Of a stretch of DNA of 64,000 nt, positions 1 through 64,000 are shown one piece after another. The position numbers were made by a program, and so were the translations under genes. The number at the start of each line of letters is the position of its first letter. The first letter of the stretch is position 1. The stretch lies in assembly GCA_031213475.1 (NCBI GenBank), contig JARUPZ010000019.1, forward strand, positions 4,200,901 through 4,264,900, in the 5' to 3' direction. Below the pieces are notes generated by a model. The model saw nothing but the letters and a program-made list of their open reading frames with translations, searched no databases and was not told where the DNA came from. The stretch is from Nereocystis luetkeana (lineage: Eukaryota > Sar > Phaeophyceae > Laminariales > Laminariaceae).

Positions 1-900
1 TGGGGGGGGGGGGATCTCTTTCTTGATCTCGGAGTTATTGAGAGTACCTGTATTGCTGCAGACTAACAGCGAATATTACGTTCGACCTTTCAGTTTAGAA
101 CCCATAATACCCTCTACTCTGGTTATTGTCAAACTCATGTAATTGCTGCCCGGCAGAGTATACCCCGGCCGCCGGGGGGACGTGCGACGCAGACGTGGAA
201 AAATACGTGCTCGGGGAGCGGTGGGCTACACCTGCGACCCTGATAACGGTGTTTACAGCGGTATGAGGCGGCCGGTGACAGCATTTTTCGCGGCTTCAAT
301 GTGGTGCGGGTTCTATAGAGTAGTTACTACGACGACCGAGGGTTTAGTAACGCTGACTAAGATGAATATATACGATTCTCCATATTCTCCAAAATAACCA
401 ACGCGCAAAAGTTGACGACAGTTGTGAAAGTTCTGCTGCGCGAGGTCCTACCAATAGCTTGAATACCTCATTTTTGTCGACGGTGTCCGCATTTTGTTGG
501 TGCGTCGGTCGACACCGTTGGTCAGTCCGTCAAAAATGCGCCACACAGGCTTTTGCTGGAGAAACAAAACGTGACGTGAAACATCAGTGTCGCATCTTGT
601 CGCGAGCGACTTTTTTTAATACTATTGGCACGAGCACCTACTTGGGTGGCAACAAGCGCAGCGATGGTGGGCCTCTTAGCAGGGGCACCCACGTTTCACA
701 GGAGACCAACTACTTACCGAAACCATAATCGGGTACGTTTGGCAGCAGTAATGGAATTGTTTCCTTATTTGGTTTCCCTCGGGCTTCCTTCTCGTTTCCG
801 GGAAGCTCATGTTAACATACATTGAGTGCATGCTGACATTGGGGGATGCTCTCATACTATAGGCTGTCATGTAGCGGCCATTCAACGGTGTTGGCGTGCT
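1..900. other. No supported gene; G-tract at left edge
   Basis: The window opens in a G-tract of about 12 bases. The rest is mixed-composition DNA with short open frames on both strands but no convincing domain, splice pattern or repeat that I recognise. Confidence 0.5.
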
Positions 901-901
901 G

Positions 902-1160
902 CTTGTTCGCTCATATGGTCCCCCTCCCTAGTCGTGCGTTGTTTTACTCAGATGGTTCACTCCACTTCCGACTCTCTCATGGGGTGGTATTTTATCGTGG
1001 CCATCTCCACTTGATTTCCCTTTTTCTACCCAAGGCAGAAAAAGCGAAAATACGACGTCTGGCGGGACTCGAAACCCGGACTTTATTGTTCGAAAAATCG
1101 GGATAAACCACTGAGTTACTAAGTCAGCGCTGACTAGGGAGGGGGGCCATATGAACGAGC
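902..1160 (-). mobile_element. Family E element: inverted ends plus tRNA-like core
   Basis: The left end (GCTCATATGGTCCCCCTCCC) is matched in inverse by the right end near 1130-1158, giving imperfect inverted termini of about 26 bp. On the minus strand the interior reads like a tRNA-derived head: an A-box-like stretch with CTCAGTGG near 1095-1105 and a B-box-like GGTTTCGAGTCCC near 1064-1076. A second copy follows 340 bp away. It could be a tRNA-derived SINE with fold-back ends or a MITE that captured a tRNA pseudogene. Confidence 0.5.
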
Positions 1161-1248
1161 AAAAGAAGAATATTTGGCATCGATACGGCCCCCCGCCGAT
1201 AGCGCCCTCCGAGGTTGATCAGGCCCCTAATCAGCGCCTGGTTTTTCG

Positions 1249-1415
1249 TTCATACGATCCCCCTCCCTAGTCGTGCGTTCGTTTACTCAAGTGGTTCACT
1301 CCACTTTCGACTCTCTGGCCAAGCGTTCTTTTATCGTGGTTCTCTCCAGTTGATTTCCCTCTTTTCACCCTCGGCAGAAAAAGCGGAAATACGACATCTG
1401 GCGGGACTCGAACCC
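1249..1415 (-). mobile_element. Family E element, second copy, truncated
   Basis: It matches 908-1079 closely, from the CCCCCTCCCTAGTCGTGCG start to GGCGGGACTCGAACCCC at the end, so the two form a direct repeat. The minus strand has a B-box-like GGGTTCGAGTCCC. The inverted right end of the first copy is missing here. Confidence 0.6.
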
Positions 1416-4089
1416 CAATAAAATGCGCCTTTTTTGTCGGAGTCGGTTGGACGGGGTACGAGCGCGTTCGCATACTTCACCCACAACAAAGCATGAGCTG
1501 CTGAAGGATCTGCTTGCCGACGCCGCCCGTATCAGACTCCCCACATTACAACGGTATGTAAAAAACTGGGGAACAATTGACTACGCCCGTGGACCAATAC
1601 ACACCACAGCCAACCAAAATACATCAAGTGGCAGACTTAATGCTTTGTCATGCGAGTATAGCTCATTAAGGATTGCTATCCTGCTACCCAGCAGTAGCCA
1701 CTCGTCGCCTACGTATCGAGCCACTGATCGGGGGGCATGGTCGCTTGCAGCGAGTAGCCTCGGCAGCACATCCCGCCCCAGACCGTCTCCCAGCGACTTG
1801 GGGTCATTTTTTTTTATATTTTCATGTCATATATTATAACGTTACGTGCTGCCTGCTTAATGCTAGGGAGTACACACAGATAGTTTTTCGTCTTCGTTTT
1901 CAATCCTTGTGGTAGAAAGCACCACAGAAACCGTTCCGAGGAGTGCTCACTCACCGGCCACGGACATCTCTCTCCCAAAAACGCTACCCCCCTCCCTCTC
2001 CCGACACGCTTATGATAACGACATGAATGGCAGGATTCATCCCCCACTTTTCGGCTGGTCTACAGAGCTACTCTGTACTATGTCCATGTATAATGGACCT
2101 GCTTCGTATATAATGTATGTATGCTGTTGCGATGTCAGGCTGCGTTTTTCAACCTATACCGCACGAACATCAGAACCGCAGCTTTCAAAATATTATACGT
2201 ATTGCCTGCCTATCATTAGCAAACCCCAAACCCCCGAAATGGCACGCCATACGCGTACGTACCTCCCCGCTGACCAACTGGAAATCCTTGCTAAAATCAA
2301 ACTGAGCAGTCGGGAGGCCTTTCGGCACGCGCACACGCACGCATAAAAAAGCACGCAGGGTACAACGCGGTATACTCATAAAAAAAAAACGATGGTCGAT
2401 TGGCGCCCTTGCTATACACCGCTTCAAAGTAGTAAGCACACCAAAATAAATTCACCTAACCCGGTACACATATAAGTCGTAGAGCTATTTCGAAGTTCAA
2501 CTAGTAGTGACACCCTAAATCCACCCCAATCCAATCATATCAAAATCCCAATCCAGTATACAGAGTAGTAGTAAAAATTCACGGAAAACGGTACATGCAA
2601 CACGCAATGGAAAGCCCGTTTCATCCACACAACTATATACCAGGTACTATATAGTTCTGCTATGATAGAGAAGCCGCAAAAGGAGGGCCTTGCCTCTAAC
2701 AACGACGTTTATTGGGCTATATGCTTCACTCAAACCTTCAGACACGCTTTACCTTCTAGACACCGTCTTGTGCGACTGAGCTCTCGAACGAGCCAATCAC
2801 ACCTTACAAAATACTTTTTCCAGGTCGTACAAAAAACATTACAAAAAAACCGTGCTCGCGTTCGTTCTGCGGGTGGCAGAGCTCACTCCCCCCCCCCCCC
2901 CCCCGCCCCCCCTCTCGTACCCACACAGCAAACCCCTTCGCCTCTCATGGGAAAAGGGCCGCATCGATACATGTTTTACTGCTTATTACTGTACCTACGT
3001 AGTATCATATATACCTGCTACTCTTTTAGTGCTTTTTAACTGCTGCTGTGTTACCACATCAACCCACCCCCGCCCGCCCAAAACACACATTGTCAAACAT
3101 GAAAAGTCGATGAAGAAGGTTTCCGAAGGTGTGCTTAAGCGTGAGGGTGAAGCTAGTCAGGAGCCATGGGGGGAGAACACGCGCCCTATGTAAATTCACC
3201 ACACGGCTGCTTCGTAATGCACAGTTCAGTATGACGAGGACGTGTTTTGTCTAAACCGCCTTCTATGGCCGCTGTTGGCATACACCACATCGGCACTCGT
3301 CATAGCGACTAGCGCACCGCAACAACAACAACAGCAAAAGAGAAAACGGCACCTGCCGCCGAATGAAAAAAACAGCAACAAGCAGATAACCCCCCCCCCC
3401 CAAAAAAAAAAAAAGAAGAAGAAAATCCCAAACCGCAAAAAACGTGAAAGTGCTCTTCTAGGCGCGGGGCAAATAAGCCAGGCGCGCACCGCAGCGCTTA
3501 TTTTTTTCGCGTGCATGGCACACGCCACGCACCACAGGAGGACACTAAAAATATAACCGGTACCTCTGTAAAAAACGAACGAACCAAACAAAAAAACGAC
3601 CAGACTATTATATATCATGGCGTCTGCATACATACGCAGGCATACCCTATCAACAGTATGCCTTACTATATAACGTACAGCAGTACATATCACCTTGAGC
3701 AAGGACCGTTACTAAAACCAGAAAACGGCCGCCGGCCATGGGCGAATTGAAGGATCGACATCGACGTAGGTCGCCGGTCACGACCTTCGTGGCGGGGTCA
3801 CGCTCTCGATCCATAACCGCGAGGTGGATATCATCAGCGTGGGCGCGGGGCGCCGGGGGAGTTGTTGTCGGTATGGATGGCGGAATATCGAAGAAGGAAG
3901 GGCGGAGCGGGGCGGGGGGGGGGGGGGGGGCGGGGGGGGGGGGGTGGGGGATGAAAATGTTCCTGGGTTGGCCGCGCTTCTAGTCCCGAAGCTCGAGAGT
4001 GAGTGCTGTGGCCCTGAATGGTTTCCGGTCCGGCAACGTTAGGACGTGCATGACGCCAGACGCAGACGTCTGTCCGTTGGCGCTAGCTG
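1416..4089. other. Intergenic, downstream of the KH gene; no supported gene
   Basis: This stretch holds C-tracts near 2888-2910 and 3391-3400, an A-rich stretch near 3401-3425, a G-tract near 3914-3950 and one TACCAGGTA at about 2638. Open frames here are short or driven by low complexity. A frame at 1423-1839 with a plausible-looking middle (HELLKDLLADAARI) has no partner exon and no recognisable family. Confidence 0.5.
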
Positions 4090-4149
4090 TTACCGCCTCG
4101 GTCTCTCTGCGAATGCTTCGATCTTTTGCGAAACCAGGTGCTGCGCCAT
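4090..4149 (-). CDS. KH gene exon 7: last KH3 helix and stop
   Basis: The acceptor is CAACCACAG. The exon encodes MAQHLVSQKIEAFAERPRR and then TAA. This completes the KH3 C-terminal helix after the SGAPMATQ of exon 6, in phase 0. Only 60 nt long; identified by its fit to the family's final helix. Confidence 0.85.
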   Translation of the reverse strand: MAQHLVSQKIEAFAERPRR

Positions 4150-5619
4150 CTGTGGTTGAAGTTATAGGAGGAGGAAGGGAGGTGGAGGGGGGACGGGACG
4201 GGACGAAAAGAGCACGTGGTTATCGATTGAGGGGCGGGGGAGGGTGCACGCAGAAGGAGGTGATCGTGGGTTGATGCGCGTCGGGTGTGCCGGGGACTGA
4301 TCGTCAGGAGGGTTAACTGGCATTCCCGTCAGGGGTCTTGGTGTCGATCGGCCCGCCTAACCGGTCCGGCGAGACACCTAACTCTTTCTACGGTTAATTA
4401 ACTGCACGCGCTGCCAAAAACGTTGGGAGGCAGGCACGCGTCTAAAGCGCCATGCATCAAAGCTTGCAGAAGACGAAGATCAGGGTCTAGCGATAAGAGT
4501 TCACGCAATACAAGGGCGCATTTCTTCCACGTACTGTTGGTTTGAAGAGATAATACACAAGGTACTAGCCTATATTCAGTCTGCGGATTACTGTTTAGAA
4601 GTTGAGCGCATCAAAGTTCCGGTTGATGACAAGCCTGAAAGTATACCTGTTGAGAGACAAGGCAGAAGATGGTGGACATTTCATCGAGATGGGTCATTCA
4701 CCCCCCCCCCCCCCCCCCCCCCCGACACAGGAAAGATAATCCCGGTTCTGTTGCGTTCGGCGCAGCGATCCAAGGCCGATTTTAGCGAAGTAGATAAGAC
4801 CCCGGAGAATGTTCCTCACGACAATTTGTCCCTTCCAACCAACAAATCGTACCAGGCTGGGCGGAAATATAAGGATCGTTTTAGACATTAGTATGACTAC
4901 CAAGCGGTTCTTATATATATATGCCCAGAGTGGTATGGCTGAGTAGGCGAGTAGGCCATCCCTCCTAAACCAACACTACACGGCCAACGTTATTCACCTG
5001 AGTCGCCATCGGTGCCCCCGAGATAGTCAGAATGCGGTTCTCTGTGCCGGGCAAAAATTCGTCCCGCTGACTCACGATAATCCTCGCCCCGGTAGTTGAC
5101 TGCAGCTCGCTGATCGTCGCTCCGCCGGGCCCCAGTATCGCCCCGATCATGTTGTCCGGAATCCCCACAGTAACCGTGGTCAACGGCGGGCACGCCGCTA
5201 TCGCCGCCGCGACCGGATTGCTCATCTGCTCAAACTGAAACATCGCTTGCTGGGGCGGAGGGGGCGGCATGGCCATGAAGCCTCCGGGCGACCCGTCGCA
5301 GCCCCCCGGTACCGTGGGAATACCGCCGGCCATGATGGGAGACTGCATCCCGGGGTGGAATACGGCGCCGGGGGGGGCTTGGAAGACGGTGGGAGGAGGG
5401 GTGCCGTACGCCATCGCCATCCCATGCATGGGAGGGGAGTGCGTCAGCGGGACCATGGGGGTCATTGTCTGCAGGTGCTCTGGGTTGGCCATCATCGGCC
5501 CAGCGGGGCCCATGGATGGCATGGGTATTGTCGCCGGGGATATCGGCGACCCTGGCTGCGGCGGCACGGCCGGCCGGAGCGGCCGCGGTGGAGACGCAGA
5601 CGATATTTGCTGTTGCGGC

Positions 5620-5671
<52 letters not shown>

Positions 5672-5752
5672 GCTGTTGCTGTTGCTGGTGCGGCTGTTGT
5701 TGCTGCTGCTGTTGCTGGTGCGGTTGCTGTTGCTGTTGCTGTTGCTGCTGTG

Positions 5753-5792
<40 letters not shown>

Positions 5793-8700
5793 ATGCGGTT
5801 GTTGCTGGTTCGGTTGCTGGTTCGGTTGTTGGTGCGGTTGTTGCTGTTGTTGTTGTTGCTGCGGGTGCGGTTGTTGGTGCTGGTGGTGCTGGTACTGGTA
5901 GTGGCGATGCTGCTGCTGGTGCTGCTGTTGGTGCTGCTGCCGCTGCCGCTGCTGGTACGGCTGATGCTGCTGGCGCTGCTGGTGCGGCTGGTGCTGCTGG
6001 GGCCGGTGCTGCTGGTGCTGCTGCTGCGAATCCTGGTGAAACTGGCGTGGGTATGGCGGGCGCTGCTGCTGCTGCTGCTGCTGCTGTCGGAACGGGTGAT
6101 TCTGCATCTGGAACCCTCCGACCCTGCCCATGTTGGGGCCAACCATCCCACCCGTCATTCCTCTGTTGACGGAAATCACGGGTGCGGGCAACGTCGAAGG
6201 TGGCACCACCCGAAGGCTTCCCCTGCCCCCCCCTGCCGACTGTGTCGGGGAATTCGACGTGGCGCTACCGTCAGCGACAACAACGACAGCGCCGGCGCCG
6301 GCAACGGAAGCCTGAAATGCACCGGCCGGCGGCGGCATACCTCCCCCTCCAGGAACACTTGCGGAGGGTACGTCCACGGGTTTTACGAGAGCGTCGGTAG
6401 GGATGGTGTCGGAAGCGGCAGCCGCCTTGGCGTAGTTGGTGCCGTGACCCCGGTAGTTGACGCTCAGGTTCGAGAAACGGGAGAGGACTGGCTCCTCCAG
6501 TAGCCTGTCCACGAGCATCTCGACCGCCTGGACGGGAATGTCGGTGGTCGAAAAAAGCGCGCACGTGTATGTATACCAGGTACGGGTGTTAGTTGACACC
6601 GCGGCGATATCATACATGGTAGTCGACTAAACTATAAAAATAGTGGGTGTACATATCGAGCGTTCACGCTTGCAGCTATCGCCCTCGAGAAAGGATGACT
6701 GAAAAAGAGAGACTACCTGTACGCTCTTCGTGGGCGGGAAGGAAGGTCAGGAGGGTAGGGCGGCTAGGAGCGCCGGGCGGTTTTCGCATCGGTAGCAAGC
6801 GCAAAATAATGTCAATCGAAAGGTCGAAGACATACCTCTGCTAATAAACGTCGAAACGCGTGTGTTGACCGAAGTCGTTCAGTGCCCTGACGACGAACGT
6901 CGTAGCTCTTATAATACATAATATATATATATATATACATATTTAGCCCCTAGCGTGAACATATCTTGCAGTCCCTTGCGCCGGTTCTACCAGGGGATTG
7001 ATGAACCTCGGAGCGTGTTATCGGCGAGAGGCTGTATCGACCCCCAAGGTACTAATTGTGTTCGTAAATAGAGGATAAGCCACTGAGCCACTCAGTCAGC
7101 TCTAACGGAGAGGTCTATAGCAGGTAGTGCTACATGACCAACAGGTTCCTTCATATTACCATTCATTGCCTCAAGCTAACCGCACTAAACGATGTGCCGT
7201 AGAGGGCGGCGGTAACCGCCTCGTCCATACACTAGCTGGGTAGGTGCTGAAGGTGAAACAGACGCCACGGAGTTATGTCCCAGTCCGGTCATTCCAACGT
7301 ACCTACATATTTCGCATCATCTACCCCCGCTAGGAGGCTTGCACCACCCGCGGGCACCGACACTTCGTTGAAAAACAAAAACCGTGTAACACCGCAAGCG
7401 ACGCCAGGCTCGAAATGTGTTTCATGTTCGGCAGGGAAGGGGGCGAGTGTCGTTAACTAACTTCAGTACTAAAAACAAAACTATTATGTTTTGGTACAAA
7501 AGTCCAGGCAAAGTCTCTCAACGATCTACAGCAGTACATTACTTGGACAACCCATGAACAAATCCCAGGTCCAACCCATAGTTTGAACTCAATTCCGCAA
7601 AAAAAAACAAAAAAAAACTCGAAATGAAATTGTCGGAAAGGTGACTAAAAAGACACCAAAAAATAATGCGCCTGCGACAGGCAACAAAAAAAAACAATTG
7701 CCCGCACATTTAAGGATCCGCACATGCCAGCTTTTTTAAGGTGAGCTGAGCGGAATTCTGACGAAAAGGGTACGCCAGCGCAAAACATGTTACCAGGTAC
7801 CACCCAATATTCACCACCTAAAACCATGAACTGCACCATGGTCCATTCCATGGGGCACATATTTTCCATGGATTGCACCATGGAACATATCGTGGTTATC
7901 CATGGTTGGGTCCATGGCGTGCCCCATGGTCTCGTCCAACTCGAGTAGAACACCCAAATTTCTCAACTCCCAATCGCGACTGCAAGAACAAAAACTCAAA
8001 ACTATCCTGGTCTATAATTTCAAGTAGTGTTGTCACACAAGCAAAGCGGTTGTAACCCCCGCCCCCCCCCCCCCCCCGTCCCGAAAGTGCACCCACCCGT
8101 TTCGGGGGCCATCGTGTTCGGAGTCAGACAGATAAGACACTTCCAGCATGTTTTTTCTGCGGTGCAGTATATATAGTAGGCAGTAAACGCGTTAATTGCT
8201 GTATGTCACACCCCGACGTTCGTGTCTTTTAGGGCAACCTAAACCGGTCAAATTCCAAGTAATTTGTCCCCGAGACGGGACTGACTGCAGCTTTCGCCCC
8301 AGAAAGCGTTGATTCACGCGACAACACAGCTGCTATTACGGGGGGTCATATTACGAGGGGTCATAGTCAATAGGACCTATGGTATACACAAAAACCTATA
8401 TATATATATATATTCCTATACTCACAAGATTTGGTCCTATTCACTACCAGGTATGGTCCCCCGTAATAGAAAATAGGACCAAATAGTGTTACTAGAAATA
8501 GGTAAATATATACCTGGTAGGTTGATGTGCGTACCATGGGTCCTATTTACTACGGTCCCCCGTAACAGCGTTCATGAATAGCTGCAGAGCCGGGCCGGCC
8601 TGGCCTAGCCTCCCTCACCTTGTTCGCCGCCGTCAGTTTACCCTGCACCGTGACCATCCTCTCGTGCACCCTGATCTCGGCCTTCTGCCCGAGGGTCACC

Positions 8701-11700
8701 TTTGCGCCCGAGGCCTCGAGGAGGGCGGTGATGTTAGCCCCCTTGCGCCCGATCACCAACCCGCCGGCCGTGAGTGGGATGAGCATGCGCTGCGGGAGGG
8801 GGAGCGGGTTGGGACAGGGACAGCAACGCGTTTTTTTTTTTTTTTTTTCAGCGGAGGCATGATTTGAAAGGGTCGGACAATCTGTCACATACATGCCGTG
8901 CAATAATCGGTAGCTATGTTCCACGGAATGGAGGCATGATAGCGGGGGAAACGAAGCGGTGAGCCGTGCAGCGCACGTGGTGCATGCCGTCGAATGCGCC
9001 GCGCCTATCATGGGGCTACGGCAGTATGAAAGAAGCACTCACTGCTGTCACGGCTATTATTAATGGTATTGCGGGGGACCATAGTTAATACCAGGTACCT
9101 GGTAGGACCCAATATTGTGAGTAAAAATGGTTAAATATTCTTGTACAGGTTTTTATGTATATCATAGGTCCCATTAATTATGGTCCCCCGTGATAGTAGC
9201 AGCCCATGGCGTCACACCGCGAACTTTTGAATCAGAGGCAACATCGTTTAAAGTTGTCATAGTTGTCACATTGATGGGGACGTTTTTCCTTCAGAATAAA
9301 GATGTTGTATCGTTCGCGTTGTGGCCGGTGTAGTGCCTCTCTGTGGTCGGTGTTGATGAGGTTGCACGAAAGTGACGACACAAATGAGTAGAAAAAAAAG
9401 AAAACGTGGAGAAACACGCATGGTTGGAGGGTGCCCGCTTGTTGCCAAAGCCGTACCTAGAACCGCAGTCCCGTTTCGGGGACAAACCAGTCAAATTTCG
9501 AGTAGTTTGTCCCCAAAACGGGACTGCGGTTCTAAAGGGGTTTTAAATGGTAATATTATTACTATTAATACTAACTTATTCGATGCCACCGGTATTAAAT
9601 AGTAGAGGTTACAACTTCTTCGACCACTATTAATACTGCTGTTGTATGGTTGTCGCAGACTGTTCACGAGACGAACACTACTATTAAATATTATTAATAA
9701 TAACCCCACACGTTCTTAAAAATTACTGTACTTGATTGGCTTGGGGTAAGATTTTTCGGGAGATGAGACCGCAAGGTAAAATCGGCTCGTCACGAGAAAA
9801 AAAAATACGTGCTTGCTTGTGGGAACTACAGCAGTAGTAGTAGTATGGTCAGTTTTGAAAGAGTAGACCATGTGTAAAGAAAATACTATACCAGGTAATA
9901 CGTATAAGGCGTTGTCACGGGGTGGCCTTTTGCTGTATCAGTAGTTTAAAATAGTGCAGTGTACATAATATATGCACCTAAATGTGAGTGTAATTGCATG
10001 CAATTGCAAGTAAGTGCTTTGTCCCCACAGCGGGAGTGCAGTCCCACTACTACTATTACGGGGGACCATAGTTAATAGGACCTATCGTATACATAAAAAC
10101 CTATATATTTAACCATTTTTACTAACAATATTTGGTCCTATTAACTATGGTCCCCCGTAATACTGTAAATACTAAATGCACGCCACCACTCACTGCTGTT
10201 CTGTGCCAGGCCCCGTGTAGTCGTGTCGCACAAAGCAGCGACCCTCAACCGTATGCAAGCGTCCAATAAACGGTGACGTAACCCTCTGCCTATTACGGGG
10301 GACCATAATTAATAGGACCTGTGGTGTACATAAAAACCTATATATTTGACCATTTTTACTAACAATATTTGGTCCTATTAACTATGGTCCCCCGTAATAG
10401 TGCAGCCTAGACTGGTACTACTACTTTGTGATTCACTATGAATAGGAGATGCACAGGAAGAAGCGATGGAGAGGAGGGAAGAGGTGGCAACTGCTGTACT
10501 CTCGCACTGTTGTTCAACAGAACAACAGAAATACTTCGTGCATACCAGGTAAATACTTCGTACATAATTAGTACATAATTAGTATATACCTGGTATATAT
10601 ATATATATATACCTGGTCTATGGTTCAAATGTTCAAGAAGAGTGTAGCGCTTGTGGACATAGCAGCTGCATATGGTTGTGCACACCAAGTATATAAAGAC
10701 CGCTCGCTGCGGGGAAAGCGAGCGGTGGAGGGAGGGTGGCTCAACCAGTATTGAGACCTACCTACGGTGGATGAAACAATAATAGTGTGCAAGTTGCCCT
10801 ATACGGGGCTAATTTTGCTTCAAATACATATAAATACCTGGTACGAAACAGCAGTGACTCGACCCAGAATCAGCGAAATGGTTGATGATGCACGCAAACG
10901 CCTCATTAATCTTCTTTCCGAGAAATGTCCAAAGCGGTGGGTTAGGGTTATTCGGCTGGTCTTCAGCAGAAGTAGTACCATAGCAGATTTTTTCGACAGG
11001 GTCACGTATTTTCTTTCAATCATTTCGGCGAAGCGAAGTCAGATCGAAATAAAACGGCTCATTTTGAAATACTACTATTAATACTGTAATCACCGACCTA
11101 TCGAACAGTTCCTGGATAATTCCTGCCATTCTACCGGCTATAACCCCGCCACATTCTATTTCCGCCAAATATATACCGATGAACCACCAGTTGATCACGA
11201 GTTTTTTTCTTTCAAAATGTAAGACAAATATATGACATGAAGCAAACAGCCTTCATTCAGGGTAACAGGGTCGTTCGTGTCTATGTGCGTTTTTTTTCCG
11301 GTATCATATCGGTATCGTATCGATATCGTATTATCGTTCGGCATCCAACACTACCTGCCTCCTGTACATGCCATAGGCATGGATATCGAATAGCACTTCA
11401 CGCAAAGCAACGAACATCAAGGTACGGTCACAAAAAGGCCGTACGAGTACAACATCAGTAGTCGCATATGGTCCCGCGAACGTTCTGTGGGCCTTTCCAG
11501 AAAAAAAAATCTCGGGACTCTCTTCTCACTTTTTTACCGCACCAAAAATTTCAACCTAAAAAAAAATGACCTGTTGATTGTACTCAAGAACACGACCCAT
11601 GAGATCCATCGTAGACTGAGGAGTTCCATGTTGAAAAGGGATTCTGGTAGTAGCGTATTGGGATATCGGGGTAATGTGGGCCCTCCAATGCCACTCGTTA

Positions 11701-14700
11701 GATAGATGTAGCTCCACATTTTTTTTTGTTTTTTACATGATGAGGCGAGTCGACTCGACAGCTAGCTCGGATGTAACATAAGAGGAGTTCCATGTTGTTG
11801 TCTGGAGTCAACCACGCGTTCCCGTGCCAGCTGCGCCTATACCTTTAGAGACCAATCAACACAGAAAAACTGCGGGCACAAAATACCGTCGCTTTTACTG
11901 CCCAGCCTAACTGACTCGTAGGAGGTTTACCCTCGGCGATATTCTGGGCAAGCCGTGGTCACAGTCACATGTGTCGTCCCTTCCCCCCGATATGTACCTC
12001 TATTTTTTGTCGCGCATAGGGTTCAGCATTCCCGCTGCTCGTCGATTTTCATCGAATGTAGCTAACTCACGCTCTCGCGCTTTTCGCTAGTCAATTTTTC
12101 GTGCAAGAAAAAGGCCCTGCGAACATGCACTCGGCGAGGCTTGCACTCCCGAAATTGATCTTGATAGACGCGCGGATCACCTACCAAGCCACCGGGGACG
12201 CCGGCTTTCTAAGGTAATAAAGATCATTCGTTTGGTATGATATCAGGCAACAAAGAAAGGTCCTTGAGTCGTGGAGGAGGACATTCTGCGGATATGATAC
12301 ATGACCCTACTGCGGCTCTTCCGGTTGCTGATGTACCTGCGTGAGCTCAATGGTGTCCGCCTTTTCCTGGCTGACGAGCTGGGCGCAACCCGATACGTTG
12401 TTGTTGGGGACGTGGATGGTGTGGAGGATGAGGCTGCACGCTTTCTGGAACAACAAGAAACAGGGGGAGTTGAGGAAACAGCGAAGCGCCGTCGTGTAAG
12501 GGGTGAGTGCATAGTCACGTTTACGAAAAGCTCTTCTCTCTCTTGTCTCTCTGTTGTGTCTTTCTCTGTTGTTTCGCTTTCTCGTGTTGCTCCCTCTCTC
12601 TCCCACTCTCACCCCCCCCCCCCCCCCCCCCCTCCCTCGCTCTCTCTGTGTGTGCTTCTCTCGCTGTTCCACTCTCTCTCTCTGTGATTCTGCTTTAGCC
12701 CCCCCCCCCCCTTCCCTTTCTCGCCACCTTCCTCTTTCTGCGCTATGGACACAAGCAAAGGAAAAGACTGCCGCTTGCAACGCATATATATATATCAGCA
12801 AATTATACTGGTGCTACGGACGGTGGTCACGAAAAAACACTACCCACGAGCACCATGGACAACATTCTCCCCACCTTAACGCCCTCGCTCCCTCCCGCTA
12901 CGAGCACCGCCCTCTCCATCGTCCCGGGAAAGTACATCCCGCTTGTCGCGATTCGAACAACACACGAAGACTTGAGCTGGATCTGTTTTTTTGGTTCATC
13001 GAGTCGAGGGCGGGGGTTAAGGTTAATGGTCAAGGGAGGAGACCGGTCAGAGGAGGAAATCGGCCAAGAATTTACCATCAGCAGCAGCAGGAGGAGGAGG
13101 AGGAGAGGGAGGAGGGGGATGATGGGAAGGAGGAGAAACTGCTTGACATCTTAGTCAGACACGCGAGCGATGCCCAGGGGAAAGGGGAGATTTTAAATCG
13201 ATTGCTTATAGAGATGCTGTATACTCAAGCTAAGGGCCTATATACAAACATGATATATAGACGGCTTTTACTTACGGCACAGAGGAAGCATACGTATGTA
13301 TAGACGTGCGGCGGGCGTCATGATGCTCCCCCTGCGCCTGTATCCCGCGGAACCGTCATCAACGCATCGAGGCATGCACGAGCCGCTCCTCTGCATATGA
13401 TACACACACACACACAATTTTTAGAGTAGAACCACAAAAAAAAAATGGCTGCGGTATGTATATGGCTATAGACCGTACGGCACGCAACCGATCAGAAGTG
13501 CGTTTCGCTCATTGAGTTGACCACCAACGGTACCACCAACGGTACCACCAACTGTACCACCAACGGTACCACCAACGGTACCACCAACTGTACCACCAAC
13601 GGTACCACCAACGGTACCACCAACGGTAAGGACAAGGAACAGTACGACCAACGGTACGGAGAACGAACGGTAGCAGCCCCTTCTTTTTTCAGGCAACGAC
13701 TGAGGGGGGTGGTTCTGTCTAAACGTTGACACACGCGACGCTTTCTCGACTATAGCAAGAAATCGTGCGGTGGGAATTCCAGGGGTGGGTGAGGGCAAAG
13801 GGGGCGTACTCAATGTAATGCATGGCCGTAGGCGTGTTACCATAGACCCTCCGTGGGGCGGTAAAAGAGCCAAGCAGACGCCCTCGGTCAACCTGCTTCT
13901 GGTAGTGTCTGTTCTCGGTCGGGCGGAAGAATGGTATCGTGTGCGGCCCGGCCCAGGCATTGCTCTGGGCCATGAATGGCTCCCGCAAAAGACTCAAAAG
14001 CGGAGAGAGGGGTTGCACGAGCAAAAAACATGAACTGAAACTCTTAAATCTGAAACTAGAGACGGGTGGTAGGTGGAGATTCGAGATTATGGCGTCATGA
14101 TATATGCGGCGGGTGATGGTGGTGGCGGGTGGTGGATGGTGGAGAGAGAGAGAGAGATCAGTGGGTACCGTTCGTCCATGACGATTAAAGGAGAGGGGAG
14201 GGGGGGGGGGGGGGGGGCGGGGGGGGGTGAGTACGTGCGTTCGAGCCCAGCCTCAAGCATCGCTCGTTTTTGACCCATGCCTCCCGCACACACTTTCCCG
14301 ACACTGCTGTCGCTCAAAGGCCACCTATTTATGTACCAGTTACCAGGCAGCATACGTGGTGCGCATGTATAACACATGATACGATACTCACATCTTTAAT
14401 CGTCGCGCCTTTCTTGCCGATCAATATCCCTGCCAGGTAGCTGGGTACGAGGAACTTCACGGCCGATTCCGGAACTGCGCAAAGCGGGCAGCAAGCGAGC
14501 CCCGGAGACAGAACGAACGGGACGCAGGTAAGAAGGAAAAGGGGGAGGGAAAGGGAGGGGGAGGGGGAGGGGTGGGGGCAAGGCCACGTCAGATTCGTGA
14601 AGTTAAACAGCACGCAAGAAAGGTTGCCTAAAAGGGGGGAGGGGGGATCGCTAGGGCCTCAGTATTTCTGTTTTTGCCTTTTCTGTGCTCCGTGTGCGCA

Positions 14701-17700
14701 ACGGTTTTGGCAGCGCGGAGGGCGGCGATGCTTTCGCGTAACGGGCGAGACCAGTCCCAGTACCTCCGCAAGACAGTGGAGGAGGAAGGAGTTCTAGGCC
14801 GACACGGCCAGAGGGTGGTGGGGTGGCCGGCGGGCGCGGGGGACGGAGGAAGTTAACCTCAACTTTAAACGACATCGTGGCGGTAGAGGGAGGGGGGGGG
14901 GGGGGGGGGGGTGTGCTAGGGGAAGGGGGGAGGGGTGCACTCGATCACGAAACTGCCCGGGGTGTCGTAGATGTCGTTGCGGCTCCGCTACTACGTAAGG
15001 CTAATACGTGAGGCCCGCCCACCATGAATCCGTGGATCGGGTGGGTCAAATGTGCGGTGGGCAGGGAGTGATGCCGGTTCGGCGGGACTGTCACAATTAT
15101 TGCGTAATTGCATTCATTCGTGTATTGTAAATTGGTTGTATATACCGCATCTTCACAAATAGAATACGCACAATGGTCACATTTCGAGAAATCTGAGAAA
15201 ATTCTGAGAAAATTCTGAGGTGAGGTGATGGCAACATTTATTTATGTTACCACACCTTGGCGCGGGGCCGAGGCCCTCGGCCAGCTGAATCGACTCGGAT
15301 AGCGCATTGATCTCCGCTTTTCGAGTCGCGTTGGGCGGCGCCACGCCAAGAGACTCATTGTAGGCGACTTGGGCCTGTCTATCGCAGGGTTGTTTGCTGC
15401 GGACTCATCGATCAAAACCACCAAACTTCAAAAAGCACAGGCAAGCACCGGCAAGCACAGGCAAATAGTATATTGTTCAGGCGATGGGAAATTACCTGGT
15501 ACAATGTGTGAATTGAATTGAGTCTGTCCTGGTAAAAAAAAACTGAAAGGAAAGAATACGGAACAATCGCACACTCGACTCGTATATTTCATATAATTAC
15601 GATATGTATGTACGTAATAAATTAACCTTGCAGCTGCATTTTACCTGGCGCTTATATCATTGTATCTGTAATGATGTGATACTTGCTGTATGAACATACC
15701 AGGTACCAGGTATCGTATACCGAGTACGCGTGTGTGGTTGGTTGGTAAATAAAAAAACATGGCACGCTTTGTTTCGTGTCCCGCCCCAAGTTTCGTTTTC
15801 GTCGCCGACCGTCCTGCGCCCCAACCTCCGCCGCCCACCGGTCGGTGTGATATATCGTATAGCCAGAAGCTGTGTTATACAATACAATCAATAATAGACG
15901 GATAACCATTCATTGTGAGTGGTAAAATAACGCAACAGCGGCAGCAGCGGCAGCGCATTCCCTCTTGGGCATTTTTAGTCATACCGAGTACTGCTGTAGT
16001 ATAAAACGGGATTCTTGTCTAATAAGCTCTCAACTTATTATGCCGTCCGGGCGCGGGACGGGGTATACCAAAAAAAAATAACAATGGTTAACATTGGTTT
16101 CGTCCCGCCTGGCCATTAATAAAGTGACTTCATCATTCAGCCAGGTTAATAATAAGCGCTGGAAAAACATCTGATGGCTGTCTGTGGGGGATAAGAATTG
16201 TTCCTATATGACGTTGACAGAGTAATTCCTGTAGTATCATACAATGGCGAGTGCATGGATATAAAAAAGTGACGGCTTGGCCGACGAAAGAAGAGAGAAG
16301 ATTTCAGTGGAAATTAGGCTTTTTCCGCAGGAGAAAACTTCATGCGACTGAAGTATACTGGTTAAAAAGTGGCAAGTGTTGCGCTGTGTCCCACGTATCG
16401 CATGGATCATAGCTCTATTCCGCGGTGTTCTCTGTACCAGGTATAATAGTACACAAAACTGCAGACGAGCGAAAGAGTCTCGATAAGCTCGACTGACGCA
16501 GATGCTGCTGTAGATTCCGCGCACAGAGAGCTTTTTGCGAATGAATGACGAATATCTTTGCCACTTCGAGCACACCTATATTTATTTATGAAAATAAAAA
16601 ACAACAGCTACGATATTACTTGGCTTACTACAGCAGTATAACAGCTGTGAGATCCAGACATTATAAGAAGCGACGTTGAAACTACTGCTGTAACTGCTGC
16701 AGCACGTGGATACTTTTTGGCGCGCGTTGGGATCCAAGAACGACTGCTGCTGCAGACCATATGTCGCCATGTACCTGGTATACAAACACGAAGTTCAATA
16801 CGCAATACGCGCAGCGAAGCTTAAAAAAACGGAAGCCAATCCGAAGAAAAAAACGAAATGATCTGACTTCTCGGATCGGATCCTCCTTTCACCTCGCCCC
16901 CTCTCGGCGAGAAACAACAGCAAAGCAGCAGGTAATAATAGTGCTCTCACCGATATCTCCAGCAACGCGCCTTGGCAAGCGTGCGGTGGTACTCGGGTGC
17001 TCGGGCCGGGCGCAGCCGGCCTGCTGTCGCTTTTGATGAGGTTTTTGCTCGTCTCGTAGACACGACCGTTATTTACGGCCCGTTTTATACTGGTATTTTT
17101 TTAGATTTTGGATATACGAGCACGACACGTATGTACGTCATCAACACCAGTACTATTATTATACTCAATTTCCAACGAAGAACCGATCCCAACTTCCCAA
17201 CGAAGACAAGATCATCCACTCGCTTGCTCGACGCGGCCGGCAGGAGGCAGACAGGAGGCACGCCCTTTGGCCCGCGAGCGAGGGCTACAGTAGGCGAGGA
17301 GGATGTACTACTGGAAGTTTGTAGCAGCAAGCGAGCGGTAAACTGCTGCTGTAAAAATCGGATTTAGCAAGCAGCGTGCTGAGAAGAAAGAAGCCTTGCC
17401 TTGCCTTCCAAGGATCGAGACCACCACGGCGGTAGGCACTGACTACGTCGTACGAGTACTTGATTGAGCAGTAGTTTACTACTGCCTCTCTCTGCTCTGC
17501 TGGCATGAGTGTTTCCCACCTTGGCCAAAGCCCTGCTTGCTGTCGTTGCCGTGAGCATCCGTCTCCTCTACCGGCGCTGCTGTTGATGTCATGATTTCGC
17601 CATCCTGCTGCGTGCCGTCGCCTTCTTGCTGATGCTGCTGCTGATCATCCTGATCCTCCTGATCTGATGCTGCTACAGCAAGCACCACCACCTCCTCCTC

Positions 17701-17895
17701 CTCCTCCTCCTCCTCCTGCTGCTGCTCCTCGTCCTCCTCTTCCTCCTCCCCCTCCTTCTCCTGGTGCTGCTCCTCCTGCTCCTGCTGCTGGGGGTGCTTG
17801 TGGAACTGCTCTTGCTGCTCCTTCTGCTGCTGCTGTAGTGGGGACGACCCCTGGCCGTCGAGAAGGTGGTCTGCTTGCGCAACCTGTGCTGGCAT
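4090..17895 (-). CDS. Three-KH-domain RNA-binding protein (Nova/PCBP-like), seven exons
   Basis: I assembled this from splice sites: exons 17895-17520, 14474-14392, 12982-12875, 12444-12337, 8789-8619, 6527-4998 and 4149-4090. They total 2436 nt and encode 811 residues. All introns are GT-AG and phases match at each junction (first junction phase 1, the others phase 0). KH1 spans residues 131-201 with GKKG at 145-148, KH2 spans about 222-295 with GRKG at 239-242, and KH3 about 733-805 with GPGG at 748-751. These GxxG loops contact single-stranded RNA in the family. The N-terminus is Gln/Glu-rich. KH2 and KH3 are separated by a long linker that is Gln/His-rich at about 430-590. Three-KH proteins of this type bind pyrimidine-rich or YCAY-like RNA and act in splicing or mRNA stability; the exact role here is inferred. 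The introns (430-3547 bp) hold MITEs and microsatellites. The start codon is less certain than the body. Confidence 0.88.
4998..6527 (-). CDS. KH gene exon 6: end of KH2, Q/H-rich linker, most of KH3
   Basis: The acceptor is CCCGTCCAG. The 510 residues open with AVEMLVDRLLEEP (last KH2 helix). A Gly/Ala/Pro-rich part follows, then a Gln/His/Pro tract of about 160 residues, then Pro/Met-rich sequence, and KH3 starts at TTVTVGIPDNMIG and runs through GARIIVSQRDEFLPGTENR. The donor is ACTCAG|GTGAAT. The exon is unusually large because of the repeat-encoded linker. Confidence 0.92.
5607..6085. repeat. CAG/CAA repeat encoding the Q/H-rich linker
   Basis: On the plus strand this reads as interrupted (TTG)n, (CTG)n and GTGCTG runs; on the coding strand it is mostly Gln with His, Pro and Arg breaks. 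The longest near-pure stretch is TTG at about 5620-5673. All six frames stay open, so long antisense Leu, Ala or Cys frames here are artefacts. Confidence 0.95.
7836..7929. repeat. Cluster of seven CCATGG palindromes in a KH-gene intron
   Basis: CCATGG occurs at 7836, 7848, 7866, 7878, 7900, 7912 and 7924. Four of the six spacings are 12 bp, so this is probably a decayed 12-bp tandem repeat. It lies in intron 5 of the KH gene. Confidence 0.85.
8336..8565. mobile_element. Family A MITE, compound copy (A1)
   Basis: Two overlapping family A ends (TTACGGGGGG at 8336 and TTACGAGGGG at about 8352) and closing CCCCCGTAA ends at about 8467 and 8565 suggest a tandem or nested pair. Two TACCWGGTA motifs (8445 and 8511) interrupt otherwise conserved family sequence. 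Confidence 0.75.
8619..8789 (-). CDS. KH gene exon 5: KH2
   Basis: The acceptor follows a C-rich tract ending CCGCAG. The 57 residues begin RMLIPLTAGGLVIGRKG and end GKLTAANK. Joined to exon 4 they read IELTQ-RMLIPL, a normal KH first strand. The donor is AACAAG|GTGAGG. The minus strand upstream has a homopolymer A tract on the sense side near 8831-8848. Confidence 0.92.
9069..9193. mobile_element. Family A MITE (A2) with double CCWGG insertion
   Basis: It runs from TTGCGGGGGACC to GGTCCCCCGTGA. Where siblings read AATAGGACC, this copy reads AATACCAGGTACCTGGTAGGACC, so two 7-bp steps have been added at one TA (9089-9104). Confidence 0.9.
9458..9542. mobile_element. Family B hairpin MITE (B1)
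   Basis: It runs from TAGAACCGCAGTCCCG to its inverse CGGGACTGCGGTTCTA. The two arms pair almost completely around a short AT-rich centre. Confidence 0.9.
10056..10160. mobile_element. Family A MITE (A3)
   Basis: Full-length 105-bp copy flanked by TA on both sides (CTA before, TAC after). A partial family B arm (GGGAGTGCAGTCCCAC) lies just upstream at about 10031. Confidence 0.92.
10293..10397. mobile_element. Family A MITE (A4)
   Basis: Full-length copy in the same intron as A3, 132 bp away, with TA on both sides. It is very close to A3, so recent activity or gene conversion is likely. Confidence 0.92.
12337..12444 (-). CDS. KH gene exon 4: last helix of KH1 and linker into KH2
   Basis: The acceptor is TTCCAG. 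The 36 residues KACSLILHTIHV...SQEKADTIELTQ give the C-terminal KH1 helix and the first strand of KH2. The donor is ACGCAG|GTACAT. The opposite strand is also open here and looks protein-like, but its frames do not splice; I treat it as a shadow. Confidence 0.83.
12875..12982 (-). CDS. KH gene exon 3: second half of KH1
   Basis: The acceptor is AAAAACAG. The 36 residues run from IQLKSSCVVRIATSG to YFPGTMERAVLVAGG. The FPGT-ER pattern is the strand 2-3 signature of PCBP/Nova KH domains. The donor is GTTAAG|GTGGGG. A Ser-Ser-Cys replaces the more usual Gly before the second strand. Confidence 0.9.
13519..13629. repeat. 12-bp tandem repeat (ACCACCAACGGT)n
   Basis: There are nine units, some with the CTGT variant, forming a three-unit higher-order pattern (GGT, GGT, TGT). 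It lies in intron 2 of the KH gene. Confidence 0.93.
13803..13860 (-). mobile_element. Family C 3' fragment
   Basis: The minus-strand sense ends GGCCATGCATTA...GAGTAC followed by GCCCCC. This is the family C terminus with its C-rich tail, truncated at the 5' side. Confidence 0.65.
14392..14474 (-). CDS. KH gene exon 2: first half of KH1
   Basis: A pyrimidine-rich acceptor ends GCGCAG before the exon. The translation is VPESAVKFLVPSYLAG followed by ILIGKKGATIKD, the strand, helix and GxxG loop that open a KH domain. The donor is AAAGAT|GTGAGT, phase 0. Confidence 0.9.
17520..17895 (-). CDS. KH gene exon 1: start and Q/E-rich N-terminus
   Basis: It begins with ATG at 17895 (MPAQVAQADHLL) and has G at position -3. 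It encodes 125 residues rich in Gln, Glu and Asp. It ends CCAAG|GTGGG in phase 1, which matches the phase-1 start of exon 2. The A of the ATG is also the last base of a TACCAGGTA motif on the minus strand. An unseen upstream exon is possible. Confidence 0.7.
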
Positions 17896-20082
17896 ACCTG
17901 GTAGTTTTACTTTCGTTCGTTGACCTGTCTCGCCAAGACAAGAAAGCAGAATGTGTGTGAGCGGAGAGGGCGAGAGACAGAAACCAATCTCGAGTTCTAC
18001 GATAGATGAAATAAAAAAGCTGCGCTTGGACCCGGTACAGGGAAGAACCGAATATAAGAATAATTCCCAGTGATGACTTTAAGAAAAACAAGCAAAATAT
18101 AATGAAAAGAGAACTTTCTTTGAGAAAACGCCTCCCATGTGTTTCTCAAAATGAACTCCGGCGGCCCATCGGGTATTATCTTGCCGAGTGCGGCTCTTGC
18201 GCCTCCTCGCGTCGAACGCTGTACCTACTATATGCAGCGCACGGTGCTGCTGTAACCCCGTAAAATAATAATGGTCACGCACACACCTCGCAAGGAAGAG
18301 GTTTCACTGGAGGTGGAGGCCGTGCAGCTGGAGGTGAGGGATGATTGGATTGCTCTGTACCAGGTATGTAAGAGAAATAAAGAGACTCGGTACTCCACAG
18401 AGCGACCTGGCAGCCCGGCTGCAACATCCTCTCTTTCCATAGACTGGTCATGGTGGCCGAGACTTGTCCTCGTGCACCTAGCCTGAAGCGATCATTGGCG
18501 TGCTGCTGGTCTGGTTTAGTGTCGCCCGCCTTCATTGCATGGCGATAGCTGACCTATACCGCCTGTGTACGTAGTGGTATGGCAATCGGACTTTCCGCTG
18601 AACATCAAATCAACCCCCCGCGTTTTTGTCTTTGTTATAATACAGTATATTCTACTTCGAGTAAGGAATGCCTACTGTAGTACCACTGTTGTGTCCCTAA
18701 ATATAATATCCGTTTATATATAATTTTAGTATAAAAAGGGTTTCTATATTATGGGGTAGAGTAGCATATTGCAGTGGATACACTGCACAATAATCAGTAC
18801 CAGGTACATCATAGCACCAGCTACTGCTGTACTGTCTGTATTAATAGTACCAGGGACGAGTACGAGTACCTGTAGGAGTTTAGCCCACTGCTAAAGCCAG
18901 GAATACACACTCTACGTAACGTTCGCATCGATTTCTATGTAAACGTTTATACATACACTGCTGCTGCTGTTGTGTCGGCGTTGGGAGTATCGAAAGAGTC
19001 GGTGAACGCTGACTCGTTTTTGAAGCAATCGTTTTGCGGGAATAGACTCGTAATAATATGAGTATACTTCGTGCTGACAGCAGCAGCAGCAGCAGCCAAC
19101 AGCAGCAGCAGTCTTCCGAAATCATTTTAGCGTACGTTCGTGGCAGGTGGTTCTGTTTTAGAACCTGTTTTTGCTTTTTTTGTGGTTTCTGCCCAAAACT
19201 GAACACTTTGTCGTAGATTCTTGGTATTCCGTCGAACTTCTGCCATATTTGACTTTTGGTGACGTATTGCACTACTTGAATTTGTTCTGTCTCAAGAAGT
19301 TCAACCCACGTGTTTCACTTCACTTCATCACGGGTGGGGTAGATGGGGTTTTTGAAACAGCCTCCGCACAGCCTCAGACCACAGCTCGGGCGAGTTCTTC
19401 GACAAAGTTTGCGGCATATACGTGCATCGCGCCCTGGCCACAAATGCCACAAGGTGCGCTTCCTTTTTTTGGCCTTTTTCCGGCAGCTATTCGGAACGAT
19501 ATCGGCGAGCACAACAGCATTGTCGACTGTTGCCTAGTGTAGCTTGCTTGGCATGCCTTTCGTCGGTGCTCGTACATAGCGTTCGTAGCAATCGTCGTGT
19601 GGTATCGTCGTGTGGTGTGTGGTATCTGTTATCACCAGCAGTAGTAGTGGGAAGTCATATCGTGATGCTACAAGTATAGCTTGGATCAGCAGAGATACCA
19701 CGGAAGTACGAGAGAGAGAGAGTGTATGATACCCCGTACCTAGTATTATTGATGGTACATGGCATCAGATGGCATTGTAAACTACAAATGCCCCCTCCAG
19801 GTGTTGAATAAAAATGGGTGTCTCCTCGAGTTATAACCGCGCAGCACAAAAAAAGTTACCAGGTTCGCATGCTATCCCTGTTATACAATGTGTATGTGCC
19901 ACTATACGAATAATACCACGCTGCTGATGTGGCGGTGCTACGATATGTACGTATGATACTTATATTAATACCAGGTTACGTCTGTTTTGTGTTTTCAGCG
20001 TGCGCACCACAAACTGCTGCTACTTGTGTTAATGGCCGAAATGTAGCCAGAGGTTCAAAATATCGAAGCGTTTTTCGTACTT

Positions 20083-20137
20083 TACGGTCGTTCGATCGCT
20101 CGACCGTTCGGTCGTTTGATCGCTCGACCGTTCGAGG
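20083..20137. repeat. Short tandem repeat around CGACCGTTCG
   Basis: GGTCGTTCGATCGCTCGACC is followed by a near copy GGTCGTTTGATCGCTCGACC. The unit is about 28 bp and can fold on itself. Confidence 0.8.
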
Positions 20138-21738
20138 ACAACCGACCTCCAAACCCAAAAACTGCGCCGAGTTTGGGCCTTTTTTTTTAACAACTGCTCC
20201 TCCTTTGGTAAGTACTCGTGCAGCAGCAGTAGACTCGTAGACCTGCACCATACATACTCGTTGAGCCGCTGCTTCAAACAAGCTTTTCAACGAGCACTAG
20301 GAGTACCCCTACACATACAAACAAACGTGCATACGATACAACTTGCACCAGCACTGCACATACCAGGTACCAGGTACGCACCACGTACCAGGTAGACATA
20401 CGTATTGAAGTATCTAATGTTTCTCGTGCTTCGTAGGCAGCGGCGCCATTTTTCTGTTGAAAAACGGCGTCCCCTCCCGCGGCGACACCTACACTCATAC
20501 GAACGGACACCCTATTTTGCTCCACACCCGTGCCGCACGGGAAATTTCGTCGACCAGGATCGCCTTAGGCTACCCCCTCCCCTACCTTCCTTATCACGAG
20601 GAAAGCTGAGTTTCCGCGCCTGCAATCAGGACGAGTACGCATCCAGTCTGCATCGCTCACTACATCCAAATGACGTACCACTCTTTCCCTAAATATAACA
20701 ACCATTTCTATACTAATAATCAACGAAAACGGTCCCTATATTTAGGTACACAGCGGTAGTCCTCACCTGTAGTACCAGGTACAGGCAAGGTGCCTTACGC
20801 TACCATACACACGATAGATCATCAGTGCTCAGTGCTCGGGGCACTCGTCATGAATGATGTCACCAGCAGGGTACTAAAACTTACTAGGTCACTTGTATAA
20901 ACTTACTTGTTTTGTATGCCTTGAATATCTCGCGCGGCGCGTATGACTGTGGGTGGGTGAGTCGGTGGGTGAAGGTAGCATATACACCACTTCCTAAACC
21001 AATCAGACCCGATCAACCAGTGTTGGATAGATGACCCCCCTTCCTGTGTGTCAACCATCTTCTCGAACATATGTCAACGTCTGCTGAATTGGAGTGGTGG
21101 GGTGGATGTCATGACGTAGTGGTGTCTTAAGACGTCTCGAGACGCGCCACCCCCCCCCCCCCCCCACCTCCTCGTAGATCCGCGCGGGACGAAATAAACA
21201 AAATTTTAGCGAATCGAACCTGGGAGAGGAAGGATCGGACGGAAGGTCAGAGGATCAGAGAGTTCCACACGCAAAGGGGTCAAATATGTGCCATTATGGA
21301 CGCAAATATAAGGACCGTTGGGTCTTGATATCTATATAGAAACGATCCTTACATTTACGGCCAGAGTGGTATCTTTACATTGAAAAATTATGTATAGAGC
21401 CTCATGTCGGGGGTGGAGATATACCTACAATATGAATCGCTATCGGAAGTATTTTACGGGGGTGACGGAAACTACGGTGTGTGTGTGTTCTTCACATTAA
21501 ACCGTTCTTTCTACGGTGCGTGAAAGCGGTACGTACGAGTCACGGACCGCCCCTGGTTGTGCTGTAAAAAAGAGCGGTTCAGCGGTCAAAGGCGCGGACC
21601 CTGGGCCTACTGGCCTGCTGGGTGCTGGGTGTGCCGTTGAACGGAAAGCCAAGAGATTCGTTGGTGGAGAGCACAGGCCCTCGGGAAGTGCTGGGTGCCG
21701 TTGGATGGAAAGAAGGGTTCAGCGGGTGAGAGACGACG

Positions 21739-21793
21739 CACGCACGCAAGCACGCACGCAAGCACGCACGCAAGCACGCACGCAAGCACGCGG
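21739..21793. repeat. 12-bp tandem repeat (ACGCACGCAAGC)n
   Basis: Four to five units in direct array, in frame with nothing supported. Confidence 0.9.
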
Positions 21794-23749
21794 TCTTGAA
21801 GTCCTCCGTACACACACCCTTTCACGAGCGAGCGGAGGGCACAAGTATGTATCATATCAGTACGTATACCACTAGAAGTGTTTTTGGATGATGATTGATA
21901 CTCCGGTTACTGTCGTATATTGGGAGCGCTCTTGATGCTGTACTCCTGTGCAAAGACTCTAGCCTACCTATTAGGTAGTGTTCGCGCTGTCGCTAACCGC
22001 GTTGCTGCAATGGTTTCACGTGTTGCACCTTGAAGGCGAAGGCGAGGGTGATATAGGACCGTGAATACCCAGCACGGGCGGGTGTTTTTTTTTTAGAGGA
22101 CCAGTCTTTTGTACCCCTGTGCGTGTTGGGCCTTGCCTGAAGAATCAACTCTTGGCAGGCGCTGTAACTACTACTGCTGTGATGCAAAGAAATAACTCAG
22201 TTGAGTCATCCATTGTGTTCCGCAAGCTGTTTGCCTCCCCATATTGTACCAGGTAGTTTTATCACACACACAAAAAGAAAAAAAAAATCGAAGACGGCAC
22301 AGGCACAGACTTGAAAAAGAGACCGTCCTCCGCGTCGCTCCTTGGCGTCGGGCGTACCGACGTCGCTGCTTCGCCAGAGCCGCGCTTCGCGGCAGCTCCA
22401 AGACGCGCTGCCTTTTCAAACAGGTATATAGTGCACCGTACGCGCTCCCTACTGTAGACAAGACCTTTGGCGCCTTTAGCAGCAAAAGACGGGAGGGACG
22501 GGAGGGGTAGTTGCCGATCCCGACCACACACATCGACAGAGCGTTGCAAGAACGAACAGCAGTCCAACGTCTGCTTGCTCATGATGTGACACTTTCAAAG
22601 ATCGCTCGACCCACTCACTCACCCACCCACGCACCCACCCTATCACGTACTCACCCACCCAACTCTAACCCGCTGTCGTTTCGTTCCGTACCATGTCGCA
22701 TGCCAATGCGCGCGCACACGTCTATGCCTACTCCGGAGGTCGATAGTGAGGAGAACCCACCGTGGACCCCAAAAGACCACATATACTCCCATATTTTTTC
22801 GTGCCATATTTCGGTTCTGATTACCGCTGTGATGTGTTCCCTCATACTTTCCAGGTATACATCATATTATTCATACGTAGTACCAGTATATATGATCGTT
22901 TTTGAGTTGTTGTTTCTTCCCTTGCCGGCAAAAACGGCGGACAGCCTTTTTTTTATACGGTAAGTTTTTGCTTTTCGTGTACTACGATATTAATAGAAGT
23001 ACAGTATTCAATAGCATCCGTTGTTTGCTGTGCTCGGTAACCCGTTCGGGATTGTGCTCCTCCCGCTGTGGTGGGCAAAGCACTTGGAATTAGAGTAGTA
23101 GCTTGGTCTGTGTACGGCGGTGCGGTGCCAACAAGGGCGAAAGACGATCGATTGCGGCCTACGATACCACGTGAGGGTTGTGCACGTTGACGCACGACAG
23201 AGACGGCTTACAGCACTCGTGTTATCATGGCTCTGCGCTGTCCTTGAAGTTCAAGTCGGACCCCGTCGCTCGAATGCGCCTCCTGCAGGGTGTCTGCCCT
23301 CCCGCGTACCTTGGGGGTGCAGTGAGTGTGCCCTGTGGGCGTTGGTGGTTGCTCTCGTTGGCATGTCTGGGTCGGGATGCGATTTTCCAGCGCTGCGACG
23401 GGTGCTTGAATTCTCCGGCCGTTTGCCTGTACGGTATAAGCCCTGCTTGCACTCTGTACGGGGCCCTCCCTGTTTTGGGTCAAGTTGATGTTTGTCTACA
23501 ACAGTGTTAATAAATAGTAGACTATTAATACCAGTAGAATAGAACAATGATGCTGAAACTGCGTACCGTTTTTTCTGTGTATGTGCGATGCCATTTGTCG
23601 CGATTCAAAACAGAAGATAAATATTAATACTATTAATACTACTGTAATACCAACTGCTATCAGCGATAGAGCTGTGGATGCACGCTGATAGTGAATATTT
23701 CCGGGTTTTTGGCCGTGATGCCTCAAGTCGACCACCGAACCCCAACCTT

Positions 23750-23843
23750 AACCCTTTTAGAACCGCAGTCCCATTTTGGGGACAAACTACTCAAATTTCA
23801 AGTAGTTTGTCCCCAAAACGGGACTGCGGTTCGAAAGGGGTTA
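23750..23843. mobile_element. Family B hairpin MITE (B2)
   Basis: A canonical copy from AACCCTTTTAGAACC to GGTTCGAAAGGGGTT, with perfect GTCCCC/GGGGAC inner arms. Confidence 0.95.
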
Positions 23844-24258
23844 ACCTGAATGCTATGGGGTGACCAGTGCTTGGATGCTGTGGCTTGTGAGACCTCTAGG
23901 TTGATTCGGCCGGCTTGGATGCTGTTCTTGGAAAGGTTCTAGGCTGATTTGGCCGGCTCGGGATGCTGTGGCTTGGAAAAACTCTAGGTTGGTTGGGCCG
24001 CTTACAAAACACCCCTTAGCTAATCAGAGTGCGCGAATAGCCTACCTTGGGAAGATCCACTATCTGGGGGCAACCCCGGTTGGAGCGATACTATGAGTAC
24101 CAACCATGTGGTCTAATTTTTACTATTATTGTACTTCTTACGATCCGTAAAATTCATATTAACATGAAGCTATTGAAAAGACCAGCAAAGGAGACCTATA
24201 CGATACACCGCGTTTTTTTTTATTATTTTATAAAACGCTTGAAAAATCGATCCGTTTC

Positions 24259-25094
24259 TTAGACCTATGCCAATGGAAACGCGAAGTTCAAAAGTTTTTT
24301 TTCAAACATATCGCTTTAAAAAAACAGCCGAAAAATTTCTCGTACCGCCGCTGTGGGGAAAAAAGAGAAAAATGTTTGATTTTTTCTTTTTTTTTCCCCA
24401 ACGGCTGCAGGCGGCGCAATTTGTGTTTTTCTGGTCGCAAATTGTCAACACCGTGATCGAAACCAGCTCGTGCGACGATCGACCCTCGATCTCGACATAG
24501 ACTCAGCCCACGGCCAACCCACCCGGTATCTGGCAAGCCCAACGAGTATAGATGACGGCCTCGAAGATATCAGGCGGATCCATGGTCTAGGGGGCGAGAG
24601 CTTGCCGGCGGCGTCGTACGGTATCCTCCCAAACCTGAAAAAAAGACTATTTTTAGCCATTCGAGACGGATGGAGCAGTTTTGTCTTCTGTTTTGTGCAA
24701 ACCAGCGGCCAAATGTTTTTTTATCACACGCCTGGTCAGCTCCCGCCACATGACACCGGCCATGGTGTGAAGACGGTGACCCTAGGGTGGGTCGGAGCCC
24801 CTAACGAGCGCACTCCGTTCAGAATTCATGACGCAATCGTTGGTTTTGTTGATCGATGTCTGTCGAGGACTCGGAATCTCGCCGCTTCGAACCAAAGATC
24901 GGCCTGAGTTTTTCTCAAGCCGATGTTGGCCCAACATCGGCCCCAGATTTGCTTTTTTCGGGCTTTTCCAAAAGTTAGGAACTTTTTTTTTTTTTAGGTG
25001 GCCGATAGGAAGCGTGTTCTGAATTTTTTTGGCGGGTATCTTTGAAATTCAAACTTTTTTTTGCAACTTCGCTGTACCATTGGCATAAGTCTTA
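24259..25094. mobile_element. Family F transposon-like element (F1)
   Basis: It is about 836 bp with inverted ends TTAGACCTATGCCAATGG and CCATTGGCATAAGTCTTA. A second copy at 35757-36608 is nearly identical throughout. Neither codes for a recognisable transposase, so it is probably a non-autonomous DNA element. Open frames inside it match between the copies only because the DNA does. Confidence 0.82.
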
Positions 25095-25435
25095 TCTGAG
25101 GGAACTCCTTCTTGATACTGCTGTCGCGGCACTCTCGATCGCGACCTAAGGCAGTGCTGTCATGCTGTCATATTAATGGTAGCTCTTACAGTAGGGCCAG
25201 CCAACGTCCGGCAGATACCCAGGAGGCGAAAAATATTGATATTTATAGCGTGCCGCGGTTGGACAGCAGCTACCCTACAAGCTTTTGCTTGCTCTGGTAC
25301 GGGGAGTCACTAGCCTCTCGCTTCTTCATTTACCTTCTTCTCCCCGCCACGGGAGCGCCATGCTACCATCCCGTGCGTTCCCTCCTCCCCTCCCCGTCCC
25401 TCCCGCCCCTCCCCGTCCCTCCCCCTCCTCCGGCG

Positions 25436-25895
25436 TGATGATCAAAACACGGTCACCACACGCCACCTCACACCGCCACCCCCAACCCCACCCCCCCCCC
25501 CCGTCATCCAAGCAGACGCGGACCCCTCTCGGAGTCACGCCTCTCGTGTCCGTGGAAACCCCGTCAGGCGCTGCTGTCGGCGATATTCCCACCGCCTCCG
25601 CAACGCTCAGCCCATACGATAATGACGCCGCCGGGGCGACGGCGGTACCGGTTCACGCTACCAGCAAGGCGACATGGAGACGACCGCACGCGTATGTAGG
25701 CGTTCCTGACACGTACGTCGGTGTTCCTGTGGAGAGGGAAGAGGGGCCGCGCACGGCGTGTGTCGCTCACCCGGTGGACTCGCGCATCGGTGTAGTTCGC
25801 GGCGACATAACTTTGGGAGTTGACGGGAACCTGGACGAAGCCAGAGCTTGTGCCCGCGAAAGCGCTAGGAAGGATAACGACTCGTTCGGCGCTCG
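25436..25895 (+). CDS. Putative gene, first exon: Pro/Ser/Ala-rich protein
   Basis: It opens MIKTRSPHATSHRHPQ (G at position -3), continues through a Pro-rich part to a more ordinary stretch ending ITLGVDGNLDEARACARESA RKDND, and reaches a good donor CTCG|GTGAGT at 25896 in phase 2. An in-frame ATG lies upstream at about 25360 within a pyrimidine tract that could instead be an intron end or leader. No family is recognised. It probably joins the 26.3-26.9 kb exon, but the obvious acceptor there (GTAGCAG at 26360) is phase 1. A short middle exon or a miscounted homopolymer would explain this. Confidence 0.5.
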
Positions 25896-26360
25896 GTGAG
25901 TGGAGGGAGGCGGTGGGGGCGGGGCAGGTGGGGGTCCGTGCGAGGTTGTCGGTGCGACAACGCGTGGTCGCCGGTTTTTTCGTGTTGAAATCTGTTGGGC
26001 GTTGAATGGATTCTTGCTTGTTGCGGTTGCTGGTGGGTGGATGTCTTCTTGATGGTCGGTAACAAAAAAGTCTTCTTTGTTTTATTTTGAGGTCGATGTC
26101 TAGGCACGTTTGGCGGGGATTTTTCGTCCGTATGGTACTCCGCTGCCGACATTAGCCGCATCATCATAAGGTTGATACGAGCGTTATTATGTTATTATGT
26201 ACCTGGTACATGTCACCGCCGGGGAAAAGCCCCGTCTGTGACAATAAGAGTTTGCCGCCTTCGCCAGCAGTAACTAAAATGTTACCTCTTTTCACTATAG
26301 CTGTACTCCCCCCCCCCCCCCCCCCCCCTCCCGCGCGCGCCGCTCTGTTTGGCGTAGCAG

Positions 26361-26884
26361 ATCGATCGGCGATGCCGTCTTCCCCTCACATGGCAGTTCA
26401 CACCCTACATACTCCCGACATGTGCCCCCCACCCTCCCCTGCCCCATGGTCCACCCCCCCCCCCCCGCCCCCCCCCCCTCCACGAAAAACGCCATTGTAC
26501 AACATATTTCACCCCAGCTTCGCCGAAGAACACGCGCGAATTCGAGTGGCGGCAGAGGCTAGAGAGTTAGAGGTCGCCCGCTTTAACGCTAAGCGCTCCG
26601 ATGCGCAAGGTCTCGACATGCGGCCTCACCCGGGAAACCGACTCGAGCCACCCACGCAGCAGGGTCTCTATGGGGAAAAGGCGCTTGCCTTCGAGGGCGG
26701 AAGCGGCGGAGACAAGTCGAAAGCGAAGGAGGCGGGGGCGGGGACGGAGACGGGGGATAAGGGAGAGGGTGGGGGGGAGAAGATTTTCGCGTCCGGGGGG
26801 TATGAGCCTGCGGAGTACCAGCCCGTGGACTACGAGTGTGCGGAGTATAAGTCGGTGTACGAGACCACGACAAAAGACAAGTAG
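26361..26884 (+). CDS. Putative gene, last exon: Pro-rich, acidic Tyr-repeat C-terminus
   Basis: The frame is open from 26189 to the TAG at 26884; I start the exon after the C-tract and GTAGCAG acceptor, which is a guess. After a poly-Pro stretch comes IFHPSFAEEHARIRVAAEAR and more charged sequence, which looks like real coding. Next is a Gly/Lys/Glu-rich part, then a C-terminus with Tyr every five residues (GGYEPAEYQPVDYECAEYKS). No known domain is recognised. Poly-C here also makes long Pro frames by chance, so the N-terminal part is doubtful. Confidence 0.5.
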
Positions 26885-27200
26885 CGGAGCGGAGCGGGGC
26901 GGGACGGGGCGGGACGGGGTGGGCCGGAGAGAGACCGGGCGTGCCGGAGCTGAGCGGGCCTGAAATTGGAGATAAGTCGGAGATAGAGCGGAACTAGGCG
27001 GGAGAAGAAGCGGAGCTGAGTGAATGAGAAGCGGGGCGAAAGCGGAGCGAAAGCGGAGCGAAAGCGGAGCGAAAGCGGAGCGAAAGCGGGGCTAAGAGAA
27101 GCTAGGGTGTGAGCTACGCGGAGAAAAAGTGGAGAAAAAGCGGAGAAAAAGCGGAGAAAGCGCGGAGCAGAACCGGAGCAACGCGGAGCAGAGCCGAGCA
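26885..27200. repeat. GC-rich and purine-rich minisatellite
   Basis: Directly after the stop codon come GGGGCGGGAC repeats, then about five units of the 11-bp GCGGAGCGAAA at about 27036-27090, then GCGGAGAAAAA units to about 27160. The pairs of long open frames on both strands here arise from the repeat. Confidence 0.88.
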
Positions 27201-27734
27201 AAGAGAACTGGGGCAGCAACTACCGCAAACGAATGACCGCGAATGGACGAGCGAACGAACGAAGGAGGAAGTGACAGCATGCCCTTGGGGGGAAGGGGGG
27301 GGGTCAGTCATGTCCTGTATAGGGCAGGGGAGGGGGGGGGAGGGGGGCAGCAGGCATCCCATCCGTATATGTGAATGCCGGCAGTATGGTACAGGCATGC
27401 TACGATAGATGCGCCTTCTCTCCTTCACATCGGTGGGCTATCTGCTCTTCTTCACACCGACACACCGCACAACGGCACGCAGCGCGCAAAAATTCCGGCA
27501 AGTGTCGCAGAAGAAAGAGCGGAGGGGCAGGGAAGGTGCCGATGGGCCGGCGCCGACCAAGCGCGGCCGCGGGGGGTTTCCTTACGAACGGAGGCTTTTG
27601 GAGCGCCACGCTACAATGATACGCCTCCCACAAAGGGTTGTGTGCTTGCATCCTGGAGGTCGTTTGGCCTGGGGGCGGAATTACGCACGCACGAGGTGTG
27701 CTTGAATTCGGTGGTCGTGTTGCACGGGTGGGGG

Positions 27735-27780
27735 GGTGCTCGTATCATGCATGGCCGTAGCCGTATGAACATAGGGAGGG
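27735..27780 (-). mobile_element. Family C 3' fragment
   Basis: The minus-strand sense reads CGGCCATGCATGATACGAGC followed by a C-tract. It lies inside a 232-codon plus-strand open frame at 27375-28073, which makes that frame unlikely to be a gene. Confidence 0.65.
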
Positions 27781-28209
27781 TTTTTGGCGAGGGGCTTGGT
27801 GGAAATGGACGTATTACCATACCTTCTGCCCACCTCGGACATGTAATTAGACGCTTTTTATGGCTCGTTTTCGTTTTCGAGGAAAAGCGCACAGAAATTG
27901 TACGTACACATGCAGCGAGGAGTTCATTATTGTGCGTGTTTCGAAGATTCGTGTATTTTCGAGAAAGATGTGTTGCGCAAACAAAAATTAACCCCCTTTG
28001 CGTACTTTCGACTTCATTTTTTTCTTTTCTTGTAAACCTTTTGCGTATTTGTCGTGACTTTTCGTGCGTTTAACCATATGGTTGACGCACGGTAGCATTT
28101 GTCGTGATTTTTCGTGCCCTCTGACCCAATGGTTGACGAAACGAGAGAAGAGATTGGGTCCAGACAAGATCACGACCTAAGCTGACGATCTTGGCAACCA
28201 ACATTTTTT

Positions 28210-28303
28210 AACCCTTTTAGGACTGCAGTCCCGTTTTGAGAACACACTACTTACAATTTGACTGGTTTGTCCCCAAAACGAGACTGCTGTTCTAAAAGGG
28301 TTA
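28210..28303. mobile_element. Family B hairpin MITE (B3)
   Basis: AACCCTTTTAGGACTGCAGT to TGCTGTTCTAAAAGGGTTA. The left arm is more diverged (TTTTGAGAACA) than the right. Confidence 0.9.
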
Positions 28304-28739
28304 AATGTTGAGGTCTGCGGGCCTTCAGGGACATGCCGTTGTTTTTTGTGGACAATTAGTAATATGCCCCTTTAGATTCGCACTCCCGTTCCGTGGACTA
28401 ATCACCTGCAACTAGAGTCAAATGTATGTTTCTGCACACTGACTGCGGTTATCTGAAATGGTTGAACCTCAGCTACGTACGTACTCACTGGATGTGAGAT
28501 CGACAGCAGGCTCTCGTGGTTATTTTTTTTTTTGCGTGTGTGTGTTGGATCCCCCGTTGCGGTGGGGAACAATTTCGAATGACAAAAAACGACACCTCGC
28601 GAACGCCGAGTAGACGCAAAAGCGCCGAGGAGGAGGAGGACGAGGAGGAGGCGCGTCGAAGACCAGTGCGTTGTTGGTTCCTGCGTGGGTTAGAGGTACA
28701 AGGAGGCGCTGGTATTTATGGGTAGGTTCGCAGCACACC

Positions 28740-28925
28740 TAACGACGTGAGTCGACGAGATAAGAAAAGCACTGAGCCCTTGTCGTGATAAACGTGCAAG
28801 GCGCGACGCACCGGTGTTCGAGGGGGGGGGGGAGAAGAGCCCATCGTGTCACCCCGGGTTTGAGTGAGAGACTACGGAGGGAGGTGGAGAAAGAAGGGCA
28901 AGGATAATAAATGGGATGGACAAAA
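28740..28925 (+). mobile_element. SINE J tail copy
   Basis: It matches 61200-61400: GAGTCGACGAG near the start, GGGGAGAAGAGCC in the middle, and GATAATAAATGGGATG at the end, followed by CAAAAACACACAC. The tRNA-like head seen in the 61-kb copy is absent. Confidence 0.7.
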
Positions 28926-29202
28926 ACACACACACAACAACAAACACAAACACATTCGGATGGTTGCATCAGCAGCAGCAGCAGCAGCAGCTGTATCATC
29001 CCATATGTAGTGCACGTGCTGCTGTAGATTGTTTCGTATATTTCCATTTGTGCCAATATTCTCGGTGGGAAGGTCGGGTTTTTAACGCTCCCAAAAGCAG
29101 CGAGCATTGCTGACATCCACCGGGTGCTGTTTTTGTGCAGTACCTATACCTCAGAGGGTGCTCGGCAAATACGTAGAGAAAATGAAAACACAGTCAGTCC
29201 TT

Positions 29203-29296
29203 AACCCTGTTAGAACTGCAGTCCGGTTTTGGGGACAATTTATTCAAATTCTAAGTAGTTTGTCCCCAAAACGGGACTGCGGTACTAAAAGGGTTA
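29203..29296. mobile_element. Family B hairpin MITE (B4)
   Basis: AACCCTGTTAGAACTGCAGT to TGCGGTACTAAAAGGGTT; point changes only. Confidence 0.92.
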
Positions 29297-29433
29297 AAAG
29301 GTGGAAAAAAAACATGGAGATTCGGTGGGATTTCTGGACGAAGTAACGAAAAGCGAGTATTCTTTGTTCTTGTTTTTGAAGTCTACTCGCTTTTGTTTAT
29401 ATGGTATGCCCCCCCCCCCCCCTGCCCCCGTCT

Positions 29434-29519
29434 CGTTCGAAGGGATGCGTGGTCAACGGTCAAATGACAAGGCAAGCAGCAAATGAATACGCCTCTCCCC
29501 CCCCCCCCCCCCCCCCCCC
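29434..29519 (+). mobile_element. LINE-1 3' fragment with poly(C) tail
   Basis: It carries the last codons of the LINE-1 ORF (GGCAAGCAGCAAATGA, i.e. Lys-Ala-Ser-Ser-Lys-stop), then ATACGCCTCT, then a run of about 19 C. Severely 5'-truncated. Confidence 0.75.
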
Positions 29520-29650
29520 GACTAGATAGCAGCGAGAAAACGATGGTGATCCTGCAGTAGTAGGAGATAGATGGTGGCCACAGGTGGCGAAACAGCAGTG
29601 GATAAGATTTAGTTTATCCAAAAATCATGGAAGATGTGGAAACAACGCGG

Positions 29651-29791
29651 TGAGCGCCCAACTGTTGGAGGTGTCTCCGCTAGAGGTGTAGGAGCGGTAC
29701 TCGCGTCTCGCGGAAGGGATGCTTGGTCAATGATCAAATGACTTGTCATAAGGCAAGCAACAAATGAGTACGCCCCCCCCCCCCCCCCCCC
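29651..29791 (+). mobile_element. LINE-1 3' fragment with poly(C) tail
   Basis: It starts near GCGCCCAACTGTTGGAGG and ends GGCAAGCAACAAATGAGTAC, G, then about 19 C. It is the same orientation as the fragment 150 bp upstream and a separate insertion, since both have their own tail. Confidence 0.8.
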
Positions 29792-30776
29792 TCCTGTCTG
29801 CGTCTCGCAAATGGGCGCCAGGTACTGGTATTTTCGAGTGTGGAATCGGGAAGTTTTCTCGCGTGCCCCTGGCCACCCCGTGTGCTTTTTTTCAATCTTT
29901 TTTTTTGTCGATATGTAGGGTGTACCTCATGATGTACAGGTATATTATACGTACTTGTATGCGCAAGTGCCTCTGAGTTAAACGTATGATAGGCAGATGC
30001 TCCGGACAGAGGGCCGTTTAGTCTGGATATCGATGCCTTCGCGCTCCCGGTATTTTTCCGTCCAGACCGTATTTATTTCTCCCGTCGGAATAAGGCCCGC
30101 AACGTTCCACGACGAGGGTGTAATATGGGACTTGTTTCAACCATTATCCAACACCGTACAAATATTTCTGCTGGTTTCGCAGCTTTTTCCTCGACGAAAT
30201 CTTCGATCTCACAGCTGACAGCTGAATGAAGTGTGCTTCTTGACTTCGAAAAAAAAAAAATGGAAAAATGGAAAAATGGAAAAATGAAACACACAACAAA
30301 TGGTTCTATGATACGTAATGGTTGCAGGTTGCAGGTTTTTTGCTGTCTACTATTCTTTTTTTTTCCTCAACACCATACGTACGACAAATGCTTCTGCTGG
30401 TTTATCGGGGGGGGGTTCTGTCTTTTTTCTTGATTTTTTTTTTTTTTTTTCCCGACGCCACATCAGCAGTATTAATAGTAACATTTCTGCTGGTTGGGGG
30501 GTGGGGGAGTTCCTCTGTTTTTACCTGTCCTCCAGCTCCTTTTTGGTCAATATTCTCGAGCACAGGTGGCATCTGTGTGGCGCTCCCACGACGTTAAATC
30601 TCGGACCCCAACTACCCCAACAACTATCCGTATGGGAATATGGCGATCACACACAGCAGTTACACCCATCCATTATACAAGTATACCAGGTACCAGACAC
30701 TCGGTTACGATTACGAGGCAAGAATATGTCCAGCACCCTGAAAACTCGCGAGTTTTTTTTTTGGCGCTCGGTGACG

Positions 30777-30865
30777 TTTTAGGACCGCAGTCCCGTTTCG
30801 GGGACAAATTATTCAGAATTTGACTGGTTCGTCCGCAAAACGGGACTGCGGTTCTAAAGGGATTA
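30777..30865. mobile_element. Family B hairpin MITE (B5)
   Basis: TTTTAGGACCGCAGTCCCG to CGGGACTGCGGTTCTAAAG. The end trinucleotides are shorter than usual. Confidence 0.9.
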
Positions 30866-31156
30866 AGCTGAAAAACAAAATATGGTTACATATTGATGAT
30901 GGCGTGGGGGGGGGGGGGGTCACACTACGACCGGTATGTACCAGTCTGATCGTAAATATGTAAGTGGCCTTTGTATGGTCACAAAATAAATGTCAAAATG
31001 TACACCATCTATTTTGGTCAGACCGGTAACTATGTTAGCAGAAGTAACGACCGCTGTACCCGTTTTTTTTGTGTTGTTTCGCCCGACTATTTCGGCGTGT
31101 GTGTTTGTTTTGTTTTTTTTTGCAGTTTGTGAAGAGATCAACTACTACTTAACTAC

Positions 31157-31400
31157 TACTGTACTGTACTGTACTGTACTGTACTGTACTGTACTGTACT
31201 GTACTGTACTGTACTGTACTGTACTGTACTGTACTGTACTGTACTGTACTGTACTGTACTGTACTGTACTGTACTGTACTGTACTGTACTGTACTGTACT
31301 GTACTGTACTGTACTGTACTGTACTGTACTGTACTGTACTGTACTGTTCTGTACTGTACTGTACTGTACTGTACTGTACTGTACTGTACTGTACTGTACT
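31157..31400. repeat. (TACTG)n satellite, about 48 units
   Basis: A pentamer array that is almost pure; one unit has TTCTG near 31346. It is preceded by ACTACTACTTAACTACTACT. It produces a Cys-Thr-Val-Leu-Tyr frame that is not a gene. Confidence 0.98.
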
Positions 31401-31689
31401 TACTATTAATCGGTGTGTTCTACATTAAACCGTTCTTTCTGAGCTGTGCTGCTGTACTGTAGTTTTCTACTACAGTTTTGTACTGTACTGTACGGTAGAT
31501 GATCTAGATATTCACCTGCCGGTATATGAGAGATATATTAATAGGAGTTGTGCGTTGTACAAACTCTGTATTTTAATCGTACAGATTCAACCCAAACCCA
31601 GGAAACATGTCCTACGCGGTACATACGGTTGTACGGCGGACTGAACAGAATATGATCATCAATAATGAGCGCGTGTCTGACAGGTGTTC

Positions 31690-34600
31690 TCCGCATTTAG
31701 TGTTCTCCGCATTAAACCGTATTTTTTTCCGTTTTTCTATATAATACCCGTCGACATCCAACACAACCAGTGTCCGTGCCTATTCTTGATTCTTCGATCT
31801 TAGACTGTAGAGAGATACAACAAACTATGTGGTCACGATATGTACAACTGTTTAACACTGAGTGAGGTACTGCTACAGCAGCAGTCATTACCCTGTTTAT
31901 ATGTACGTACGCACGTACTGGCGTTGTTTCTTTAGCTCTTTCTACAAGAACAGACACACACATACAAGTATCTGCCACATGCCCCCCCCCCCCCTGCTGC
32001 GGGGGGGCTCGACAGTTTTCTCGTCTCTTTTTCCTTTCTTTCTTTCGATTTGTTGTACTCCGTATATGTTTTGTTTCTTGTTTTTTTCGTTTCTCTTATT
32101 ATCTCTCTCTTTCGTAGAATGTGTATGTCGTGCCTGTCGTGTCCAGTATAGTGAGATGTCTCTGCATTGTCTACTCTTCTTACAGACAGCAGTACTGCAT
32201 ACCTGGTACTGCTCAACGTGGTATCTCTGCTGAGGCGTAGTTTTGTGACCACAGAGCTTGTATCTCTCTAGGATTGAAGCATCGGCACGGGCACTGGTTG
32301 TGCTGGATGTCCACGGGTAGAAAGGACGGTTCAATGTGAAGAACACACAGACATGGTACTCGTAGACAATGTGCAATACCATGTCATCGCACCGGAACAG
32401 GCAATGGTACACCTGGTACACTCGTAGACATTGCGCGATGCCATGTCATCGTACCGGAACAGGCACGACATACACATTCTATGAAAGAGAGAAAGATCGA
32501 AAAATCGAAAGAAACCGAACAGAGGGAAACAAATATCAATAGCAGAAAATGGCAAGCATAATAATAATAGCAGAAAAAGCAAAGAACGAAAGAAAGGGTG
32601 TCGTGCCACCCAGAAGGAGAAGGAGATACGTGGCAGACAACACAAAAACAAGCAGAAGCAGGAAGAAACAACACCGCCACACATAGACAGAGCAAGACTA
32701 CGTATACAGCAGTAGTAACATACCAGGTATATATCATGATTTAGTCGGAATCGATTATTATCTCCCCGAGGTGCGGACTTTCCCTTGTCATCATCTTATT
32801 ATCCCCTTTGGAACTGCATCCATCCACGCCTTTTTTTTTAGGAAAACTATTTGAATTTTCTTGGGAATGGGACCCAGACCTATACGAGGCAGTGTTCTCT
32901 TGTTGTGGTAAAACGATGAAAAGGGTTGGTGCCGGGGTGTTCAGAAGTGTTGTGCTGCTTTGCTGTAGGATTGATCGTCCTCATCGGGATCGTCATCGTC
33001 GTCGTCATTTATTATACGATCACCATAATTGAGTTCTTCCCTCTTATTTTCGTCGATGATAGATGTTTTTGTTTCAAGACAAAAAACACACACTCAAACA
33101 CTTTTTTCGCGATTTTGCTCTTTTCCCCCGTACGATGTACCTGGTATATATACTAGTAACTGCAAAAATTGTTCCAGCGTGTACTAATTCCAAGTAATTT
33201 ATCCCGAAAAACGTGGATGGGGGCAGTTGCTAATAACTAACAAAAGGCGCTAATTTCATCCGTCTAGGACTGCACTCCCCTTGTTGTGGGGATAAAACAC
33301 TTGGAATTAGAGTTAGATTTAGGTTTCTGTAGGGACACTTTAGTTTTTCGTTCTTCCAGTTTTGTTTTCGTTTGTTTCTTTCGTTTTTTCTCTTTTTCAT
33401 TGAATGTGTGTGTGTCGTGCCTGTCGTATCCAGTACGGAGGACAAGGCATCGCATACATGTATTCTCTGCTTATGACTGCAAGAACAGTCGTATGTTGTC
33501 GACAGACCTCGCTGTGTCGTAGTTTTTGTGACCACACGAACAAGAAGAGCTTGTATTCTACCTGAATCAACACTGCTGTGTGTTCTTCACATTAAACCGT
33601 TTTTTCTACCCGTCGACATCCAGCGCAACCAGTGTCCGTGCCGATTCTTTAATGTGATCCTCAAGAGACACAACAAGTTATGTCACAAAAATACGCCACA
33701 GAGATACTATTAATATTAATAGATTGTTATGACGTAATAAGCAGTACCAGGTATAAATAATAGTAAGGCTCATGGCTCATAACCTACTAGGTACTGGTAA
33801 GGCGATTGGCGTGTGTGCCAGCTCGTAGCTGGTGTGTACGCCTAGACTCGATTGCCGATGGCCGGCAATACACAGTCAAAATGTTCGAGGCAAACACGTA
33901 GTCACTGTCAGGTGACTTGTACGTGAAGCTTCAAAATAGAAGAGAAGAAGAAGAAGATGGTGTGGTGACCCCAAGCCACATTGTTGATTGATTGCTCAGC
34001 TGGAAGCTGATGATGGTGAGCAAAAGTAGACTTAAGCAGTATTACCCTAACGAGGGGACGTATTGGAGATGATACTTGTAAGTAACCATCTGTCGTTACT
34101 TGATAATACAGAGTCGTCTGGTATACATAGCGTAGCATACGTACCACAAGCAGCCTTGTTTGACGTGTATCGTATTGTTGCTGTAGTTACTTTAACTAGT
34201 ACGTACGTAGCTTGAGTGTGTGACAAACAACAGTTTACAAGCTGTGTCGTTACTGATATGTGATGAAGTATATGTACAGTATCGTACGTACGGAAGTACA
34301 TGTGTACATGTAGCGGGACTGTCATATCCAGTATCCCTCTTAGAACCGGTAAGGTTCGAGATTTGCCACAGGGTACTGATTTGAGCGCACCCTAGCAGTT
34401 GAGCTGTTGGAGTAACAATATTGGCTACCGGCTAGGGTCATGGATTGATTGGGGTGGTATCTTTTCTGTTTTTGTTATTTTTGTTGCAAGCACAAGCACG
34501 CATCGTCCCCGCCCACATAAGCCCACTCTACATCTGCTCATCATCATCAGCCCATCTGCTGAGCACAATCAATCAACACTAACCAGGAGTCGCCAACAAC

Positions 34601-35150
34601 ATATCTTTATCTTACAGAGAAGCTTACACATACAAGTTTGCTTAACGGCAGCTTAAGCGTTTGCCCTCTCCAGATTGTGTCTTGTCGGCCATCGATAAGC
34701 GGATCTGAGCGTATACCAGCCACGAGCTGACACACGCTACGCGTACACCAGCTTCGAGCTGACACACGCAAATCACATTGTTTAAGAAATAACGCAATGT
34801 TCATGTCATCATACCGAATACGACAGACACGACAATCACATTCTATAAACCAGAGATGACAAAAGGAAACAAAAAAAAGAAAAAAACAGAAAGCAAAGAA
34901 ACAAATCAAAGAGAAAAGGAGAAGGAAAGATGAAAGAAAAATATGTCGCGCCTCCCTCTGGAGATGTGGCTGACACCTGAAGAGAACGAGCTAAAGAAAC
35001 AGCACCACTACATATTACCGTACATACAAACAGAGCAAGACTAGGAACCAAGGGAAATATCTCTCTAGGATCGAAGACAATCGGCACCGCGGGCACTGGT
35101 TGTGCTGGATGTCGACGGTTTATTAATGGTGTAAAGAACACAAACAGCAG
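31690..35150. mobile_element. Family G repeat cluster, mixed orientation
   Basis: Copies carry GTGTTCTTCACATTAAACCG, then CCCGTCGACATCCAGC, then CCAGTGTCCGTGCC. They occur forward at about 31690-31830 and 33575-33710 and inverted at about 32230-32345 and 35060-35140. A linked body (AGAATGTGTATGTCGTGCCT) occurs at about 32115 and 33400 forward and at about 32465 and 34820 inverted. The inverted neighbours could form large hairpins. No coding domain; probably a non-autonomous element or LTR-like remnant. Confidence 0.6.
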
Positions 35151-35756
35151 CAGTCGCAGTGCACTACTATTCTTATTGTGCTTGCCATCGGGTAATGTGT
35201 AGTGTTGTTCTAAAAAAAGATAACAATAGTACTGCAGTCCCGTCATCAGGGGTCTGTGAGTGAGTGAGTGAGTGAGTATTGTAAGGCTTACTAGAAATAA
35301 TAGTGCGGGTAGTAGTATTCGTACGTAAGTGTTAGAGTGTTTGCGATATACTTTGTTTACTTTTTACTTCTTCAAAAAATCTCCCGAGGGTTTTTTTTAG
35401 GTAACCTTGTGAAGAAAAAAAAGAAGAAAAAGCTGAAGGAGGGGGGCGAGAGTGTTAAAAGGCAGCTATTAAGGATCACGCTTATCGGAAGAATTTTTTT
35501 CCCCAAATTTTCGACATTTTTTTCGTGCAATTTTTCAATCTTGATCCATATTATTTCCTGATTTTTTTTCCAAATGTATGTGTGAAATTTAACGAACTTG
35601 ATTTTTTTGCTTCTTCTGGAGAATTTCACGAATAGTGACAGAACGCCTCCTTATATTGATACATATCTCCAATTATTTCCAAACGATGGAAATTATGAAA
35701 AAAACACTCTGCGATAAGAATGAGCCCAATAATCGGTTACCCTTTTTTCTCACCAG

Positions 35757-36608
35757 TTAGACCTATCTATGCCAATGGAAACGCGAATTTCAAAAGTTTT
35801 TTGTCAAATATATCGCTTTAAAAAACAGCCGAAAAATTTCCCGTACCACCGCTGTGGGAAAAACTGAGAAAACTGTTTGGTTTTTTCTTTTTTTTCTCCC
35901 AACGGCTGCAGGCGGCGCAATTTGTGTTATTCTGGTCGCAAATTGTCAACACGGTGATCGAAACCAGCTCGTGCGACGATCGACGCTCGATCTCGACATA
36001 GACTCAGCCCACGGCCAACCCACTCGGTATCTGGCAAGCCCAACGAGTATAGATGACGGCCTCGAAGATATCAGGTGGATCCATGGTCTAGGTAGGGGGC
36101 GAGAGCTTGCCGGCGGCGTCCTACGGTATCCTCCCAAACCTGAAAAAAACTCTATTTTTAGCCATTCGAGACGGACGGAGAAGTTTTGTCTTCTGTTTTG
36201 TGCAAACCAGCGGCCAAATGTTTTTTCATCACACGCCTGGTCAGCTCCCGCCACATGACACCGGCCATGGTGTGAAGACGGTGACCCTAGGGTGGGTCGG
36301 AGCCCCTAACGAGCGCACTCCGTTCAGAATTCATGACGCAATCGTTGGTTTTGTTGATCGATGTCTGTCGAGGACTCGGAATCTCGCCGCTTCCAACCAA
36401 AGATCGGCCTGAGTTTTCCTCAAGCCGATGTTGGCCCAACATTGGCCCCAGATTTGCTTTTTTTGGGCTTTTCCAAAAGTTTTAGGAACTTTTTTTTTTT
36501 TCAGGTGGCCCATAGGAAGCGAGTTCTGATTTGTTTTGGCGGGTATCTTTGAAATTCAAACTTTTTTTTGCAACTTCGCTGTACCATTGGCATACCAGGT
36601 AGGTCTTA
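35757..36608. mobile_element. Family F transposon-like element (F2)
   Basis: A near-identical sibling of F1. Three of its few length differences from F1 are TA-bounded additions: TATCTA for TA in the left end (about 35766), TAGGTA for TA (about 36090), and TACCAGGTA for TA in the right end (36593-36601). Confidence 0.85.
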
Positions 36609-36779
36609 GAAAGAGGGAGAGTTTTATCGGGCCTGGCTTGGGTAAGGTACACGGGATAACCTTTTCCCAACAGACCTCGTACTTCGTAATAATAACTTTT
36701 TCAAGGTATGTATGTATGTATCTAGGATATATCCCGCAAAGAGCAAAGAGCAAAGAGCAAAGAGCGTTGAATTCGCACA

Positions 36780-37115
36780 GGAGTGTGAAAGTGTCACCTA
36801 CTGAGCTATAGGCCTAGGGGCAAAATATCGACCGATTCCTGGGTAGTCCTTATAACGCTATTCCCCCCCTCCATGAACGGCCGGATCTTTGGGGCGTCGG
36901 TACCGCCGTGTGCGGCCGCACGCTGACCTACCCGCTTCGTTTCGATACCTGGAGAACCCAGGGAGACATATGATTGTAGGGACGCACGCACAAGCAAGCG
37001 TTTGTATGTATAATAAATACCTTCGAAGTGAGATGTGAACCCGTGCCCTACCGACGACGCCAAATGTGGAGGTGTTACCTTCTGAGCTATAGGGGTAAAC
37101 TATCGATCGATTGCC
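36780..37115 (-). mobile_element. Family D tRNA-derived SINE, minus orientation
   Basis: The sense strand carries two A-box-like starts (CTATAGCTCAGAAGGTAACA near 37095 and a second near 36810) and a B-box-like GGGTTCACATCTC near 37040. It shares GAAACGAAGCGGGTAGGTCA and ACGCCCCAAAGA with the plus-strand copy at 48.4 kb. Confidence 0.75.
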
Positions 37116-37239
37116 CAGCCCGGAGAAATCCTTGTGACAACAGGAGGAAGGATGGAGTGGGGATCGTTTTTTTCAGGGCTCGTTTTCTCGGCAACGGTGT
37201 AAGGAGGGGGGAGGGGAGAGAGAGCGTACTTATTTTGTT

Positions 37240-37600
37240 GCTCGCCTTGGTCATTTGATTGACCTTTGACCACGCATCCCTTTCGAGACGGAGCACCGTT
37301 CCTACTCCTCTAACAGAGACACTTCCAACAATTGGGCGCTCGTTACGACGTTATTTGCATATAGTACATACTACTGTAGATTTTTTGCCAATCGTATCTA
37401 TCCCCTTCCTGTCTGGCAGCCTGTGCCCTCCATCTATATCTCTTAGGATAGCGATCGTTTTCTCGCTGTTATCTAGTGTATCAAACTCCTCCATGTCACA
37501 TGTTTCGTCTATTTTTTTCATCTCCATAAGGAAGGGGGGTGCTCTAAATAAAGTCGAACATTTTACATACATAATACTATATAGTACCACTCCGCCTCTG
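37240..37600 (-). mobile_element. LINE-1 3' fragment
   Basis: The minus strand encodes CDMEEFDTLDNSEKTIAIL, identical to the LINE-1 ORF end at 58 kb, followed by a frame disruption. The DNA homology runs on to GAGCAACAAAATAAGTACGC and a C/T-rich tail. Truncated at the 5' side. Confidence 0.82.
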
Positions 37601-39196
37601 TCCCGAAATATAAGGACATTTTATCCGTTAAGCTTCAATATAAACGGTGTATATATTTAGGGACATACACGAAGTAACTAGTAGTGTGTGGTATATTTTT
37701 TTAAGGCCCTCGACCAGACAGATTATTTCCCGAAAACAATTTGTATTCTACCAGGTATGTCGGTTTGTCCCGGGTATATCGCAGGCAGTTTTGGCAATTG
37801 GTAATCGAGAACCTTTTCCTCTTGTTCTGGAAAAACCGAAGAGCGCTGAAACACGATGGATCGTACCACCACCCCTCCCTGTGCGAACGAACTCAACGAA
37901 CGCTCCTTCCGGTGTATGGCGTCGACGGCAGAACATGAGGGGTTTTGGTTCTTCGTGTGAATTCGGACCTCTCCACCCTCCACAAGAATAACTATTAATA
38001 CAAGCCTTTTTTTGAAAAAAGAAAAAATACGAGATTTTTTCCCCAATCAATGTCGAATCTGAACACAAATCTGGGAAAAAAATAATGTCCCTAGGGGGGG
38101 TCCCCAGAAATTGGAACCTCGTGTGGGTGTGACACCGTCTATACCGTTAAATAAATCCGATCTGGACCTGAATATCCCGCCATTATTCCACGGGAGGAGC
38201 AGCGGGGCTTGGTTTGGGTAGTACACACAGGCGATCGGTTTAATGAACCTTTTTGCCGGTAGCCCGCAACAGACCACTAGTAACGCATTAACACTAAACG
38301 GCGTCGACCGCAGTAGTAGTAGTAGCAGCAGCAGCAGCAGCCGTGTACTATCGGTTGGAGTCGTGGGCCTACAATACAACTACTACTTCTACTGACTGTT
38401 GTTGTTGTTGTTTATGCTGCGGTAAGCAGCAGAACAGAAGTACAGGTATGTATAGCTACTACTGCATGTAGTGTATGATACTGGCGTGTGACAGGAGGTC
38501 TACAGCTATTATTATTACTGCATGCTGCTGCTGTACTACTCTTTTAGTGCGGTCAAGGAGAGAGAAAAGACGACGCGAAATAGCAAGCAAACAAACCATA
38601 AATCACTGGTCTTGGGTTCGTCACGTACCTTGATACAAGGAAGCTTAGAGGCCTAGGCTGGGCGTATGGCGGAATACAGGTAGTCCCCTAGTACGTGTAC
38701 ACACATATTACTTACAGCAGTTAGTAGACCCATTGATTGTTGTTGTGTGTATCCTACAATAAATGCGTGCATGCTCGTTGCGCGCCCCGCCAGCTCCAAA
38801 TATCCCCCTCCGGGCTTTTTCGCCGCTCCCATCACAAACCACACACACATATTATTCCATGCATACACATACACGCATACATGATGCCGTGCGCGCATGC
38901 ATGCCAAAACCATTTACCCTCCCTCCTTACTTGCGAATACCTCACAAACAAAGCCATCAATATGGGCTTTGACCCTAATAATGCCGAAAATAGCCACAAA
39001 CAACCACGCAATGATGATGCATCCATTACTATACTACAGACACTTTGCTGTACCGGTATGTGTCACAGGAGGTGCTATGATACCTACCTGGTGCATACTG
39101 TGGTATACCCTTATATTATTGCGCCTACCCCCTGCCAGCGCGCGCGGGTCAATCCTGAGAACGTGCGGCAACTCTACAAACAAGCTATTAATATTA

Positions 39197-39292
39197 ACTT
39201 TTAGAACCGCAGTCCCCTTTTTTTTGGGGACAAACAACTCTAATTTCAAGTAATTTGTCCCCAAAACGGGGCTGCGGTTCTAAAGCGGTTAA
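39197..39292. mobile_element. Family B hairpin MITE (B6)
   Basis: AACTTTTAGAACCGCAGTCC to GGTTCTAAAGCGGTT, with an expanded T run in the left arm. A TACCAGGTA directly abuts its right end. Confidence 0.9.
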
Positions 39293-39335
39293 TACCAGGT
39301 ACAACAGCAGTAGTAGTATTAATAGTATCGCGTTA

Positions 39336-39452
39336 TTACGGGGGACCACGGCAAATAAGACCTACGGTACACATAAAACACTCTGTATTTACTTTGTTGT
39401 TACTATAGCAATATTTGGTCCTATTTACTACATACAGTATGGTCCTCCGTAT
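39336..39452. mobile_element. Family A MITE (A5)
   Basis: TTACGGGGGACCACGGCAAA to GGTCCTCCGTATA. A diverged copy, 44 bp from B6, with a direct-repeat-like ACATACAGTA insertion near its right arm. Confidence 0.85.
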
Positions 39453-39481
39453 ATTATATAAGGAGGGTCGATCTGAACCCG

Positions 39482-39574
39482 CCCTTTAGAACCGCAGTCC
39501 CGTTTTGGGGGCAATCCACTTGAAATTTGAGAGGTTTGTCCCCACATATGGTACTGCGGTTCTAAAAGGGTTAA
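39482..39574. mobile_element. Family B hairpin MITE (B7)
   Basis: CCCTTTAGAACCGCAGTCCC to GGTACTGCGGTTCTAAAAGG. The right inner arm is altered (CCCCACATATGG). Confidence 0.9.
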
Positions 39575-40399
39575 CGAGGAGTTTTTTTCTGTGTTTTCCC
39601 GAAATTTCGGTATTTTACTATTATTATATACAAGTATAGGAAAAAACCAAGAAATACCGAAATTTCGGGAAAATACCGAAAAACAACTAAAAAACAGCCC
39701 CCTAATATTAATATTAATATTATAGTAGTAAATGAAAGGAAGGAACGGTCCTCCTGTGGCATGTCCTGGTTGGAATTTATGTATGAGCAAGACTTACATA
39801 CCAGGTACTGGTATGAAATACGAACGGTACAAGAAAAACGATGCAGCTCTGGTTCCAGGTGTTAATACATCCGTGGGGGGTGCTAATAATGGTGATGGGG
39901 TGGTGGGTGGTGTGGGTGATACACACACACATGTGGTGGGCGGCGCCGGGGGGAACACATACCTACGTACATGATCGGTGGGTGGGTGGGTGGGTGGGTG
40001 GGGTGGGTTCGTGGGTGCGTGGGTGCATGTGTGGGTGGGTCTGGGCATATGTGGTTGTATAGTGACGTCGACGAAGAAGATTCGCGTCCTCCTCCTGTGG
40101 TACTCCATCGATTGGTTGTACACATTCACCATTTTATTTGTTCGTCGCATGGCGATCTCTATCTCCCCGCCGGCACCCCCCGCTGCTGCGTTCTGAACGC
40201 GTCTTCGTGTGAGCCATATACAGGCAGTATAGCTACTGGCGGCCCTTCGGGGTGGGGGTGCCCTCCATCGATCCCGACCGTACGCGCAGCAGTGAAATCA
40301 ATCGTACCACTCTACTACTATATATGTCCCGAAAAAATAAGTATACTACCTGGTATTAATATACCAGGTATCGTTTTTATATTCTAAATTTAGGGCGTG

Positions 40400-40670
40400 G
40401 CACTGGCACTATACTGCTTGTACAGTATTAATAGTTTGCCGGCAGTATACTGGTAGTAATCTACTGGTTGACCTGGCCAGTATACGATATTCGTCCGTGG
40501 TTTCATCTTAGCGTACACGCCCGACATACACACCTGCATTACAGCTCGGAAACCCACTAAAAATGTGTGTTCGGGAAGAGAGAGGAGAGAGGCAGTACAC
40601 TGCTGCAATCCAGCATACTACGTACCGCAATCCAGCATACTCCTGCAATCCAGTATTATTTATACTGATT
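40400..40670 (-). mobile_element. Family I repeat, minus orientation
   Basis: In reverse it matches 57005-57290: ATCAGTAGATTACTAC... and GCATACTGGATTGCAG. This copy has tripled the CTGGATTGC unit (three copies within 60 bp). Confidence 0.65.
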
Positions 40671-40785
40671 GATTTTGACGATAGGAAAGTGTAATAGCTG
40701 CTGATCGAGTCAGCCCGTGTCCATCCCTACAACAAACCAGTCGTGATGTTTTAACCCACACGATCCTTGTACGAGTGTTGGGAGA

Positions 40786-40786
<1 letters not shown>

Positions 40787-40824
<38 letters not shown>
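40787..40824. repeat. (TTA)n microsatellite
   Basis: About 12 uninterrupted units. Confidence 0.97.
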
Positions 40825-40825
<1 letters not shown>

Positions 40826-41149
40826 TGCCTTCTGACAATGGGCAGGGCGTTATTCATTCAAAATGAAAAAGCTGACATAATTCATCGAATACCACTAACT
40901 TCATCGAACCAATTCTCCTTCCCTGCGTGTACTCACTTGCTGCGTTGTTGTAATTAATTAATTGTTGTCGCTACGTAGTACTACATGGTACCAGGCGTAT
41001 AGTGTGATTATGGAGCAAAAAACGCAAGACAAGGGATGGTGATGCTTACCGTACAGCAGGGCAGTTAGTAATGCATCACGGATATTTTGTACTTCTCCCA
41101 CCACCACCACCACCACGACACTGCTACTACAAGGCTTAGTTCGGCGGCG

Positions 41150-41697
41150 GGGCTGGGGGGGGGGGGGGTGTACTCGATAGGAGATATGTACTCGATCTCG
41201 TGCATGTGGCCGTAGTCGTATGACCATAGACCCTCGCATCCCTACAGTGCCGGGACGGAGCATGTCGGGTTTTCACCGACCAGGCAGACATTGCTTGCAC
41301 CAAGCGCGAAGCGCCGTGAGGTGTCTGGAGAGTCGCATATATATGACGGGTGAGCTGCATCCTACTAAGAACCGCTGTTGAGGCGGACTTGCATATGGAC
41401 GACAGCTTTAATGAGTTGATTTAATTTCCGGTGTAGGCATTTCCAGAGACAGAAATGGGAGTACTATGTAACTGCCTCTTGGGTGCCTTACCTTGAACAC
41501 TACGTAATACGATCATTCCCAACTGTGCGGAGTAAAGATTCTTTACCTCGCACAATGATCTAACTCGACAACCAGCTGTGGGCGACCGCCAAAAAAAACA
41601 AAAAAACGGTACCCTGGTTGTCTAGCTCACGTAGTGAGCGGCATGTTTTACAGTGTAGTTCCCAACCGACGACAACCCAACCTATATAAATAAAATA
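41150..41697 (-). mobile_element. Family C element, full length (C1)
   Basis: On the plus strand it runs from a G-tract and TGTACTCGATAGGAGA to GCCAACCCAACCTATATA. Read as minus sense it ends in a C-tract. Internal landmarks: GCATGTGGCCGTAGTCGTAT, CCAAGCGCGAAGCGCCGTGA, and GGGCGACCGCCAAAAAAA. Non-coding. Confidence 0.82.
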
Positions 41698-41704
41698 GGG
41701 GGAG

Positions 41705-41830
41705 GGGGAGGGTGGGAGTACTCATGGCATGCATGGCCGTAGTCGTATGACCATAGATCCTCGCATCCATGCGATGCCGGGACGGAGAACGACGTGGGGT
41801 TTTCACAAACCAGGAAGACATCGTTTCCAT
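41705..41830 (-). mobile_element. Family C 3' fragment (C2)
   Basis: It contains only the part next to the tail (GAGTACTCATGGCATGCATG and GGCCGTAGTCGTATGACC). It lies directly against C1's far end, separated by a G-rich run. Confidence 0.78.
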
Positions 41831-42061
41831 CCCATCCCATATACCAGGTATTATCTTCCCCGTTCTTGCCCCCCACTCCTTCCTACGTGGTCGTGACCCA
41901 GACCCAGGGGGTCACTCAGCAGGCTCTGGTTCTTCCACCTCTCCCCACTACTGTTGCTTTTCTTTATCGCGACAAGAGTTCAGCACGTTGACTCGCGTCG
42001 AATTGGTGTGCAGTACCGGCGATTGGGTAACCTTTAGGCCAGAATCTCCCGCGGCTCCGGG

Positions 42062-42590
42062 GAGGGAGGGGGGGGGGGGGGGTACTCATAATCATGCATG
42101 GCCGTAGTCGTGTGAACATAGACCCTCGCATCGCTACAATGCCGGGACGGAGGACGTCGGGTTTACATTGCTTGCGCCAAGCGCGAAGCGCCCCGTGAGG
42201 TCTTCGGCGAGTCGCGTGAAGGGTCGGCTGCATCCTATATACCAAGAACCGCTTCTTGAGGCGGGTTCTCTTGCCAAATGGATGACAGCGTCAGCTGATT
42301 GTTTCATCTTCTCGTGAGGCCACTTCCGCATCCAGAGACAGCTATGGGTTTGCTATGTAACTGCCTCGTGGGTGCCTTACCGTATACCAGGTACACCCTA
42401 CGTGATACAATCATCCCCCTCGGGCGGAGTTAAGGTTCTCCCCGCACAAAAATGATCTAACTCGACCGCCAGCAATGAATGGTGACCGCCAAAACAAAAT
42501 AAAAACGGTACCCTGGCTGTCTAACTCAAGAGGCGTATTTTACAGCGTCGTCGCCAACCGACGCCAACCCAACCTATATATATATATAAT
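42062..42590 (-). mobile_element. Family C element, full length (C3)
   Basis: G-tract, then GTACTCATAATCATGCATGG, to CCAACCCAACCTATATATAT. It carries a TACCAGGTA at 42385-42393 in a position where the siblings read ACCATGAACAC-like sequence. Confidence 0.82.
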
Positions 42591-43329
42591 ATGTGTGTAT
42601 ACCGGGTGGGGAGGAGGAGGAGTGATATACGGCTTAGTTTTAGTCGTACACTCTGTAGACGATTGGTTACCCTTTTACCAGTAGCCCAACAGACTTGACA
42701 ATGCCTCAAGCTTCCTTGTAGTGCTACGCTGTATCGAAACACACACCGGGTATAATAAATTACTCTAGTTCCAAGAATTGTATCACCCAAAGCGCGACTC
42801 CAGTTTTATACACACGGCGGTGACTATCATCCACAGGGGGACTTTTATGTAGTACACGTTTTTTTGTTTGTTTGTCTGTTTTCGTCAAGTATTCGGGTCT
42901 GATTTGCAACATGTTCCATGTCTGGAAAGAAAAAAAAGTCAATTGATTATGGATGGATCCCCTTTTTGTGTGGCGTCATCCGAACAAACGCTACACTTTG
43001 TCAAATAGCGAAAGAAATCAGCAACAAGTCACCCTCCCTCCCCGCCTAGCTTTTTTTCACGTGGGTAGCCCATGTATTTCTAGATTTCCCTACGCCATGG
43101 TACCAGGTAGACGTTACTGTACGGTAAAAAATTGTAGTCTCCCTCCGCCACCATCCATCCGTAATTTTTGTCACCGAGATCGGAATCGAACACTCACTCA
43201 CATGGTGATAAGATACCAGGTACGTAGGTCGATAGCATACACCGGGTAGGTCGGTGGCTTCAAAAATTGATGTTCCGCCATACCAGGTGGTAATGTACAC
43301 AGGCAGCCAGTCGGCTAGTTAGTGTAAGT

Positions 43330-43440
43330 AACCCGCCTTTTAGAACCGCAGTCCCGTTTTCGGGAGAAGTCAAATTATACTACTGCTGCTGTAAGTATTT
43401 ATTCCCCCGAAAACGTGACTGCAGTCAGTCCTAAACAGGG
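43330..43440. mobile_element. Family B hairpin MITE (B8) with internal CTG insertion
   Basis: Instead of the usual AAATTTCAAG centre this copy has AAATTATACTACTGCTGCTG then TAAGTATT, a TA-bounded CTG-rich addition. The ends are CCCGCCTTTTAGAACCGC and GCAGTCAGTCCTAAACAGGG. Confidence 0.85.
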
Positions 43441-43445
43441 TGTAG

Positions 43446-43541
43446 CCCCTTTAGGGCCGCAGTCCCGTTTTGGGGAGAAACTACTTGAAATTTGAGTGGT
43501 TCGTCCCCAAAACGGGACTGCACAGTCTTAGTAAAAGGGTC
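43446..43541. mobile_element. Family B hairpin MITE (B9)
   Basis: CCCCTTTAGGGCCGCAGTCC to GCACAGTCTTAGTAAAAGGG. It lies head to tail with B8, 5 bp apart. Confidence 0.9.
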
Positions 43542-43613
43542 AAAAGTACAGCAGTTGACGAAAAACGTTTTCAAGGCGCCAACACCGCCACCAATCCAGT
43601 GACTCGGGTCGGT

Positions 43614-43670
43614 TGTTGTTGTTGTTGTTGTTGTTGTTGTTGCTGTTGTTGTTGTTGTTGTTGTTGTTGT
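43614..43670. repeat. (TTG)n microsatellite
   Basis: About 19 units with one CTG interruption. Confidence 0.96.
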
Positions 43671-43863
43671 CTCCACATAAAATCGTCCTTTCTACCCAGC
43701 TTCATCAGCACACCCAGTGTCCGTCCTGATTCCTTATCCTAGAGAGATACTGATTCGAGGACCTTTAACAAATTGGGAGAAGGGATCTTTAGGTTGGTAG
43801 GCTGTCCAGGAGTTTTCGTTCCTGTTGGGATCAAGGTACGGGCGAAGACCCAACCCAACCCCT

Positions 43864-43898
43864 GACTCTAGCCCAAACCCTAACCCTAACCCTGACCC
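43864..43898. repeat. Interstitial telomere-like CCCTAA repeats
   Basis: CCCAAACCCTAACCCTAACC then CTGACCCC: about three CCCTAA units with flanking variants. Confidence 0.75.
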
Positions 43899-44723
43899 CA
43901 AACCGCAGCCGAAACGGGCCAAAACTCGCCATAAACGCGGCTGCGCCGCGTTTGCATCGAAACAGGAAATTTCTCAGTTGCGGACGACGATTCCGAAGTG
44001 CAGACCACGCTATGTTATACCTGGTAAGGATTATCTTGGGCTGGGTAATCGATCGATATTTTACTCCTTGTTTGTTGTTGCTGTTCTCACATTAACTCAC
44101 AATACAATGCAGTCCGTGGCCGCAGGACAGGCTCCGATAACTCTGGAGTGGAAGAAATACCTCGGTAGTAAAACAGAGGCAAAAACGAAAAACAAGCATT
44201 CGCACTCCACCACTGCGGACACCAGGGAAGCAAAAAGGAGACTATTAATAGCAGACAAAAACTTAAAAAAGAAGATGAAGCGAAGCAAAAAAAAAAAAAA
44301 AAACAGAAGCAGATAGCGAAACGCAAAAAAGGCAAAACGGACCATACTAACAGAGACACAAAGAGGTACAAAGGGGAATGAAAGAAAGATGAAAAAAAGA
44401 AGAGACAAAAAGCGATAATCACGGGCGGGGGGGAAAGAAAATACGAAAGGCAGGCACTGGAGCATACAGACACGCAAAGTTGCCCAGGTGGTAGTTACTT
44501 GGGTCCCAAAGAAGGGAGTGCATCATGACGATGATGGCCATAACCAGGCTTCAGTCTGTTGGGCAGACCGCCTCCCCCGCCTCCCCCCCCATTCCCCCTC
44601 GTCCCCCTTTCGCCCCCCCCCCTCTTCCCCGCCATTCTGCGCACTCGCGTTGGCGTCAACGGCTGTGGTCGTGGTTGCAGCTTTTCTATGCCGTTCTGCC
44701 GATGCCTCCTTCTCATCAGTATG

Positions 44724-47285
44724 TCATTTCCGCATGAAGGCCTCCGCCCCTTCCTCGACCCGTCGGAACCATCTGCCGGCTTTCTGTGCTGCCTCGCGCC
44801 ACCCTTCGAGCTTGATGCCGAACTCCTTGAGGTCCTCCTCAAGGTACCTCATCCAGTCCCACTCCTATCCTCCGGAGTAACCCTTACCCCCAACCATCTC
44901 CCCAAACATCACCCTCTTCGGCAGACGCTCCTCTCCCATGCGTGTCACAAAGCCCGCAAACAAGAGCCTACGTCTGCGTACCGTCGTCGCAACGCTCTCA
45001 GAGTTTGTCCTGAGAAGCGCGCTAGCATAGGATATCATGTGGTCTTCGCGCTTTCGTTTTCGCCAGCCGATGCGTCGGAGGAGCATCTTGTGGTGGACCT
45101 CCCGTAGCGTACCGTAGTCAGTCTTGCTCGGGCTCCAAGTAACGCAACCGTAGAGCAACGTTTCGACCACCTCGGCTCTCAGCATTCGCACCTTCAGGCG
45201 TAGGCGCACACCCGGGCGGTCATAGATTTCCATATTATACCGTCCGAAGCATGCCCATGCCCTCTGGAGTCGACGCGTTACCTCGACACTTCTGCCCGTC
45301 CAATCTGCGCTGATAGCCCCGCCCAGATACACAAACTCGATCGTTTGTTTGTACACTTGGCCGGCTGCGGTGACGGTGAACGGCACGTTCCCCCCATCTT
45401 TCGTTTGCAGACACATTATCTCCGTCTTGGCCTCCGAGACCGTCAGGCCGAAAGCGGCACATGCAGACACGATCACCGTCATCATCCTCTCCAGGCCGTT
45501 GGGTGATCTCGATACTATGCCCACATCGTCAGCATAGAGCATAGCCCACAGTGTCTGGGTCTCGGTATCATTCCCCTGTCCGTCGGCGTGCCCGGCCCGT
45601 GCCTTCCCCCTCTTCTTTTTTTTCTTCTCCTGTTTTTGTTGGAGTTGCACCAAGCTGTCCGTGATGGCTTCATCAGCAGCGAAACGCTTCTCCGCCACAC
45701 GCAGCACCGCTGTAAAAAACATGTTGAACAACAATGGCGCGAGCACACACCCTTGCCGTAGGCCCTGTTTCACGTCTAACATATCTGAGCACTCGCCGTC
45801 ATCCAGCCGCACGCATGCTCGCATGCCGTCGTGGAATTGGCGGATAACGGTGAGCATTCTAGGTGGCACGCCAAAGCGAGCCAAGACAGCCCACTGGAGG
45901 GTTCGGTCAACGGAGTCATAGGCTTTGGTGAGGTCGACAAAGCACATGAACAGCGGAGTGTCCTTCTTCCTTGCCAATTCCTGCAAGCGTCGCACCACGG
46001 ACATCATGTCGACCGTCGGTCGTTCGGGCCTAAAGCCACACTGCTCCTCTGGCAGGATGCCGTCCCGTTCGCAGTAGTCGCTGAGTCGGCGCGCGATGAC
46101 TTTGAGGAGTACTTTGCCGGCATGCGCGACAAGGGAAATGCCACGATAGTTACCACACTCCGTCCTGTCTTTCTTCTTGTGCAGCACCTTAATCGTTGCA
46201 TCCTTCCATTGCTGCGGCACGACCCTTCCCCTCCACACAGCGACGATAATCTCGTAGAAGCTTCCCAAGGTGTCCGAGTCTCCCTCGTCGGCCAGGACCT
46301 TCAGAAGTTCAGCTGGGAGACCATCAGGCCCAACCGCCTTGCGGTTCGCCATCGCCCTGATCGCGTCTTCCACCTCGTATCTAGACGGGACGTCGTCCAG
46401 CGGACTGCACGAGAGCCAGACCTTGAGCTCATCGACGATAGTCGAGTCGAGGGTCGATGACTTGGTGTTTTGCAGCTTATGGAACCACCTTACCCATCGT
46501 TCCCGGATGAGGCCTATGTCTCGTAGTAATCTACCTTCCTCGTCCCTGATGTACTGCGAATGAAAAGTCCTCTTTCCTTCCACATTCATCCCCTTAAGGT
46601 GCTTGTAGAACCCAAACTGATCGCCTTCTTGGATACGCCTTTCGAGTTGACGGGCGTATTCCTCGAAGAACTTCTGCACTCCGTCCGTCCTCGCACGTTT
46701 GAGCTGTTTAGTGGCAATCTTCACAGCTTTTCGCAGATTTTTGTCTTCCGGGTTAGCACGTAGTTGCGTCCTCGCATTTTCCTTCTCCTGCCATCGTGAG
46801 TGCACCTCTGCTTTCACCTCTTCGGGCGTACACCAGCCCAGCGGTCCTTGTTTTCGACTGGTATGAGGTGCTAGTTTAGCAGCAGTCGACAGCACGGTCT
46901 CCACTAGAGCAGTCGCCTTATCATCGATACTCCCAGTTGTACCAGGCGGTGGGGGGGTAAGTTTGGTTATCTCCCTATTGAGGTCCGCTCGGAGACCGGG
47001 GTCTGCCATCAACCGTTGTAGATCAATAGCTCGTTTTCCGCTGCCTGCTTTTACCCTCCGATTCGGCGCGAACCGACCCAAGAGGCGAATATTGTAGACC
47101 ACGAGGTTGTGGTCAGATTCATGCCGATCCTCTGGTGGTTTCCGTACTGTCATGTTGCGGACCAGGCGTCGATCAACTTGCCGAGTAAGGATGTAGTCTA
47201 GCCTACACTGACCCTTCCCGGAGTTTGGAGATTGGAAAGTGTACGACACCCCGCGAGTAGGCAAAGAACGTGTTGAGGAGCGCAA
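44724..47285 (-). CDS. LINE-2 ORF: endonuclease end plus reverse transcriptase
   Basis: A long frame (853 codons from the first Met at 47285, which is unlikely to be the true start). It first carries the end of an EEP-type endonuclease (HESDHNLVVYNI). The RT follows, with FVDLTKAYDSVDR (motif A), QGLRQGCVLAPLLFN (motif B) and the catalytic YADD near 45,527, then thumb-like VYLGGAISAD. An in-frame TAG at 44867-44865 interrupts it; the reading continues EWDWMRYLEEDLKEFGIKLE to a TGA at 44726-44724. It copies RNA into DNA at a nicked target site in the family. With the stop and upstream frameshifts this copy is probably dead, though the RT core looks intact. The clade is not assigned. Confidence 0.85.
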
Positions 47286-48390
47286 GCCTGTTGTCAGCTG
47301 CGTGGAGGAGTAGTCGCTCTCCGTTGTTGTTCAATTCATCGCGGCCGTATTTACCCATCACCTTACTGCCGGCACATCCGCTCTCGCTTGCCGGTGCGAG
47401 CATTTGCATCCAAGAGCACAAGTAGGTGATCCCCACTTGGGATCCCCGAGACGACTTTGTTCAGTTCGTTCCAGAAGTGATCTTTCTCGCGAACGGGTGC
47501 ATCCAGTATCGGCGCATAGCCGACAAACAAAAGAAACATCTTTTGATTTGCCCTCAAGTTGAATGCGAACTTTCATCAGTCTGGCACTAACGCACTCCAC
47601 CTCGAGACCATCCTTGCCCACACCTGCCACAATAGACTCCCTGACAGCTAGTCCTACACCATGGGTGCCCTTCCTCTCGTATTTGCTGCCGTCTGCCCCA
47701 GAGCAAAAAATCGTGTATCCAGCTGCTGTGAACGTGCTATGCCCGTCTCGCCTAGTCTCTTGGAGACCTACGACATCGCATCCTAGTTCCTGGCATACCT
47801 TCATGATGACCTCGCTGTCTGTGGCCGATGCCATTTTTGCCGTTGAAGGCGAGTGTGCGGACATTGAACGTACCCACGACGAGTTCCCCAGCTCTGTAAC
47901 TAGCCCTAGCATCTGAGCGTAACCTTCGAGCCTCTCTGCGACCTTTCCGACCTTGCCTCCTCTTCTTCCGTGCTGCGTGTTTTTTCTCCTCTACCCTCCG
48001 CTTTTCCCAGGCGGTGGGTTTCTTCCGTTCCGTGTTTTTTCGCCCGGCCCGGTTCGTGCCGAGGTTCCGACGTGCTGGGGGCAGCAAACCCAACGCGCCT
48101 CGACGCCCATCATCTCCTAGATGACGCCGAATGGGGTGCTTACTCACGTGGATCCTAGCCTCTCTTCTCCGTTCGCTACGAGTTCCACGCTTTCGGCGAC
48201 GGTGATACGACACGGCTACCGCAGGCAATACTGCCGCGTGGAAAAAATCCGCGAGGAAAAATTCCGCCATATCGCTGGCCATCACCGCCGGCTCGACCAT
48301 GCTCGAACGCTAGTCAGACGCGCAAGCAAGGTCAAGGCCGCGCTCCACTGGGAGCTCCACCCCGGCCGGGGAGCAGCCGAGGGGCGACCC
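47203..48390 (-). pseudogene. LINE-2 5' part: endonuclease with frameshifts
   Basis: An Arg/Lys-rich N-terminal part leads into GELVVGTFNVRTL (start of the EEP fold). It continues in a different frame with CQELGCDVVGLQETRRDG and KGTHGVGLAVRES, then in another with DHLLVLLDANAR, then another with LNTFFAYSRGV. At least three frame changes fall at about 47,850, 47,550 and 47,400-47,260. The endonuclease would nick target DNA; this copy cannot make it intact. Confidence 0.8.
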
Positions 48391-48404
48391 TAACCCCAAC
48401 CCTA

Positions 48405-48700
48405 AACTACTATAGCTCAGTAGGTAACACCTTCACATTTGACGTCGTCCAGGTCACGGGTTCAAACCTCACTTCGAACGTTTCTTTCACAGAAACGCTT
48501 GCGCGTGCACACCTAAAAAAACACATCTCCCTGGACCCCCAGGTGATGAAACGAAGCGGGTAGGTCAGCGTACGGACGTATACGGTTCCGACGCCCCAAA
48601 GACCCCGCCGTTCAGAGGGAGGGGAGAGTGTTATAAGGATTACCTTGGGCTTGGTAATCGATCGATCTTCTACCCCTAGGTAACACCTTCACAGCTACGC
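48405..48700 (+). mobile_element. Family D tRNA-derived SINE, plus orientation
   Basis: It starts with A-box-like CTATAGCTCAGTAGGTAACA, then B-box GGGTTCAAACC at about 48463. The candidate anticodon arm does not pair, so it is not a working tRNA gene. The body shares GAAACGAAGCGGGTAGGTCA with the copy at 37 kb and ends near TACCCCTAGGTAACACCTTC, a second partial head. Confidence 0.75.
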
Positions 48701-49162
48701 ATTTTTCAAGTCAAAAACATCCCTGGAGGTCCCTTCTCCCAGATTGCTAAACCTACTCACTGATTCTGTGGTCACAGACTGACTGTGAGACAGAGGAACA
48801 CCAAAAAATAAACAACAATACGAGTAGCAAATTCAAGTGCTAAGCAAGTGAAATACCAGTGTACCGGGTACGATAACACAACAACACAAGCAAGACCGAA
48901 AAAAGGAGAACAAAAAAAGACAAAAAAACCAAAAACCAAAAATCTGAAATGAAACAGAATACAAACGACGCGAGGGCCTCAGAAAGGCTTCCAGACGGAA
49001 AACATATATATGTACTCAGGAAGGACAGGTATCTGCTGCGTGGACGAAGCATCACGAAGGAGAGAGGGAGGCACAGGCAAACGTCTGTAAGAGCTATACG
49101 TAGTCGAACCGATTCCTAGCCACCCGATTATTGTAAAAAAAAAACACTCTGTTTTAATAATA

Positions 49163-49267
49163 TTACGGGGGACCACAGTTAACAGGACCTATGGTATAAA
49201 TAAAAACCTTTACATTTAACCATTTTTACTGACAATATTTGGTCGTGTCAACTATGGTCCTCCGTAA
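49163..49267. mobile_element. Family A MITE (A6)
   Basis: TTACGGGGGACCACAGTTAA to GGTCCTCCGTAA, with TA on each side. Confidence 0.92.
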
Positions 49268-49577
49268 TAGCTAGCACGCTGTGATGCCTTTGATTTTATA
49301 CCCCGGAGAGGCGGGCAAAAGGAAAACGGGGATTCTCCTTCCTATACATTCCCCGCGTTGCGCTGGCCTGGTACAAAGTATACGTATACGGTACTCGTAC
49401 GAATATATATGTGTGAAAGTGTGAAGAGGATTATCCAGCGGTCGGCGCGCGCGCGGGGGGGGGGGGGGGGGGGGGGCGGGGGGGGTGGCACAAATAGTGG
49501 CAACTCTACTTTATACCAGTACAGCGGGTTCCAGTCGTGCCATGTAGCGAATCACCGGCACAATAGACAGCAGTGGC

Positions 49578-49581
<4 letters not shown>

Positions 49582-49628
<47 letters not shown>
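49582..49628. repeat. (TAC)n microsatellite
   Basis: About 15 units, followed by TATTAAATATTAATAC. Confidence 0.97.
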
Positions 49629-49629
<1 letters not shown>

Positions 49630-50099
49630 TTAAATATTAATACAGAGTACTTGTATTGACTATTTATTGACTATTTATTGACAGCCCCCCCCCCCACCTC
49701 TCACTGCGCTGTACGTATACCACTATGTCCCGAAATATAATCACCGTTTAGTTTAACAATTTGTCTTTAAAAATTGCTTATATTATGGGGCAGACAGCCC
49801 CCCCCACTGCGATGTACGTGTACGTACCAGGTGTATGATATCATATACTGGTATAAAAATATGGAGCGGTAATATGCTACTGCTGTATGCCATGTTTGAT
49901 CGGGATTGTAGGGAGGGGTGTCCTTGGATAAATAAGCCTGAAAAAAAAAAAAAAAACTCTCCTCAGTATATATATAGCGCTTACTTACATAGTACCAGGT
50001 ATCGCTTTACAGATTGACTGGCAGTCGTACAGCATAATAATCGTAAATAAATACAAAGACCGCATTCTATATTATTTTTTATTGTTATTCCTCTTGCCA

Positions 50100-50240
50100 T
50101 TTATATTGTTGTGAGGGTCGTATAGTCCGTTGGGCTAAAGGTAAAAGGTTAACCAATCGCCTACCCAATCTAAAGCCTCATAACACTCTCCCCCCCTGGA
50201 ACGGACCGGATTTTACACGGGTCGACGAGCCACCACACGC
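50100..50240 (-). mobile_element. Family D-related SINE fragment
   Basis: In reverse it reads GGGGGGAGAGTGTTATGAGG then GGTAGGCGATTGG, matching the body of the 48.4-kb element (GGGAGAGTGTTATAAGGATT). Confidence 0.55.
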
Positions 50241-50312
50241 ACGCGCGGTTCCAATTTCTTGGGATCCACAAGCATTTTTCAGATTCTTGACATGAGAAAA
50301 CTCACTTTTCCT

Positions 50313-50407
50313 TAACCCCTTTAGAACCGCAGTCCCGTTTTGGGGACTAACCAGTCAAATTTCAAGTAGTTTGTCCCCAAAACGGGACTGCGGTTCTAAA
50401 AGGGTTA
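50313..50407. mobile_element. Family B hairpin MITE (B10), near-consensus
   Basis: AACCCCTTTAGAACCGCAGT to TGCGGTTCTAAAAGGGTTA, with few arm mismatches. One of the youngest-looking copies. Confidence 0.95.
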
Positions 50408-50415
50408 AAAAGCGA

Positions 50416-50485
50416 TTTCATGGTGGACGTGAGATTCGAACTCACGACCAAAATGACTCATATGTGTTCTGCCGTCTCGTCGCCT
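50416..50485 (-). tRNA. tRNA-like relic (T-arm intact)
   Basis: On the minus strand CGTGAGTTCGAATCTCACG forms a perfect five-pair T-arm with a B-box. The 5' half does not fold as a D- and anticodon arm, so this is probably a SINE head or pseudogene, not a working tRNA. Confidence 0.35.
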
Positions 50486-50639
50486 TTTGTGAGGGTCTTC
50501 TCTTACTTCGTTGGGCTGATTAAAGGTAAAAGGTTACACCAATCGCCTACTTACTACCCAATCTAAGCCTTATAACGTTGCTTGATACACTAAGGGTCAT
50601 TATATTTTGGGGGGGACAGAGCGGTACGATTGCTATTGT

Positions 50640-50895
50640 TTTTTCTTTCGTTTCTCTATTTAATAGAATGTGTATGTCGTGTCTGTCGTATCCTAGTATG
50701 ATGACATGGCATCGCATTGCCCACTGCTGTGCTTACTGCATACCAGGTACGTGGCAACGTAGTGTCTCTGTGGCGTAGCTTTGTGACCACAGAACTTGTA
50801 TCTCTTCTAGGATTGAAGAATCGACACGGACACTGGTTGTTGTGCTGGATGTCGACGGGTAGAAAGAACGGTTTAATGTGAAGAACACACACACA
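50640..50895 (+). mobile_element. Family G repeat, long copy
   Basis: Body (AGAATGTGTATGTCGTGTCT) followed by inverted terminal part (GGTTTAATGTGAAGAACACA). It has TACCAGGTA at about 50742 in the same place where the 32.2-kb copy has TACCTGGTA. Confidence 0.65.
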
Positions 50896-51337
50896 TACCT
50901 GGTACTACTGGTGTTCCAAGGAAGGAAGTCTCATCCACTTGCGGAGGACACATTGTATTTGCTGGGCCAGGTATTGTCTGTTATATGTAGGTAGGACTTA
51001 CTCGTATAAGCAGTTGCTCATACCTTCATACAGCAGTACATACATAGTCTCGTCGCGCAGACGTCTGATGCATTTTGATCGTATGATTGATGTGATCCGT
51101 GTAGCTCCATTTCATCTATCGAGGCCCTTTTATTATTGTTTCTTGTGCCATCCGACAATCAATGTGCAGCATGATCTTCAACATGGATCACTCATAACTT
51201 TCCCGAAAGAAGAAAACCTCGGAAACAAAAGGAAACCCATGCACCAAGTCGCCGTCTACCTCCCTTCCGTGCCAACTTTCGGCTTGTCTACTCTATCTAT
51301 TTGGTGTTATTGTTGATACTTGCAGACTACGGCAGTG

Positions 51338-51452
51338 TTACGACGGACTATACTAGGTAGTAAATAGGACCAAACATTGTTAGTAAAAATAGGTAAATAT
51401 ACAGGGTTTTGTCTGTACCGTAGGTCCTAAATACAAATAGGGTCCCCCGTAA
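51338..51452. mobile_element. Family A MITE (A7), reverse orientation
   Basis: TTACGACGGACTATACTAGG to GGGTCCCCCGTAA. It contains TACTAGGTA, a one-base variant of the micro-insertion, in its left arm. Confidence 0.82.
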
Positions 51453-51491
51453 TAGTAGTCTCGGTGCGATGCGTACTATTAATAGTATAAT

Positions 51492-51600
51492 AACCCTTTT
51501 ACTCGTAGGACTATACGTACGGTTCCCTTGTGGGGAGAAACCACTCAAATTCTTATTATTAATAATAGTAATTTGTGTCACCAAAACGGAACTGCGGGGT
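51492..51600. mobile_element. Family B hairpin MITE (B11), diverged
   Basis: AACCCTTTTACTCGTAGGAC to CCAAAACGGAACTGCGG. The centre is replaced by TTATTATTAATAATAG, a palindromic AT addition. Confidence 0.7.
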
Positions 51601-52560
51601 GCTAAGCCACTCGAACTCTTTGTGCTTTGTCCCCGAAACGGAGCTGTGACTGACTGCTGCGGTGCTACGTAGCACTACACGTACGTTCGTTGCTGCTGCT
51701 GCTGCTGCTGCTTCGCCCACTTTTGTTCGCGAGTCGATCGACGACTGATTGTGGTAGTATTGTTGTTGTCATTATTTCTCTTCCCATCCGACAATGCGCA
51801 GCATGTATGTGATCTTCGACATTTATTCTTATTATTATGATGATGCCCGCCTGCCCTCGTGCAGTCTCACGTGTCACTCATCTGTCCCTGTGTCGCCCAA
51901 ATACTGCTGTAGGACACGACCACATTCATTTTGGATTGAATAATACGTACCAGGTACTGCGTAAAAGGACACAAGGACCGTTTTGGATTGAATAGTTGAT
52001 ATACGAACGATCCTTCTCTGCTCGTTTCTTGCTTCCCGTTTCCCGAAATACAACGGGAGTTTTGGGCCGCTTGTATCGACTAGTCTCATACGTGCATGCT
52101 GTCTGTTGTATGCCACCGTATACACCGATAATAATAATAATAGGAGCGGATACATATATATATATACGGATATGATAATTAGCCTTTCGCCCGTTTCCCC
52201 CGCAAAACGAAAGAAGGATCATACATACCAACTATGTCTCACAATATAAGAATCGGTTTTACACTAATTGTTCAACCAAACGGCTGTCATATTTCGGGAC
52301 AGAGTGGTATATATGTTATGTATAAACATACATATATATATATTATGTGTGTATGTGCGACCGAGCATGTAATACGCTGTGAGTAGGGTGTTGAATATTT
52401 TAAAGCGGCATTAATGGTGGGAGGAATCTCTTAGTCTCACGAAGGGCGGTTTTAACCCTTTTAGAACAAGGAACCTTAGCCTCACGAAGGAGAGAAACAC
52501 ACACCCCCCAGCCATCAAACACACATCTTCCAGACAGCTTTCCGGGCGGCCGGTCGCGGC

Positions 52561-53025
52561 CGGGGGGGGGGGGGGGGGGGGGTGTACTCGATAGGAGAGA
52601 TGTACTCGATCTCATGCATGCATGGCCGTAGTCGTACGACCATAGACCCTCGCATCCCTACAATTCAAGGAACGGAGCATGTCGGGTATTCACCGACCAG
52701 GCAGACATTGCTTGAACCAAGCGCGAAGCGCCGTGAGGTGTCCGGCGAGTCGCATATATATGAAGGGTGAGCTGCATCCTGCTAAGAACTGCTTTTAAGG
52801 CGGACTTGCATATATATATAAGGATGACAGCATCAATGAGTTAATTAAGTTTCCGGTGTTGCCACTTCTAGAGACAGCAGTGGGAGCACTATGTGCCTGC
52901 CTCTTGGGGTGCATTACCATAAACACTGGTACGTGATACGATCGATTCCCTTGTTTGTGCAGAGTGAAGGTTCAATACCTCGCACAAATGATCTAACTCG
53001 ACGACCAGCTGTGGGCGACCGCCAA

Positions 53026-53097
<72 letters not shown>

Positions 53098-53190
53098 AAA
53101 CGGCACAATGGTTGTCTAGCTCCTCACTCACTTAGTGAGCGGCATGTTTCACAGAGTGTCGTTGCTAACCGACGCCAACCCAACCTATGC
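52561..53190 (-). mobile_element. Family C element, full length (C4) with (CAA)n expansion
   Basis: G-tract, then TGTACTCGATAGGAGAGATG, to CCAACCCAACCTATGCATAT. The short A-rich spot seen in siblings is here a (CAA)n run of about 23 units at 53026-53096, which gives false poly-Gln and poly-Val frames. Confidence 0.85.
53026..53096. repeat. (CAA)n microsatellite inside C4
   Basis: About 23 pure units. Confidence 0.97.
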
Positions 53191-53204
53191 ATATATATAG
53201 CATA

Positions 53205-53330
53205 TATGTATAAATATATGTATAAATATATGTATAAATAGATGTATAAATAGATGTATAAATAGATGTATAAATAGATGTATAAATAGATGTATAAATA
53301 TATGTATAAATAGATGTATAAATATATATA
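53205..53330. repeat. 12-bp tandem repeat (ATGTATAAATAG)n
   Basis: About ten units alternating AAATAG and AAATAT, starting directly after C4. Confidence 0.95.
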
Positions 53331-53374
53331 TAGTGTGTGGGGGGGGGTAATTCAACGTAGTTGTGGTATAAGTA

Positions 53375-53484
53375 TTACGGGGGACCATAGTTAATACCTG
53401 GTAGGACCTATGGTATATTAAGGCCTGTATATTTGACCATTTTTACCAACAATATTTGGTCCTATTAACTATGGTCCCCCGTAA
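53375..53484. mobile_element. Family A MITE (A8) with CCTGG insertion
   Basis: TTACGGGGGACCATAG to TATGGTCCCCCGTAA. TACCTGGTA at 53395-53403 replaces the TA of AATAGGACC. Confidence 0.93.
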
Positions 53485-53786
53485 TGGCCGGTTTGCCTGA
53501 AAGGAAAACACCATGAAGCCACCACGAGCTCTTATGTTATTAGGTCGGGGGTCGGGTTTTTTTTTTTTTTCGCCCTCCGACGATGTGTATCATATATATG
53601 CGCGTGCTTTTTGTCTGTACGTGAACCCGTTCTTTTCTTTCTACCCCCGCCGGCTACACCGGCACCCCCACCAGCACACCCAGCAGCGTCCGTCCTCGGG
53701 TGAGATGTATCTACTAATAACTGTTTCTTATGCCATACCCTGGTGTGCTCACCTATACACCTGGTACAGTATACAAGTACCAGGTA

Positions 53787-53890
53787 TTACGGAGGACCAT
53801 AGTTAACAGGACCTATGGTATACATAAAAACCTATATATTCAACCATTTTTACCGACAATTTTTGGTCCTATTAACTATGGTCCCCCGTA
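53787..53890. mobile_element. Family A MITE (A9)
   Basis: TTACGGAGGACC to GGTCCCCCGTA. A TACCAGGTA lies immediately outside its left end and supplies the flanking TA. Confidence 0.9.
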
Positions 53891-54349
53891 CTAATAGTAG
53901 GTATGATCTGTGAGGTCTTCGTATGGGAGCAGAGGGGCGGCCCCTTTTTGTAAGCTGAGGGGGGGTTGGGATAAAACGAATAAGGCGGGTTAGTCTGGTC
54001 GCCGAGCATCCATAAAAGAATGGCCCCACCCCATCTACTACCAGGTATTTAATACGTCATATTTAGTTGATATTTGATCTCAACCCGACTCTTATTTATT
54101 ATGTATGGTAGTTGGTACCAGAGATTGGCCCTATCGGTGTTTCGGTATCCCGCCATGTACAACGTGCCGCGTGCACACGCCGATCGCGGCTGTTGTTACA
54201 CAGATGGTGATGCTATGGGGGTGTTTTTCCTCGAACAGGCGTTTTGGTTTTCTCTGCTGGCGCGAGCACCCCCTCCTTGTGAGTATTATCTGATGTAATA
54301 CATCGCTGTATATATACCGCCGTATCACGCGCGTGATGAGATAACACAA

Positions 54350-54910
54350 CCGTATATATCACACTAGGGGGATTGAGATAACACACCCTTATCACACTAG
54401 GGTGATACAGATAACACACCCTTATCACACTAGGGTGATACAGATAGCACACCCTTATCACACGTGTGGTACAGATAACACACCCTCATCACACGTGTGA
54501 CTAACCCTTTCAGGACTGCAGTCCCTTCCCGGGCACAAACCAGTCAGTTTCCAAGTAGTTTGTCCCTCAAAACCGGTTCTAAAGTACTGAAAGGGATAAG
54601 ATAACACAACCCCTTATCTACCTCTCGTGTGATTGAGATAACACACCCTTATCACACTAGGGTAATAAGATAACACACCCTTATCACGCTAGGGTAATAA
54701 GATAACCCACCCTTACCACACTAGGGTGATAATATAGCTCACCCTTATCACGCCAGGGTCATAAGATAACACACCCTTATCACACTTGGGTGATAAATAT
54801 AACACACCCTTCTCACACGTATGATAGATGAGTACCCCGTATCACACGTGTGATTATCTAATCACACGTGTGGTCAAGATAACACACCCTTATCACACTA
54901 GGGTGATAGA
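54350..54910. repeat. 27-bp minisatellite (ACACACCCTTATCACACTAGGG)
   Basis: About 18 imperfect units of GATAACACACCCTTATCACA plus CTAGGGT, with CACGTGTG variants that form ATCACACGTGTGAT palindromes. Interrupted by MITE B12. Confidence 0.93.
54503..54597. mobile_element. Family B MITE (B12) inside the minisatellite
   Basis: AACCCTTTCAGGACTGCAGT to GTACTGAAAGGG. It splits the array, with repeat units on both sides, so it inserted after the array formed. Confidence 0.88.
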
Positions 54911-55507
54911 TGATAAAACACACCCCCTTTGGACGAAGTTCCAAGCTGATTTGCTCGACAACGGAGACAGGCTGCCAACGCCGAGACGATGCCGCGTCTT
55001 TAAGAAAAAAATCTCGACAACATCCCTATTTCTCAACCCCGCCATTTTTGTTGCGACCCCCCCCCCCCCCCCCCCCCTCACCGCTCTATATTCTGAGAAG
55101 GTTGTTTCGGAAGTTCGTCCTATGTGACTTAGGGGTGTGTTATCTTGGGTGTCAGCACAGTACAGTGCAGTACAGGACGCCTGATAAGAAACCCGAAAGC
55201 TGACCCAGGGTGGATTTCTTATTTATTTTGAGAACGGGGGCGCTCTAAGTTAACTTCACAGTACAATATTAAGTGCCCGCATTTTTTCTTATTTTCCTGT
55301 AGATATCTCAGCCCTGCCTTTTCTGTGTCGCTTGTTTCCTTTTTTGTGGTGTCTTGGACTGGTACTCATACGGGGTACCTGCTGTGGTATACCAGGTAGT
55401 ATTTATGGCCCTTATTTCGCTGTGCTCGGAGAGACACCACGGGGTGTGAGGGAACGACCAAGTGTGATTTTAGTCATCAATCACCATAGAGAGAGAGAAT
55501 GATACGG

Positions 55508-56064
55508 AGCGGGGGGGGGGGGGGGGGGGGGGGGGGGTGCTCGATAGGAGAGATGTACTCGATCTCATGCATGGCCGTCAGTCGTATGACCATAGACCCC
55601 CGCATGCCTACAATGCAAGGGACGGAGCATGTCGGGGTTTTCACCGATCAGGCAGACATTGCTTGCACCAAGCGCGAAGCGAAACGTGAGGTGTCTGGCG
55701 AGTCGCATGGAGGGTGAGCTGAATCCTACTAAGAGTCGCTTGTGAGGCGGATTTGCATAAGGATGACAGCTTTAATGAGTTAATTTAATTTCCGGTGTAG
55801 GCACTTCCAGAGACAGCAATGGGAGTACTATGTAGCTGCCTCTTGGGTGCCTTACCATGAACACTACAGTAAGTGATACGATCAATTCCCTTGTGCGGAG
55901 TAAAGACTCTTTACCTCGCGCAATGATCCAGCTCGACAACCAGCTTTGGGCGGTCGGCAAAAAAAAAAAAAGCAAAAAAAAAACGGTGCCCCGGTGGTTT
56001 AGCTCACGTAGTGAGAGGCATGTTTTACAGTGTCGTTGCCAACCAACGCCAACCCAACCTATAT
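55508..56064 (-). mobile_element. Family C element, full length (C5)
   Basis: A G-run of more than 25 bases, then TGCTCGATAGGAGAGATGTA, to CCAACCCAACCTATATAAAA. Closest to C1 in sequence. Confidence 0.85.
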
Positions 56065-56794
56065 AAAATAGGGGGGGGAGGGGGGGGGGAGGTCCTCTGC
56101 ATTCATGAATAGCTACTCGTATACCTGGTAGGTCGTTTTTTTGTACACACGGACCTGTTAGGGGCCTGGTGCGTTTTCTTTTTTCAATGCTCCAAGAAGG
56201 AAGAATGTTTGTATACCAGGTACCAGGTGTATTGTACCAGGTAACATATATACGTGATTGCCTCTGCGCCGGTCGCCCGACAATCAATCGGTGCGCCATC
56301 GTTTGCGCAGTAAAAAGTTAAAGTTCGATGCCGCATCCCCACAAAAAAAAAAAAAGAGAAATTGAGAAGATAAATCATCAGGGAAACCCCCCCACGAGGA
56401 CATAAATACGTTTGCACGACAACAAAATCTACTATTAATATTGGTATTAATACAGTACTAATAAGAGCCCCGCCCGATTTGCCTGTAATAGCTGTGCTTG
56501 CTTCTGGCTCCACATACACCCTCTTCTTGGAGGGGAAAGTTGACGATATCAGCAGTAGGGAATGACGAAAAATGCAGCGCTGGCCCACTGCATGATTGGG
56601 TGAGATTGGGTCGATCATACCTACGAGTCGATGTCCGAATCACTGAGCAACTGCTAGCTGTACGTGCAACCCGAGGAATCGTACGACACGATGGGGGCGC
56701 AGCATGATGTCATATCACCCGTACTGCTAGACCTCGAACTACTACAGCCAGTAAGTAGTACGTGATGCTCGTGGGCGATTGATTAACTACACTA

Positions 56795-56900
56795 TTACGG
56801 GGGGACCATAGTTATTAGGACCAAATATGGTTAGTAGAAATGGTTAAATAGATAGGTTTTTATGTATACCACAGGTCCTATTAACTATGGTCCCCCGTAA
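56795..56900. mobile_element. Family A MITE (A10), reverse orientation
   Basis: TTACGGGGGGACCATAG to TATGGTCCCCCGTAA, with TA on both sides. Confidence 0.93.
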
Positions 56901-57004
56901 TAAATGTATATATATATATATATGTTTTCGGTAGCGATCTCGGGTTGCCAAGAGGGTTGTACGAAGATAGTGTTGGGTACTGGCACAGCAGTGTGTACTG
57001 GCAG

Positions 57005-57290
57005 TAGCAATTATACTGGCGTCAAACTCAATCAGCATACTGGATTGCAGCCGTGTACTGTCTTGTCCTCTCCCCCTGTCTTCTCTCTCCCCTGCTCCTC
57101 CTCCTCCTCCTCCTCCCGAAACGCATTTATTTTGCTGGGCTTCCGTACTCCATTAATGGCGTGTTCCTTGGGCGTGCGTAATTAATTATGGAAACCACTG
57201 GCGAATACTCGTATACTGGCCGTGTGTCAATCAGTAGATTACTACTACCAGTCAGTATATACTGTGTCAGTGCACAGCCCTGTTGTGAAT
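57005..57290 (+). mobile_element. Family I repeat, plus orientation
   Basis: GCATACTGGATTGCAGCCGT, pyrimidine-rich middle, then CGTATACTGGCC and ATCAGTAGATTACTAC. Pairs with the inverted copy at 40.4 kb. Non-coding. Confidence 0.65.
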
Positions 57291-58058
57291 AGCTGCTACG
57301 CAACGTCGCCTCGTTTTCGGGAGGCGTATGTATATATAGAGAGAGAAGCGATGTACCCGGATCTCGCAGCACCCTCATCTCTCTGCGCTAGGTAAATACG
57401 CTACCAGGTATTATATTGCCAGCAGGTATCCGAGGGTATCATTGAAAAAAAAAAAAAGTTCCGGTCGTTCTTCTCCGCGACGCTAACGAACGAACAAAAA
57501 CGAAATGTTTTTTTTTCTAGTAGAGCTTTATGCTCGAAGGCTTCGGGTCTACAACCTGCAAGTACGAATAATATGCCCGGCAAAACACGTAGAATGCTTG
57601 TGATCGCGATTGCCACCCGACAATGTGCTGTACGACAGAGCTCTTCTTCAACGTTGGCTATACTCAAGGTTCACCACCCAAAAATACATGTACCTGGTAT
57701 GTATTTCCCAACGAGAAAAGCAGAAAATCAAGCAAAGGGGAAACAAACCGATCAATTTGTTTCCGTGGTTTTCTCTTCTTGCGCGAAAGTTATGAGTGAT
57801 CAATGTTGAAGATCATCCTGCACATTGCCGGATGGCAAGAGAAATAATAATAAAAAAAGTACGATAAAAAAAAAAAAAAAAACATACGACACACGACATC
57901 GAAAACATAACGTTGAAAACCTATTCATTGTGGTCCAAGCGGTGGACTGTTTCATGGCGAGGTGGCACAGGGACGAGGCGCAGAGAAGACGGCTGCGCCA
58001 CGCAGCTGAGGGCGCCCAAGAACGGCGACAAGGGGAGGGGGGGAGGGGGGGAGGGGCG

Positions 58059-58093
<35 letters not shown>

Positions 58094-58095
58094 AC

Positions 58096-59390
58096 TCATT
58101 TGTTGCTTGCCTTAGTCATTTGACCATTGACCACGCATCCCTTTCGAGACGGAGCACCGTTCCTACTCCTAATAGAGACGCCTCCAACAATTGGGCGCTC
58201 ATTACGTTGTTTCCATATATTACATAGAGACTTTTTGCTAGTCTTCTCCCCTTCCTGTTTGGCCGCCTGTGGCCACCATCTATCTCCTAGGATAGCGATC
58301 GTTTTCTCGCTGTTATCTAGTGTGTCAAACTCCTCCATGTCACATTCTTCTATTTCCCTCATCTCCTCTTCTAACACATCCCGTTCCTCCTTGTATATTT
58401 CACTTTATCCTACTATGTATGTGTGTTCTACTCTCTATCGCTTTGCCACACGGGCACATCTGTGCATTTATTTCCTCCTCCTCCCGGCTACTGGTATACC
58501 TCTTTCTTCTTTCTGGCAGGTCCAGGTCACCTACACGAAAGCGCAGCTTCAGCGTTTTCGCGAAGTCCATTGGGCCGTGCAGATACATTTCCATTCCAAT
58601 TCCTTCCCTCAATCCCCCGTATATCTCTAGGTGTTTTTCCGATTCCACCGTGTTTCGTAGCGCTAGCCTTTCCCTTCTTTCTATCCTTTCTTCTACTTCT
58701 GCCTTGTACTTCCCAAAACTTCCCGGCGAACATCACCTCTTCTTGGTTTCCCCCTATATCCTTCCATACTTTCTCAACTACGCTATCCCACCTTATTCCA
58801 GTTCGCCCTTTTGTTACTTTCTCCCATATAGCTTTACCAACTATGGCCGGCAACCTCTTTTTTGGCATGTTCCTTACTTTATATTGCCATTTCAACTTTC
58901 TCATATCCCTGTTTGTCTTGAGTGGGTGCATTCCCAGTTCTGCTCTTATTACTGTATTATTACTAGTCGTACTTGAGCATCTTAGGATTTTTTTAGCTGC
59001 TGTCATCTGTACTGTTTCCAACTGTTTTACGAGTTTCGCATTCCCTTCCCATACTTCTCCTGCATATTATTTAGCTTTGGTACTATCACATTCATCAGGA
59101 TACATCTCTTGATCCTGGTGTCAAGGTGCGAGTCTGTTAGGACCGCATCCATCTTGCCTATGTGTGCTTTACCCTTTCCTATTACTTTTGCTATAATATG
59201 TATGCGTATCCCAAGAGCAGTCTTTTGAGATCTCTACGCCAAGGTACGTATACTGACTGGTCTACGATCGGCAATTCATCTTCTCCCCACTTCCAACTGA
59301 AATTTATCGGGTTCACCTTATCTTCGTTACAAACAACTACTGCGCATTTATTTCTTGACGTTCGCCGTCACCCTCCATTTCCTAGTGTAT
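58096..59390 (-). pseudogene. LINE-1 C-terminal part of ORF2
   Basis: Thumb-like sequence near 59.25 kb (YLGVEISKDCSWDTHI) follows the RT. Then come AAKKILRCSSTTSNNTVIRA and a Cys-containing motif CPCGKAIESRTHI, and the end is CDMEEFDTLDNSEKTIAIL. It is spread over several frames, with changes near 59.0, 58.6 and 58.4 kb. The Cys/His motif may be a nucleic-acid-binding knuckle. Confidence 0.75.
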
Positions 59391-59391
59391 T

Positions 59392-60983
59392 CTATAATAG
59401 CGCGTTCTCTAATTGTTTCTGCAATCCTTCAGGTGTTTCTGATATCCCCACGAAGTCATCAGCAAACATCAATCCCGACACTGTATATTCCCCTACCGTG
59501 ACTCCCTGCCTTGCTGCTTCAACTGCTACTATCAGGTCGTTGATATATATCTCGAATAGGTTGGGTGACAGCGTACATCCCTGTGCAACTCCTTGTAAAA
59601 TATCAACATACTTCGATATTTCCCCGTCCAGCATCACAGCACTTCTCGCACATTCCGTCATATTTTTCATCATTCTCCACATCTTTCCTCTGATTCCTAT
59701 TTCCCATAGTTTTTTCCCCAATCCATTTCTCCATACTGTGTCGTAGGCCTTCTTTACATCTGAAAAGAAACAGTACGTTGGTAGTCCCGCGTCTTTCCTA
59801 CCTTGGAGTATCTTACCTAGAGTGTACACGTGGTCTACGCAGCTTTGGCCTAAACCCTGCTTGCCCTTCGCTTATTTTGTCTTCCTTCTCCATCATCGTT
59901 CCCATTCTATCGTTCAAAATCTTACTAGATGCTTTGCCTACTGTGCTTAGTAGCGTTATCCCTCTATAGTTCCCCGGGTCAGCCTTATCTCCTTTCTTGA
60001 CTAAGTTTACTACTACTCCTTCTCTCCACCTCCTGGGTGCGTACTCGTTTTTCCATATCCAGTTATACAACATGACCAGCATGGTAAGCATTCCTTCTCC
60101 CCCGTACTTCCTAAATTCATTCACTATTTGGTCTGCCCCTGCCGCTTTTCTATTCTTAAGTTTAGCTACACATTTTTTTACCTCTTCCCTTGTGAACTCT
60201 CTCTGTAACCCTTCCGAACCACTGTCTTCCCTTTCTGATGCATCTACGTTCGCCTCTGCCCACGCGTTGATTTCCTTCTCGAATTCTGCGTCGAACGTTT
60301 CGTTGGCTGTGGGTGCCCCTAGCTTAGTAATTACGGTAATGCTCGACAAGTACTTCCCTTTTTCCCTTCGAACTACTAACCATTTTACCGTTCTGTGCTC
60401 TTAAGGTAGCTATATAATTCCCGTGTCAGCCTCTCCTGCTTGTTTGCCCAGTATCCCTTTTATCCCTACCCACATCTGCTTCATCCCTCCCTCAAAGTCT
60501 TCATTCGTTTTATTTACTACGTCTTTCCATATCCCTTTCTTCTTATTCTCTACCATCTCTTTTACTTTCTTTCTAGCTACATCATATTCCTCCCATCCTG
60601 TCGTAGTTTTGCTCGATGTATACCTTGCGTGTGCCTTTCTTCTTACTGTTATAGCCTCTTTTACTTCTTCATCCCACCATTTTACTGCTCTGTTGCATAC
60701 TATCAACTTTTTCCCTATTACTTTACTTGCTGTGGTCTTGACCAACTTCTCCCACCCTTCCATTATCCTAGCTCCTGCATCATCCCTCTCTATATCGTTC
60801 CTTGTTGTACCTATTCTTTCCAATAGCTCGGAAAATTGCTCTGTATTTTTGGCCATCTCTTCTTGGAACTCTTCCCGTTTCTCGTCTACTTCTAGTTTAT
60901 CTATTCTCCATCTGTGTAATTTCCTACCTCGTCTTTGTTTGACAACTCTTGTCTGTCGACTGTCTGTCCATATTAGGCAGTGA
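59392..60983 (-). pseudogene. LINE-1 reverse transcriptase, frameshifted
   Basis: Endonuclease end DHCLIW near 60.98 kb, a Trp- and Lys-rich linker, then FTREEVKKCVAKLKNRKAAG, GDKADPGNYRGITLLSTVGK and EGQAGFRP. A frame change near 59,840 is followed by FFSDVKKAYDTVWR (motif A), LQGVAQGCTLSPNLFEIYIN (motif B) and FADD near 59,460 (motif C with Phe where Tyr is commoner). A TAG at 59394-59392 ends the frame. Clearly an RT by its motif order; this copy is broken. Confidence 0.85.
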
Positions 60984-61053
60984 TCCGTAGTTCCTACGTC
61001 CGCTACGCATACATGTAGTTATGTTTCCTTCCCACTTCCGTTTTCTACTATTA

Positions 61054-61389
61054 TTACGGGGGGCCATAGTTAACAGGACCTGTGGTTAACCTCGAATTCT
61101 ACTTGTGTTTGAGTCCTGGGTTCGAGCCCCAGGTGGGTCGGACTTTGACTTTATTTGCAAAAATAAAAATAAAAAAAGGATTCAATTGTTGAGAGCGCCT
61201 TGCAGCGTGGGTAGGCACAATTCGATGCGAGTCGACGAGGGAAGAAAAGGCTGAAATATTCTCGCGATAAAAATGAAGGCACGTACCGTAGCGGGAAGGG
61301 GGGAGAAGAGCCTGCTATGTGACCCCGGATCTGAGTTACGAGTTGGAAGGAGAGAGAGAAGAAGATGGGCGAAGATAATAAATGGGATG

Positions 61390-61427
<38 letters not shown>

Positions 61428-61493
61428 AAAAACCTATATATTTAACCATTTTTACTAACAAAATTTGGTCCTATTAACTATGGTCCCCCGTAA
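61054..61493. mobile_element. Family A MITE (A11), split by a SINE
   Basis: Left half TTACGGGGGGCCATAGTTAA to GGACCTGTGG (about 61054-61086); right half ATACATAAAAACCTATATAT to GGTCCCCCGTAA (about 61422-61493). Together they rebuild a normal 105-bp copy with TA on both sides. Confidence 0.88.
61088..61421 (+). mobile_element. SINE J with tRNA-like head and poly(A)
   Basis: The head contains CCTGGGTTCGAGCCCCAGG, a perfect T-arm with B-box, at 61116-61134. The body includes GAGTCGACGAGGGAAGAAAA and GATAATAAATGGGATGAGC, followed by about 28 A. It is inserted inside MITE A11. A headless relative lies at 28.74-28.93 kb. Confidence 0.83.
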
Positions 61494-61698
61494 TACTATA
61501 AAGTCAAGGATAGAGCTTTCTCCTTTTTGTATGCACTGTCTAGTCCATTCCGGTTCTGCCTTTTTTACTCTGTCGTTTGTTCAACGTCTTCATCTCGTTG
61601 TGTTTGATGAACTTCCACATCTCTTCCCCATTCTTATTTTTTGTTACTTCCCCATACCGTCCAATGCTCTCATTCAGTTTGCTTGCCTTCCCAATTCT

Positions 61699-62631
61699 TT
61701 AATTAAAATCTCCCACTAGTACTACTTCTCCTTGCCTCTTATACTTCTGTACATCTTCTACTGCTACTTCTCCGAACTTCCTCTGTAAATCTTTTATCGT
61801 ATTCTTCGACTCTGGGGGCATCTGGATGTTTCCTAAGAAGTAATATTTCGCTCCCCGCTCCCCTGGTATCTTAATCCGTATGCTTTCGTCGAATTTAGTG
61901 TCTTTGATCACCTCTATCATGTCACACAGGTATTCTTTGACTAGGAACCCCCCGCCCCCCGACCCCCTATTCTTGCTATTCTGTCCCTTCCTCTTCTTCC
62001 CTATCCATGCGTACTCTCCAACTTTGCATCCTATCTCCCCCCCCCCCCTCTTTCTCCCACGACTCTTGAATTCCCACTACTATGTCTAGGTCACGCTTAC
62101 TTACTTGTTCGACAATTTCGATCCTTTTTCGTTCGTCCGTGGCGAACCCACATACGTTCCATGATCCTATTCTCAGCCTCTTTTTCGTTTCACTATCTAT
62201 CCGCTCTAGTTTTAGCTGTTCCTTCTCCGTTGTCGCTACGAGTATTTCTGTCATCTCTTCTTTGAGCATTCTTTCCACTTACTTCCGTTTCTGTTTTTGT
62301 CTTCTTGTTCTACGCCCCTATGTTTCTCCCCCATTCCCTTTGAGCCACTTGCTGTTTCCTGCCTCCCCTTGCCTTCGTTCACCCTAGAACTACGTCTTAA
62401 TTTTGATATTCCATTAGGTATGCATACTCTCCATCCAACCCATGCCGACACTTTTTCTGTCTCTATCCTCTGCCACTCCATGCTCGCTTTCGGCTTTTTT
62501 AGCGTGACTCGAAAGTGTTCTCCCTCTCGTTCTACGTTTCCTATTATTGCAAAGCAGTACAGTCCTACTTCGTCGCACTTCCTCTTGAACTCAATCCTCA
62601 TCATGTCGCTAGGAACTCCAAATATCAGCAC
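61699..62631 (-). pseudogene. LINE-1 5' part: ORF1-like piece and endonuclease
   Basis: The first piece (62631-62251) starts MLIFGVPSDMMRIEFKRKCD and is not recognised; its position suits an ORF1 or N-terminal extension. It overlaps in a different frame the EEP start RIGSWNVCGFATDERKRIEI and VGIQESWEKEG. A further frame gives GAKYYFLGNIQMPPES and EVVLVGDFN, the catalytic DFN strand. MITE A11 sits between this and the SDH-equivalent motif. Confidence 0.78.
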
Positions 62632-62695
62632 TATTAGTACTTTACCCTGCCAGCCTTTCTTGCTCCACCCACCCTGCCTCGCCGTCTTTCTCCTA

Positions 62696-62801
62696 TTACG
62701 GGGGGGGCATAGTTAACAGGACCTATGGTATACATAAAAACCTATATGTTTAACAATTTTTACTAACAATATTTGGTCCTGTTAACTATGGCCCCCCGTA
62801 A
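62696..62801. mobile_element. Family A MITE (A12)
   Basis: TTACGGGGGGGGCATAG to TATGGCCCCCCGTAA, with TA on both sides. The end bases of both arms have changed together (GGGC/GCCC), keeping the hairpin. Confidence 0.92.
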
Positions 62802-63244
62802 TAGTATCTTCCGAGAATATCTCCAGCTTGCTTGTGTTCATAATGGTAGTGGGAAACGTTCAAGTTACTGGGACTTCCCAATCCTAGTACTCGTTGGGGG
62901 TCTGGTGTCTTTCAGTTCTTTTGCCGGCGCACCACACTCAATAGTGTCTCCAACACGGGCTCGTACCCTGGAGCCAAGTTCAACACCCTTAACACAGGTA
63001 CCCCACGTTTGTGCCAGGCGATCTGCATGGTAACCATCCTGGCGTCCCACGATGGTATATTTTATCTTCTTGCCCCGCTGCTGTACTGGTTACTTTCCTC
63101 CAGGGAGGTCATTTTTACCATGCAAGGTTCAAGGACGGCTTGCATATCACAAAAATCTTACTCACACATACATCGGGATGCCCCGTACGTCTCTTTCTCC
63201 GTCATATGTATGTACGTTTCACCATGGGTAACTACCCCCCACTA
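62802..63244. other. No supported gene
   Basis: Mixed sequence between A12 and A13. Short plus-strand frames exist but have no recognisable content. Confidence 0.5.
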
Positions 63245-63349
63245 TTACGGGGGACCATAGTTAATAGGACCAAATATTGTTAGCAGAAATGGTTAAATAT
63301 ATAGGTTTTTATGTAAACCACAGGTCCTATTAACTATGGTCCCCCGTAA
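63245..63349. mobile_element. Family A MITE (A13), reverse orientation
   Basis: Near-consensus copy with TA on both sides, 443 bp from A12. Confidence 0.94.
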
Positions 63350-64000
63350 TAGTGCTCCCGAGTAGACCTTCACTGCCGAAAGCTTGGCCAACAATTCCCC
63401 CACACTTTGTACCGGCTTCTATCCTTCAAGATATCAAGATATCTACGTACCGCTTGGTGCTCCTTCTCGTTGGTCATGTCGTCGGTCAAAATTTAAAGGC
63501 AAGGTGTTTGTTTCATGAGTATAATAGGTCTTGACTTAATGTCATGCCTCATCCACCCCTCCCCTTCATTTGGCGTTTGGTATGTGCACCAAATGTCGGG
63601 GATTTTAGGAACAATGTCAGACCAGACTTCCACCGCCCAAAAAATGGAAAACGGTAAAGTTTTACGGGCATCTTACCACGAGACCCAACCTTCATGTGAA
63701 TTGAACATGTTGGGATGACCATGCTGTATCTATGTGTGTGCATATGAGGCGGTCCACCTTCATGCTAGGTTTTTGGTCGATTTTTGTATGCCTTTACTAC
63801 CAGTATTATGGTACGGGAGAAACTTTATACTTTTTTTCATGTCTATGTCTGATTTGGGTTCGGATATATATGGGGAAAAAAACTGGTTAGTTGAGTTGTT
63901 TCATTTCTAGATCTGGTTTGTGTTTTGGTATGGGAAAAAACAAACAAACAAGCGGTTAGGTGAGTAGTTTCATACCAGGTACAATGTTTATATTTCTGAT
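63350..64000. other. No supported gene
   Basis: Contains a TACCAGGTA at about 63973 and a loose duplication (GGTATGGGAAAAAACAAAC versus GGATATATATGGGGAAAAAA with flanking TGGTTAG/GCGGTTAG). Nothing coding recognised. Confidence 0.45.

Follow-up and report, generated by a model that had tools for sequence, protein, structure and literature searches.

In the excision scar of Sleeping Beauty, the tips of the departed transposon anneal with a central mismatch. The footprint itself is given, in the part of the source drawn on here, as TACAGTA or TACTGTA, that is, 3 nt plus the TA (PMC4378557). Stowaway and Osmar, plant Tc1/mariner elements, leave heterogeneous scars in which tip fragments of 1–4 bp lie between duplicated TAs and one site is hit repeatedly, according to the portion of the report considered (PMC1925063). 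Passer (pogo) scars measure 0–4 bp and ZB scars 0–3 bp, CCWGG not being described in the sections of these accounts used here (PMC9976928; PMC7913693), and the latter source in the same portion quotes 2–4 bp besides the TA as the footprint range of the Tc1/mariner/pogo superfamily. Among rice DNA-transposon excisions, 8 of 94 were perfect. Transposon departures are usually hard to count because the scars are short, mixed and similar to chance words. The mobile GC clusters of yeast mitochondria are likewise palindromes that insert and duplicate a little of their target but, unlike the 7-bp scar described below, these short sequences are tens of bases long and organellar.

Here, we analysed a 64,000-nt stretch of the Nereocystis luetkeana genome (the window; GCA_031213475.1, JARUPZ010000019.1, positions 4,200,901–4,264,900, forward strand) that carries 55 copies of the palindrome TACCWGGTA, against a mean of 0.53 and a maximum of 3 in dinucleotide shuffles. 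Genome-wide (465 Mb), the motif occurs 182,395 times and its reversed control word 1,744 times; the version with S at the centre is found 10,882 times (control, 1,899). Further counts come from a 332-kb sample: besides the window it contains 25 stretches, each 10 kb long, and six 3-kb loci chosen for holding TACCWGGTA. As in Sleeping Beauty, the TA is duplicated and putative tip bases lie between two TAs in a palindrome with an A/T centre; unlike Sleeping Beauty, in which three tip bases give a 5-bp gain, the gain here is 7 bp, the stagger would be at least 4 nt and no source element was found in the sample (PMC4378557, as far as the part consulted extends). The motif recalls Stowaway and Osmar in its duplicated TAs and the repeated use of one site, but a single form predominates and its number reaches genome scale. 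Like the scars of Passer and ZB, elements of the Tc1/mariner and pogo groups, it is a few bases long, and insertion at TA with TA duplication agrees with these groups; the five bases of CCWGG lie outside their 2–4-bp range. Among the open-licence PMC papers listed in our searches, we saw none that describes the motif.

The initial annotation of this DNA held that the palindrome arises as a 7-bp insertion duplicating a TA, and this interpretation is supported: the exact site in the MITE A family is empty in 21,233 places and filled in 424. The before-and-after pairs that it had named in MITE A at 8445, 8511 and 53395 hold on comparison with siblings (at 8445 one adjacent base has also changed, CACTATGG vs. 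AACTATGG), as do the two successive steps at 9089 and 9096, which make that copy 14 bp longer than its siblings, and the pair formed by the right ends of F1 (GGCATAAGTCTTA) and F2 (GGCATACCAGGTAGGTCTTA). Its sixth case, in repeat C3, stays a likely one: 14 sibling alignments favour an empty site, but the siblings read TTGAACA, ATGAACA or ATAAACA there. The assertion that TA becomes TA-CCWGG-TA every time is a little too strict, in that an 8-bp form exists too. Among 148 motif runs tested in the sample, 22 had a sibling spanning the site, and 20 of these sites were mostly empty, one was 1:1 and one had an occupied sibling only. Listing the indels between siblings gave exact CCWGGTA in 5 of 225 non-microsatellite insertion entries (32 of 7 bp; some loci repeated), the majority of insertions being something else. 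Where the motif adjoins a MITE A copy at 53778, either the MITE inserted at a scar or the scar formed at the MITE end.

Table 1. Motif copies and related features of the window, with the sibling comparisons that bear on them.
Feature	Position	Strand	Comparison
Scar TACCAGGTA in MITE A copy 8349–8468; ACTATGG to ACTACCAGGTATGG	8445..8453		Siblings empty; 25 empty, 0 occupied
Scar TACCTGGTA in MITE A-related copy; TATAGGT to TATACCTGGTAGGT	8511..8519		26 empty, 3 occupied
Nested pair of scars TACCAGGTACCTGGTA within MITE A copy 9067–9195, hotspot TTAATA^GGACC	9089..9104		14-bp gap vs. siblings; 26 empty, 0 occupied
Intact 109-bp MITE A copy, TA at both ends; arm serves as trap for scars	10054..10162	+	
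Cluster of three motifs, two with a common TA	20361..20394		
Centre-T motif in repeat; its copy at 50741 has centre A	32200..32208		Alignment; sibling scoring 1 empty, 0 occupied
Scar TACCAGGTA at right end of element F2 (F1 alignment over 35757–36594)	36593..36601		F1 right end GGCATAAGTCTTA empty; F1 left end, inverted, empty
Likely scar in repeat C3	42385..42393		Siblings without the 7 bp but differing around TA; 14 empty, 0 occupied
Centre-A motif, position homologous to 32200	50741..50749		Alignment; 4 empty, 1 occupied
Scar TACCTGGTA in MITE A copy 53373–53485, hotspot TTAATA^GGACC	53395..53403		20 empty, 0 occupied
Motif whose right TA is the start of MITE A copy 53785–53893	53778..53786		

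The 20 occupied MITE A sites that we fetched from the 424 are all distinct loci (20/20), spread over varied copies and both arms of the element; nested double insertions occur among them. Since hits recur in MITE A copies, some of them near consensus, insertion was continual. The flanks of 141 non-tandem motifs, compared with 18,218 other TAs, show a symmetric R-TA-Y preference that reaches ~8 bp, with T at position +6 in 49% vs. 25% (p = 1e-18), C (p = 5e-9) and G (p = 5e-10) depleted at +7 and little signal past +9. Symmetric target preference of this kind is what transposases show.

Taken with the form of the scar, these properties make it probable that each TACCWGGTA copy marks the departure of a cut-and-paste element that inserted at TA, its scar being a longer form of the Sleeping Beauty type. 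Such an element would insert at TA, duplicating it, and would leave by cuts several nucleotides inside its 5' ends, so that a copy of its tip, 5'-CCAG or CCAGG, would stay on either flank as a 3' overhang. Complementary save at the centre, these overhangs would pair as CC.A/A.GG; once the A.A mismatch was repaired, CCAGG or CCTGG would separate the two TAs and the site would be 7 bp longer than before. If the overhangs paired with a shift of one position, two mismatches would arise, block repair of which would yield the 8-bp forms CCAGGG or CCCTGG.

The 8-bp form has a fixed polarity at the exact MITE A site, where CCAGGG accounts for 17 of 17 copies and the mirror form CCCTGG for 42 of 42 (the mirror was predicted before the search, the prediction being unrecorded). 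In the sample, TACCAGGGTA occurs 8 times, at unrelated loci, and TACCTGGGTA 0 times (0.59 expected for each). Because 3' overhangs of CCAG(G) annealed out of register would give exactly CCAGGG and CCCTGG, forms that slippage within finished scars does not yield, we infer from this polarity that the lost ends began with CCAG and that the stagger was at least 4 nt; 4 nt (CCAG) and 5 nt (CCAGG) both fit. Scar form and 8-bp polarity together fit the joining of putative tips whose mismatched centre was repaired in either direction. Against the excision model stand the counts of CCTGGGG (twice in the sample, equal to CCAGGGG) and of CCTG between TAs (22 vs. 8.8, thus enriched as well; CCAG, 39), together with the disfavoured form CCTGGG at 2 of 48 trap places at the MITE TA, which lack the exact right flank. 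The uniformity and number of the scars are also unusual beside the variable scars that are known, and count against an excision origin. A separate tally of unique words in the sample, with CCAGGG counted once, stands at 14 to 2.

A source element with matching inverted ends was found neither in the 332-kb sample nor at the six inspected DDE_1 matches. TA-bounded CCWGG inverted ends in the sample were, among the pairs listed, only chance pairs of scars. The DDE_3 profile search gave no match, nor did Transposase_1, for which the controls were equally silent; DDE_1 gave 28 matches, as yet unlinked to the scar, and the 6 of these that were inspected (L043, L044, L065–L067) had no TA-CCWGG inverted ends. 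Trapping of resident copies at the MITE TA yielded 48 and 21 places, in which the trapped sequences themselves show no obvious single terminal sequence, and none of the 143 listed insertions of >50 bp that split siblings had CCWGG at both ends when examined by eye. Other inverted ends listed at TAs belonged to MITE A, a TTAA-ended hairpin element, other repeats and foldback-like pairs. MITE A itself was rejected as the source: its tips start TTACGGGG, and its target leans to C-TA-G, unlike R-TA-Y, with C preceding the TA in 12 and G following it in 17 of its 24 listed insertion sites.

This outcome bears on two explanations that dispense with a resident transposon. A recombinase or repair process that adds CCWGG and a TA at preferred TAs, never involving any element, would account for the unusual uniformity of the scar, for the large excess of scars over any candidate donor in the sample and for the failure to identify a resident element or transposase in the sample, the six DDE_1 matches, the DDE_3 search and, with its silent controls, the Transposase_1 search; however, the fixed polarity of the 8-bp form (59/59 at the exact site) resembles the out-of-register joining of identical CCAG 3' tips and the symmetric target preference is typical of transposases, and we regard such self-contained micro-insertion as unlikely. 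Ciliate IESs have TA boundaries, and Paramecium-type excision leaves a single TA. Programmed removal of IES-like, CCAG-ended elements by a host-owned excisase, with scars left in the lineage, would share these TA boundaries and be in keeping with a constant scar, an enormous number of scars and no resident elements in the sample, but it is very unlikely given the single TA of the Paramecium type, the recurrent, continual hits in MITE A copies and the fact that the scars decay like inherited DNA: the sample holds 148 one-mismatch copies beside 159 exact ones, vs. 34–45 one-mismatch copies for two control words.

The remaining alternatives concern the history of the motif itself. That it was ancestral and lost from other copies, the alternative to insertion raised at the outset, draws on the joint occupation of 32200 and 50741 and on the single site of 22 with an occupied sibling only; it is already contradicted by the ratio of empty to filled copies at one MITE A TA and by nested double insertions, would need exact loss thousands of times and has a negligible probability. 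Simple repetition of a heptamer, or selective maintenance of the motif, is very unlikely. Tandem runs do occur, with 9 tandem junctions among the 159 copies in the sample (~1.4 expected if TAs were hit evenly, an excess that we count in favour of excision scars), and tandem TACCWGG heptamers are present in bacterial MAGs; but the copies beyond these junctions are not head to tail, and singles dominate here, dispersed at TAs with A and T centres mixed. In the 40 bacterial stretches, by contrast, the motifs stand in tandem and largely have the same centre, 0 to 2 per stretch lying elsewhere. Cyanobacterial HIP1 is likewise a short, vastly over-represented palindrome but is methyltransferase-linked in the part of its description used here (PMC4390886), whereas the present motif is inserted and decaying, and its abundant mutated copies, as in neutral decay, argue against a HIP1-type constraint.

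If the motif is an excision footprint, excision would have contributed heavily to the 7-bp insertions found in this genome, and a scar so uniform and frequent would make departures countable, datable and mappable genome-wide, with the rare 8-bp form revealing the polarity of vanished ends. It is possible, though less likely than not, that the enzyme was of an undescribed cut-and-paste type with a CCAG(G) stagger of 4–5 nt, in a lineage swept so hard that the scars, ~180,000 near-identical 7-bp insertions, have outlived or far outnumber the elements. In that event the genome would preserve past departures like fossils, with scar decay to date them, and would show how the host joined staggered ends, whether in register or with a shift of one step.

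If the motif is an excision footprint, the central base would also be a natural in vivo record of staggered-end annealing and mismatch resolution, ~2:1 at one site and near 1:1 when pooled. Pooled lists give A 121 and T 127; at the MITE site, T-type and A-type scars stand at 67:33 for the 7-bp form (counted by hand in the first 100 places out of 424) and 42:17 for the 8-bp form. A regional strand bias was considered and rejected: the window has 39 A vs. 16 T (p = 0.003), yet neighbours agree no more than in shuffles. Candidate scars from a single tip (CCA, CCAG) tend towards A and are not proof, other TA-N4-TA words being equally enriched. If CCAG or CCAGG overhangs had been filled in to blunt ends, the products would differ, and these were absent from the sample (≤0.02 expected by chance), a point against the excision model. 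The reverse transcriptase encoded in this DNA shares 91% identity with an unnamed ENA protein and 54% with one from Ectocarpus, and the KH exon matched unnamed entries only. In viral contigs, triple motifs and MITE A arms numbered 0, and nine stretches carry the double motif.

The TACCWGGTA motif arises by insertion, in which TA becomes TA-CCWGG-TA with a net gain of 7 bp. The before-and-after pairs on which the initial annotation had rested this claim hold among sibling repeats of the window at 8445, 8511, 9089/9096, 53395 and 36593, whereas that at 42385 is likely only. Across a 332-kb sample of the assembly, 148 motif runs were tested, and at 20 of the 22 with a sibling repeat spanning the site the siblings are mostly empty. 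Indeed, one exact 17-base site within the 109-bp repeat MITE A is found empty 21,233 times and filled with 7 bp 424 times genome-wide. Twenty of these filled sites were retrieved. No two of them share their outer flanks, and the MITE A copies that carry them are varied, with sites in both arms of the repeat, indicating that this TA was hit again and again, although a scarred MITE that transposed may be the ancestor of some of the 424. By inspection, 6 of the 20 contain further motifs within the displayed stretch.

The motif is found 55 times in the window (0.53 in shuffles), never inside the reverse transcriptase ORF, and 182,395 times in the whole 465-Mb assembly, compared with 1,744 occurrences of the reversed word; versions centred on G or C number 10,882 genome-wide against 1,899 for the control. 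The assembly, in which the window spans G000:C19:4200901-4264900, was taken to be eukaryotic on the strength of its size, a KH-domain gene and a non-LTR reverse transcriptase. In the pooled lists, 121 copies are centred on A and 127 on T. The 332-kb sample combines the window with 25 segments of 10 kb each and 6 small loci chosen for holding the motif, and its motif density is hence not representative of the genome. It contains 159 exact and 148 one-mismatch copies, whereas two control words have 2 exact copies each and 45 or 34 with one mismatch, suggesting that the motif decays like unselected DNA.

The motif is most probably the excision scar of a TA-inserting cut-and-paste element. Sleeping Beauty leaves TACAGTA or TACTGTA, that is, three tip bases and a second TA (PMC4378557); TACCWGGTA shares this architecture but is one base pair longer on either side of the central position. 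Element tips reading 5'-CCAG or CCAGG would be kept as 3' overhangs on both flanks and anneal with a single A.A mismatch, the repair of which would give an A or T centre. Annealing one step out of register would instead leave two adjacent mismatches, yielding CCAGGG if one strand were copied and CCCTGG if the other were; neither CCTGGG nor CCCAGG is predicted. As a CCA overhang (3 nt) alone would not yield CCAGGG, we infer a stagger of at least 4 nt, with 4 and 5 nt fitting the data alike.

The 8-bp scars bear on this polarity. TACCAGGGTA is found 8 times in the 332-kb sample, at unrelated loci, and TACCTGGGTA is absent from it. The MITE A site was searched with a first 8-bp pattern, which read CCAGGG in 17 of 17 places; the mirror pattern, predicted after that result, read CCCTGG in 42 of 42. 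A one-base slip in a finished scar does not predict these forms, for it would track the 7-bp scars and give both centres; the 7-bp scars at this site are about one-third A and two-thirds T. T-type and A-type scars stand at 67:33 among the 7-bp class (hand count, first 100 of 424) and at a similar 42:17 among the 8-bp class, as expected if the same strand choice underlies both at this site. The polarity is, however, imperfect: CCTGGG was read in two places at the MITE A site, where the right flank is not an exact match, and CCTGGGG is as common as CCAGGGG in the 332-kb sample (2 each).

The TAs of 141 non-tandem motifs differ in their flanks from 18,218 other TAs when the two sides are pooled as mirror images. 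A pyrimidine is preferred at +1 and A at +2, T occupies +6 in 49% of cases compared with 25% elsewhere (p=1e-18), C and G are scarce at +7, and the preference fades beyond ~9 bp. Tandem scars are in excess (9, about 1.4 expected), in keeping with the bases that a finished scar itself presents, C at +1 and TA at +6/+7. In 24 copies of MITE A, the sites of insertion tend instead towards C-TA-G, and an enzyme other than that of MITE A probably made the scars.

Searches of the genome for a source gave no matches to DDE_3 or to Transposase_1 (for the latter, controls were likewise silent) and 28 to DDE_1, and TA-CCWGG inverted ends were not seen at the 6 DDE_1 matches examined (L043, L044, L065-L067). 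One of these loci (L067, G000:C34:4443801-4450000) is a 1.9-kb inverted duplication, 99.5% identical, bearing two DDE_1 matches. Among the pairs listed for the 332-kb sample, TA-bounded inverted ends in CCWGG were chance pairs of scars only, and split sibling repeats there, checked by eye, held no insert with such ends. The MITE A site continues with CCWGG and a non-T base in 48 places (17 being the CCAGGG scars) and with CCAG and a non-G base in 21; 16 of the latter read CCAGT and may represent either 6-bp scars or the ends of an element.

Excision footprints are already known and, in the sources consulted, are typically short and heterogeneous (PMC1925063, PMC7913693, PMC9976928). We found no description in the open-licence literature of a single dominant scar at ~1 per 2.5 kb genome-wide for which the deduced stagger, CCAG(G), is longer and no source element was seen. 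Bacterial metagenome-assembled contigs include 40 stretches (L068-L107) with at least three head-to-tail TACCWGG heptamers, which exceeds chance for one 23-mer by a rough estimate with TACCWGG as the sole heptamer considered; several fall in single bins (Chitinophaga CAMDUE, Acidimicrobiia JANTGE, Deltaproteobacteria JAUYJH). These are tandem runs, each stretch having 0 to 2 motifs elsewhere, and look like a separate phenomenon.

Other features of the window
Feature	Position	Strand	Remarks
MITE A, 109 bp, TA-flanked	10054-10162		23 others of near full length in the 332-kb sample
Hairpin element, 97 bp, TTAA at both ends	23748-23844, 28208-28304, 29201-29297, 50312-50408		
TACTG array, 248 bp	31157-31404		98% matches
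Reverse transcriptase ORF, non-LTR	44868-47330	minus	91% identical to ENA protein
Open frames with KH domains	4965-6626, 8553-9038	minus	

MITE A copies elsewhere in the genome are 100% identical over 109 bp, indicating recent activity, and the TTAA hairpin element is perhaps a piggyBac- or Kolobok-type MITE. The KH-domain frames are perhaps exons of one gene, the long introns of which would contain several motifs. The unit of the TACTG array, TA-CTG, resembles a chain of Sleeping-Beauty-type scars; the array may be an ordinary microsatellite.
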